Source: Phorcus lineatus (lineage: Eukaryota; Mollusca; Gastropoda; Trochida; Trochidae). From it: a stretch of 64,000 nt of DNA. The notes under the pieces are model-generated. The model did no database searches, was not told the origin of the DNA, and saw only the letters and a program-made list of their open reading frames with translations. Position 1 is the stretch's first letter. Each line of letters starts with the position of its first letter. Shown in pieces: positions 1 to 64,000 of this stretch. The position numbers were made by a program, and so were the translations under genes. Where the stretch lies: contig OV121093.1 in the NCBI GenBank assembly GCA_921293015.1, positions 29,274,622 to 29,338,621 on the forward strand, in the 5' to 3' direction.

Positions 1-109
1 ATGAGCGGGATTCACGTCACGGAACGAAGAATTTGAACCTATCATATAAGTTTTCGTTAATTCAATTTTTTAAAAATTATATAAAACTTTTGTTCTTATT
101 AGGATAGTC

Positions 110-1291
110 TTAACTCATTAACGCCGAGAGCCACGTATATGCGTCAAAATAATGAGATCCTCACAGCGAGAGCCGCATATAAGCCTCCGTTAATTAGCAG
201 TTTCTCACAGCGAGAGACGCCTATGTGCGTAAATAGAAAGCATCTCTTATTCAGCGAGAGACGCCTATGTGCGTCCGTCGTATAGTATAACAATGAACTT
301 ATTCTCAAATCAGTTTAGCACCCATAAGTGTAGATAACAGTTTCGTAAATAAGATGCTATCCTCAGGAAAGCAATAAGAAATGAAAATCGTTGCTCTTTG
401 TGCAAAAATATGCTACTTTTTGTAAATGAAAAGCATTCTGCATATGTTGGTCTTGGAAGGGAAAAATAAACACTTTGATAAAAAGGTTTATTAAATCAAA
501 TGAAACGATTGTAGTCTTTGTGAAGTTACCAATTTTGAAACATTGTCAGATACATTTTATTTGTTAAACGCATTGAATGCATATATCTAAGACGAAACGA
601 GAGGAAGCGTTAATATAAACACTTATGTACATGTGTTCATAAATCATTTGATAAGAATTTGAGGCTATTGAAAGTTACACTTTGATTTTAACTTTACTTC
701 TTGAATGCATCAATGTCCTGTAACAATAATAGTTTTAGCATGCTCATGTTAAATTATTAGAGTTGACAACGTCCCAACAGAATAAATCACTTGGTCAATA
801 TGAATAATCATTACATTCGTTAATGTTACGTGCTTTCTCTTAAATCGGGGTATCATCTCTATAAATCCTTAATTATAATTCAGATAGTTGAAATACCGAC
901 ACACCGTATCTACTCAACATGATGTCTAGATATGCAGTATTTGTATTTACAAATGAAAATGCATATAAATCAAAGTATATGAAAATACTCTTTGAGCATG
1001 TTCATGAACTGAAATCGGAAAAACCGCAAAATATCAACTCAAAGGTGAAATATCACATGTTATATTCCTGTAAAGTATCAATATCCAGCACCTGCATCTA
1101 TCTGCACGAAACTATAAAACAATCAAGACTTTATGGCACAAGGCTAGACAGTGTCCGGTCAACTATGGCCCTCAAAGGCCCCCGCGAAGAGACGGGTTCT
1201 TTGAGCTAATTGGTCTCGCGACAGCGAGGAGTGTCTGTGGTCAGTGGCCCAGGCGTTGAGCCGTGAAGCTGTCTCGGCGTTAATGAGTTAA
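110..1291 (+). mobile_element. TTAA-flanked DNA element, copy 1 (piggyBac-like non-autonomous candidate)
   Basis: The block is bounded by TTAA at both ends (110-113 and 1288-1291). Its termini are inverted: CTCATTAACGCCGAGA at the left and the reverse complement CTCGGCGTTAATGAG at the right. A second copy with the same ends lies at 22888-24140 in unrelated flanks, which marks it as a transposed unit. Just inside the left end are four direct repeats of about 26 bp around the core AGCGAGAGACGCCTATGTGCGT (about 120-275). TTAA target duplication is typical of piggyBac-type transposons, but no transposase is visible, so the superfamily is an inference. A 96-codon open frame inside (919-1209) is probably not a gene. 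Confidence 0.75.
120..275 (+). repeat. Subterminal direct repeats of TTAA element copy 1
   Basis: Four imperfect repeats follow the left end. Each carries a GCGAGAG-type core, then a CGC/CGT-rich stretch with TAT and GTGCGT. They lie only at the left end; the right end has a single GCGACAGCGAGG-like motif near 1217. Subterminal repeats of this kind often act as transposase binding sites. Confidence 0.6.
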
Positions 1292-4200
1292 TTACTGCCG
1301 TTCCTTTGTCGATCGCCTTTCTTATTCGCATCGGCTTGCGAGTGTTGAACTTCGACATGAATTATTAGGCTTCATCTATTAGATCAAATATATATTTGCT
1401 ACAAGAAAATCAAGTTATACCCAAGAAAAGACAAACAAATCATTGATATTTGATTCCTAAAAAGTCTCCTTATTTCTTATTCCTACCAGCGGATTCATTA
1501 TGTTTTTCAAATACATTGAAGGAAAGATAGGAATTATATCTCCTTCCTTTTTTTAAAACTCTCAATCCATGTATTGAATTAACCCGTTTATCGATATATT
1601 TTCATATTTATTAAAAATAACTATTTCTAGTAATCAGTGACGGAAACTACGTATCAAAATAGGAATGTGTTTATCATAGAACATGTATGAAATACACAAA
1701 ATGAGTATATTTATTTTCTCTCTTTGATAATGATTTAAATTTTGATTTTAATATTTAAAGATAACCAAATTGCGTAATCAGTTGTTAGGGCATCTTTTTT
1801 ATTCTTAGAACTCGCATTTTTTAGATACCAGCAATCGACTATCGCAATGTTTCTAAAGACTGAGAAGGCTACCTTTTAAATCATTCTTCTTTTTTTTAAG
1901 AAATTATATCAAACCTGTTATCGTAAATTAATTTCAACTGCATGTTGACAGGTTTAAGCTAAATGTTACGAGTGGGTTTCAATGTGACATAATTTATTTC
2001 ATTTTCTTTGACTTCATTTATATTTTTATATTTATTCATGGGATTTTGATCGATTCAACCCCACTCATCGTATATGAATAACTGTGACGGTTAATAAACT
2101 CAAGGTTTCCAAAACAGCATATACCTAGGCTTCAACGATACATTATTGGTCAACAAGTATTTAATAAATCTAATTTTCAAAGGAGAACGAATTTATCTGA
2201 TTTTGACAACAAAAACACTTACCAGTTTTGGTCAGCTTTACAATAAAGTGCTGTTACACTGTTTGATAACTAGATCCACATAAAAATGCAATCATCGGTT
2301 ACATCATACTATATTTAGACAAAGTGTAACCTGAAAGTCGCAAACTACCTATTATGCCTCCAACAAAACATCGATTGCGTTCCCGCTTTTGCGTCATATA
2401 CTTTCACGCACTCGTTTCTTATGTCCATGACCAGTCTTGAATTTACACATCACTTCACCGTAAAGGGGATTTCTAAGTAAATATCTAAAAATAGATTAAA
2501 TATGGCGTCACCGTACCGCCGAGTTGCAGTGAATGTTAAACTAATATTATGATGACTGTATGAAAAAAATATATGCAGCCATAATACATAACAGTTGAAG
2601 AGTATTTTATCGTTAATGAATAGTTACACGGCTGTTGAAAGACTCGATGATACTGGGGGAAGAGGTTATATAGCTACATTTCTGCAGCTAGCTTTTCACG
2701 TGGTACCTCTGAGCACTTTATCGTTGTTTCAAAACTAAAATGCCGGTTTATAAGCTTCAGATGGAAAATGAATCTTAGAATTGTTTCAGGCTCCTCTCAA
2801 AGAACTATTTTGTCTCCCGTGACTGTGTGAGTAAAAAGTGTTTTAAGTAGCCTACAAAAGTTAACATGACTATCGTAATCGTACTTAGGAGATAAACCTA
2901 GTGTGTTTGAAAATCAGAGACATGTTACACTGGATTGAAAGCGAGTAAATTTTAAATTGAATCCTCACGCGCCAGTAGGTCACAATATGTTTACAATTTT
3001 TTGGATTCTCCGATCTAGCTACTGGTAAATATCGTGAAATCCGGAATTGACGATAAAATATGCGTCACGTCCAGCCTCGCGTGGCTCGTGCTGTTTACCA
3101 GACGACAGGTGATTGTTCCGCGCTCGAATAAAAAGTTCAATTGGAAGTTGAAACAAACCCTCGAATTCAGTCTTAATTGTGTATCCCTCAAATAAAACAA
3201 CTGAATAACTCCAATAATTTTTGGTTTGGTTAAAAAGGTATTCTAAAAACATATGCTTGACAATGTTTTGCATTGATTTTTATATGAAAACAATTTAAAT
3301 TATTACAGAGTCAGAAAAATTATTTTATTATATTTTCATGCCATTGAGTTTTATCATGTAATTGGTACATATCGAAGCAAACACAAATGTTAAAATGGTA
3401 TTGTGCTTTACGCTCTCCTTCCACAATAACCATCAGATGTCCGTACCACATTCGTTCATTGAAATAAGATCTCCCGAAATTGGTATCTACAATGTCACAG
3501 CCATATTGTAAACAAAACTGGACCGGGAGATACAATGTACTCTGCAAAACAAAACGACCGTTTAACAATCCCTTCCGAATTAAATCAGAAATCAAGGACA
3601 TAAACATTAAGAAAAAACAAAATGCTATCCTACGATAGTATTTACAGGTAATGTTAGTAATGTGTTCACCCTAAACGTGCTCGCAAAGTTTATATCGCTA
3701 ATCGTATTACAAAGTGTTTTGCTCCGGTCAGACTTGACTGTGACACATGCTTGTGTCAAATCATTTTGTCATCGGCTGCATCCTTTTGAATTATGACAGT
3801 TGACACAATATAAATGACCTGTAGATCTCAAATCAACAACAGAAAATGTGTCAGTCATTGTTTTGGCAAAAGAAAGGAGAATGTATCGAAATTTCTAACT
3901 GATCATTAGGCATGCTCTTATCGCTAGCGAGGTAAATCGGGCCGGGCCGGGCCATTTTGGGCAATTAAGTTTATTTTCCCTATGAATGGAAAACGGGTAA
4001 CTGTGCTCTGAGGATGTGTTTTTTTTATCAGGAAAAATTAAAGGAATTAGATTTCTATGATTATGAGATTTTGATCCGAACTACCTTATACTACGTATTT
4101 CATTGATATCATCCATCCACTAAATGTACTGCTTCAGATAATATTCCTATAAAAATAAAGTAAAAAATATAAAACTGATCATTTTTTATTTAATAAATTC

Positions 4201-5257
4201 ATATTGCAATTTATTCGAAATCGTCCGAGAAGACTTTGTTATAGTACCTGGTTTGATATGAGGATATTTCTGTATTTGTTGATATGTTACAGTGAGAAAA
4301 TGTTATAAATATATTTATTCCCACCTTTCCTGAGTTGTGTTATCAGTGTATGTTCTGGTGTATTAATGTTGTAAATGTATGTTATCGCATGGAAGAATAC
4401 AGCATTGTCTAATGTAGAAGCTTCCCAAAGTATTTGTTGATGGAATGTCATAAGGAACACTTAATCGCTTATTAAACACTTACACCCATTAAATCCATGA
4501 CAATTGCAGTGTGCAAAGACACGTTCACTCAATTGCAGTACAAATGGGTAAGAAGTTTGACAGGTTTGATGAGGAGTTTGAATGCAACGTCATTGCAGGC
4601 CTCATATCAAATTACCATAGTGTCTGAAAGTATTTTGACACCTAAGAATATCACATATTTGAAACCGAGAAATAAGTGTAACAGATAATAATATAATATT
4701 ATCATGATATTCCATTTATCAAAGATAGCATTGTGGCATGCCTATAAAATGAGTTTTAAGTGAAATTCTATAACCTGATGAACAGTTCACTGTAAACTTG
4801 GTCAAATAACTCTAGCAACTATATTGAAGTATAACTATATGTAGTATTATATATATATAATATGCGCCCATATGATCGTTTGACTTTGTTGGGCTTCATT
4901 AATATTTCATAGTTTAAAGCATCAAAAGAATGTGACGTTACTAAAGTTCAAACGGAACTACAGTCACTGTTCCGTCTATACAAAATATCCCCAGCACTCT
5001 TTCAGAGATAAAAAGGCAATAACTCCTCTTCCAAACATTTATAAGCATAACTGGTATGCCTTTTAGCTATGAATAACTATAGCTGTTGTGATGTTTTAAA
5101 TGTTTTACTGAAGAAAATATTTTCGGGAACTTTTTAGTGAATGAAAATGGGTTCTTTTATTCATTTATTAATTTTGATAAGTGAAGATGCATAAATTTGT
5201 TACGTGTGAATTTAGAAAATGTCCCAAGTCAAACTAGCAAACATGATGAACAATTGA

Positions 5258-5258
<1 letters not shown>
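1292..5258. other. Stretch without a recognisable gene
   Basis: AT-rich sequence with only short open frames that show no family signature. Two dispersed repeats can be seen: about 2735-2890 resembles 49905-50030, and about 3950-4090 is an inverted copy of 16298-16435. A short GC-rich run of GGGCC repeats sits near 3939-3954. Nothing else is supported. Confidence 0.5.
3950..4090 (-). repeat. Dispersed repeat, inverted relative to the 16.3 kb copy
   Basis: The reverse complement of this stretch matches 16298-16435. Shared landmarks in the same order are GGTAGTT..GGATCAAAA, CTCA.AATCATA.AAA, CTAATTC, ACCGTTTTCC and TTATTGCCCAAAA-like words. No ends or coding capacity are seen, so this is an old interspersed repeat of unknown class. 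Confidence 0.45.

Positions 5259-5306
<48 letters not shown>
5259..5306. repeat. (TAA)n microsatellite, LINE tail
   Basis: About 15 TAA/ATA trinucleotides. On the minus strand it reads as an (ATT)n tract directly after the 3' end of the LINE fragment in 5307-6090, so it is best read as that element's tail. Confidence 0.8.
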
Positions 5307-5310
<4 letters not shown>

Positions 5311-6090
5311 ATTTATAAAGCGCTATATCCATACACAAGGTGCATGCTCAAAGCGCATAAACATGTTAGAATAAAAGGTTATGGTATGAAGTATTGGCAT
5401 GAATAAAATCTAAGAGAAGAGTATGAATTATGACATATGAATAAATAAGTCAGATAATTCAGTCAGTGGGAAAATATCATGAAGTAATGTCTGTGAATAA
5501 AAGCTTGAAAAAAAAAAGTTTTGAGTTTTGATTTAAAAACAGTCAATGAAGGTGATATCTTGATGACGTGAGGAAGTTGATTCCAAAGTCGAGGAGCAGC
5601 AATACTGAATGATTTCTGTCCACAACTGGTATGATTATAAATTGGTACCTTGAGAAAATTCAAATTCTGTGATCTAAGAGTTTTTGCAGGGATATAGTCT
5701 TTTAACATCCTTGAAAGGTATAATGGTACGGAGTTATTTTGACATTTGTATGTCATACAGAGGACTTTAAACTTGCTTTTTGCTTCAATTGGAAGTCAGT
5801 GCAGATCTTAAAGTACAGGTGTTATGTGACATGATTTAGAAGTTCTAGTCACTATTCTTGCTGCAATGTTCTGAATCTTCTGAAATGTGTATAGTTGACG
5901 TTTACTGATTCCTATCAGCGAACTGTTACTATAATCAAGTCTAGAATGAACAAGCAATTGCACAAGTATTTTAGCAGCATCTCTTGTAATAAGAAGACGT
6001 ATTTGACTGATGCAACGAAGATGGTAATAACAAGTTTTACAAAGTTTATCTACTTGTGGTTCCATTGTCATAACAATTTAGTCAATAATA
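5259..6090 (-). pseudogene. Non-LTR retrotransposon 3' fragment (L2/CR1-like), RT C-terminal part, 3' UTR and (ATT)n tail
   Basis: On the minus strand, 6071 to 5463 stays in one frame. It reads as the end of a LINE reverse transcriptase, with hallmarks LVHSRLDYSNSSLIGI, IQNIAARIVTRTSKSCHI and SIAAPRLWNQLPHVI. Only two in-frame stops interrupt it, near 5805 (TAA) and 5793 (TGA where DLHW normally has TGG). After the coding part comes a 3' UTR that includes GCGCTTTGAGCATGC and ATAGCGCTTTATAAAT, then (ATT)n. That end is typical of L2/CR1-group elements. The 5' part is missing, consistent with ordinary 5' truncation. The fragment is dead but not very old. Confidence 0.85.
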
Positions 6091-7601
6091 AAGAGTTTAA
6101 CGTAACCATCAAATGGATTATAAAAGAGTTCTCTTTTTACTATCAAAACCACGACTAAAGTATACTAGTGAAAACAAAGACAGAAACAGCTAGAAAATCA
6201 TAACTAAAATAAAAATAAACTATAACACGATGTATTTTGTGAACTTATGATTAAGCTAAATAATCACTTAGAATCCATATATCATTTCTAAATAAGCATG
6301 TTTTTCTGAGATAAACAAGTCATCAACGTTGGAAATCATGTTCCCTTTTATACTCTATTTCCAAACACTAATTCATCCAGAGAACATTGTGTTTTATTCA
6401 TAAATATTCATAATGTTAACAGTTCGTTATATGTTGGTTTGAAGTGTCAATTGGTAAACCTTTGAGTGTTCTCTTTGATTGTGTTTTCATTCCAAATATA
6501 TGTTATATTGCTAGTTTAACTATTTATCTGTAAGCATTTGTATATAGTTAAGATACAATTAAAACCTTTATATGCATCCCCATGTATCCTTTCTAAAAAG
6601 CTATTTGGAACATGCACCAATTTGCACCCATGGTTTCTGAAGATATCTGTCATCATAATCCGTATGCTGGTGACGAAAGTGTGTTTAACATGTGTAAATG
6701 AAAAATAGAAAGGGTCACAAAGTGTTAAAAAACATTTATAAAGGCACTTGACTGAACAATTAACATTGATTTCTATATCCAATTGTATACCAAAAAGCAA
6801 TATCATTAACCTTTGACAAACAATAAGCAATTGGGAACTTAACTGCTTTTACACTTGAGTACATATTGCCAGTAAATGGGGAACAAAGACAGATTTCTTT
6901 CTCATAGTTAAATATAGCTTGTGTACAAAGTGCTCAGTGTAAATAAAAATACACAAAATTTCTACAACTACAACATTTGCTGAAAACCCAAATGGCCAAA
7001 AGAGTAATTGACATTTTAATTAGATTAAGCGAAATCGCTTGCATGAAGCTTAGCATTAATTGTTCCGAAATGGTCATAAAATGGACAAAGATAATTTTGT
7101 TGACTTACCTAGAGAGAAGGGAACTTTGATTGGTTGTTGGGTTCCAAAGAGCTAAATTACTTTGTTGGTTAATTATGAAATAGAATTTCAAGAAGTGTGT
7201 CCATTCCGAACTTAGGACTTATTTGGTTTGATGTGTTTAAATTTTCCCCTGGGTTTGACTTCTTGACAAGCAGGTTATACAATTATTCATACAGGTACAG
7301 ATTCTTTTGACAGGTCCCCCCATTATCTACGACCTCCAGTGATTAAAATCCTGTTCATGCTTTTTACAAGAGACTAGGTCGTGTGGGTTCTGCATGTCTA
7401 AAACTTAAGTAAGTTTAAAAATAAAATACATGTTCTTCCATGAATTTCATATAGTTTGACATTTTTATGAATTATTCATCAATAAGTAGTATTGAAGTGT
7501 TAAGTATAATAGATTCATTTAACCATAAATAGAGTGATGAATATTTGAAATGAACAGCGTGAATGACCAGCAATCACAGTTGGGCAGGACATGTTGTTAG
7601 C
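6091..7601. other. Stretch without a recognisable gene
   Basis: AT-rich sequence. The open frames are short and carry no recognisable motif. No repeat or RNA gene could be supported by eye. Confidence 0.45.
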
Positions 7602-7830
7602 TTTTTCTGTTCTTCTGTTAAAGTGTATTACTCGAACTGGTTAAAATCACCCGGTGTACTTGGAATAGAGAATGTGGAACATAACGTTGTGTCTAAAACA
7701 CTTCAGACAGTGAATGTGTCTGTTGTGATAACCTGATTTGTTTGATTCCATAACTAAACATGGTTTGAAATTAAAGTCTTGATTTTATTTTGTTCAAGTC
7801 TCTATTACTGTTATTGTAATGTTTGATCAC
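7602..7830 (+). pseudogene. Family 3 propeller gene relic (3' end only)
   Basis: About 140 bases match the last 45 codons of the two 538-residue genes. Shared words include GTGTATTACTCGA, GGTGTACTTGGA, GAACATAACG, AACACTTCAGACA and GTGAATGTGTCTG, then TTTGTTTGATTCC. Roughly 10 bases are missing before the stop region (GTGATAACCTGATTTG), which breaks the frame. Some 3' flank (ACATGGTT, TATTTTGTTC, TTTGTAATG) is also shared. The rest of the gene is absent upstream, so this is a truncated duplicate and not a working gene. Confidence 0.8.
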
Positions 7831-8105
7831 TAACACTGTGTTATGTTTTATCATCCAAAACTGTGTTTCACAGGAGATATCGCTTGTAGAAGATCAAGCT
7901 CTACTGATGTGTTTGATGTAATTCAAGTAATGACAAGTGCAATTCATCCTTATGAAATAATTGCACTTATTTTACTGGGCATTCTTTGCTATAAATTTGG
8001 ACACACTGTTTTTTACAGTAATTAAATATTGCGGAGATGAATAATTGGATAATAAAACACTATAAAGCAAGTTAAGAATCAAACACTATTTTAAGTCGGA
8101 ATACG

Positions 8106-8796
8106 TAACAGCTATACAGTAACTAATGAGCTTACAAGGCATGGTGACTGATGTGGTTGTTGTAACACAGGTAACAAAACTGTATTTAATGGGTAACAGC
8201 TATACAGTAACTAATGAGTTTACAAGGCATGCTGACTGATGTGGTTGTTGTAGCACAGGTAACAAAACTGTATTTAATGGGTAACAGCTATACAGTAACT
8301 AATGAGTTTACAAGGCTTGATGACTGATGTGGTTGTTGTAACACAGGTAACAAAACTATATTTAATGGGTAGCAGCTATACAGTAACTAATGAGTTTATA
8401 AGACATGGTGACTGATGTGGTTGTTGTAGCACAGGTAACAAAACTGTATTTAATGGGTAACAGCTATACAGTAACTAATGAGTTTACAAGGCATGCTGAC
8501 TGATGTGGTTGTTGTAGCACAGGTAACAAAACTGTATTTAATGGGTAACAGCTATACAGTAACTAATGAGTTTACAAGGCATGCTGACTGATGTGGTTGT
8601 TGTAGCACAGGTAACAAAACTGTATTTAATGGGTAGCAGCTATACAGTAACTAATGAGTTTACAAGGCTTGATGACTGATGTGGTTGTTGTAACACAGGT
8701 AACAAAACTATATTTAATGGGTAGCAGCTATACAGTAACTAATGAGTTTATAAGACATGGTGACTGATGTGGTTGTTGTAGCACAGGTAACAAAAC
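8106..8796 (+). repeat. 88-bp minisatellite, about 7.9 copies
   Basis: Units start at 8106, 8194, 8282, 8370, 8458, 8546, 8634 and 8722, exactly 88 bp apart. Each contains CAGCTATACAGTAACTAATG and GTGGTTGTTGTA.CACAGG. Variants recur in blocks: units 3 and 7 share GGCTTGATGAC and CTATATTT, and units 4 and 8 share TTTATAAGACATGG. This shows duplication of a four-unit (352-bp) block. Confidence 0.95.
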
Positions 8797-9619
8797 GCTA
8801 GCTCTGCAGGTATTACTCTTGTATAAATACCCTTAGGTGATCTTGCTATTGATATGAGGCGTCTCATGGATTTGTGATACAAGCTCATCATGTTTTATTG
8901 AGTAAGGACATCGTGAACAATTACAAGTAAGAAACATTGTTGAAGTTTGAATTAAATAAAGAAAACAACTATCAAAAGACCTTGGTCTCTTAATGTTAAG
9001 CATTCATGGAATATGTATAATACTTGGTTTGTTTTTTGGGGGGGGGGGGGGGGGGGGATTTTCATACTCCCGGAACATAATCAGTGAGTGAATCTGGAAA
9101 CATATATAATCACTGAAAATTTCAGGAAATAAACATATTTCAAATGCAATGCTATAAAAACATTGTCGAGACCCGTCAGTAAAGAAACTAGCAAAACTAG
9201 TTCTTTTAAAACTCGTATATGTTGATATTTTAAAGCTCAAAAGCTAAGAATTCAAACATTTTGAAATACTATTCATTAATGCATCTTGATACATACGTTA
9301 ATCTTGGTACTTCATGTAACATTTAGAGTCATATCATACTGTTGTAGCAGTTTTCATAGAAACATGACTTAAACAGTGTGTTGATGATAAAGTTATCTGT
9401 ATCCTAAGAGATGTACGCTAACTGAAACGTGATAAAATTGTCAACCAAATCCATAAACTTTCTGGGTTTATGTTTTACATAGGTATCATATCCATTTCTG
9501 ATGCATCTGGACACAATGTTAGAAGCGGGTTTTTATTAAAATTAATGAGCTTTGCTAACTTATGCGTAGGTAATTTACTAAGGACCAATCATTAATGAAA
9601 TGAAATATCATGTCATGAC
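8797..9619. other. Stretch without a gene; poly-G tract and dispersed repeat
   Basis: Contains a run of about 19 G at 9039-9057. Next to it, about 9068-9140, is a repeat related in reverse orientation to 32700-32770, sharing CAGTGAGTGAATC.GG and ATAATCACTGAAAATTTCAGG. Nothing else could be supported. Confidence 0.5.
9039..9057 (+). repeat. Poly-G homopolymer
   Basis: An uninterrupted G run of about 19 bases after a T run. It could form G-quadruplex DNA and is prone to length errors in assembly. Confidence 0.9.
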
Positions 9620-10075
9620 ACATTTTCTCTGTATATATAATTCTACGCTAATCACCTTAGAAAGTGAGAAATCAAATTTAAGGGTGTAATCAGCGATGCT
9701 ATTTCAAAGTTAATTATTTGCAAGGCCTCGGTCAGTCATGTGTGCTAGATGAAAACTAAAACTGATTAAACATTGAAATGTACATGCGAGTACTCTTGGA
9801 AAAACACTGTTACATGTTTTGGTGAGAATTCAATGCAAAAAGTGTTTTGATTGTCATAAATAAAATAGCTGGTTTCAAGTTTAAAATTTGTTGCTAGGAG
9901 AGTCTTCAAAAACACAAAATGCGTTCTAGTTAAAACAAAGGTTAGCGTAGAAGTATATTACTTCCGCTAGTTCTGTGTGTTGAGAATGATCATATTTATA
10001 ACAGTGAAGAGATGTATAATGTTTTCTTGACATATTGTTTAATTTGCAAATTCGTAGATACACAAACGTATATGG
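9620..10075 (+). repeat. Tandem segmental duplication upstream of family 1, copy 1
   Basis: This block repeats at 10090-10575. Both copies contain, in order, TACGCTAATC, TTAGAAAGTGAGAA, TGTAATCAGCGATGCTATTT, GCAAGGCCTCGGTCAGTC, AAAAAGTGTTTTGATT, CTAGGAGAGTCTT, TTCTAGTTAAAACAAA and TTTTCTTGACAT. Small indels separate them. No coding potential is seen. Confidence 0.85.
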
Positions 10076-10089
10076 ACATCAAGTTATTG

Positions 10090-10575
10090 CATTTTCTCTC
10101 TACAGTGATAATGCATGTACGCTAATCTCTTTAGAAAGTGAGAAGTATAGTTGGTTGAAGTCAAATCAAGTGTAATCAGCGATGCTATTTCAAAGTTATT
10201 CGCAAGGCCTCGGTCAGTCCTGTGTGCCAGATGAAAATGAATTGATAGAACTTTGAAATGTACACCCGACCACTCCTGAAATAACACTGTCACGTGACAG
10301 CTTAGTCATTGCTTCGGCTTTGGTTAGAATTCCATGAAAAAGTGTTTTGATTTACATGAATAAAATACCTGGTTTTAGATTTTGCTGCTAGGAGAGTCTT
10401 TCAAAAACACAAAATGAGTTCTAGTTAAAACAAAAATTAGCATAAGAGTATATGACTTCCGCTTGTTCTGTGTGGTGATCTTATTTATAACAGTGAGAGA
10501 TCTTAGTACGTGTATATTGTTTTCTTGACATCTGGTTTAATTTGCAAGTGCGTATCTACGTAAACGTAGAGGAAC
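10090..10575 (+). repeat. Tandem segmental duplication upstream of family 1, copy 2
   Basis: Second copy of the 9620-10075 block, ending about 280 bases before the family 1 start codon. It adds a short insert (AGTATAGTTGGTTGAAG) relative to copy 1. As the nearest sequence upstream of the gene it could hold control elements, but none is recognised. Confidence 0.85.
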
Positions 10576-10857
10576 CCCTAAACATTACCTAAACCAACAT
10601 TCAATAACAGTCCTGGCCTCACAAGGTCTAAAAATGGAAACAAAATGTATCAATACTCGTTAGGGAAGTCTTTTTGAAGAAGATACCTTTTTATCTATAT
10701 TTGATTACTAATGGTCGTTACATTATATGATGTCTGTTAATTTATCTACATGATGGATATATTTTCCAATAAGACATTAATATGAAATTTAGTCTTGCTG
10801 TCCCATAATTAAAACACCACTTTTACCAAGTACCTGGCAGGTTCAACACTGAAAAGA

Positions 10858-12012
10858 ATGTTCTCATTTTATTTGTTATTTTTAACATCATTTACGGTGA
10901 TGGGGATAGAGCATTATAAACAAGTTAAATTCATCCGCAGATTTCCTTTAAATGTCTCAAGTGATGATCATTTGAAGACGACTAAATGTGGAACATTGCT
11001 CCAGTGTGCTTTAGCCTGTCTATCTCTGTCCGGCTGTTGTATCGTGGATATTAAGTCAGGGGATCTGTATGCAACACCAGGGGAAGGTCTGAAGGATGTG
11101 GTTCAATTGGTCAACTTCCTAAAGCTAGCTCCAACGTCCTCGCCCGATACCAAGGGAAATCTGAATGATCTGGCACTTCAGAAAATCAAAGGAAATCTGA
11201 AAAATTCTGCAATTCAGACAATTGTGTTTGTTGAAAAAAGAGGGAATACTAGGCCACTTCGTATAGGGACATTTAAACCTGACACCAGTTCGTCCCTTGA
11301 AACAGACATAAGAGTGGAGGGTCGTGTGTTTTCAGTTCTTTACCATCGGCCAACCCACACCGTATACTGGTCCTGTAAGTCTGGTATACGAGGACAGGTG
11401 CTTGAGACTGGATCAAAATCCTTTAAACATTGTAAAACCCCTGCACGGCACATAGCTATTCACCAGGTACAGATGTATTACACAAAATCAAACAGGATAT
11501 ATCGTAAACCATTGAACTCCAAACAGAGGGCAAAGATAAAGATCCCATTCATCACTGAAACATCTTCAACTATTGAAGCACTAGAACTTGACAATGACAT
11601 TCTCTTTTGGACACGCAAGAAATATGGAAATAATGAAATTATGTATGCACAACTTCCCCTGAAGTCCAAAAAGAATATACCTCAAATCAGAGCTCGTCCT
11701 ATGGTTTGTTTCGATGTCTGGACATTTGAGAACTTGAGGAGGTACACTTGGATAACCAACGACAGAGCTGAGGCACATGTCTGGATCACAAAGAGCAGCT
11801 TGACATACCGATATCACTGTGGCGCCATTCAGAGAGTGAACGGGACACTTCACTCAATAAAGGTTTATCAGTCGTACTATTTTGTTTGCTATGGAAGTGA
11901 AACCAAGGCCATTAAAAGAAAACTTTTCAGAAATAACTGTAAATCAGGAAATGAAATTGACTTGCAATATGGAACTATCTCAACATCGCCAGCAGTTTTT
12001 ACATTTGTATAA
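10858..12012 (+). CDS. Family 1: secreted PAN/apple-like plus beta-propeller protein, 384 aa, intronless
   Basis: An open ATG-to-TAA frame of 384 codons. Residues 1-16 (MFSFYLLFLTSFTVMG) look like a signal peptide, so the product is probably secreted. A Cys cluster at C44, C50, C54, C60 and C61 within KCGTLLQCALACLSLSGCC resembles a PAN/apple module; this is a pattern match, not a proven domain. From about residue 120 the protein shows beta-propeller-like strands with YWTD-type words: VYWS (169-172), LFWT (239-242), YTWIT (286-290). Later Cys lie at 173, 192, 274, 311, 334 and 351. A likely polyadenylation signal AATAAA is at 12114. A decayed paralog is at 25845-26823. No exact family or ligand is recognised. 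Purifying selection is suggested only by the long intact frame. Confidence 0.8.
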   Translation: MFSFYLLFLTSFTVMGIEHYKQVKFIRRFPLNVSSDDHLKTTKCGTLLQCALACLSLSGCCIVDIKSGDLYATPGEGLKDVVQLVNFLKLAPTSSPDTKGNLNDLALQKIKGNLKNSAIQTIVFVEKRGNTRPLRIGTFKPDTSSSLETDIRVEGRVFSVLYHRPTHTVYWSCKSGIRGQVLETGSKSFKHCKTPARHIAIHQVQMYYTKSNRIYRKPLNSKQRAKIKIPFITETSSTIEALELDNDILFWTRKKYGNNEIMYAQLPLKSKKNIPQIRARPMVCFDVWTFENLRRYTWITNDRAEAHVWITKSSLTYRYHCGAIQRVNGTLHSIKVYQSYYFVCYGSETKAIKRKLFRNNCKSGNEIDLQYGTISTSPAVFTFV

Positions 12013-12113
12013 ACAGTAATGAATGGCACCAAGCACAGAATACATGGACCAAGGCGAGTGTATATCAACTGAAATTCCAATAATTAACCGTTTCAAGAAT
12101 TATTTTTATTCCT

Positions 12114-12119
12114 AATAAA
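12114..12119 (+). terminator. Candidate polyadenylation signal of the family 1 gene
   Basis: AATAAA about 100 bases after the stop codon, followed by a second AAATAAA-like word. The position suits a short 3' UTR. Confidence 0.5.
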
Positions 12120-12174
12120 ATAAATGAATTCTTTCGTTACTCTTTACATACAGCTATTACCATTACCATTAAAT

Positions 12175-12850
12175 CTGATCCAATTTTTTTTTATAAATCA
12201 ATGATGATAAAGGATGTTATGAGAACAGTTAAAGGGACAGCATAAAGCCAATTTGAGCATGTATAAGCTTTTTCATAATTATTTTTCATAATAATGAAAA
12301 ATGTTAAAATACCACACATTTAATTATTACCCTACAGTTTTGTTTGGCTGATGTCTGCTGATATAATACTCGTCATTTTACTGATTGAATTCATAGTTTT
12401 CGTGAAGAACAAGTTGGATGCTTGAAAAGTGGAATTGCCATCTTCATCTGAGAATCAATGTTTCATCCTAATATACTGGACACAAGACTAAAGAAATCTT
12501 GTAAACAGATTTCCTGGCTAATTTAGAAGTATAGATATTAGATATTTTCTGACCTTTCCAAACTATGTTTGTCTTTGAATTCTCTTGATCCTAATTGGAG
12601 TTGTCAACTGTATCAAGAAGATAACCTGTTTTCTGTGAGGTGTATGTAATGTAATGTGAAGGAAACTCTGGAGAAAGTGAACAAACTTGTCAAATATAGC
12701 TCTGAGGTCTGAAATGTAAACATGAAATAACGTTTTTCTAATGTGATAACATTAACTGTCATCAAGTTAAATAAAATATCCCCTGTGGTCAGAAATATCG
12801 ACGCTGTTATATATGTTATAAAACTGACATGATTACACAATACATTTAGT
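12175..12850 (+). repeat. Family 3 unit relic: 5' flank without its gene
   Basis: This stretch matches the upstream flank of the 60984 gene (about 60090-60750), and more loosely 46320-46770. Shared words include GAACAGTTAAAG.GACAGC, TACAGTTTTGTTTGGC, GATGTCTGCTGATATAA, CAAGTTGGATGCTTGAAAAG and CAGAAATATCGACG. Homology stops at about 12850, before the promoter-proximal bases and gene would begin. It is a truncated duplicate left beside family 1. Confidence 0.85.
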
Positions 12851-12930
12851 CCACCAGCCACTAGGGATCCCCATGCACCCCTACCCCTACCCACCCCCTC
12901 CCCCCCACACACACACCCCACCCCCCGGCC
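12850..12930. repeat. C-rich low-complexity tract
   Basis: Runs of CCCC with ACACAC, immediately after the family 3 flank homology ends. It is a plausible breakpoint-prone or i-motif-forming tract. No gene. Confidence 0.7.
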
Positions 12931-13427
12931 GAACGAACCTAACCTGTTTTTTTATTCTTGTCTTGTCTATTATGCAAATTTGAGGGGTAACAGTGTATTA
13001 ACTGGAATGCAATGTGTCATTTTTTACATATTTCCAAGGGTACCCCCTTTAGAATCATAATCTTGATATCTTAATGTATGTTTAGAAGGTCACTGAGTCC
13101 ATTGACAGACCATGAGTCACTTGTACGAAATTTTAGGTTTCCGACTCTGATCGGTAACAATTCTCTTTTCTCTTCTCATGTATATGTATATCATTTTATT
13201 TTACATTATTTGCACTGAGAGTAGAATTATGAGTACTTGTAACCCTTTTGTGTACGTATGTGTACTTATGAGACACAAATTAAGTATTCAAAGCAAACCA
13301 AGGGACCTACCTTAAATCTACTATCTTTGAAATACACCAACTCGGCCCTGGGAAAAAAACCTTTTTTCTTTTCTCTACAGTTAATGTTTATCATTTTATT
13401 TTACATTATTTGCACTGAGAGTGCATA

Positions 13428-13765
13428 TATGCTATCTGCATATTCAAGTATGTGTGTCGGACACACACCACTGAATATGATAAGGACCAGTCCAGTCAAG
13501 TGTTGAACTGTTTTAACATTAAACATATGTAGTACAAAGCATTTTTAAAATAACCAAGTGTGACCAAAAATGCAAGCAATATAAAATGCAAACGAGAAAA
13601 GCTTTTCTTTCTTTTTCAAATAGGGTTCGTATGCAATTAACTCAAGCACAAGTATAACTTTTTAGTATCAATCTTTCATATAGATAAACCACATAGTTAA
13701 CCATGCCCTTTCAATAGTGGTATAAGCATATCGATGTAACACAGCTAAAAATCACGAATATATAC
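13428..13765 (+). repeat. Duplicated block, copy 1 (partner 16505-16835)
   Basis: Shares with 16505-16835, in the same order: TGCATATTCA.GTATGTGTGTCGG, GGACCAGTC, TCGTATGCAA, TTAAGCACAAGT, ATAGTTAACCAT and ATATCGATGT. Divergence is visible, so the duplication is not recent. Confidence 0.75.
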
Positions 13766-15807
13766 AATAATCACGGGACACTATTTTGAGAACGAGGCTA
13801 AGAACGCAAACATAGCTATCGAAATAGCGCAGCAACGTTATTGTCTACAACACTGCCTCAGCACTAATGATTTTGATGTTATTACACTGGACTACACACA
13901 ATTTAAGTTCCCAAAGTTAAGCACAAAGAGCAGTGGACCATACAATCAAATTATCTCAAGTGTTTAATCTAATTTCAATAAAGAAAATAGATAATGACAT
14001 CGACTTACAACTGTACTGTATCCTATATTACGGTCTTGGGTAACGGCATTTTAAGATAGAATATATATTTCTGAATGTAAATTGAACAATTATCAGCAAA
14101 ATAAGTAATCAAATTTAAGTTATTCAATCTACATTAGCATAATTATTTGATTATTTACCTATTTATTGAAGAAAACATATAAACTCTGTAAGGTTCGGAC
14201 AGTTTTATTGACCTAATTAACTCCAGTACTGACAGTAAACTCCTGGCTTAAATACTTTTAATTTTCAAATTATCGATATTAATAGTTTTGTAATACACTA
14301 CAAATAATTAGATACTTCTCGGAAAGTGCGAGGACATAATACTTTATTAAAGTTTCTGTTTGAAAAAATAATGACGCATGAGAATTGATTTTATTTTACA
14401 ATCTTCTGAAATCGTTGCAGTTCAAATGAATACTTTTTAAAATATCTTTATTCACTCACCAGATATACAGTTGTAAGTTTAGCATATAATACATCATAAT
14501 TGTCAACTATATCTTTTGGTTGAGAAAAAAATGATCTTGATTAGCAGTGATGATACAGTATTTTGTTTTCTACAATTGCGATACAAAAGCTGAGGTTATT
14601 TGGCGCTTTCTTGAAACCGTTAAATCTACCGTCCGGACAAGTGTTTTTTTAAATTTTACTAGCTATCCCGAAATGGCCTTTAAATAAAATCATATAACTT
14701 ATATGAATAATTAAAAGGACAATTTTTTAACAAACAAATGCATTCATTCCCAGTCTTAGTGGCTGAAGTACAATTGAACAAATGTTTGATCAAGCCCGGT
14801 AGGTTTTTTAATCGTTAATTGCAAAATTAATTTCTATAATAACTCACAGATTATTTTCGACATTGTAAAACATTTTTGTATTAATCTCTGCTTGATTCAC
14901 TCAAGTTGTGTTCGATACATCGATGTTTATGGAATTAAACATCTGCATAATTTTTCATAAATATCACGGAAGCCTAATGGAGTTAAACCTTAAACTTTAT
15001 AGTAAGATGTTCTTCAATGATGTTGCCTTGGACACAAACACAGTTACCTTTTTTCAGGTCCCAAAATTAATCCCATGTTGTTAGACAAAATCTAAGTTTA
15101 ATATTACTCCTTAATTCCAAAGTTCCCTCAAAAGGATATGATTTTGTGTCGGCTCCTTGATAAAATAATTATGATTGGTGAGATTTCACGTGATTCATTT
15201 GAGTTATAAGTAATAATAATCAATAACGATATTGTTTGAAATAATATGAGTCATATAAAGTAGGTCTTAACACGAAAAAAACAAAACGAATTCATTCAAT
15301 TCAATTCAATTACTTTGTAAATCGTATAATTGGCTTGTAAGATACATTCTAAACTTATTTGAAGTTTTCTATTTTTTTATGTGTTGTTTAAGTTGATATG
15401 TATGCGTATCCAGAGCGAAAAATGATGAATAAAGGATCACGTACAGTCCTAAAAGCAACCCTTTGCTAGAAATCGACCTAAAAAGAGGGGTTATGTGGGA
15501 AGCAGATGTGATCATTAGGCAAAGTAGAAGGTTAGGATGGTAATTTTTCAATACTTTTGATCTACTTATCAGGATATAGAATGATTATTACCAATATGTT
15601 TAACAATAAGCCGTGACATATTTTCAATATGAGCACATGTGCACATATCACTTGTCAGAGCACGAGTTACAGCACTATTTTGTCGTCTCTGACGTCATGA
15701 AACCATTGTTCGTGACGTCACTGTAGCGGTCCGTCGCAAGGGAAGCAGGCCATTTTCTGAATATTTCAGTGCCTTTCAAATGGAATAGATTCGGTAATAA
15801 AGAAATC

Positions 15808-15921
15808 ATTACCCTCGAAAGTGTGCCCTATGACTCTTTCAAATACTCACTCTGGCTCGGGTAATAAAAAAATTCACACTCGTTTCGTAAAAGTCATATG
15901 ACACACTTCCTCGGGTTATAA
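15808..15921. repeat. Imperfect foldback around an ATTACCCGAG motif
   Basis: The left arm 15808-15834 (ATTACCCTCGAAAGTGTG..CCTATGAC) pairs with 15893-15921 (GTCATATGACACACTTCCTC then GGGTTATAAT). A third related motif, CACTCTGGCTCGGGTAAT, lies between them. It may be a MITE remnant; no clear target duplication is seen. Confidence 0.55.
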
Positions 15922-16297
15922 TCTCTATATATTATATTACGGCACATACACAGGGCTCCCATTATCTTTCCTCCTAATCAGTAACGTAACGGATATAATA
16001 GCTGCTTTTAGCTTAATAAAACAGTAATGAATACATGGTTAAGTTCATATATTAAGGTATGATCTTTATATAATTCATATAAATGTGTACACACGAATCA
16101 AAACATTTTATCAGCATAATTTGGAGTAAGGTAGAGAACTGCGCAGACTCTTTGTTCATAGCCACTATGATCTCGTTCCTAGCCTTGCTTATTTTGGAAG
16201 ATTACCATAAACAAGACCAAACTAAACTAACAAATAAAATATAGCTTTGAGGCAGGCATAGAGGCTGTCCAGTAACAAGTCTCAGTCTATATTTAGG

Positions 16298-16435
16298 TAG
16301 TTGGATCAAAAACTCAAAATCATAAAAACCTAATTCTTTTACACTTTTCTGATCAAAATACAACTCGTCAGATAACAGTGAACCGTTTTCCTCGAAATTC
16401 TTGGGGGAAAAAAGTAACTTTATTGCCCAAAAAGG
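16298..16435 (+). repeat. Dispersed repeat (inverted partner at 3950-4090)
   Basis: Matches the reverse complement of 3950-4090 with scattered differences. Class unknown. Confidence 0.45.
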
Positions 16436-16504
16436 CGTGTAGTGTTTGCTGTTGTTTTGATCTCCGGATAGTAGCTAGGTCCCATCTCTTTGTTGGTTGA
16501 CCCC

Positions 16505-16835
16505 TATTTGCATATTCAGGTATGTGTGTCGGGCACGAAGTGACTATCCTCCCCTGACTATGTTAGGGACCAGTCATTTTCAAGTTTTAAAATGTTTTAC
16601 ATAAACAGATATTACACGAAGCATTCGTAAAATAACCTCAATCAATCAAAAATTAAAGCAATTTACAAATTTTTTAAATTTTTTTATTCAAATTGGGCTC
16701 GTATGCAAATAATTTAAGCACAAGTGTTAATTCCTGGTATAAATCTTTCTTATGAAAATGCCATAGAGTTAACCATTTATTGCCTATTACAATAGTTGTG
16801 TCTAAATATCGATGTCATGTAGCTTAAAAAACACA
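16505..16835 (+). repeat. Duplicated block, copy 2 (partner 13428-13765)
   Basis: See the partner block. The copies lie about 3.1 kb apart in the same orientation, with unrelated sequence between them. Confidence 0.75.
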
Positions 16836-17614
16836 ACTATACTAACTGTCTATTTTCCATTTCCTTCTGCAAAATACTAGACAAATTAAAGGTCTATTTT
16901 TGGTGTAAATAATGAGTAATTTGACCTAATTGTTATACCATATAATGCTTACAGACAACAGAACACCATATTCATCAACTTATTATTAACAAGGATACAA
17001 CTTATATCATGTTTTATCTCTCTTGTATTATTCTTTGCAACCACAGAACAACATTTTAAGGCACAGTACGAGAGACTATTTGACATTCACTACGGATTTG
17101 GCAATCATTCAGGAACTTGAAATAAGTGAAATATCTTACGATGATTCACAGACTTTTATCGATCAACCGACTTGCTGTGCATTGCTCAAAATTGATGGTC
17201 CCTATCCCATAATGATTCTTCAAAGTAAATTAGAAAACTTATTAATGCTGTGGCTAGTTTGTGTTGTTCTTAAAAGAACATATCATGATCGAGTGATACA
17301 CTATTTCTAAAACATATTCCCTTAGAGTTACTCTGACCTTCAATCCAATGTGTCACGTAATATTGTGTGATTTAGAACCAACAGATGTTTGATGGCTGGG
17401 TTTCATCACTTTTGATATTTATTTAGATGATGTACAATATTCACCAAAAACTGTTTTTGACGAATATTCGACCAGTGCACAAGAAAGCTCATATCCACGT
17501 GTTGGAGAGTATTGCATATCATAAGACGACGTCATCAAGATCAACTTTCATCTGACAGTGGGAGATGCGCATTAACACTCCGAACTACCTACCATGAGTA
17601 AAAAGCATTTTTGC

Positions 17615-20600
17615 GTTAAGCACAAGAGCAAATAACTAATATTGCTCCGTAAATGACACAACATTTCTTAGAGGGTGATGACATTTCTACCTTACAAACG
17701 TAAATAAATTCTCACAAATTATATTGGTTCATTTGTCCAAAACAAATAGATGATGTATGACTTGTTTTTCAATTGATGTCTACTACTTCATAAAGAATAT
17801 AATCTTTGGCAGTCACTTACCATATAACTTATTCATTCAGCCGATTAGTTCATTTGCAGAATGTCATGTTTTTAATCGGCAGATATCTGCATATCTGTGT
17901 GTTTTACCTGACAATACTTATAATAATTGATATAAACTTTAATATAAAGTCAATAGAAGACTGCTTCCTTTAGAAATCACATTTGGAAAACGATTAGGAA
18001 TAAATGCAATCTTATACCCAATGTAACACTTATCATTAATCGTCATTGTATCCACATTTGTTGAACTAACATATGAATAATACAAAACATCATCTTGCAT
18101 AAGTAATGATGATACAGGTGTAAATCCGATATTGGTTACATTTTTGCACTGATTTTTTATTTTGCCCTGATGAAATACAGCAACGTTTATAAAATGTTCA
18201 CTTCTGTTACGCGAGACAAATACACTCATGTACATATCTCTTAATCTGCGAACAGCCAATGTGTATACACTCTCTGAAGTGTTTTTTATTTCGCGTATGT
18301 TCTTTGAAGGAAGGTCCGCACAAAGGATGCTTGAAATATATAGCGAGTACTCAAGCCAGCAAAACAAATCACCATCAAGACTTAAATATCTTACCCTAGA
18401 GTGTTTTTTACGTTGGTACCATATGTTGTTACGTTCCCCAGTATCTTTTAAAATCTGTCCTATTTTAGCTGCTTGATGCTCAACAAAAGAATAAAAAAGG
18501 TGGTCATTGTACACCTTCAAGTAACACATCTGTTCTTTCTTTAAAAGTGTTTCTTCTGCATTTTGTCCAACATTCTGCTTTGTAATGCCTTTGAAGGTCG
18601 ACCAGAAAAGCGTCTTCGTAGATCTGTCATATTCAAGATCACGTATGAGGCCTGCAATCTTGATTCCAATCTTCTCGGTTATGTTTGCAGTGGCCTTAAT
18701 AACATCTTTCTTCGGTTTTCGTTCAGCATTGCTGACAGCTATGACGAGTTCAGTCTTCTTTGTGTCTTGAACATTTTTCACAAGTATTATTGAACAGGTT
18801 GCATCGCATGAAAGTCCACACCTTATCTTCAATCGCTGCTTTGAATCTTTTTTAATACTGTCATGTTCCTTATGGATTCCCCCAGCGTGGCCAACAGCAG
18901 ACATGTCACAATTCTGCACATCTCCCTGTATCAAGTTGTCCCTCGTACAACAATACTCCTCTGTGGTAAATTTACTGCTGAGTGTTATGCATTGCAGCGA
19001 CCTTCTCAATATCCCTCGAGTGGAAAGTTATCAATTATGTACAAATGATATTTCTTACATGATGATTGCCGTTTTTATGTATTATTCTAAATTTAGCATG
19101 AATCTTAAAATGTTGAAAAGATATTTTCACAAAATATATTAATACCATAAATAAATATTACTGTAATATTTGTGATGGTGAAAATTTTTTGATTCAGTGT
19201 GATATATTATTGCTTGCTGTTTAATAACCTAGAATAACTTTGAAACCAAAATGTGTATTTTGAAAATGTTTGATTTCATCCTCTTGAGAATAAATGCTGC
19301 AGGCAGAAGGTTTTAAGATTTTCTTTAAATCTTGTTTTGATCTATAAGGAGGTCTTTGGAGGTCTGTTCATGGTAGCCATTTCGTTGTCGAAGCTAAAAT
19401 GCTGAATTATATTTTCTAGACGTCTGAAGATCGACCGTTAGTTTCTTCTTTTATATGATTTGTTAACCTTGTTTGAAATGTTGGTCCTTCACTAAACACG
19501 CAGAAACTGATATTTATAGGTTATTATCGGTAACTAAATGATCTCTGTCGATCAGAAATGTTTCGGCTGCTACTGGATATTTTGATGAGTACAATATTTT
19601 ACATAAAAACCTGCAAAAATGTTGATGCTGTATAAGAACCTTATTGGTTATAAAGTACCTTCGAAAAATGTATTTTGGAAGGAATTCGAACCTTATTCAA
19701 CATCATTATGGTGAGCAGTGTCGTATAGACAGGAGAATATAGCTACACCTCGCACATGTGCTATAGCGCTAGCACCAATTTGATGTGGAAGCAGACTTAA
19801 AATCTAATACAACAACGTAAAAGTTGTATTTACGTTTCTAATAAACAAGTGACATTCTTTTAGTTAAAACGACTCCCGAAACCAGCATGTTCTGTGGCTC
19901 TGTTAGTGCAATTTCACGATATTATTTCTCTTTCTGTATTGGAGATAGTGTTCTATACACACTTCAGAGTAAATTTGTACCTAAAGTTCATGTTTTCACT
20001 GACACGAATAACATACTCGTCTTTGCATATTACATGCGTTAAACTCTTAATTACGTGATGATTGATTAAATGCATTTACACAAAATCTTCCCCCTATATT
20101 TGTCCCCCAAAATTATCCTTACTCAAATTTGAAAACACACCACTGATAATCAATCTTATCAAGGTTTTATACTTGATGTGAATATTATTCTTTTATGGCC
20201 GATCATGGACATCACATTCAGTACCGTTACACGTACACATATAAGTAAATGAATTTGTAAAATTCAATTTGTATTTTACAGCTCAAGGCTTCATTTTTCA
20301 AATAGAATCACAAAAACGAACAAAGAGGTTACAGCGAATATTGTTTATAAAGAAAAGGTCAAACCTTTTGAATTCCCCGTGTATATTGTAGCAGAACATT
20401 GAATAAATCCAAAATAAACTTTAAACTGTAATTATATGTAGTTTTTATGGAACCAAAGAGGAAAGAAACAACACAATCCTTTTTACTATGCAAATACTTG
20501 GAATAGTTCAGTATCTATGCAATATCTAATTTGTAAATTCTATTTCAAAGCAAATTAAAAATAACGATTATATATAAAAAAAAGTGTAGAAAATTAAAAT

Positions 20601-20650
20601 TGTGTAAAACAAGTCAAACGGAAGGATACAATGTATTTTGTTCATGTATA
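17615..20650 (-). repeat. Family 2 segmental unit A
   Basis: About 3.0 kb, collinear with 34640-37690: 3' flank, gene and about 1.7 kb of 5' flank. Shared words outside the gene include GTCACTTACCAT, TTCATTTGCAGAATGT, CATGATGATTGCC, TTTGATTTCATCCTCTTGAG and GGATACAATGTATTT. Part of the 5' flank also matches 50334-51183. Unit A lacks the short GTAGCGACCCCTTAGCT segment that B and C have. Confidence 0.85.
17939..18921 (-). CDS. Family 2 copy A: propeller frame intact but signal peptide out of frame (probable pseudogene or assembly indel)
   Basis: About 304 codons from KKDSKQRLK to the stop are open. They align without gaps to the intact paralog at 34971-35960, including RCGLSCDATC, EYDRSTKTLFWS, YLSLDGDLFCWLEY and the C-terminal LLTLY. 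Upstream, a Met-Cys-Arg-Ile signal-peptide frame starts at 18921, but one base is missing in an A/T run (near 18853) compared with the paralog, so signal and propeller are in different frames. The paralog's first ATG is also changed here to AGG. In the propeller frame the nearest ATG is at 18904; that product would lack a signal peptide. Either the gene is newly dead, or the homopolymer was miscalled. Confidence 0.65.
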
Positions 20651-22887
20651 AATCAGTTTGATATTTAGTTTGTTTATTAAAGATTCAGGTTTGTTATTGG
20701 TTTGTTGTTGTTGTTTTTTAATCCACCTATTTTGTGGAACATTATTAGTCAAAACAAGGAATTGCAGAACTAATATTTTTGGTCAAATCGCTTATTGCAT
20801 TAAAAACCAAATACGAACATTATAATTTATTTTTTTTTTGGTTTCAAAATGCATGTAGCGACTGAAGACTTTGTTAACAAGATATGCTATAAAAAATCTT
20901 GAAAAAAGGTAACTCGTGACGTAGTAGTAACTGATGTTTTTTTCAGTGCTGAAATGAAATAGATGGGTTATGTTGTTGGAATGAAATATATCAAACATTA
21001 ACATTGACTTTATCACGAATGACTGGTTGTTTTTATGCTGACAAGTTCACTATATATTTGTAACAATAAATTAAATAAAAAGTGAATATATATGCAGTGG
21101 AATCTGTAATTTATGTTTTGATTACAAAGGTTCAAGAAGAATCCTGAAGAAGAAGTTAGCAGAAAGACAATATTAATCAATATCTAAAAGAAAACATATA
21201 AAGTTTTAATAAAAGAAATGTAAGACATATCATAATGTGTCATGCAATCCGTTGTTGATTGACCTTATCATTTGTTCACTTCACTATGGAAGTCAAGCCC
21301 AAATTGTACTTTCTGAACCCAAATGCAAAATGAAAAGTGGACCAAATCTATTTCTAAAATTTTCATTTACATTATTTACAATTTTGGATTAATACTTACC
21401 CCCCCCTGAATTAGCTAAAATTGTTCTTGGTTATTTTATATTATTTTATACATATGGCCGTAGATTATTGATATTTTCATAATTTAATATCTTGTGATAT
21501 TACTAATGTTGACTCAGAAATTACTACAGTATAACCACATTTCATCAAATTTCAATAGAATTGATACAAGATAGGACATTATCCGAAACAAACCGGGATG
21601 TATGTTCCTAACACTTTTTCTGAACTATGCATGTGTATTGAGCTTGATATGAAACCTTCTTCTTGACGTTTCAGTTTTGGTTCTGGTATGTGGTTCCTGG
21701 GTTCTATATATTAAACGTGACCTCGGAAATGAACTGTGTTAATGTTCAAATACATTTTCTGACATTATTACCTTGATAAATTGTGAACTCGATAATTGGC
21801 TAATTCTATATTTAGAACATGATGAACACAGTTCACACTTCATTCCACAATGAAACTCACCTTCTTGTTTAGCCAATTAAGGTCACATTTTATTATTCGA
21901 TATTCAAAAGAAATCAGTCACTAGCATAGCAGAAATACCAGGGATATTTTCTTTCACCAGAAATCACCAATAAAAGCATCCAGTCAGACGCTTCTTACTA
22001 GCTAGTGTCAATTCCACATGAACCCAATCCCCTCCCCCTTCACCCTCCATACTATATGCGTCCAGTTAATTACTAAGTTGAAATCAAAGAGGCATCCATG
22101 AGTGTTGGCCAGAAACAATACAAAATGTGTATTGTTTTCAATGATCAATTCTACTCGCTGAAAGCCTGAAGGTGCAACAATTGAAATAGGGGATATGTAC
22201 AAATAATAAGATCGTTTTTTGTGTTTGTTTATATATTTTCTTATATATTTTTTATATAATCTTATTTGTGTGTTTAAGCTAGGTGAATATATAACCAATT
22301 TTACGTGGTAAAACTAGTGACAGAATATAGCAACTATTTATATAGTAGTTTTTATATGTCATATCGCAAAGCACATAGGGTTGGAGAAACTTGGAAAAAA
22401 TGAATGATGTTGAAAAGCGTAAAGTCAACAAGTATTTGTTCAGGACAGGAATGAATCCAGGTCAAATATCAAATATTGGGTGATGACTCCCTTGTTGACT
22501 CCACAGTTGCATAGTGGGTAGCTGGAATATCGCTGGTCCCAATGTATTGATGTCAGTGGAGACTATTTTGATAAATAAATTGAAAAAAAATATATTTTAT
22601 GAACTTTTTAAATTTACGTTTGTGTTAGCATTTAAGGAATCTCGGCTAAAAATGTTACCATTTTCAGATAAAAATATCATTTTCGTGACCAAAATTGTCA
22701 AAAATATAACCTTCTTTCAAGTAAACACAAGCACTTGTTGGACCGTTAAACCACATATCAACGTGTTTGGTAGTATTTGTCTTGTACCTGAAAGACCTCT
22801 CGCAACTAAATAGTCTTAAAAATCAAAATAAATTTGAGTTGCAATTATAAACACTATTATGATAACCAGAGTTATGCATATCTTTGG
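20651..22887. other. Stretch without a recognisable gene
   Basis: AT-rich intergenic sequence after family 2 unit A and before the second TTAA element. No motif-bearing open frame, RNA gene or repeat could be supported. Confidence 0.45.
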
Positions 22888-24140
22888 TTAACTCATTAAC
22901 GCCGAGAGCCGCGTATATGCGTCAAAATAATGAGATCCTCACAGCGAGAGCCGCATATAAGCGTCGGTTAATTAGCAGTTTCTCACAGCGAGAGACGCCA
23001 ATGTGCGTAAATAGAAAGCATCTCTTATTCAGCGAGAGACGCCTATGTGCGTCCGTCGTATAGTATAACAATGAACTTATTTTAAAATCAGTTTAGCATC
23101 CATAAGTGTAGATAACAGTTTCGTAAATAAGATGCTATCCTAAGGAAAGCAATAAGAAATGAAAATCGTTGCTCTTTGTGCAAAAATATGCTACTTTTTG
23201 TAAATGAAAAGCATTCTGCATATGTTGGTCTTGGAAGGGAAAAAAAACACTTTGATAAAAAGGTTTATTAAATCAAATGAAACAATTGTAGTCTTTGTGA
23301 AGTTACCAATTTTGAAACATTGTCAGATACATCTTATTTGTTAAACGCATTGAATTCATATATCTAAGACGAAACGAAAGGAAGCGTTATTATAAACACT
23401 TATGTACATGTGATCATAAATCATTTGATAAGAATTTGAGGCTATTGAAAGTTACACTTTGATTTTAACTTTACTTCTTGAATGCATCAATGTCCTGTAA
23501 CAATAATAGTTTTAGCATGCACATGGTTTTTTTAACTTCTATAATATCCTTCATAGATCCACGACCCTGTCTGCCATTGAATGGATACATGCACATGTTA
23601 AATTATTAGAGTTGACAACGTCCCAACAGAATAAATCACTTGGTCAATATTAATAATCATTACATTCGTTAATGTTACGTGCTTTCTCTTAAATCGGGAT
23701 ATCATCTCTATAAATCCTTAATTATAATTCAGATAGTTGAAATACCGACACAACGTATCCACTCAACACGATGTCTAGATATGCAGTATTTGTATTTACA
23801 AATGAAAATGCATATAAATCAACGTATGTGAAAATACTCTTTGAGCATGTTTATGAATTGAAATCGGAAAAACCGCAAAATATCAACTCAAAGGTGAAAT
23901 ATCACATGTTATATTCCTGTAAAGTATCAATATTCAGCACCTGCATCTATCTGCACGAAACTATAAAACAATCAAGACTTTATGGCACAAGGCTAGACAG
24001 TGTCCGGTCAACTAAGGCCCTCAAAGGCCCCCGCGAAGAGACGGGTTCTTTGAGTTAATTGGTCTCGCGACAGCGAGGAGTGTCTGTGGTCAGTGGCCCA
24101 GGCGTTGAGCCGTGAAGCTGGCTCGGCGTTAATGAGTTAA
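22888..24140 (+). mobile_element. TTAA-flanked DNA element, copy 2 (piggyBac-like non-autonomous candidate)
   Basis: Same inverted ends and subterminal repeats as the copy at 110-1291, in the same orientation, with TTAA at 22888-22891 and 24137-24140. The flanks differ from those of copy 1, so the two are separate insertions and not one duplicated block. By eye the copies differ at only a few percent of sites. Copy 2 keeps about 72 bases (about 23527-23598) that copy 1 lacks; they lie between short GCATGCACATG/ACATGCACATG repeats. The internal 95-codon frame differs from copy 1 mostly at amino-acid-changing sites, which argues against a working protein. Confidence 0.75.
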
Positions 24141-24673
24141 ACGTTTTTTTTAAGTCTACTATTTCTAACAAAAAGTCTAACCAGAATATTCATCCAAGTC
24201 TAAAATACATCTCTACCTACGATATAATGATATATCCAAAACATAGCTTATGCACTGCACGAATCGAAAATATAACCAGCGCAGTTTAGTGTGTTACTTC
24301 AGGTTGACATACTGCAGACTTTGTCATGAAAAAGTTAAATGCTTCAGCAAATTATTCACTGACATTTTCTACTTAATGTCATTTTATTTTCGTTATGTAT
24401 CTAAAATCTACACTTAAGGATTGTTACAGTTATAAAAATGATAGATAAAGTTCAATACTGAAACCAGCCAATCTAACATGCAATTATATTTCAAGCAATC
24501 TGAAAATGCACATTGTTATTAATATATAATGGCTATATAGTTTGATTACTGTTGTAAGAGTAGAATGTTGCGAGATAAAACCAAGAAATTAAGACAAAGA
24601 TTTCTGCGATCTATATGAGCTATTTAGGCAAAAACATAATAAAACAAAATCACGTATAATAATATTCTCAGCC

Positions 24674-24937
24674 TGCTACATCAGCATATTTATCTCCACC
24701 CAGCTCCTTCTTTTACCCTGATATCCTTCTCCATAAACACTCATATCGCTTACGACTGGTTACTCGTGGTTATTCATAGCCTACATTGACATTTGTTTAG
24801 TCTCATCCGAGTGGGGCTGCTATTGCTGAGGGCGAGTCATTTAATGGCTTGCTATATTTAGCGATTCGAGCGTTTTAGACCAAAGGATATCAGGGTATAT
24901 GATGGAGCTAGGTGGAGACAAATACGCTGATGTAGCA
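24674..24937. mobile_element. MITE-like element with terminal inverted repeats of about 55 bp
   Basis: The left end TGCTACATCAGCATATTTAT, continuing CTCCACCCAGCTCC and TACCCTGATATCC, is mirrored at the right end (GGATATCAGGGTATATGATG, GAGCTAGGTGGAGACAAATA, CGCTGATGTAGCA). The arms carry a few mismatches. Total length is about 264 bp with no coding capacity. No clear target-site duplication could be found, so the superfamily is undetermined. Confidence 0.7.
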
Positions 24938-24945
24938 TGATGAAA

Positions 24946-25078
24946 TATCGTTGTGTGGTTGTTTTTTTTAAATGAGTCTCGTATGATATCCTTGTGTGAT
25001 TGTTTTATTGAAATTAGTCTTCTATAAATATCATTGTGTGATTGTGTTTTTGCAAAGAGTCTCGTATAATATCCTTGT
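24946..25078 (+). repeat. 41-42-bp tandem repeat, about 3.2 copies
   Basis: Units begin TATCGTTGTG, TATCCTTGTG, TATCATTGTG and TATCCTTGTG at 24946, 24987, 25029 and 25070. Each contains GTG..ATTGT and AGTCT. It starts right beside the MITE. Confidence 0.8.
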
Positions 25079-25157
25079 GATAAAAATCAAATAAATCTTA
25101 TGATTAATATATAGTGGCAATGTTAATACGAACCATACAATTGTTACATTCGTTTCT

Positions 25158-25640
25158 GAATGCCTCTCTTTCTGTCTATGTCTCTTGCTCTGTGTCTGGT
25201 CATGTTGCTCTGTCTCTTTGCCTATGTCTGTCTCTCTGTTTATGTCTCTTTGCCTATGTCTGTCTCTCTTATTATGTCTCTTGCTCTGTGTCTGTATCCA
25301 TGTTGCTCTGTCTCTCTGCCTGTGTCTGTCTCTCTTTTTATGTCTCTTGCTCTGTGTCTGTCTCCATGTTGCTCTCTCGCTTTGCCTATGTCTGTCCCTC
25401 TGTTTATGTCTTTTGCTCTGTGTCTGTCTCCATGTTGCTCTGTCTCTTTGCCTATGTCTGTCTCTCTGTTTATGTCTCTTTGCCTATGTCTGTCTCTCTT
25501 ATTATGTCTCTTGCTCTGTGTCTGTATCCATGTTGCTCTGTCTCTTTGCCTATGTCTGTCTCTCTGTTTATTCTCTTGCTCTGTTTCCGTCTCCATGTTG
25601 CTCTGTCTCTTTGCCTATGTCTGTCTCTCTGTTTATGTCT
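25158..25640 (+). repeat. CT-rich minisatellite, 66-bp unit with 98-bp variants
   Basis: CATGTTGCTCT landmarks occur at 25201, 25299, 25365, 25431, 25529 and 25594, giving spacings 98-66-66-98-65. The 98-bp units carry an extra half-unit (TATGTCTCTTTGCCTATGTC). Because the 66-bp period is a multiple of three, several frames stay open on both strands and give long Ser/Leu/Cys-rich or Arg/Glu-rich translations. These are repeat artefacts. Confidence 0.9.
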
Positions 25641-25844
25641 CAAGTCCTTACATAAGTTACCATTATTATCAATATTCAATTACTAATGTTCTTTGAGATA
25701 TGTGATATCGTTTACACGTCCTATTTTCGTCCGGTATATATTTTCCAATAACACATTAACATGAAACAAGTTTTGTTGTTTAACACTTGAAAGCGCATCA
25801 TTACCATATACCTGCCTGTTTCAAGACATTTAAACAGAGTGTTC

Positions 25845-26823
25845 TCATGTTATTTATTATTTTTAACTTCATTGTTTGTGTTGAGGCTAAAGCATCATCT
25901 GCTGTTTTTTACTCAATGTCTCTTGTGATGGGTATTTGAAGACAACGAAATGTGAAACATTACTCCAGTGTGCTTTAGCCTGTGTTTCTCTATCCGGCTG
26001 TAGTATCGTGGATGTAAAGTCAGGGGATCTGTATGCAACACAAGGGGGAAGTCTTAAAGATACAGTTCAATTGGACAGCTTCCTAAATCTAGATGGAACG
26101 TCCTCGCCCAATACCAAGGGAGATCGGAATAGTTTCGCACTTGAGACAATCCAGAGAAATCTGAATTCAACAATACAGTCCATCATTTTTGTAAGTCTGG
26201 TATCCGAGGACAGGTGCTTGAGACCGGCTCAAAACCTTTTACTTTGTGAAACCCCTGCACGCACTTCGATTATAAATCAAGTGCAGGTATATTTCACTGA
26301 CTCTCACAAGATATATCGTCACCCTTTTGACTCGAAAGAAAACAAGAAAATTTTTTACACAACTGATAAATCTTCAACACTTAAATCACTAGATCTTGAT
26401 AATGGCATTCCCTTTTGGACACGCTTTAAAGAGAGTCATTTTGAAATCATGTATGCTAAACTTCCCATGAAGACCGTGATGAAAGTACGCCAAATCATAT
26501 CTAGTTCAATGGTTTCTCTCAGCGTCGGGACATTTGAGGACTTAAGGATACATGCCTGGATATCCAAGAGAGAGAGATGGTGCATACTTGGATCACAGAC
26601 AGTAACTTGAAGAAAGATAGACAACGTTGTTCCGTCATGGAGGGAGTGAAAGAAAACATTCCACTCGATACAGATTTATCAGTCCTACTGGTTCATAAGC
26701 ATTGGGCAAATGAGCAAGGCCATTAAAAGAAAACAGGTCGGGAAAGATTGTCAATCAGGAAAAGAAATAGACTTGGAATATGGATCTATCTCAACATCGC
26801 CAGCAGTTTTTACAATTGTATAA
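25845..26823 (+). pseudogene. Family 1 copy 2: decayed PAN/propeller gene
   Basis: Collinear with the intact gene at 10858-12012, including about 110 bases of 5' flank and about 90 of 3' flank. Lesions seen: the start codon is changed (GTGTTCTCATG where the gene has ATGTTCTCATT); a short deletion breaks the frame before the Cys cluster; about 160 bases corresponding to 11231-11390 are lost, so the first propeller strand (VYWS) is gone; and a frame break with stop lies near 26608. The Cys cluster itself (KCETLLQCALACVSLSGCS) and the end TCAACATCGCCAGCAGTTTT are still clear. A 224-codon open piece remains (25936-26610), but it has no ATG at its start and no signal peptide. Confidence 0.85.
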
Positions 26824-27160
26824 ACAGTAATGAATGACATCAGACACACATTACATGGACCATTGTTAGTCTATATCAGTGGCAAAGTCACACAGACAAA
26901 TAGGTTAATAAACTGTTTCACAAAAACATTTCATCAGTGGGAAAAGTAGCATTCTATTGTATCAGTTTACATATAGTTCGGATATTATCTTTGCTATCTG
27001 TAATTAAGTTTCAACATTCGGCTGAAACGGTCTAATTACTCTTGCTAAAACGATTATTTTCAAGCCAGTCAGTTAGATCAAATGGCTATCATCTATGTGA
27101 TGTTGTTATGTTTTATGCTGGAACTTTATATCTAAACAAAAGGAGAGAATCCCACTACTA

Positions 27161-27292
27161 TAACTCGGGATAAAATGAATAATAACTCGGGATATAACGA
27201 ATAATAACTCGGGATATAACGAATAATAACTCGGGATATAACGAATAATAACTCGGGATATAACGAATAATAACTCGGGATATAACGAATAA
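27161..27292 (+). repeat. 22-bp tandem repeat, six copies
   Basis: Six units of TAACTCGGGATATAACGAAT plus AA, starting at 27161, 27183, 27205, 27227, 27249 and 27271. The last five are identical by eye and the first differs at a few sites, which indicates recent expansion. Confidence 0.95.
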
Positions 27293-27933
27293 TGGTTAAA
27301 AATCAATAGATAGCAAGTGTTTAATTTGCTTGGGTAAATATCATTTCAAACTCTCATAAGTTGTAAAAAAGACATAACATTGCTGACTGGGTTTTAATCT
27401 TTATCTTATTGTGAAAATTTTAAATCTTGAATTGATGTCTTAATGAAATTGTTTCAGACAATAGCAACATGATCAAAAAAATCTCAGTTTGCCTTCACCT
27501 GAATGTTGATGATATATAATCACAAGATTTCAATACCAACATATTATCTCAGCTCATGCATGGTACCGTTATGAAATAAAAGTATGAAGTATATTGAGAA
27601 CATACGAAATGCATACCACCCAGTTATTATTACAGCAATCTCGTACAGTACCTTTTGTTAATAGTTTTAGCTTTCACCAACACATAGTTTTGTTATGGCT
27701 ATTCCCTCTCCTAAATAAAAGTAGATTATTATAGACCCCAGATCTTAAATGTCACACCCATTTAGATCTTGAAAAATGAAATCACACCAAACATTTCATG
27801 AGGATAAAATAGTTCAAACTTTATCTATTTGTTATTAAAAAGAAACGAGCAGTATTAGTTAGCCTAAAATGAGAAAGAAGTTAGGCAATTAGCAATACAA
27901 TAATTCATGTTTCAGTTTTGGCATGCATGAAAT

Positions 27934-28418
27934 GGGAAATTGGATTTAAAATATAACATTTTTGGTATGTGACAACTCAGTGACGTTCATAAATTGACAG
28001 CGGAGAAATACAAAATACGATACCTCAAAAAATGGAAACCAGTTGAGCGACACTTTCATGTGTGCAGAGCTATTGTTTACATTCCATGTATGGCAAATGT
28101 TTTCGTATTTCAAGCAGTCTGCTTTGTTGTTTTCATTATTGTTGCATTCCATTCTAACGAAAAAATATTATTTCATTGCATGAATAAGAAACTTCGTAAA
28201 GGAAATTTGAGGATAAAACGCCTGCACTAGTACTTTTTATTGGACCCCCTCTTGTGAAGTCAGGTTTATATTTCAAGATGAGTTTGAATTATTTAATTTC
28301 GAAATGACACCGTATGATATTTCGGATGGGCTTGGAATTGCAGGGAAAAGGTTGTTGAATTTCAGAAGAGAAAACGGGTTTATTACAACAGCAGTCATTT
28401 TTCTGGGGGATCATAAAT
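27934..28418 (+). repeat. Tandem duplication of about 485 bp, copy 1
   Basis: Shares with the next block GACGTTCATAAATTGACAGC, AATGGAAACCAGTTG, TTCATGTGTGCAGAGCT, GTTGCATTCCATTCTAACG, ATTATTTCATTGCATGAATA, GAGGATAAAACGCCT and TTCTGGGGGATCATAAAT. The open frames in the two copies differ in frame-changing ways, so coding is unlikely. Confidence 0.85.
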
Positions 28419-28848
28419 AGGAAATTAGATTAAAAATATAACATTTTTCGGTATGTGACAAATCAGCGACGTTCATAAATTGACAGCGCAGGCTAATACA
28501 AAAAATGGAAACCAGTTGCGTGACAATTTCATGTGTGCAGAGCTCTTTATTACATTCAATGTATTGCAAATGTTCTCGTGCTTCGATGTTTTCATTATTG
28601 TTGCATTCCATTCTAACGAAAAAATATTATTTCATTGCATGAATAGGAACCTTAAAAAAGCAAATTTGAGGATAAAACGCCTACACTAGTACTCTTTATT
28701 GGACCCCCTTTTATGTAGTTTTTTTTCCGGGTTTATATTTCAAGATGTGTTTGAATCATTTAATTTGGAAATTAAATTTTGGATGGGTTTGGAATTGCGG
28801 GGAAAAGGTTACTACAACAGCAGTGAGGTTTCTGGGGGATCATAAATT
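28419..28848 (+). repeat. Tandem duplication of about 430 bp, copy 2
   Basis: Second copy of the preceding block, with deletions (for example the ATACGATACCTC segment is missing). Both copies end in TCTGGGGGATCATAAAT. Confidence 0.85.
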
Positions 28849-30699
28849 CATTTAAGTTTGACATTTCAAAAGGTTTTAATCGTTATTCATTTTGAACTTG
28901 ATATCAAGATCTAAACTAAAACGAATTTCAAGTAATGTGAAGACAACATCATACCAATAAAGCTTCCTCGGAGAACATTATTTTATTCCCAATCCCATCG
29001 ATGATCCCAACAACATCATCCTAGTCTTGTCAACATTAGTCTCTGATAATTTTTAGAATGATAATTTTCTGATAGCTGTTAGAGAAAAAGAGACAAACCG
29101 GTTTTATTATGGAAACTCGATTTTCAATTAACGACCCACACGAATTATGATTTAAAACAGTCTGGCATTGGCACAATTTATTTCTTGCGGGGAACGTTGT
29201 TGATAATAAGGGACTAATAATTGCATTACTTTCAAGAACAATTCCTGGTTTCTGAAATCCTGGATGGAAGCATATTTAGCATACACGAGGAGGAAAAGCA
29301 TTCCAATCTATATTTGTTTTAAATCAAAACATAGGGAGGTTCACTGAGATGTGATTGGAAAGTGAACACATCTTTAAATATCTTTCTTTGTAAATATTCT
29401 TAGACAATCTAAGGTTGTTTATTTATACTTCAATGTAAATGATTAAAAATTGTGCAGAATATTATCGAATAGAAGCAGAGTTTATCAAAGCAAAACACCA
29501 AATGATCCAATAACCAAGTAGACAGTCACTAGCTCCTCTAACGGTTCCAATACCATACTGGTATATAGGTTATTTTCAACCAACAACGCAAGCAGATGTG
29601 AACTTATAAGTATCAAAAGCTACGAATAACTTTCATATAATCTAAGATAATTATTTTTTGTCACATGTTCTATCAACACATTTCCTTAAGAATTTAATTC
29701 AAAATAATAATTTCCATGTTCTTACGTTTTTATTCACCAACCTATCTTATTGTGACAGCAAGAAACTTAGATTTATATCCAATTCTGCGATTAAGCTGTT
29801 AGAGAAAAAGCATGAAAAGACAATCAACACGAGGAGTTATTTTACTGTTGAAAATACACTGGTCGGTTTATTCAACGGTTTTATGTAATTTTCTAAAAGT
29901 TGACGCTACATCCAAGTCAACTACACGGAATCATCTAGAGATTATAGACTTTCTACATCCAGAGCAATGTAGCATATAAGAAAGATCTTGAAACACGAAT
30001 ATTTTTTTATAATAACTTTTTTTAAATTCTATGTTCCAATAGTATTGCATGTATTCTCCCATTAACTTTCACCTATGAATATGTAAGAAAAAGAAAGCAG
30101 AAGACCGTGTTGGAACAATAAAGATGTTAATGTTAACATGCGAATGTGATTTGATAGATGAAGAAAAATCCATTTCGAACGTCCTTAAGTGGAATTACGA
30201 ATCTTTCATATTTGTTTTTTAAAAAATTTTCTTATATTTCTTTTTTTTATTACATCAACAAATACAGGATATTTCATTTATATATACACAATTTCAATAT
30301 AAGCACACAGAAACATGGGTACAGACAAACTGCATATCAAATGATTGACAAAAGAGTAGAGATTTTATAAAACGTCGGGTCTATACGTTTTTATACATTC
30401 CTTGAAGTTGCAATGTATCTTAATTAAAGGGATATTTCATACCGAGCAGAATTTCATGAATTCAGAATACTTGCATCGTGAGAGACAAATGTATTTGTCA
30501 ATTTCGTAAACAATCTTTAAATCTTGTTTTATGAAATTGAAATGCGGTAAAGTTCTTTTCTTCGATCACAAGTAACTACTTTAACCTGTTATTTGTCACT
30601 ATATTGAAAACATAGGTATAAGAACAAAATTTTGATTAAATTAAGCAATATGTAGAGTTGGACATATGTGAAAAGAGTGAAAAATCATTTCTCAATAAC
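28849..30699. other. Stretch without a recognisable gene
   Basis: AT-rich sequence with short open frames and no motif that could be named. Confidence 0.45.
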
Positions 30700-31318
30700 A
30701 AACTCTTACAAATTGTCCGATCATATAACTAACTGGAGTTCTGATATATTTGATATTTCATGTAAAGATTTTACCAATTTTGCTATATGGCAGTGAAGTA
30801 TGGCGGGTTCCACGCAGCACCCAGTGTCATAAATATGAATAATACATTTTGTAAACTTGTTCTGCTGCTTCCGAGGAATTCTGTAAATACATTTCAGCCT
30901 GTTGAACTTGGTAATAAATATGTATTGATTATCAAATATTGGACAAGAATGATTTCCCACAAACCAAAAACATACTAGTATCAATATAGACTTGCAGAGA
31001 AAGGTCGCCTATGTTTGGCATTGAAAGTCTCCTAAGCCGCTATGGCTTTGGATATGTTTGGTTTTACCATTGTTAATGATTGAATACGGTAGGCGATTTG
31101 GTCTCAAGCACAGTGATCGCCTGTGTCCTCTCTGCATTATTCCTACTGTTGAAGATGAATTCCACTTTTGTCTTCAGTATACATTTTATAGTGACTTAAG
31201 ACAAAAACCAATCCCCGAATACCATCATAATTTTCCAAGTGATGGGAAGTTATTCCAGTTGTTCATATCACAGAATGTAGTTATAATCAACAATCTTGCT
31301 AAGTTATTGGCGCAATAA
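30700..31318 (+). pseudogene. Non-LTR retrotransposon remnant: RT end and C-terminal Cys motif
   Basis: Around 30733-30803 a frame reads DIFDISCKILPILLYGSEVW, the typical end of a LINE reverse transcriptase core. Next comes a thumb-like piece in other frames (NNTFCKLVLLLPRNSVNTF, LIIKYWTRMI). Last is a C-terminal block (31058-31318) with LCPLCIIPTVEDEFHFCLQY, the CPxC..E.EFHF motif common in animal LINEs. Frame breaks and a short length relative to a full element (the middle of the C-terminal region is deleted) show that it is dead. It is a different LINE group from the fragment at 5259-6090. Confidence 0.8.
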
Positions 31319-32681
31319 ATGTGTGCATTGCATGCTTTGTCAAACGGGAATGAACCTCGCTCTCATTTTACAGACACATGTCACAAAGTAACATAATGTA
31401 AAATGATTTATAAGTAGTTGAATCTAGACTCAATAACTATTGATTCAAACTTGTAATACATTTTGGACCAAATGACGTTATGGACACATGACACTGGAAA
31501 CAGTTCTTCTGCTTAGCCTTTTGACACTTCATACGAGATGCTTCTCAGTCCTAGATTGGAAATGACAAGTTGAAAAGAACTCCATAATACTCACTGATAC
31601 TTTTATTCAAAACAACTGGTACACTATTTTGGGCTCAGTGAGGTATCTGAGTTGACAGAATAGAGTTATTCCCCTTTTGGTGTTGTAAAAAATCGGAATC
31701 AATCTAAATGAAATTGATGAAGTAATATTCTTTTTATTTTGGTTAACTTATATTGATAACGTGTTTGAATTTGTTGTGAGCTTTTTATAATAAAACATTG
31801 ATTTCATTTGAAATCAAGACCACTAATTGTTTTGATATGTCAATCAATTAATTTGCTTTAAAAATATTTGTCAACTTTTCACATCTCCATTATAATCCTT
31901 TTTAACTTTTGACAATAACAAAAACCAAAGAAAAAATCCTGCAAACAATGTTGCAGCTAATGTTTTTCCTACTACTCAATGTGTATTTATCATTTTGATC
32001 ATAAACTTACAAGCAATGCAGAAAGTATCTAGCAAGTGCTATTTTCTAGCCAAATGTAACTTGTGTTGTGGAGATAAATCTAAATTCTACATTATAACAT
32101 AACAATATTTATAATTATGTTAATGTACCTTCATGATTTTTAAAATTTGTATCTTTTTTCAATGATATTGTGCATAAATATTTGCAAATATGTGTATTTT
32201 AAAAAAATCTTTTAATTATTATATATATGCACTTGACAAATAACAATATTGATATATTCTTTTCTACCTGTAAATAATACAAACCACTTAACTATTGATG
32301 CATATATTCCTCTTTACTTGAATGGTTACATAAAAAATACTGACTTTCCAATAAAATTTGAAATGTTGTTTTACGTCAGTTTTTTTAAATTTTAATACTG
32401 AAAAAGAATCTAACTTGAAAAATGATGCAAGTAGATATAAACTAGTACTGATTTGACTTTGAACTAGAAACTGTTTGATCGGGCATAAAATGTGAACAAA
32501 TAAAAGTATTCGTGAAATTATGCTAGAGTATGGTACATACAGTTGTTTGTCCATAAAACACCGAACATTCAATATTCAATCGAAGAACATTGGTGTCAAA
32601 GTGTTAATTTACACATGGATAGAGATCACATTAAGTGTCATTCATCTTGCACAAGAGACCAATCCTGAACTCAATATCGTG
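31319..32681. other. Stretch without a recognisable gene
   Basis: Very AT-rich. No supported feature. Confidence 0.45.
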
Positions 32682-32812
32682 TATGTTACAGTTAATATGT
32701 ATAATCAGGGAATATGTATAATCCCTGAAAATTTCAGTGATTATGTATATTCCCTGATTCACTCAGTGAGATACCAACACATTCCCTGATTATACATATT
32801 AACTGTAACATA
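32682..32812. repeat. Near-perfect inverted repeat (36-bp arms) at the Tc1 end
   Basis: 32682-32717 (TATGTTACAGTTAATATGTA then TAATCAGGGAATATGT) is the reverse complement of 32777-32812 with one mismatch. The spacer holds a second short palindrome, AATCCCTGAAAATTTCAGTG. The right arm overlaps the 3' end of the decayed Tc1 element. A related sequence is at about 9068-9140. Confidence 0.85.
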
Positions 32813-33857
32813 TGACCTCCATTGGCAATCATACAGGCCATAACCCGTTGACGCATTGATGACGTCAGGGGTGATCCTTTGTCATTCATGTTGGAGACAT
32901 CGTTCCAGTTCTTGAACTGTCATAGGCGGCACCTGTAGTCTTCTTACTTGTCTTTTCAGGTGGTCTCACATGTGCTCAATCGGATTCATGTCGGAAGAGC
33001 ATGCTGGCCATGGTAAAACAACAATATTAGCACTGTGCAAGAAGTCGTTTGTCGGTTTGGCGGTGTGAGGACGTGCATTGTCATGCTGGAAAACGATGCC
33101 TCTTTGGTGTTGGTGGATGAATGGAACGGCGACTGGTTGTAAAACTTTATCCATGTATCTCCGAGAATTCATGTTAACAAGAACAACGACAAGCCTGGTC
33201 TTCGTATCCCCGCAGACTCCGAAAGCCAAACCATCATGCTACAACCTCTTAATACTTGCACTTTCTGAACGCAATTGGGCGCCTAACGTTCGCCAACTCG
33301 CCTGTACACCCGATCTCGGCCATCATTTCTGTCTAGGCAAAACCGACTCTCATCAGTAAACACCACACGTGCTCAATCACGCCTCTGCCACCGTGGAACC
33401 CGCCTGGCCCACATCAGTCGACTGCGTTGCTTTTGAAGGGTGAGAAGTACTCCACGATAGGGTCGACGTGCTCATATGCTATATTGCTGTAGTCTATGGT
33501 ACACAGTGTGTCGACTGATACGATGACCTAACGACGTAGCAGCCGTTGACGTCGCCGTAACCAAACGGATTCTCAGGTGGATAGTCCGTATGTGTCGGTC
33601 TTCTGCGGGGGTTGTGACGCGTGGTCAACCGCTCCTAGGCCTCTCCGATGTACTGCCTGTCTGCCTTAACCGTTGCATAAAATTTCACATCAGTTGCTGT
33701 AGTGCAATGGCGGTGTTCGTCGCTCCGTGTTCTGACATTCCGACAACTCTTTCTCTTTCAAACGTGGCATACTTTTGGGGTTTTTCTTACTACAGTAACC
33801 CTAACGCTTCGCTTTTTTACAGTTTATGTGTGCACATGTAATTGGTGTTTCATGAGA
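32765..33857 (-). mobile_element. Decayed Tc1/mariner transposon
   Basis: On the minus strand from an ATG at 33770 (MPRLKEKELSE), pieces of a Tc1-type transposase can be read across several frame breaks. They include the first catalytic Asp in VFTDESRFCL, the second in VFQHDNARPHTA and a third region PWPACSSDMNPIEHM. In the last, the spacing to the usual DD34E Glu is plausible. The C-terminal end IANGGH lies near 32820. Possible terminal repeats are seen at both sides (TTACAGTTAATATGT..ATGTGTTGGT near 32770-32805, and TTACAGTTTATGTGT..CATGTAATTGGT near 33818-33850). No intact transposase frame remains. Confidence 0.85.
32966..33229 (-). pseudogene. Tc1-type transposase fragment (DDE core)
   Basis: The longest open piece of the decayed transposase, about 87 codons. 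It holds RRYMDKVLQPVAVPFI, HDNARPHTA and WPACSSDMNPIEH, all standard Tc1 landmarks. Its own start is not a real start codon context; it is a fragment of the longer broken gene at 32800-33770. Confidence 0.85.
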
Positions 33858-34639
33858 TTAAGTAATTTTTCGATCTCAAGCAACGTTTGTGGGATTCGTA
33901 TTTTTTTCGATCAGTTTTTGTTGCCGCAAATAATGGGTCTACATGTATGTCAAATAGCTCAGTATGAATCATTTGTAAATTTCTAATTTTAGAAGATATT
34001 TTTGTATTTTCATTGGTGTATACTTTCTTTTGATCACTAGTTTATATGATGCTGTGAATACTCCGTAAATACTTATTTATAATACCTGAATATATATTCT
34101 ATATGAAAATGATATTGTTTTTTTGAATGTTTCACCCAAAAAAGTAAATCTTAAAGTACAAAAAAATAGATGCATGTTAAAAACTTGACAATGACGTTTG
34201 CAAAAAAATCTAAATGTTTTGATAGGCAAATGTTTTGAAGATGCTAGGTTTATTTCATCGAGTGACATGGGTACATGGACAATTCACTAGGGTCATAATT
34301 TCACACGATGGAATTAACCTAATATTTGAAAAACGTTTACTGCAACGTTGCAAAGTAACTCATGTTATATCGTCACTGTAGCTTGAAAGATTAAAAACTC
34401 CCAATATTAAATATATGAAAGAAGAGTTATTCCTTTACAGTAACACGTTTTGCAAGTATTGCTTTACAGGGATTGGTTTACTTGTCTCTGATTCAAATTC
34501 ACGTTTCCTTTTTATCAGACTTAGCAGCCGTACGACTCAACCTTACTTTAATGAGTTGATGAAATTCTTAATAAATACAATATACATTCAATCGCAGAAT
34601 ATTTGAATGCCTTGACGTGAACAATATTGTTTATTGGTT
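33858..34639. other. Stretch without a recognisable gene
   Basis: AT-rich sequence between the Tc1 remnant and family 2 unit B. Nothing supported. Confidence 0.45.
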
Positions 34640-37600
34640 TATGCTCAACAGCATATTTTAAAAATTGCTCAGTAAATTACATAACATATCTTAAAGGGTG
34701 TTGACATAGTTATCTTACAAACATAATTCAATTATCACATATCATATTCGTCAATCTGACAAAAACAAAGAGATGATTTAAAACTTGTTTTTCCATTGAT
34801 GTTAACAATCTACTACTTCATAAAGGCTTTGATGTAATCTTGGCAGTCACTTACCATGTAACTTATTCATTCATCCGATTAATTCATTTGCAGAATGTTA
34901 TGTTTTTAATTGGCAGATATCTGCATATATGTGTGTCACCTGACATTACATACAATAATTGATATAAACTTTAATATAAAGTCAATAGAATACTGCTTTG
35001 TTTAGAAATAACATATCGAAAACGATTCAGAAGAAAAAGAACCTGATCCCCAATTTTACACTTATCATCAATCGTCATTGTTTCCACATTGGTTGAACTA
35101 TAATATGAATAATACAAAATATCATCTTGCATAAGAAATGATTTGATAACTTTTGATCCGATACTGGTAACATTATGACACAGATTTATGATTTTGCCTT
35201 GATAAAATACAGCAACGTTTATGGAATGTTCACGTCTTTCACGCGAGACAAAGACAGTCATGTACATATCTCTTAATCTGCGAACAGCCAATCTGTATAC
35301 ATTTCCTGACATTTTTTTAATTTCTCTAATGTTCTTTGAAGGAAGGTCCGCACAAAGGATACTTGAAATATGTTGCGAGTACTCAAGCCAGCAAAACAGA
35401 TCACCATCAAGACTTAGATATCTAATTCCAGAGTGCTTTTTACATTGGTACCATATGTGGTTAGGTTCACCAGTATCTTTTGCAATCTGTCCTATCTTAT
35501 ATGCTCGACGCCCAACAAAAGAATAATAAATGTTGTCTTTGTACACCTTCAAATAATGCGTCTTCAATTTCTTTAAAAGTCTTTCTTCTGCCTTCTGTCC
35601 AACAGTCTGCTTTGTAATGCCTGTTAAGGTCGACCAGAAAAGTGTCTTCGTAGATCTGTCATATTCAATATCACGTACTTGGCCTGTAATCTTGATTCCA
35701 ATCTTCTCGGTTTTGTTTGCAGTGCCCTTAAGAACGTCTTTCTTCGGATTCTGTACTGCATCGCTGACAGCCATGACGAGTTCAGTCTTCTTTGCGTCTT
35801 GAACATTGTTCACAAGTATTATTGAACAGGTTGCATCGCATGAAAGTCCACACCTTATCTTCAATCGCTGCTTCGAATCTTTTTTAAAAACTGTCATGTT
35901 CTTTATGGATGCCACAAGTGTGGTCAACAGCAGACACGTCACAATTCTGCACATCTCCATGTTTCAAGTCGACCCTCGTATAGCTCCTCGTACACTCCTC
36001 TGTGGTAAATTTATCGCAGAGTGGTATGGATTGCAGCGACCTTTCTTAATATATCTCAACTGGAAAGTTATCAATTATGTACAAACAATATTTCTAACAT
36101 GATGATTGCCTTTTTTATGTATTATTCTACATTTAGCATGAATCTTAAAATGCTGAAAATATATCTTCACAAAATATATTAACACCATAAATAAATATTT
36201 CTGGAATATTTGTAATGGAGAAAATGTTTTGATTCAAGGTGATATATTATTGCTTACGGTTTAATAACCTAGAATAACTTTAAAACCAAAATGTGTATTT
36301 TGAAAATGTTTGATTTCATCCTCTTGAGAATAAATGCTGCAGACAGAAGGTTTATAGATTTTCTTTATATCTTGTTTGGATCTATAAGGTCTTTCAGAAG
36401 TCTGTTCATGGTAACCATTTCGTCTTCGAAGCCAAAATGCTGATATATATTTCTAGACGTCTGAAGGTCGACCGTTAGTTTCTTCTTTTATATGATTTGT
36501 TATTCTTGCTTGAAAGGTTGCTCCTTCACTAAACACTCAGAAACTGATATTTATGGTTTATTATCGATATAACTAAACGATCTCTGTCGATCAAAAATGT
36601 TTCAGCTCTTACTGGATATTTTGATGTTTTATAAATACAATATTTTACATAAAAACCTGCAAAAATGTTGATGCGGTATAAGAACCTTATTGATTATAAA
36701 ATACCTTCGAAAATTGTATTAAGGAAGGAATTCGAACCTTATTCAATATTAAAATGGTGAGCAGTGTCGTACAGACAGGAGAATATAGCAAAGAGTAGCG
36801 ACCCCTTAGCTACACCTCGCACAAGTCCTAAAGCGCTAGCACAAATTTGATGTAGAAGCAAACTTAAAATCTAATAAAACAACGAAAAAGTTTGATTTAC
36901 TTTTTTGATAAACAATTGACATTCTTTTAGTGAAAACGACTCCCGAAACCAGCGTGTTCTTTGGCTCTGTTAGTGCAATTTCACGATATTATTTCTCTTT
37001 CTGTAGTGGCGATAGTGTTCGATACACACTTCAGAGTACTTTCGTACCCAAAGTTCATGTTTTCACTGTCACGAATAACATCTTCCTGTTTGCATATTAC
37101 ATGCGTTAAACTCTGAATTACATGATGATTGATTAAAAGCATTTACACAAAACCTTCCCCCTACCTTTGTCCCCAAAATTAATCGTATTTAAATTTAAAA
37201 ACATACCATTGATAATCGATCTTATCAAGGTTTTATACTTCTTGTGAAAATTGTTTTATATGGTCGATCATGTACATTACATTCAGTAGCGTTACACATA
37301 CACATATAAGTAATAAAATGTGTAAATTTCAATTAGTATTTTACAGCTCATAAACGAGCTTTCATTTTCAAGATAGAATTACAAAAATGAACAAAGAGGT
37401 TATAGCGGGAATGAATCTTTTGAATTCTATGGTATATTGTAGCAGAACATTAAAGAACTCAAAAATAAACTATAAACTGTTATTATATGTAGTGTTTATG
37501 GAACCAAAGAGGAAAGAAAATACGTTGACAAAACAAACCTTTTTACTACACAAATACCTGAAATAGTTGAGTCCCTATGCAATATTTAATATGTTAATTC

Positions 37601-37690
37601 TATTTCAACGCAAATGAAAAATGACGGTCATAGTGTAGAATAAATTAAAACCATGTAAAACAAATCAAACATAAGGATACAATGTATTTC
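34640..37690 (-). repeat. Family 2 segmental unit B
   Basis: About 3.05 kb, collinear with 17615-20650 and carrying the intact family 2 gene. Its 5' flank (36275-37190) also matches 50334-51183. The short GTAGCGACCCCTTAGCT segment near 36797 is shared with the 50.8 kb relic but missing from unit A. Confidence 0.85.
34971..35960 (-). CDS. Family 2: secreted Cys-motif plus beta-propeller protein, 329 aa, intronless
   Basis: Runs from an ATG at 35960 to a TAA at 34971. Two in-frame Met (M1, M3) begin a signal peptide (MEMCRIVTCLLLTTLVAS), so secretion is expected. A compact Cys motif follows, C37, C41 and C45 in RCGLSCDATC. It loosely recalls the family 1 Cys cluster. From about residue 90 come propeller-like strands with YWTD-type words: EYDRSTKTLFWS (99-110), IYYS (134-137), DLFCWLEY (177-184) and ILYYSYY (281-287). 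Further Cys are at 163, 180, 193, 241 and 291. Potential N-glycosylation sites include NMT at 21. The chain ends LLTLY, as in copy A. Exact family and ligand are unknown. It lies convergent to no neighbour and sits alone in unit B. Confidence 0.8.
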   Translation of the reverse strand: MEMCRIVTCLLLTTLVASIKNMTVFKKDSKQRLKIRCGLSCDATCSIILVNNVQDAKKTELVMAVSDAVQNPKKDVLKGTANKTEKIGIKITGQVRDIEYDRSTKTLFWSTLTGITKQTVGQKAEERLLKKLKTHYLKVYKDNIYYSFVGRRAYKIGQIAKDTGEPNHIWYQCKKHSGIRYLSLDGDLFCWLEYSQHISSILCADLPSKNIREIKKMSGNVYRLAVRRLRDMYMTVFVSRERREHSINVAVFYQGKIINLCHNVTSIGSKVIKSFLMQDDILYYSYYSSTNVETMTIDDKCKIGDQVLFLLNRFRYVISKQSSILLTLY

Positions 37691-37912
37691 GTTCTGTTCC
37701 GGTTGCTAAGGTTTCCTTTGTTCTAACTGTAGGTGTATTGACCGATACATTTCTCCAATACACCTCTACTTTTCTAATACATCTACTCTTGTTTGTACAC
37801 CTAAACTCAGTCAGATGAAGAGATCTTAAACCTTGGCCAACAAAGGGACTTGTAAAATTTCGAACCATAAATTTTTGAGAATTACAAACAATGATGTAGG
37901 GAATCAAACCTG

Positions 37913-38019
37913 AAATAGTGAAATAATTGGGCTTAAATGTATCCATTTTCATCTAAAATATGCAATTGTACCTTACAAAAAACAGGTTTTTGTTTGAAGC
38001 TCTGAATCCTGATGAAGTT
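37913..38019 (+). repeat. Left arm of a 107-bp inverted repeat
   Basis: Reverse complement of 38425-38531 with one mismatch seen (AAAAAACAGG versus AAAATACAGG). The arms enclose about 405 bp holding an AGACGTCT array. The sequence includes GGGCTTAAATGTATCCATTT and TGAATCCTGATGAAGTT. Confidence 0.95.
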
Positions 38020-38122
38020 CCCACTGCATAGCATTATTATACTGGGGTATAACACAACCACTAAAGGACATTTGTTAAACTTTTTTCAGACTTCTGTTAA
38101 ATATTTTGGGAGGTATTTACAC

Positions 38123-38392
38123 TTCTAATAGAGGTTTGATATATGTCTAATAAACGTCTAAAAGACGACTAATAACGTCTATTAAACGTCTAAAGGACGT
38201 CTACTAGTCGTCGAATAAACGTCTAAAAGAGGTCTAATAAATCTCTAAAAGACGTCTAATAGACGTCTAGACCTCTAATAGACGTCTAATATACGTCTAC
38301 CTTACGTCTATTAGACGTCTAGGCTTAGACGTCTTTCTAGTCCCACAGATTAGACTATATTTAGACGTATGTGCCTGCTGGGTTAGTTAGGT
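38123..38392. repeat. AGACGTCT palindrome array 1
   Basis: A run of about 20 imperfect copies of ACGTCTA words, at spacings near 10-12 bases, many as the palindrome TAGACGTCTA. It ends in ATGTGCCTGCTGGG. The array lies inside the inverted repeat at 37913-38531. A sister array at 40076-40208 ends in almost the same word. Confidence 0.9.
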
Positions 38393-38424
38393 TATCATGA
38401 TAGAATTTAAAGAAACATTAGCGT

Positions 38425-38531
38425 AACTTCATCAGGATTCAGAGCTTCAAACAAAAACCTGTATTTTGTAAGGTACAATTGCATATTTTAGATGAAAATG
38501 GATACATTTAAGCCCAATTATTTCACTATTT
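38425..38531 (-). repeat. Right arm of the 107-bp inverted repeat
   Basis: Pairs with 37913-38019. Sequence outside the arms is unrelated and no target duplication is obvious, so a terminal inverted repeat of an element and an inverted local duplication are both possible. Confidence 0.95.
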
Positions 38532-40075
38532 AAAACAATATAATGACTTATGATGGATACCATTTTAGAATTTGATATGGTAACTTAATTTCATGTTAAG
38601 GTTTAAATTTTCTTATGAATAGATTCCAAATTTTCAGACTAAGTGATGAGCAATTGTGCCTTGAAACTAAACAAGAAAAAAGCTCAAATAAGATGAAATA
38701 TTTATTCAATATCAAAATCTATTTAATGCAATCAACATATATATTGTGATAATAATACAAAAATATTTGCTTTTATATGTTTTGAAAAATTAACTTTACT
38801 TCAAATCAGATTTGTCAAATCTTCATATCATTGTCCAAAGCTGAGGAGTAATTCTTAAAGTATGAATGTCCTGATTCAAGGCCATTTTCTTCCTACACCC
38901 TCGAAGAGCATTTTAAAAGAATTCCGCCGTTCTTGAGAATTGTATCCTTGATTGCGTCCTTGTAACAGATTTGTCAAAGTATCTGAAAATAAATTGAAAC
39001 CTTAATTGTTATCTCAGCTCATGATCTTGGTCAACATTTGTACCTTTATATTCAGATTCAAATCAAAATATATGTTAACACTGTTAAATATGTGGTAAGC
39101 TATCTGTCCTGAAAAATTCAATATAAATTTATACACAGACACCAAATGAAATCATATTACTAACTAGAAACTAATAATAGTTGAATCCACGTCATAAGTC
39201 AACTATTATAAAAAAGGTTTATTTTGGACTGAATTAAAATGACAGTTATCTGAAAATGAAAATGTTCCACACTGAATCAGGTTCTCTGCATTTAATAAGG
39301 GTGTATTAATAATTAATATTCTACTATGAAAGTTCAGGTAACAAAATACCAAGGGAAATAATTTGGTCATGAATTATTTGTTTTCAGCCAAAAAATAGAA
39401 AAAGCTATATTTTTTCAAATATATGTACTAACAAATCACTACACACATGTTTTGAAGTAGCATCACAAAATTACGAGCTGAAAGTTATTAATGGAAGAGG
39501 CTGTACCATCAGATGCACGACCATTGTAAACAAAGGAAAGATACCGACGAATGAGAATCTTGGATATTACTGACAAGGTAAAACTAATTAGCGTATCAAA
39601 CATACAGAAAACAGTCTTACCTAAACTGTAGACGAAAAAATCTGTAAGGAACACCACTTCAGATGCGTTGATATCGAGAAATCCCATCTCTTTTGAGAAC
39701 AAAGGAATGAAAATGGCGCCTAAATAAAGCGCATGTAATGGTCGCAACTCTGCATGGAAAGCATATCCATGTGCACTGCATAGACAACAATTTCGATCAG
39801 GATTGAAGTTCGAATCTCTTTACCCAGACCATTTCATAATTTTTTTTCCTATAAATTTGTACTTTTGATAAATCTATAGGATGTGATTTGAATTGATGCA
39901 AATATTTTCTTTACTTACAAAATATATTGTAATATTCATGTTACGTGACAGACATTTTTCAATGTTTAATTCCTAATTTTGGAAAGGTTTGTTTATATTC
40001 AATAAGCAAAGGAAACATCTTTCAAACTGAAATATTAAAGCATTATAATAAAATTGTATGAAAGTGCAGGTCTAC
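38532..40075. other. Stretch without a recognisable gene
   Basis: AT-rich. A 94-codon minus-strand open frame (39463-39747) is hydrophobic in part but has no recognisable signature. Nothing else supported. Confidence 0.45.
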
Positions 40076-40208
40076 CTTAAGACGTCTTTTAGATGTCTAT
40101 TCAATGTCTAGGCTTAGACATCTATATGAAGACGTCTTTTAGACGTAAGACGTCTAAGCCAATTTAGACCTAATTTAGACGTCTAAAAGACGTCTTGTGC
40201 CTGCCGGG
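40076..40208. repeat. AGACGTCT palindrome array 2
   Basis: Several AGACGTCT words, with AGGCTTAGAC and TTAGACGTCTAAAAGACGTC. It ends TTGTGCCTGCCGGG, matching the end of array 1 in the same orientation. It probably marks an end of the same kind of DNA transposon; the name is not recognised with confidence. Confidence 0.85.
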
Positions 40209-40439
40209 AAGAACGTCATACGAAATTGAATTGAAATTGAACGGTACAAAATCTAGGCACAAAGCACTTATTTCACAAATATATTATTTTAAGACATTTT
40301 GGCGATTTCATAAGTGGGAGGGGAGTGCAAAGTCCTCATATCAAGCATTCTGCCAAAGCTTACTTACCTCGTTAAAACATTTCGTCTATGGGTCTGATAT
40401 TTCTATTTCAATGAATCGGAGCTAATAACACTTTTGGCG

Positions 40440-40640
40440 TCTAACCTAACTGCACGTGCATATCGTGCATAGCGAGGATCGTGTGTAGTTTTCATCAACA
40501 TAGTTCTTTCTGCACGCATACCTCGTGCAATGCATTCTGAAGTAAATCAACACGCAGATGAGTTGACAGTTTGCACTGACTAACCCGTCACGTGTTGCTC
40601 GCTTTTCACGTGCTATCTTGAAGCCCTCTATTCTGTTCAA
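40440..40640 (+). repeat. CACGTG-rich repeat, copy 1
   Basis: Holds TTGCACTGACTAACCCGTCA then CGTGTTGCTCGCTTTTCACG, TGC, with three CACGTG palindromes. Related blocks are at 44590-44740, 45760-45900, 51630-51830 and 59365-59515. Confidence 0.7.
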
Positions 40641-40861
40641 GGAGTTGTTTGAGTACAAACGCGAAGCTCTCGTTCCCTGCGTAACTATTGAGTAAGGACA
40701 CGACACAATGCTACAGATAACGATAAACCCCGGATCACAGGGGCTGAATTGTCACAAAATTATTATTTTAAATAAATGAGGTATGATTTTTATCCCAATT
40801 AACCTTATTGTTTATTAATCATATCAAAGTTAATAAAGAAAATAAAAAAATAGCCGGTCCT

Positions 40862-42704
40862 ACCCTCTTTTCGCGTAATCTGTCAAATTAGCGTAATTAT
40901 AATAAGTAAACAGTTTTTACAAAATGGGTCATATTTTATCCTACACAGAAACAGTACACAACCTAATGTTCATCTGTCTCGTGTTCAATCTTTCCACAAA
41001 ACAGCATGTAGTTTGTTGACAAGTTGCTAGGTCATCTAACTTTGAAGTTACTAAGATATGAAATGAGTTTAACGTATTAAGATATGAAATAAAAAAATGT
41101 GACTGGCATCGTAGCCACATCAAGTTCTCTTATATACTTATAGTATACTAATATATGTTATTCATGTGGTATGCCTCTATTTTCAAAATCATTCCTAATT
41201 CATAAATTTTATTTATCAATGTTTATTACTTGATCAAGTTTTCAGAAAACATGCAAAACAAAATATACAACATTGATAAATAATTAACTGCAATCAGAAA
41301 TACATAAATACAAGTTTACTCAAATATTTCTACAAGGCACTCTTTCTGCACTCAAACTGAATATGAAAGGACAAATGAGGACACAAACATAAATGCAAGA
41401 TTACTCAAAACGAAGGCACAAATCCGCGCTAAAATACTTGTTATAATTGTTGACAGTTAAAGGCAAATGAGGACACCATGACACATATACTTCTGTATCA
41501 ATGCAATTAAATACTTATTATTCTTTACTATTCACCTGCAATAAATAATGAAAAACAATGAAAATTTAGTCATGTAGCAATATGACAAGTCACGGCGGAG
41601 TTGATGGCAAGAAAATAGTTTATATTGAACTAATGCTGAAATGTTGAAATGCTCAACTACTGTGCTTCTTTATCTCTTTAAATGCCAAAATTAGGATATT
41701 TTATCGTTTTTAAATTATAGCGGAAACTGCCATATATATTTTACTTATTACATATAGATTAAAATTTAAATGAATATTTGTTAATTGATCTTCTCAACAC
41801 TATCAACATATATTTCCCTCGTAGCTACTTTGAATAATTGGTGTGCGCCATTGTCCGGTTTTCGGTCAAAAATAACAACTACAACCTGTTTTTTGTCCCC
41901 ATACTGAATTGATCAGCAATATGATAGTGATTTTCAGCGACAAGCACTACTTCTCCATAAAATGACACCATTTATGAAGTTTCACATTTTTGACTCCAGC
42001 ATCATACTCTGTGGCCTTTCAAGAATTATTTGTATAACCTGTAAAGGTACATGTACAAGTACATATTTACAAACTGCATTTTTTGGTAGATTACGGTAGA
42101 GTGTGCATCATTAGTGATATCTAGAAAAAAAGTATTATCTGTGATTATCTATATCTACGAAGTGATGGTCCTCTTAGTAACTGCTTTAAAGGCCCTCCTC
42201 CCCGGTAATCATATGAGCATACAAAACTCGGCATGTTCTATATAAGACTTAATTACAAGGGTGATAAAATAACTGTGAGCTATATAATGGGAAGAAATCA
42301 GGTTTGCAGTTTTTATGTCGGGTCTTTGTCACGAAGAGTGTTGTTGGGAGTTCATCAGAAATGTAAGAGCTATTTTATTCGTCTCGCTGTCCAAGGTGTT
42401 TGGATGTAAAATATTTTGATAGAAATGTAAGGGTGAACCTGATTGAAAAGTATGGCGTTTAAACCGAATAAGAAAAAACTGATGCACCGACATTAAGCAA
42501 TGTTCACAAAACAAATTGTTAGGTAATTACATTTGTACCTAAGTAGATATTCTATTAAGAGTAAAATCGCAGATCTCAGGTTGTGAGTCACTTGTTTGTA
42601 TGCGCTGTAATATGTGATAGACATATGTGATAGATTGCAACTATTAAATGTTTCAAGCTGTTTAAAAAATACACTTGAACTTCAAATGGTTTGAGATGTT
42701 ACGT
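40862..42704. other. Block-specific segment without a recognisable gene
   Basis: Present in segmental copy E1 but not E2. No inverted ends, tail or coding signature were found that would make it a named element. Confidence 0.45.
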
Positions 42705-42761
42705 TAAATTGTGTATGACGTTTTCTTCAATTCAAATATAACAATTTATGTATAGAAAATT

Positions 42762-43020
42762 GCATGTGTTACTCACTGGTTGTGTATAAATGTGCTCGGG
42801 GTAAAATTACAACTAGGTTTTGTGTTGCATGTGTTGCTCACTGGTTGTGTATAAATATGCTCGGGGTAAAATTACAACTAGGTTTTGTGTTGCATGTGTT
42901 GTTCACTGGTTGTGTATAAATGTGCTCGGGGTAAAATTACAACTAGGTTTTGTGTTGTATGTGTTGCGCACTAGTTGTGTATAAATGTGCTCGGGGTAAA
43001 ATTACAACTAGGTTTTGTGT
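42762..43020 (+). repeat. 65-bp minisatellite, four copies
   Basis: Units at 42762, 42827, 42892 and 42957, each with CTCACTGGTTGTGTATAAAT and GCTCGGGGTAAAATTACAAC. Nearly identical. The partner block at 52080-52150 has only a diverged single unit, so the array expanded after the segmental duplication. Confidence 0.95.
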
Positions 43021-43429
43021 TCAGTAGGCAGCCTTCGGTGTTTATCAAAGTAAGGTCAACTTGACAATGACCCGCTGCGATCAGTGTCTACCTACTTTTG
43101 AAATAGATGATTTAGAGTATTTATGTGGACTCAACTTCGCCCCCTATCATCATTGAAAATTAATGAAACTTCTACATGTGTGCTCATGTAAAGTTTATTT
43201 GTTTTCGGACTGTAGTTCTTCATATGCATATGTAGAGACAATCGGAATATCAGAGCTCACATCAACGCATATGATAGCATAATATAGACAGACTCGTACC
43301 TCGGACATCTAGTGACCCGAGTCCCCAAAGTCGGTTGCATGACATTGTTTGTGATAACACGAATGTCGTGATAACACTAACATTACCACGTTCAGTTCTA
43401 CAACACAATGCTTATGTGTTTCATCTCAA

Positions 43430-44755
43430 CTTTACATATGCACATGTGCTATACATATACACTTGTATTAAATTCATTGGGAAACCTTTTTGTCTCACAC
43501 ACACATACATAAACGGATGCTTCTTGTTTCACTTCATATATTTTTGTTATGATCTATCAATGATTTGTAATGTACAGTCAAGTCTATATGTGAGTGTACT
43601 GAACGTCCGTGGTTATGTTTAGCTCTTGCAGTATCTGTGAACTACATTTTGAACTCACACCAGCGCGTGTGATTGCGAGTCGGACCGAAGCCTACTTAAA
43701 CAAACAAATTACCTGAGCCACCATAGTCTGGTGTCTGACTGTGATATCACTGACTGTATCACGTTAACCGTGTAATGCCATGCATAAGTGAGTTTTATAT
43801 TTCCACTTTAACCTTGACTTATTTTATAAGGACAGTCATGTACAGACTGAATATAGTTGGCGAGTATAGAGGTTTTACATGTTTGATACTTTGACTTTAA
43901 AATCATCTGCTATGTCTAGATAGGACATGATCGCAGAAGTCCGAATCGCTGGCTTAATTTAAAGATGACAAATAAATTCTTGACTTTTACACTTTTACAC
44001 TCATATATCACCTTTTGAATAAAGGTGATTTTAAGTGAACCACACTAGCTTAGTATAAGATATGTATACTTAAAATATACTTATAATTATTGTTATCAAA
44101 TCTGGCACTGCCTTGATACTTCACTTTCATCAAATAATCCTACAAACTCTTTACAACAAATAATCTTAAAACTTGTAACACTGATTTTCTTCATCACCAG
44201 ATCTTAGCATCTTTAATTATGGAGTTTTCATTTTGGCACTTAAAATGCAAATGACTCATGATATACCTCTCTAATCAATTTTGACAGCTTTCATCATTAT
44301 CATCATCATCATCTAATTTCACATTTTAGGTAATATAATTTGTTTTATGAGACTGTCTTTGAGAAACAAAAATATTTTCAGGATATGAAACTCACCAATA
44401 CATTTTTTTGGGTAAAGTTATGTTTTGTGAAAAGGCAACTTCTGAAAATCGAGAATTTAATGGACCAACTCGCCAGGTCTGACTAAAGCATGTTGATTTC
44501 ATCAAATTCAAAAGCCAATTTTGTAAGTTTCTTATAAGTCCTTGAAATGTTTTGATTTGTGTTTGTTTCATTGACAGGGCTGAAATCAACACATTGCACC
44601 ACAGTTTGGTGTGAAAACATCAGTCAGATGAATAGACCCTTTGCACTGTTTAACCCGCCCGCTTTATCAGCGACTTTAACTCGTGTTGATTTTGCACCTG
44701 TTGCATGCTTTTCACGTGCAACAGGAAGCTCTTATGTGAGCATTATATTTCCACT
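43430..44755 (+). repeat. Family 3 distal upstream unit, extra tandem copy
   Basis: Matches 44756-45950 and 58735-59560 in order: CATATGCACATGTGCTA, ATTAAATTCAT, TGTGATTGCGAGTCGGAC, GTGTCTGACTGTGATATCAC, GGACAGTCATGTA, ACAGGGCTGAAAT and the CACGTG-rich block. This copy is followed by another copy and not by a gene. Confidence 0.8.
44590..44740 (+). repeat. CACGTG-rich repeat, copy 2
   Basis: CACCACAGTTTGGTGTGAA, CAGTCAGATGAAT, CTTTGCACTG, ACCCGCCCGCTTTATCAGCG and TGCATGCTTTTCACGTGCAA. Same order as the other copies. Confidence 0.75.
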
Positions 44756-45759
44756 TCACATATGCACATGTGCTAAACATATACACGTGTATTAAATTCA
44801 TGGGAAAATCTGTTTTGTTCCACACACACATCAATAAACGGATGAAATTTTTTCACTTAATATATTTTTGTTATAATTAAAAATGATTTGTAAATGTACA
44901 ATCGAGTGTCCCGGTGTATTTTAAGCTCCCTCAGTATCAGTGAACTGTATTTTGAACTCACAGCAGTGCATGTGATTGCGAGTCGGACTGAACCCTACCA
45001 CATCAAACCGGAGCCGGTACGGGCGGGTGTCTGACTGTGATATCACTGACTTTATCATGTTCAGTCGTGTACTGCAATGCACAAGTGAGCATGCTATTTC
45101 CACATTCACCTTGGCTTTTTTTACAAGGACAGTCATGTAGTTTGCGAGTATAGAGGTTATACATGTATGTTAATTTGACATCTGCTATGTCTAGATAGGA
45201 TATAATCGCAGAGGTTCGAATCGCATACTTAACACAAAGATAAAACTACACATTCTCAGTTTAACATTTGCAAAGAGTGTCTTTAAGTTGTATTATCAAA
45301 TATAGCACTGCCTTAATAATTCTCTTTTATCAAATAATCCTAAAAAAACTTATTGTAACAATTAGTCTAAAAACTCATTTTTTTGGTATTCATAAACATT
45401 AGATCTTAAGCGTTTTTGTGTACTGAGTCAATATTCCAATCACATGTTACAGCTTTTATCGTGTATTCATGTTATCTCATTTGATTTATACTGTGTTTTA
45501 GCAGATAAGGCGTTTTTGAAACAAGAACATTTTTGGGATATAACTCAACAATAACAAATTGTTGATAAAGTTATGTTTCGTAAAGAGCTAAATTCTGAAG
45601 ATCGAGAATTGAATGGACAAAATGCGCCAGGTCTGACCAAAGTGTGTTGATTCCATCCAATTCAAAATCTAAATTTGTTAGCGTCTTTTAAGACCTTGAA
45701 ATGTTTTTATTTGTGTCAGTGTGATTGACAGGGCTGAAATATACATATTTAATTTTACA

Positions 45760-45900
45760 ACACTGTTCCTCGTGCACCACAGTTTGGCGTGAACTTATCA
45801 GTCAGATGAATTGACACTTTGCACCGATTGAACCGCCTGCTTCGTCAGCGATTTGGACTCGTGCTGATGTTGCACGTGTTGCGTGCTTTTCATGATTGAC
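45760..45900 (+). repeat. CACGTG-rich repeat, copy 3 (about 1.1 kb upstream of the 46993 gene)
   Basis: CACCACAGTTTGGCGTGAA, TTGACACTTTGCACCGATTG, ACCGCCTGCTTCGTCAGCG, TTGCACGTGTTGCGTGCTTT. Contains CACGTG. Confidence 0.75.
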
Positions 45901-46885
45901 ATGCTCTATTTCATTGATGTGTTATCTAAATGCGGAACTGGTAGCAAGTTAACACTTCTAAGATTATTTGTGTGTGTATTCTTATTTTCGTGAGTAAATA
46001 ACACCATGTATTATGACAGCCGTGACATAATGTTAATATATTTCTTGTGCGGGCTAAGAATTACAAACAAAGAGGCTTCCGACATTCATTCTTCAGTCAA
46101 CTCTCTGCTTTTTCGACTTTTTCTAGAACTACTAACTCTAAAATCTGAAAGTTTGACAAATGAGGATTATAATGTTTAGAGTTGGTAACCATGTGGGTAC
46201 TAAGTAGGGTCACAAGGGCTACACCCTTGGACATTAATACAAAACTCTAAATTTAGGCAATTAAATAGCAACTAGAAAGTAATTATTTACATAAAACTAC
46301 CTTAAAAGCTCATATAAATTTTCAAAGAAATCAATGATGCAAGGTTATAAGAACAGTTAAAGGGACAGCAAAAAGCGCCAGCAAACCTGTTTTTATACAA
46401 ACGTAATGTCAAAATATCTCATATAGAAATATACTATTTATATTGGCAGATGTTCACTGATTTTTTTGTGTTGAATTGTGGTGGAATTGCTACCTTTATT
46501 TAAGAATCAACGATTCGTTCTAATAGATGGAAGGTAACAACTAGAATGTGTACAATCTCATTAGTTGTATGTGGCATCTTTTCAAATAAAAATCTCAATT
46601 CAGAAATGTAGACATGAAGAACAATCTATTCAGGATACATATCAAACAAAGGAAATACCTTGTTTTAACTTGTTAACAATAATTGTAATCATATTGAAGA
46701 GAATATCCTCTGTTGTCAGAAATATCGACAATGTTTATATCTTATAAACTGACTTGACTCCTTACATAATGCATGGTGTCAGTAAGCTAAACATATCTAG
46801 ATAAACAAGGTCGAGTCAACAACAATTGAACCAACTGATGACCTGGATACTTGCCAACTACACACAGTGTACATATCTGCCCTGG

Positions 46886-46893
46886 TATATAAG
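46886..46893 (+). promoter_or_regulatory. Candidate TATA box of the first family 3 gene
   Basis: TATATAAG, 107 bases before the ATG, in otherwise conserved flank. The second gene has TAGATAAG at the same place (60874). Confidence 0.45.
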
Positions 46894-46992
46894 TCAAGGT
46901 AAAACTGTGAATATAAGGAACACATAGGTGAAGATTGCAGAGTGTACTGTACGACTTAGAGTAAACATCTCGGCGTTTCTGTTTCATACACG

Positions 46993-48609
46993 ATGGAGTT
47001 TTACATGTTATTCTCTGTGTGGATCATTGTTTCTTTGCTGTCTGGTGTCAAGAGTAATGAAGACATTGAGCAGCTTAATGACAGAGTGGATATTATCGAA
47101 AGTACGACTGATATTCTGTCAGAAAGATTTGCTGCATTTCAAAACAAGATGTTGAGTGATAAAGCTGATATCATGAACAATCAGGAAAAAAACATTCTCA
47201 AGATCAAGACTGGTCTAAAGAAGACCATACGGCGATACATCACTGAGTCCCTGTCCGATATACTGAGAGACGAGTCTGTAGAAGACTTGATCCAGTCTCG
47301 TGTTCTCTCCGAGGTGGGGCATCTCAAACGTGCAAACCATCAGATGAAGAGAGAACTTCATCAGATGAGGACATCCCTCGTACGAGTTGAGGAGGACAAC
47401 AAGGTGTATAGAGATGGTCTCCAGAGAGGTGAGCGACAACACATTGAAATGCCCCAAATTCTTGTAAAATCTGAACTCTTAACATCTGAATTAGCACGTC
47501 ATGATCGACAAATCAGAGAACTTAATCACGAACTTAGAAACACGAAGGATTCATGTCGACTGCCATCTAAAGCTATCAATAAAGAAATAAATCAACTACG
47601 TGATTTGTCTACATTACTGAAATCAGAAAATCTGACAAACAAGCTTGCAAGATATGATCGTCAAATAAATGAACTCAATCTAACTCTAAGAATACAAAGT
47701 GATTCATGTAAATCAAGGAATTCTACAATCAATAAGGAACCTGATTCAACGTTAAATAAAAGACAAACAACTTCAGTGTCCCCGACTACTACTGCTGCTG
47801 TACCTAGAGCAATAACAACATCTAAACCAAGCACGGAGAGACCTCGGATCCTTTTAGTTCCAGTAAATAGAGGTGACCATTTTCAGATGCAACAGTTCAA
47901 CATCAACACAAACTCTTTTGACAAATATCCTCATCTGTCTCTTAAGTATTGTTTGTCTGCACTCTATATTTCCAAAATAAACTCTTTGTTGATTAGTCTT
48001 AGCAACCCCAGCAGGATCATCATCTCAGAAATGAGCACTTCTAAAAATAAAACAATAAAAGACAATGCTTATACAATAGGAATGGCAGCTGATGAGGAAA
48101 GGGGAATTGTATTCCTCACAACATATAATTCTACTACATCAATCAGAAGAATGACATTACACGGTGAAAACTTAACAACCTTAGTGGACTTAGATTATGG
48201 TATGTTTATTGGTACTATAGCGATAAACCCAACAATAAAGACTATATATGTTGGTCATTATGTTAAACTGGTCAAAGTATTCTATGATGGAACTGGTTTG
48301 AAGACACTTGACACTGGTTCTGGCATCTACGGAGTAACTCTGGACATCACCAAGGGTCTCCTGTACTACAACAAGGGGAATAAGCTGATGAAAATGTCAT
48401 TGTCTTCAGAGATTACTAGTGAAGTGACACAGTTTAACTTTTATATTTGGAATCTGATTTTCTACCAAAATAAAGTGTATTACTCGAGCATGAGAGAATC
48501 CCCAGGTGTACTGGGAGTAGTGGATGTAGAACATAACGGTGTGTCTAGAACACTTCAGACAATGAATGTGTCTGGTGTGACACATTACTCCATTTGTTTG
48601 ATTCCGTAA
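46993..48609 (+). CDS. Family 3 gene 1: secreted coiled-coil plus beta-propeller protein, 538 aa, intronless
   Basis: ATG in context CACGATGG, ending in TAA at 48607-48609. Residues 1-21 (MEFYMLFSVWIIVSLLSGVKS) form a signal peptide. Residues 25-235 are heptad-rich and charged, a likely coiled coil. Within it, a block of about 51 residues occurs twice (155-188 and 207-239), each with ARxDRQIxELN and ending DSC (C188, C239), which could form interchain disulfides. A Thr/Ser/Pro linker (about 249-285) follows. Residues 286-538 read as a YWTD-like propeller: GIVFLTT, SIRRMTLHGENLTTLVDL, KLVKVFYDGTGLKTLD, GLLYYNKGNKLMKMSL and KVYYSS. The architecture recalls olfactomedin proteins (coiled coil then propeller), but the olfactomedin signature itself is not seen. 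C320 and C535 could close the propeller. The paralog is at 60984. Confidence 0.85.
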   Translation: MEFYMLFSVWIIVSLLSGVKSNEDIEQLNDRVDIIESTTDILSERFAAFQNKMLSDKADIMNNQEKNILKIKTGLKKTIRRYITESLSDILRDESVEDLIQSRVLSEVGHLKRANHQMKRELHQMRTSLVRVEEDNKVYRDGLQRGERQHIEMPQILVKSELLTSELARHDRQIRELNHELRNTKDSCRLPSKAINKEINQLRDLSTLLKSENLTNKLARYDRQINELNLTLRIQSDSCKSRNSTINKEPDSTLNKRQTTSVSPTTTAAVPRAITTSKPSTERPRILLVPVNRGDHFQMQQFNINTNSFDKYPHLSLKYCLSALYISKINSLLISLSNPSRIIISEMSTSKNKTIKDNAYTIGMAADEERGIVFLTTYNSTTSIRRMTLHGENLTTLVDLDYGMFIGTIAINPTIKTIYVGHYVKLVKVFYDGTGLKTLDTGSGIYGVTLDITKGLLYYNKGNKLMKMSLSSEITSEVTQFNFYIWNLIFYQNKVYYSSMRESPGVLGVVDVEHNGVSRTLQTMNVSGVTHYSICLIP

Positions 48610-48650
48610 CTACAATCAACATGGTTGAACTGATGTTCTCTTTGTATTAT

Positions 48651-50333
48651 TTTGTCTATTATTACTATTATGTTAAAATCTGTATTAATATTCTATAATT
48701 TGTTTATCACTAAAATAACGATAACACAAAATTCACAGTACAGAAGCAATATGTGTCATCTTGAATTCATTTTTCAAGTAATTAAAGTAATGAAGGGATA
48801 TGAGAACCATATTACTTCTCTCGTAAATAGATATCTAAAGATTTATGTTTGTTGTATTTTCATTTGTATTTCTTTTTACGTGAAACGAGTGTTGAAAGTT
48901 CAATAATTATCTTTCACATTGTAACAATGCATTTACGTATTCATGTTGTGACATTGAAATTAATAAGTTAGTATTGGTTTACAGACTTTAAACTTAAAGG
49001 GTGCTTGTTAGGGCTTGCACGGCACAGAATAGATGTATATAGTTTTAACTGTAATTAGATTTAACTAGATTTATTTATCTGGGTCCCTGATAGCATCCGC
49101 ACAACTATACTGTAAATTTGTGACTAATTAGCCTTCTGACAATTGGTAATCACTTTATAGGTCACCGTTGTGGAGAGGATAGCCTAGGCAGATAGATTTC
49201 GAATCTCGGTAGAGTCAATATTTTGAAACTTTTATTCCTGGGAACACAGTCGATTTTAATCACCCACAATTTTGGTCTTGTGACAGGCAGGCCCTTGAAG
49301 ATTCGATTCTGCAAATCTTAGACTGTTATTATACTTTAGGAAATGTTATTAATATTGTTATTTTTCACTTGGTCTATTTGTGAAGTAATAAACATTACAA
49401 TAATCTGTTAAAGAGAAATCTACAAAACTGTAGTCACCAACCGTTTGAGGACAAGAAGTAAGAAGCATGCGCTGCACGTGCCATGCGTGTTCATTTCACA
49501 TGGAATAAACTCTCAGCACGTGTGCAAAATTGTTGCTTATATTTGTGAAGTAGAGACGTGCCCTGTTTCCCAATCCTTTTTACTTGTAGTATCAGGTCAT
49601 TGTAGAGGTCAATCAAAAATATAACTTGTTACTATAAATCAATTAACACAGTCGTAAATACAAGTTAGTAACACAATGTTGTACCCTTTTTAATGCATCT
49701 CTTCATATAAAATTCATATTTCTTGACTCATTAAATTCGAACTAGTTACTGCGGAAAATCCTACAGTTACTGCGGAAAATTCTACACTTACTATTTCAAA
49801 TTCATCTACTTATTTTAACACCTCGGCACAGATAAAAAAAAAATTACGACTCTGCATGAACTGCACGATTTTCACTTGCTAATCGGGAGCAATCAGTCAT
49901 TGCTGTAAAACTGAAATGCCGGTGTATAAGCCTCAGATGAAACTTAAAGAAGTTAAAGAGGGAACGTCACTGTACGAGTATAAAGAGTTTCAAGTACACA
50001 AATTGGCATGACTATCGTTGTAATCGTACTGTACAATACTTTCAAAAAATTAATGTAAATAGTTTATTGTTTCAGGATTTCAATTATTTGAAGTTTTTTA
50101 GAGTGCATCATGATAGATAAGATGATTTATAATTGCTGATTAAAAAAAATAAATTGCCAATTCAGACACATATTCATTTACAATATGCGGTTGTTACCAT
50201 TCAACTCTATTGTTCTCTTAAGGTCGGTAACTAAGTTGCTCATCGTGTAAGGCACGTGTTCAGGTGGTACGTTAAATGAATACAGGTTATCAACTAACTT
50301 ACCTACCTGTAGTCAAGTAAAGATCAATCGTAA
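48651..50333. other. Stretch without a recognisable gene
   Basis: 3' flank of the first family 3 gene, then AT-rich sequence. About 49905-50030 resembles 2735-2890 (TGAAATGCCGGTGTATAAGC-like start, CATGACTATCGT.GTAATCGTAC-like end). No gene supported. Confidence 0.45.
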
Positions 50334-51183
50334 AATAACCTAGAATAACTTTGAAACGTATATATGTGTATTTTGTAAATGTTTGATTTCATCCCCTTCT
50401 TTAAATCTTGTTTGGACCTATAAGAAGGTCTTTTAGAAGTCTGTTCATGGTAACCATTTCGTCATTGAAGCCAAATGCTGATTTAAAGTGTTTAGACGTT
50501 TCAAGATCGACAGTTTTATTCTATATGATTTGTTATTCTTGATTGAAACGTTGCTCCTTCACTAAACACGCAGAAACTGATATTCATAGTTCATTATCGC
50601 TTTAACTAAACGATCTCTGTCAATCAAAAATGTTTTGACTGTTACTGGATAGTTTGATGTTTCATAAGTACAATATTTTACATGAAAACCTGCCAAAATG
50701 TTGATGCTGTATAAGAACCTTATTGATTATAGGATACCTTCGAAAAAAGGTATTATGGAAGGAATTCGAACCATATTTAATATTGAAATGATGAGCAGTG
50801 TCGTACAGAGAGGAGAGTATAGTATATAGTAGCGACCCCTTAGCTACATTTCGCACATGTGCTATAGCACTAGCAACACTTTGATGTGCAAGCAAACTTA
50901 AAATCTAATAAAACAACGAAAAAGTTTGATTTACTTTTTTTAATAAACAAGTGACGATTCCCGAAACCAATTTCACGATATTATATCCTTTTCTGTAGTG
51001 GCGATATTGCTCGATACACACTTCAGAGTACTTTCGTACCCAAAGTTCTTGTTTTCACAGACACATGTAACATCTTCGTGTGTGCATATTACGTGCGTTA
51101 ATCTCTGAATTACGTGATAATTGATTAAGATATTTACACGAAGCCTTCCCTCTAAATTTGTCCCCAAAATTAACCGTAATTAA
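50334..51183 (-). repeat. Family 2 unit C relic: 5' flank without its gene
   Basis: Matches the 5' flank of the family 2 units (19222-20120 and 36270-37190) with shared AACCTAGAATAACTTTGAAA, GTTTGATTTCATCC, GTCTGTTCATGGTAACCATT, ACTGATATT, GAAGGAATTCGAACC and TTTCACGATATTAT. The gene-proximal part and the gene are missing. It shares GTAGCGACCCCTTAGCTAC with unit B only. Confidence 0.85.
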
Positions 51184-51379
51184 TAGGATTCTTCTCCTAA
51201 TATGACATGTGTTGGGGAAATCAAATTCCATATTAAAGCATGCACATGGGAAGTTGATGAGAAAATATAGAAAATGTTTTGTGAATTAACGATAAGCAAT
51301 GTACATATCTGTCGTATTAAGTTACATTAAGTTTTATTTGAAATCGGTCATGGTACCCTTAGAAAAGACCAACAATTAA

Positions 51380-53045
51380 CATTTTATTGAAATTGAACGA
51401 TACAATATCGAGTCTCGCAGCACTAATTCACAAATAAAGGGTCTGAAAATTTAAATGTCTTTTTTAATTAAGAGCACTAATTTCCAATTCATGTGGGAGG
51501 GGGTGCAAAGTTTTGATATTAGGCATTTATCTATTGAAACAAATGTTCCTCGAGAAAAGATTTTCGTCTACGTGTCTGATATTACTATTTCTTATTCGAA
51601 TCTAATAATACTCTTGGCGGGTACCTAACAGCACGTGCATATCGTGCATAGCGAGGATCTTGTGACGTTTTCGTCAACATAGTTCTTTCTGCACGCATAC
51701 CTCGTGCAATACATTTCGAAGTAAACATACATTTCGAGTTGACACTTTGCACTGACTAACCTGCCCGCTTTGTCGGCAGAACTCGGCACGTGATGCTCGC
51801 TTTTCTCGTGATACCGTGAAGCCAAATTTCCTGTTCAAGGAGTTATTTTGGTACAAACGCGGAGCTATCTTTGCCTTAGTAACTATTGAGTAAGGACGCG
51901 ACGCAAGGCTATATATAAGAATTATACCTCTAGGTCCTAACGTCACAAAAAGCAGTTTAAGAGCTTCGACTAGATACGGTATGATTTTCTAATGATAATT
52001 ACTAATTACAGTTAATAAAGAAAACATGAGTCGGTTTCTGTAGATTGTGTATGACCTTTGCTTCCATTCGAATATAATAAATCATACATCATACAATTGT
52101 ATTAACATGTGTTTATTTCTTGTTGTTTATACATATACTTAAGGTTTTGTATACAGTAGGCAACCTTCGGCATATACCAATGTCAGGTACTGAGAGGTCA
52201 TTTTGACATTGGCGTTCTTCCAGCAGTCTCTACCTTATTTTACAGTAGATAATTAAGAAAAGATATATGTGGACTCAGCATCGCATATTTTCTCTAACAG
52301 TGAAACCCAAGTTTTGCATAATAATATTGAAAACGTAGAGATGGTGTTCAGGTTTTTTTCATATATTGATGTAGTAATGTGTATGATGTATGCATTATAG
52401 TAATTTCCATGTAATTTCAAAACTTTCCAAAATAAGTAACAGACACAGTTATCTGTAACAAACTTATATATATTTGACAAAATAGAATGCCTTACATGTA
52501 ACTTCAAATGTAATCGATAATTTATTTCCATAATAAAGCCAATAATGGTTGATTCCATAATCCAAATTCTTGTAACGATGTTTGAAATATACGAATAAAT
52601 GCCATGTGCACATAAAGGTAGTTATCTGAGAGTCGTGTTCACCTTTTCCGTAAAATAGGATGTTATAGGTAAAAACGACCCGTGTCAAAGGCTAGCACTT
52701 TCAAAAAGATCCTTCTAGTCTATGTGTTCATGATTTGTACGTTATCATATATGCACGTCGACGTAAATATAAGATAATGTACAAATGTAACGTGGGTGTG
52801 TGAATGAAATGCTTGTATCAATGGAATTATGTTTTTTTAACTTTGCTTTCAGAGTGTGGTTACAGAGCCCACACCAGCGCATATGATTGCATGATAAAGA
52901 TCAAAGCCTTATATTACTCGGGCAAGTGACCTGAGTCGCCACATACCGGTGCATGACAGTGTATGTGATAACACGGGATAACATAGCATGTACAGTTCTG
53001 CAGCTCAATGTTTATGTGAGCATTATATTTTCACTTCACCTGCCG
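51380..53045 (+). repeat. Segmental block E, copy 2 (partner 40215-43450)
   Basis: See copy 1. It lies immediately downstream of the family 2 unit C relic, just as copy 1 lies about 2.5 kb beyond family 2 unit B, so the two may have been duplicated together. Confidence 0.8.
51630..51830 (+). repeat. CACGTG-rich repeat, copy 4
   Basis: GCACGTGCATATCGTGCATA, TTGACACTTTGCACTGACTA, CCTGCCCGCTTTGTCGGC and GGCACGTGATGCTCGCTTTT. Closest to copy 1. Confidence 0.75.
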
Positions 53046-53086
53046 TGAGTTCAGTCATTTACACACATCTTGTAGTTGGCAAATAT

Positions 53087-53484
53087 CAGATTGAGATTCA
53101 GATTGAGATTCAGATTGAGATTCAGATTGAGATTCAGATTGAGATTCAGATTCAGACTGAGATTCAGATTGAGATTCAGATTGAGATTCAGATTGAGATT
53201 CAGATTGAGATTCAGATTGAGATTCAGATTGAGATTCAGACTGAGATTCAGATTGAGATTCAGATTGAGATTCAGATTGAGATTCAGACTGAGATTCAGA
53301 CTGAGATTCAGATTGAGATTCAGATTGAGATTCAGATTGAGATTCAGATTGAGATTCAGATTGAGATTCAGACTGAGATTCAGATTGAGATTCAGATTGA
53401 GATTCAGATTCAGATTCAGATTCAGATTCAGATTCAGATTCAGATTCAGATTCAGATTCAGATTCAGATTCAGATTCAGATTCA
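53087..53484 (+). repeat. GATTGA/GATTCA satellite array
   Basis: The first 314 bases or so alternate GATTGA and GATTCA (12-bp period). From 53401 the array becomes pure GATTCA (6-bp period). GACTGA variants at 53155, 53239, 53287, 53299 and 53371 are spaced by multiples of 12. Because the period is a multiple of three, two plus-strand frames and one minus-strand frame stay open for over 140 codons, giving Ile-Glu/Gln, Arg-Phe and Asn-Leu polymers that are not genes. Confidence 0.95.
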
Positions 53485-53949
53485 TTTATTCATTTGTGTT
53501 TCTTGCGGTACAATTAAGCCTCATAATCCAAATGTGTTTAGGCAAGAAGACATAATTCTCAAAACTTGGTTTTTCTTTCAAAAGTTTGTAATATTGTCTA
53601 TCCGTCTGTTATAACTGAGTCATCTTGTAGCAAAGCCAAGAGGTATAACATTTATTTGGATTTGAAAAGACATAAGACATACCACAAATACTTAAGATAG
53701 ATTTAACAGGTAATAGCCATGTTTTATATTCAATCTCATGGTTATGATTTAAGGATATTAATGGACACAAAACTTGAAATAACTTGACTTTTTCGTTACT
53801 GTTCGCTAGTTCTGTGCCAATAGGAGATCATTCATTTTGCTATTGTTATAGATAACGGGGCTCTGCATAGAGAATACACAATGTTATTGACGATTCTGAA
53901 CAGGAAGCTAGCTTTAAAAAATCAAATGAACTTTTTTTAATTATACATC

Positions 53950-54485
53950 TATTTCCATACCCCCATACCTCGCATGCGTATAAAAAGATTGGTACGACGA
54001 TTGCATCAAATGTAGTTGAAAGGCAGTCTAGTGGCTTGTTAATATTCTGGCTTTCTTAGGAAAACAGAACATTTCCTTTGAGGCTCTATATGCGATAGAT
54101 TTCATAACAACTAACATTCGTCTATTTCGATGAAATTTGATACCATGGTAACTTTACTCGTCAATATATCTAAATATAAATCACCAATCCCTTTTTCAAA
54201 ATCTACGAAAACACAGAATAATTTTCTTTTTAATGATTTCAATATTTGATTAAATATTTGTAGCATGTATGCGTTGTCAAGAGGAGATAACCCGTTTCTA
54301 AAACCTGAATTTTTAGAATTTGGTCGGTTTCATGAAATAATTGTAATCGAGTATTCATGATGCTTGTAAATAGTTTGCCAAACCAACAAAGAATTGTTAT
54401 AGGACGGTAGGAATTTGGATTAGCCGTATTACCCTTACCCTCATAAATTGGCTTAATGATACTGTTTAACCACACATCGGGAATA
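53950..54485 (-). pseudogene. Non-LTR retrotransposon RT remnant with internal deletion
   Basis: On the minus strand from 54482: DVWLNSIIKPIYEGKGNTAN, then NSYRPITILCWFGKLFTSI (RT fingers). After an in-frame TGA comes LFCVFVDFEKG, the RT motif A region (usually VDFxKAFD). Near 53955-54010 the frame reads TTFDAIVVPIFLYACEVWG, the end of the RT core. The catalytic FADD-type motif region between them is missing. Broken and inactive. Confidence 0.85.
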
Positions 54486-54699
54486 TATAAGATATAAATT
54501 TGAAATACTGAACTATTTTAGGAATAAATATATGATATGAATCAATCAGATAATCATAAACAATCACGTCTATCCTGATGCTTTACAACATTTAATATGA
54601 TTTTTCTGCCATCACGAATTCTTCTTCGGTAATATCAGAATTGAGTCAATCCGTATTCAAGTTCTGATCTCGTTTAGCATAAAAATTGATGTCCGGTTG

Positions 54700-55030
54700 T
54701 GTTGTCCAGGATTTCGGTCATTTAGTTTCTTGGTAAGTGTGTTCGGCGTTCGACTCCCGCCAGCGTCTCGGCAACTTTGTCTGTAGTAGAGAACTGTTCT
54801 ACACGCAGTCAGGTCAGTCAAGGCACTTCATCAACATTGCACTCAGTCCATCCAACTGTACAATTGGGTACCTGAATACGGGATGTATGGACCTATATTG
54901 GTTGCGCGTAGCGCTTAGTAGCAGCATCACAAGAACAATTACCTCAGGGTAATAAATGTTTAGTGCTTTGAGCATGTGCCTTGCACATGGAAAAAGCGTC
55001 ATACAAAAGCACATTTGTTATTATTATCAT
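54700..55030 (+). mobile_element. tRNA-derived SINE candidate with LINE-like tail
   Basis: A tRNA-like head has an A-box-like TAGTTTCTTGGTAAGTG (54724-54740) and a B-box-like CGTTCGACTCCCGC (54747-54760). A middle domain has CTCAGTCCATCCAACTGTAC and TTGGGTACCTG. The tail GTGCTTTGAGCATGTGCCTT, AAAAGCG, then TTATTATTAT closely matches the 3' end of the LINE at 5259-5420 read on the minus strand (GCGCTTTGAGCATGCACCTT, TAGCGC, (ATT)n). This fits a SINE moved by that LINE group. Small open frames here are not genes. Confidence 0.75.
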
Positions 55031-56936
55031 GGAATATTTTCGCATACATTAACTGCCAAACCAGGCTTTACCACATTTTCCTTTACTGATCGGGTCTGTG
55101 TAGATGAAATCCGTTTAACCCATAAGGTTTCACGTGCAGCTTTGACTGACATGTGCGCGATATAGTCAGCCAGGCTATTTACAACTTGAGGGTCGACGTG
55201 ACCTGTTCGCGCTTACAGTTCTTGCTCAGTCAGTGTGATGACGGAGGATAAGTTTATATTCCAACAAAAGAGTTTGCTTTTTCTCAACATCATATGGTAT
55301 AGTCGATTTGATATTACTGTCTGGAACGGTGTCATTTATGTAAACGATGGGTTAAGGAACGGGACGTTCTTTGTTGATATGTAAACCGAAATGGATTAGG
55401 CAGTGTACGTCTGAGAAGAGAGGAGAAAATTCAAGGATATCAAAATCAATTACAAGTATAATAAACAGATGCAAGTAAGTAGTCTACCACCGTTTCATCT
55501 TTACATGTATTGGTTCCGATGTTCATATCTTTATGCCTTCTACCATTAATTATAAAAATATTTACACATTTTGATTAATTTATGCACAATTATTCTACTT
55601 GTATCTTGATACTTTCTAATAAAGATTTTAATGAATCTTTAGCATTGTTATATTTACGGGAATATCAATACTTAATACTTTTATACTGTGTTGATTAAAT
55701 TCCTAATATTCACGAGCTACATTCTTTCTTGCATTACAATCACCAACCAGGCACACCAATTCACATTTATAGAGATAATGAAGAGCAGACTCCTCTATAT
55801 TAATAAATGCATCATGGGTTACATATTTGGAACGCTTCAGAGAACGTATATACATGAGAAATGTATACATATTGATCAATGTTGAAAAGGGATTTAGACA
55901 ATTTAATCTAAAACAAGTATTCATTTCTCTGAACAGCTGTCAATATCATGTTTTTAAACTTATCCTTTGTTGCAAAAGAAATTAAGGTTTCACAACGAAC
56001 ACTTTGCGATGAGTTTGTTTCAAAACAAATACATCTCTATGAGAAACATTCAAGATTTAAAATAATGGATATAAATGTCTCTACAATTCTATTCGTACAA
56101 TCGTTTCATATTCACGTTACTAGCAAACTTTACAAACTTTTAGTATCGATTGACCACAAACGTGAAATATCTACTGTGTGTCTATCCAAATACTTGCCAG
56201 ACATTACACTTGAACTTATTATTTTAAATATATTTCGTTTGATAAGAGGTATTCTACCATGACATTTAAAAATCCTTGTTTTCGATTGATTTATTTCGTC
56301 ATCCAATCTACGTTTGAAAAAAATTTTAGACATCCGAATGACCGCGTTTGAATACATCGTCCTAAGGCTGGATGCAAAGAAGAGACGTAACAGCACTGCG
56401 CGGAGTTTGACGCTCTACCGCTTTACAGGAAATTCAAAACGTGCTTTTGATAGCCTTCTGTTACCATAAACCAATAAGCATACAAACTTATTCACGCTTA
56501 TATATATAAACAGTCTATTACACAATCATATGACTCGTTTGCATTAATTTGGAAAACGTTTGATTTCAAGCCGCGATGACTGGATTCGATCAGACTCGGC
56601 CAGGATAGATTTCATTCTAACACAGTGACGTCACAAGACTGGTCACGTGATCAGCTTTAGGAATACTGTCATGTGTTGTACTGACGTAGTGACTGTCAAG
56701 AAAAACTTTAATGCTCTAACGTGTTAACTTGAAAATTCTTTGAATTTTAACATTCTCTACTCTATCTTTTCACTTTGATATAAATTTAGGTATTACCCAT
56801 TGTACCTATCTAAAATGAAAATGCCTATGATCGTGTCACGCCTGAACTTTCGCGATATCAAAGATATGTGATATAAAAGTTTATTCTAGTCATGGTAGAA
56901 TGGAGAATAATCAATAGTGTTTTAAAATTTGTGTGA

Positions 56937-57020
56937 TTCGAACTTAGATTCGAAACCTGTCGATTTTAATTTCGCGTTCGGCTCCGAATGAAATCAACAG
57001 GTCTCAAATCTACGTTTGAA
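56937..57020. repeat. Foldback with arms of about 31 bp
   Basis: Left arm 56937-56967 (TTCGAACTTAGATTCGAAAC then CTGTCGATTTT) pairs with right arm 56990-57020 (AAATCAACAGGTCTCAAATC then TACGTTTGAA), with several mismatches. Role unknown. Confidence 0.6.
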
Positions 57021-57139
57021 TTAAAAAAAAATAAAAACACAATAGGTTTAACTCCTAAATGTATAGCTTTAAACGCAACGGGCCACTGCCTTTGTCGTTG
57101 AAATCTGAAGTAAATTTTGCAATTGTTTTCCTCATTGGC

Positions 57140-57203
57140 CTTAGCACAGAAAGAGGTTAAAATCTTAGCGCTGAAAGAGGTTAAAATTTTAGCACAGAAA
57201 ATG
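57140..57203 (+). repeat. 24-bp tandem repeat, about 2.7 copies
   Basis: CTTAGCACAGAAAGAGGTTA plus AAAT, repeated at 57140, 57164 and 57188 with few changes. Confidence 0.8.
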
Positions 57204-59364
57204 TAAGCCGTGATGTCAAGGGAATAGTTTGAAATCTTTTCGAATCGGCCGTGACGTTGTGAAATTTAGACTGATATAAAACTGAAAAAAACAGTTTTAA
57301 TTTATTGCATTTTTCCCCGATAACTGATACTCTTTGGAGTTGGATTGTTCTAAATCAAATTTAAAGCTATTATATTCATTCCAACTATATATGCCGCTGA
57401 TTACGAAATATCACGTTTATCCCCTAAATTCAACCCATTAAAACTATGCTGATACGAGTTCATATATACAGTAAACGGTGCACGAGAAATGGTCTTTTAT
57501 AATTAACTTTCCGAACGAACACTGCCTTTCTGAACCAAATCTATAGATTAACCTGACATATAACACTTTAATGTTACACATAGAAGCGAAAGCTAAGTCG
57601 CAAAAACCAAATACACTAAAAGCTCTCACTAAGAGGGCAGGCTGTTGTTTGATAGTGCACTGGTGATATAGTGAGTGTGAGATGCCCGTGCACACGTTGA
57701 GGAGTCGTAATTGTGTAGGCAAACTGTGAAGTACAGAGTTAAAATATTCGGTTGACTTAATATTACCTTCAGTAAAAAAATTTAATAAAAGTATTGTAAC
57801 TAACAAAAGGTTGATACTTCCATGTACGCTCGTTTGTTTTATTCATATAATAAAGTTCCACACTCACTCAAATCACTACATTAAACGCCGTCAATCAGTA
57901 ACTGTTACAGTTTTTTCCAAACAAAAAGGAGTTACAGTAGGTTATACAAAATAGTCAGTAATCAATTTTCGTGGATACACTGCAAACTACGTGCGTCATT
58001 TTGTAACGTTATCTGTTCGTTATGGACACGACTTCTTGGCAGAGAACTGTTGCCATGTTAGCGGGCACGGTGACTTTATACTTGTGAGGGATTTGAGCCA
58101 AATGGTAAAAAAGGAAAATGTATCGTCTGTCAGCCAATCAAAAACGATTATTTTGCTTTGATATAAGTTTATTTTGCAACTGTGTAAAATTATTATCGAA
58201 ATTAAAAATTGAGAGTTTGTGTCAATAGTGGATATCATTCAGACAGTTGCCAATCATATTTGAATTGATTATGATATCAATACAGATAGAACTGATATAA
58301 ATATGCATATTTCTTTTATAGCAAAATCGTGAGCACTTTGAAGACATATAAAATATGAATAGATTATTTGTTAAGATCTTTGTTTGATGATATCAGTTAC
58401 TCAATGTCAATATTCCCCCACATGACTTTAAATTTCACCCGTCTCTACCACTGGCTATTAAAACCTTGCTTCTAAACTGTCAAAACGTTTACTAGGTGAT
58501 ACTGTTCATACCTTGAAGAAAATGCCATTTACATCGATTAAAGAAACAACATCAGTTTTGCTCAGTCAAGTTCGTATATGTACTATCGACAGAGTGTTCT
58601 TTAAAACAAAATTCAATTATGTTTACAAAGCTTGGGCAGACCCAGTTTTTTAATTAAACAACTTTAAATATAGTAAATGTTAGTGAACGAGGTATTGTTT
58701 GGCGTCGATAAGTCGATAGTTCAGTCTAAGTCGTTATATGCTATACACCTACACTTGTGTTAAATTCATGGAATAAAACTTTTGTTCACACACATACATA
58801 AACATTTATAATTATTGTTTCTATATAATTTTATTATAATTTATCAATGATTTGTACATTTTTAATCAAGTCTATATGTTCGTCCGGGTGTATTTTGAAC
58901 TCAAAGCAGCGCATGTGATTGCGAGTCGGACCGAACCCTACCACATCAAACAAATTACCGGAGACCGTACAGCCGGGTGTCTGACTGTGATATCACTGAC
59001 TGTATCATGTTCAGTCGTGTACTGCAATGCACAAGTGAGTTTTATATTTCCACTCTCACCTTGACTTGGTTTACAAAGACAGTCATGTACACACTGAATG
59101 TAGTTTGCGAGTACAGAGGTTATATTTTTGAGAAACAAGACTATTTTCAGAATATGAAACTCAACAATAACAAGCTGTTGAATAATGAATTAGTTGTTTT
59201 GTAAGTGCTGAAAATTTAGAAAGTAATGGGAAAAATGCGCCAGTGTGTTGATTTCATCCAATTCAAAATCAAAATTTTGATTGCATCTTACAAGTCTTGA
59301 AATATTTTGATTTGTGTCAGTGTGATTGACAGGGCTGAAATGAACATATTTAATTTTCAACACT

Positions 59365-59515
59365 GTTCCTATGCACCACAGTTTGGTGTGAAAACATCAG
59401 TCAGATGAATTGACACTTTGCACCGATTGACCCGCCTGCTAAGTTGGCGAGTTGGCGAGTTGACTCGTGTTGTTTTTGCACGTGTTGCATGCTTTTCACG
59501 TGCAACTGGAAGCTC
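59365..59515 (+). repeat. CACGTG-rich repeat, copy 5 (about 1.5 kb upstream of the 60984 gene)
   Basis: CACCACAGTTTGGTGTGAAA, TTGACACTTTGCACCGATTG, ACCCGCCTGCT, GTTGGCGAGTTGGCGAGTTG, TTGCACGTGTTGCATGCTTT and TCACGTGCAACTGGAAGCTC. Two CACGTG palindromes and a short GAGTTGGC duplication. Confidence 0.75.
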
Positions 59516-60983
59516 TTTTTATTTCTTAGGCAACTGAAATAGCAGGCACAGTTGACGTTTCTATAAAACAAATTGTTGATAGTTGTGCAGAAATAGCACG
59601 TTTTTGAGAACAAAATAATTGTTTCCAATTGCAAGATGATGAATCAAAAGAATAAACTTAAACAAACGGTACACGATTGACAACATCTGATCTTTTCGAA
59701 GTGTTGTCTGAGTGAGGAACTGGTAGCAAGTTTTACTGCTATAATTAACTTTGTGTATATTCTTATTTTCGTGACTTAGATAACAGAGTAAACAATACCA
59801 GCATCTTAATATTATGCCAAACGTGACATATTGTCGATATAGTTTTTGCTCCCATTAAGGATTACAAATAAAGAGGCATCCGACATCCATTCTTCAGTCA
59901 ACTCTCTTCCTTTTTGACTTCTTTTCTAGAACTACTGACTGAAATGATGAATATAATGTATAGAGTTGGTAACCATGTGGATACTAATCAGGGTCACAGG
60001 ACCACACCCTTTTAAATGAATACAAAGCTTGCTCTTTAGACAGTTTAATGGCAACTAGAAACTACTTATTTACATTAAAGTAACATAAAATCTGACCCAA
60101 TTTTTTTGATAAGTCAATGATGATAAAGGAAGTTATTAGAACAGTTAAAGTGACAGCAAAAAGAGATTTTATACAAATGTTAAAAAACTAAATGTTGAAA
60201 TACCATAATTTAATTATTACTATACAGTTTTGTTTGGCCGATGTCTGCTGATATAACAAACGGCATTTTACTGACTGTATTCATAGTTTTTGTGATAAAA
60301 CAAGTTGGATGCTTGAAAAGTGGAATTGCCACCTTCATCTGAGAATCAATGTTTCATCCTTAGATACTGGACCCAAGATTAAAGAAGCTGAAAGCTTGTA
60401 AACAGACTTCCTAGCTAATTTAGGAATATACATTAGATTTTTGCTGACCTATTCAAACTGTATTCGTCTTTGAATTCTCTTGATTCTATTTAGAGTTGTC
60501 AACTGTATCAAGAAGATAACCTGTTTTCTGTGAGGTTTATGTAATGTATTGTTGTAGGAAACTCGGGAGAAAGTGAACAATCTTGTTTTGTGTGGCATCT
60601 TTACAAATATAGCTCTCAGTTCTGAAATGAAAACATGAAATAACTTGTTCTACTGTGTTAACAATAACTCTAATCATGTTAAATAAAATATCCCGTGTGG
60701 TCAGAAATATCGACGATCTTTTATATCTTATAAAACTGACATGATTACACAAGACATATTATGTCAGTAAGCTAAACATATCTAGATATACAAGGTCGAT
60801 TCAACAAGAACTGAGGCAACGTGATGACCTGGATATTTGCCAACTACACGCAGTGTGTACCTGACTGTCCTTGTAGATAAGTCAAGGTTGTTTTGTGAAT
60901 ATAATGCACACATGAAAGGGTGACATAACATTGTGTACTGTACGGCATAGAGTAAACAGCTCGGCGTTACTGTTTCATACACC

Positions 60984-62600
60984 ATGGAGTTTTACAGTTT
61001 ATTCTCTGTTTGCATCATGATTGTCCTTATGTGTGGTGTCAAGGTTCATGGAGACATTAAACCGCTCAATGACAGGGTGGATGTTCTTGAAACTGGATTG
61101 GAAATTCTGTCAAAAAGATTTGAATTTGAAAGACAAATTTTGACCGAAAAAGTTGATCTCTTTTCTAAACAAGTACAAAAGATTCTCAAGAGCAGGACAG
61201 ATCCGGAGACGAAGATTCGACGATACATCTCTGAGGCCTTATCCGATATACTGGAAGACGAATCCGTTGAAAAACTAATCCAGTCTCAGGTTCTCTCCGA
61301 GGTGGGGCACCTCAAACGTGCCAACCATCAGATGAAACGAGAACTTCATCAGATTAGGACATCCCTCGTACGAGTTGAGCAAGACAACAGGGTGTGTAGA
61401 GATGGTTTCGAGAGAGGTGAGCGACAAAACACTGAAATGTCCCAAATTCTTGTAAAATCTGAACTCTTTACATCTGAAATAGCACGTCATGATCGACAAA
61501 TCATGAAACTTAATCACGAACTTAGAGACACGAAGGAGTCATGTGAACTGTCATCTAAAGTTATCAATAATGAAATACATCAACTACGTAATTTGTCTAC
61601 ATTTCTGAAATCAGAAACTCTGAAAAATACGCTTGCATGGCATGAACGTCAAATTAATAAACTTAATCTAACTCTGAGAGAACAAAGTGATCCATGTAAA
61701 TCAACGAATGTTACAATCAATAAGGAACCTGATTCGGCGTTAAATACAAGACAAACAACGTCAGTGTTCCCGACTACTACTGCTGCTGTACCTAGAGCTA
61801 TAACAACATCTAAACCAAGCACAGAGAGAAGTCGGATCCTTGTGGTACCATGTTGGAGCAGTAATCGTCATCAGATGCAACAGTTCAACATCATCACAAA
61901 CTCTTTTGACAAATATCCTCATCTTTCTCTTAAGTATTATCGGTCTGCACTCTATATTTCCAAAATAAACTCTTTGTTGATAAATCTTGACAACCCAAGC
62001 AGGATCATCATCTCAGAACTGAACACTTCCAAAACTGAAACAATAAAACACAATGTTAATACACTAGGAATGGCGGCTGATGAGGAAAGGGAAATTGTTT
62101 TCCTCACAACATGGCGTCCTACTAAATCAATCAGTAGAATGTCATTACGTGGGGAAAACTTTACTACCTTAGTGGACTTATCAGGTTATGGTGGTTATCC
62201 TCGTGCTTTAGCTATACATCCAACAACAAACACTATATATGCTGGTAATGGTGATAAACTGTTCAAAGTATTCTATGATGGAACTGGTTTGAGGACACTT
62301 GACACTGGTTCTGGGATCAACGGAGTAACTCTGGACATCACCAAGGGTCTCCTGTACTACAACAAGGGGAAGAAGCTGATGAAAATGTCCTTGTCTTCAG
62401 AGATTACTAGTGAAGTGACACAGTTTAACTTTTATATTTGGAATCTGATTTTCTACCAAAACAAAGTGTATTACTCAAGCGAGATCAAATCCCCTGGTGT
62501 ACTGGGAGTAGTGGATGTAGAACATAACAGTGTGTCTAGAACACTTCAGACAGTGAATGTGACCGATGTGTACACCTACGCTATTTGTTTGATTCCGTAA
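60984..62600 (+). CDS. Family 3 gene 2: secreted coiled-coil plus beta-propeller protein, 538 aa, intronless
   Basis: ATG in a strong context (CACCATGG), stop TAA. Same length and layout as the 46993 gene: signal peptide (MEFYSLFSVCIMIVLMCGVK), coiled coil to about 235 with the duplicated Cys-ending block (C187, C238), Thr/Pro linker, propeller from about 286. The N-terminal coiled coil (residues 30-75) is clearly diverged from gene 1, while residues 440-525 are almost identical. It has an extra Cys at 138, and at the start of the propeller a Cys at 290 (VVPCWSS) where gene 1 has Val; gene 1's C320 is Tyr here. C535 near the C-terminus is kept. Two open, equal-length copies suggest both are maintained. 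Function unknown; secreted oligomeric adhesion or recognition is an inference. Confidence 0.85.
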   Translation: MEFYSLFSVCIMIVLMCGVKVHGDIKPLNDRVDVLETGLEILSKRFEFERQILTEKVDLFSKQVQKILKSRTDPETKIRRYISEALSDILEDESVEKLIQSQVLSEVGHLKRANHQMKRELHQIRTSLVRVEQDNRVCRDGFERGERQNTEMSQILVKSELFTSEIARHDRQIMKLNHELRDTKESCELSSKVINNEIHQLRNLSTFLKSETLKNTLAWHERQINKLNLTLREQSDPCKSTNVTINKEPDSALNTRQTTSVFPTTTAAVPRAITTSKPSTERSRILVVPCWSSNRHQMQQFNIITNSFDKYPHLSLKYYRSALYISKINSLLINLDNPSRIIISELNTSKTETIKHNVNTLGMAADEEREIVFLTTWRPTKSISRMSLRGENFTTLVDLSGYGGYPRALAIHPTTNTIYAGNGDKLFKVFYDGTGLRTLDTGSGINGVTLDITKGLLYYNKGKKLMKMSLSSEITSEVTQFNFYIWNLIFYQNKVYYSSEIKSPGVLGVVDVEHNSVSRTLQTVNVTDVYTYAICLIP

Positions 62601-62640
62601 TTTTACTCAACATGGTTGAATGTAGAAATTATTTTGTTCT

Positions 62641-63419
62641 CTTTATATAATTTTGTTTATTGAAATTATTTTGATAAAATCTTGATTACTATTTTTGTAA
62701 TGTGTTATACGGTAAATCAGCATAAGTTCAGAACAAATGTTTGTTATCAAAAATTCAAATCTTTTCTTTTAGGAAATGAAGGAATGTGTGAACGAAATTG
62801 TTGATGATCTATTTTTTTTTATATTTTCATATAAATGGTTTTTTATGTAAAACGACTTAGGAAAGTTTAATGTATGTATTATGCAGTTACAATACATTTT
62901 GTGAATAAGACATTAAATATTAGATTTTAAAAAAGTACACTGTTTGAAAGACAGATACAAAACCTTATATTTTTTCTTAATTAAAACGATTATAATTGTA
63001 AAATTTTAGAATAAATGAGTTTTGGAAGTGCATTTTTATCTCTTTTCAAAACAGACCCTAACGTTTTGTGTTGGTTGAGGTTTTGAAGTGTTATGTGTTG
63101 TGGGGGGAAGTGTAACAGATACACGTATCAAGGTACATGTTTACAAAACAATAAAGCCTGCAAATAACCTCAAAGTGTGGAGATTTGTCGTTTGTGTTGA
63201 GTGATTTGGCCCTTTTGTCCCCAGGGAGTCTTATTACCTTCTACAGAGGCATAACGCTGATAATACTTTGGCTATATTACATTGATATTGTCTGTAAAAC
63301 AAGATTCCCGGGTTTTGATTCGACCGTCTGCTCCTTGGGTAATTGAATGTACGCTATTATGCCAGGCGAGTTCAATCATCAGTTTGCTTTACAGGAAGTC
63401 GTCACAAAACTTTGTTGAA
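62641..63419. other. Stretch without a recognisable gene
   Basis: 3' flank of the second family 3 gene, then AT-rich sequence becoming GC-richer toward 63400. Nothing supported. Confidence 0.45.
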
Positions 63420-64000
63420 TCGGCGCTATGCTCGCCTGGGTGTTGAGACGATTCTGTTATCCTCAGCTAGATTAGCCCTATGATACCCCGGGGCGTTGAG
63501 TCGGTATCGTGGTCCTAGAGGAGTTGAAAGGCAATATGCTCCAAAGAAGGTTGTGTATATCCAATACTTCCTGAGGAGTTGAGCTCACATTCTACTACCC
63601 GGGGATTTAAGTAATCCTTCTTGGGAGTAAAGGACATACTCAGCTGTCCGGAGGCGGTAGGGCCAACCAAACTCCTCTTGTAGTCAACTCTTCAGAGAGC
63701 ATGGCATAAACTCAGCAAGCAAGGTTCATAAGGCCGACTCAACTGTCCGAGTACCATAGGACCGCCTCAGCTAGCCGACTATCATGGGGGCGACTCAAAT
63801 CCCATGTCACAGGGCTGATTCAACTCCCCGAGGATCGTAAAGACGATTCAACTCCCCGAGGATCACAGGGCTGACTCAATTCCTTTTGAACATATAGGCT
63901 GGATGGATATATCAGCCCTTTACTCCCGGGGAGCTGAGTCGACCTTACACTCCCTGTGATTCGTATGCGGCCGATTGATCCCCAGGCAGTAAACAACAAC
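63420..64000. repeat. GC-richer degenerate 28-bp repeat field, runs off the window
   Basis: Words of the form GACTCAACTCCCCGAGGATC plus ACAGGGCT recur, most clearly at about 63735-63880 with 28-base spacing. More diverged copies run back to about 63430 in the opposite sense (GGAGTTGA, GTTGAGTCGG), and an inverted one (CCGGGGAGCTGAGTCGAC) lies near 63926. Composition differs sharply from the rest of the window. It is probably an old minisatellite. Confidence 0.7.

Follow-up and report, generated by a model that had tools for sequence, protein, structure and literature searches.

The window, i.e. the whole 64-kb stretch of DNA that was analysed (contig C25:29274622-29338621), contains eight open reading frames (ORFs) of at least 150 aa with an ATG start: five genes and three ORFs located in simple-repeat arrays (Table 1). 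The five genes, all proposed by a sequence-only reading, are confirmed at their positions and are named A (384 aa), B (329 aa) or C (538 aa) after their type. Their description as single-exon genes with leader-like N-termini is supported, single-exon status applying to the coding region (a 5' UTR intron is possible) and leaders being called by eye on the sequence. The leader of B1 lies in a frame different from that of its ORF. Dead copies, also announced by that reading, are present: A2 carries a stop and deletions, another relic retains the 3' end of a C gene, and B1 is counted with them for its out-of-frame leader. The 100 kb on either side of the window harbor intact A3 and C3 genes, two C fragments and a C4 copy interrupted by a single stop.

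Table 1. Features of the 64-kb window (contigs are always named as such in the text; C1 and C2 are genes)
Feature	Position	Strand	Description
~1.2-kb element, two copies	110-1291 and 22888-24140		97.5% identical
C relic	7620-7765	+	3' end only; found by tblastn and blastn
Tandem array	8105-8796		88-bp unit, 7.9 copies, 95% match
A1	10858-12012	+	Intact, single-exon, 384 aa; leader, three-Cys motif, propeller-like half
C2-upstream duplicate	12164-12845		Matches 60081-60757; blastn 82%
B1	17939-18904	-	321-aa open frame, leader out of frame
B1 leader	18924-18847		Different frame from B1 ORF
66/98-bp array	25160-25641		Long ORF, not a gene
A2	25906-26820	+	Broken A copy: stop and deletions; tblastn 45% to A1
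DDE transposase remnant	32966-33238		Pfam DDE_3, E 1.1e-6
B2	34971-35960	-	Intact, single-exon, 329 aa
C1	46993-48609	+	Intact, single-exon, 538 aa
C1 residues 25-240	47065-47712	+	Helical, coiled-coil-like stalk (tentative)
C1 residues 257-281	47761-47835	+	Ser/Thr-rich linker (sequence)
C1 residues 282-538	47836-48606	+	Six-bladed YWTD-type propeller
B2-upstream duplicate	50334-51183		Matches 36263-37192; blastn 80%; without B coding sequence
12-bp array	53086-53482		Long ORF, not a gene
C2	60984-62600	+	Intact, single-exon, 538 aa; 74% identity with C1
C2 propeller	61824-62597	+

Besides the genes, the window carries repeated sequences, including a pair of elements of about 1.2 kb that may be a recent duplication or a transposon. 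In the 400 bases downstream of each gene, runs of A reach at most 6, which gives no support to recent retroposition.

The C-terminal half of the C proteins displays both the six-bladed fold and the sequence profile of YWTD propellers. Hmmsearch with a profile of 43 C sequences retrieved LRP2 at E-values of 1.2e-13 and 4.9e-13, and the closest known propellers are those of LRP2, LRP4, LRP6, LDLR and nidogen. The profile match and the fold demonstrate that the 538-aa family has a six-bladed YWTD propeller; a propeller-like half had initially been proposed from its YWTD-type words. The Pfam Ldl_recept_b model matched four of the 43 C members at E ≤0.1 (best 0.035), a blade model made from nine YWTD repeats scored shuffled sequences no differently from the proteins, and the score of an internal-repeat test was reached by 9/60 shuffles for C and 13/60 for B, neither being significant, and by 1/60 for A. 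Upstream of the propeller, a two-sequence AlphaFold prediction of full-length C1 (pLDDT 38) placed helices in residues 25-235 with low confidence. Residues 25-90 show a significant hydrophobic helical period (3.68). The period exceeds the 99% shuffle level in residues 151-240 (3.40), is absent from residues 91-145 and is under the 99% shuffle level when residues 25-240 are taken whole. A coiled coil in the stalk is likely. The C3 stalk weakly matched Noelin-1 (E 0.17), and the Ser/Thr-rich linker shows low variability among the 30 C copies compared.

The propeller halves of A and B share 24.8% identity over 129 aa (E 4e-8). Four divergent single-exon members, found on contigs C1, C5, C12 and C32, were aligned with A and B, and three cysteines (motif C-x3-C-x(3-5)-C) are invariant in all eight A/B-type sequences. 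Hence, the modules distinguished earlier as 'PAN-like' and 'three-Cys' look like variants of one motif, and the kinship of A and B leaves two superfamilies instead of the three families first described. The PAN label is not confirmed: no Pfam PAN match was obtained at E ≤1 for the five window proteins or at E ≤0.5 for the eight members. A search of A and B against the PDB gave no match, B1 matched DUF5050 (E 0.012), and hhalign aligned the A/B and C profiles weakly (E 0.016), which is suggestive of a relation between them. The propeller that had been attributed to all the genes stands for the 538-aa family, whereas in the 384- and 329-aa families, this fold is suggested by sequence.

The gene cluster described in the window is real but not confined to it and extends far outside. 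The genome comprises 958 Mb in 74 contigs, and an exon recognised as LRP5/6-like marks it as that of an animal. C1 used as query yielded at least 85 matches in it, i.e. 80 main ones (80 scored of 428 candidates) and five short N-terminal pieces of already counted C copies. The 80 scored copies are distributed on contigs C25 (56 copies), C15 (18), C29 (4), C9 (1) and C16 (1); 62 of them have no stop across the matched range and 18 do. With B2 as query, at least 122 matches were found on 14 contigs (122 scored of 208 candidates), some being pieces of one broken copy. Together, the dead copies of the window and the C copies with stops genome-wide support the birth and death that had been proposed, and the window appears as a small section of a cluster of single-exon genes that spans megabases and evolves in this way.

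On contig C25, C copies lie on the + strand at 27.7-29.5 and 17.8-18.3 Mb and on the - strand at 30.3-31.5 Mb, and close B copies are mostly antisense to the C genes around them, with an exception at 18.05 Mb. The strand switch of the C and B copies resembles the outcome of an inversion of a very large segment. On contig C9 (51.92-51.95 Mb), a C-like gene is adjoined by B-like genes. On contig C39 (12.44-12.61 Mb), three B copies, each with one TAA, share an identical break (between rows 1-93 and 96-329); a broken copy thus seems to have been duplicated further.

The copies of the cluster could be decaying genes under relaxed constraint, and both the stops in scored C copies and the near-neutral ratios of the whole-gene pairs C1/C2 (pairwise ML omega 0.79, p 0.16) and A1/A3 (0.85, p 0.40) point in this direction. 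Including B1/B2 (0.65, p 0.07), three of the six pairs are, taken alone, compatible with neutrality; the others are C1/C3 (0.62, p 0.007), C2/C3 (0.68, p 0.02) and C3/C4 (0.67, p 0.024). However, seven paralog comparisons contain 11 coding gaps, every one a multiple of three, whereas of the 44 gaps in nine comparisons of flanking DNA, 12 are and 32 are not. Moreover, neutral simulations predict 2.8-4.2 stops per copy and, at half the pairwise divergence, a probability of 0.01-0.06 per copy of having none. The near-neutral values of some pairs are whole-gene averages in which fast loops are offset by constrained strands. Neutral dN/dS between paralogs, named beforehand as part of what would speak against the sequence-only reading, therefore does not hold overall despite these pairs. 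For the following comparisons, 43 C genes were chosen as stop-free and nearly full-length (L059 ends before its final residue and stop codon; the start Met is missing from L037-L039 and L064 as they were cut), so that '43/43 open' reflects this choice and 62/80 is the unselected figure.

Variability of the C propeller is concentrated in the D-A and B-C loops, which we take to lie together on the side where ligands usually bind. Loops were taken from DSSP on the model, except in blade 2, where they were assigned manually, and the loop mask was defined after the entropy plot was known. Entropy among 30 contig-C25 copies averages 1.53 bits in B-C and 1.27 in D-A loops, and 0.43 in A-B loops, 0.49 in C-D loops and 0.53 in strands. 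The mean observed for the top mask (1.39) was reached by none of 256 circular shifts, the best being a one-residue shift (1.28). Furthermore, 23 of the 30 most variable sites fall in D-A/B-C loops and seven in strands, mostly at loop edges.

A codon-likelihood analysis along the tree of these 30 copies gave an omega of 1.66 (p 4e-5) for the top loops (D-A and B-C, 55 codons), with 1.82 for B-C alone and 1.48 for D-A alone (p 0.027). The corresponding values are 0.47 for the bottom loops, 0.62 for the strands, 0.55 for the N-terminal half, 0.84 for the whole propeller and 0.38-0.81 for six shifted masks. These data demonstrate positive selection on the D-A/B-C loops in the contig-C25 clade. In the contig-C15 clade (eight genes), the ordering is the same and top loops are not above 1 (top 0.88, p 0.59 versus 1; bottom 0.28; strands 0.47). 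The two clades comprise 30 and 8 of the 43 C genes, L037-L040 and L043 being in neither.

This excess could be an artefact of tract exchange or of loop alignment: some gaps do lie in loops, and exchange is present, with 37 of 422 pairs exceeding the global threshold when all sites are used, although only 4 of 422 do so with third positions. Since exchange occurs, the selection test was repeated without a tree on 12 sister pairs (24 of the 30 copies), and the excess persisted (top 1.69, 95% 1.27-2.21; bottom 0.47; strands 0.54). It was also kept when blade 2 and gapped columns were removed (1.73, p 2.7e-4), which makes an artefact highly improbable. Decay is very unlikely as well, since relaxation can yield neither a likelihood omega above 1 at this significance nor such a pairwise lower bound, and the strands and opposite loops are constrained.

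We therefore favor, with a probability of about 0.55, the explanation that the megabase birth-and-death cluster encodes secreted recognition proteins whose propeller face is under positive selection. The helical stalk would probably multimerise the 538-aa protein, the Ser/Thr-rich linker would hold the propeller out, and the D-A and B-C loops of the propeller would form the face offered to ligands that vary among copies or over time. If ligands differ between copies or change, positive selection is expected on the face residues and constraint on strands, opposite loops and stalk. The copies themselves would be born by duplication, exchange tracts and die. From the leader, stalk and linker we infer secretion and oligomerisation, and from the fast face ligand binding, i.e. 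direct contact with changing partners, possibly with an immune role. Such a face is what one would anticipate for a recognition repertoire engaged in an arms race, and selection on one side of the propeller backs the extracellular recognition put forward in the sequence-only reading.

Considering the copy number, defence against non-self is the likeliest pressure and non-self recognition the likeliest role. Selection confined to the presumed contact face would suit any coevolving partner, and the fast face could track one from the same species rather than microbes, as in gamete or self/allo-recognition. Nevertheless, dozens to hundreds of copies over many contigs seem too many for such a function, which we consider unlikely; to our knowledge, no gamete protein family has so many copies. 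Matrix, mucus or adhesive proteins, i.e. multivalent stalked propellers with matrix partners and copies kept for dosage, would agree with the presence of nidogen, a matrix protein, among the closest folds. Dosage, however, does not account for an omega that exceeds 1 in a single set of loops alongside constraint elsewhere, and this function appears quite unlikely.

Secreted recognition proteins of this kind can be compared with several known systems. C proteins share the six-bladed fold and the profile of YWTD (LDL-receptor class B) proteins, i.e. LRP2, LRP4, LRP6, LDLR and nidogen, but consist of one propeller on a helical stalk, encoded by a single exon in at least 80 copies; no EGF or LDL-A module was seen in them, and no transmembrane tail was seen by eye. 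Expanded secreted recognition families are known in invertebrates, for instance bivalve C1qDC proteins and snail FREPs. Like them, C has many duplicated genes, a leader, a helical region and a C-terminal binding domain (putative in C); its scaffold is, however, a YWTD propeller, and no Pfam match to C1q or fibrinogen was found at E ≤1 in the five window proteins, nor was there one among the 43 C members. Olfactomedin-domain proteins have the same plan of a stalk and a C-terminal propeller, but olfactomedin propellers are five-bladed, and no olfactomedin domain was matched in the five window proteins (Pfam) or among the 43 C members.

A protein database searched with three queries gave no relative at E 1e-3 (for one query, among the best 7993 candidates by shared words); this database seems mainly microbial, so that the result says little about animals. 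Nothing was found in the viral and prokaryote contigs scanned, NCBIfam gave weak unrelated matches only and Rfam none. No description of such a family was found in the open-licence PMC literature searched, and a family built on this plan is not known to us from other work. An expanded secreted recognition family is of a known kind, while the YWTD scaffold and the face-specific selection look new.

The averaging of fast loops and constrained strands implies that a whole-gene dN/dS near 1 should not be taken for decay. Recognition in invertebrates relies on expanded germline families, the scaffolds known to us being Ig, fibrinogen, C1q, C-type lectin and LRR folds. We tentatively propose, as a possibility somewhat short of even odds, an undescribed animal repertoire that uses the YWTD propeller as variable scaffold, a germline counterpart of VLR/FREP. 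Its single-exon genes, which may number in the hundreds, would fall into two linked superfamilies, one of stalk-propeller and one of three-Cys type, and one propeller face would be diversified by positive selection and tract exchange. If true, this would extend the list to the YWTD propeller, a scaffold with a binding face already well characterised in LRP6 and nidogen. Residues to probe and copies for expression are thereby identified, which would allow the ligands of this repertoire to be tested directly.
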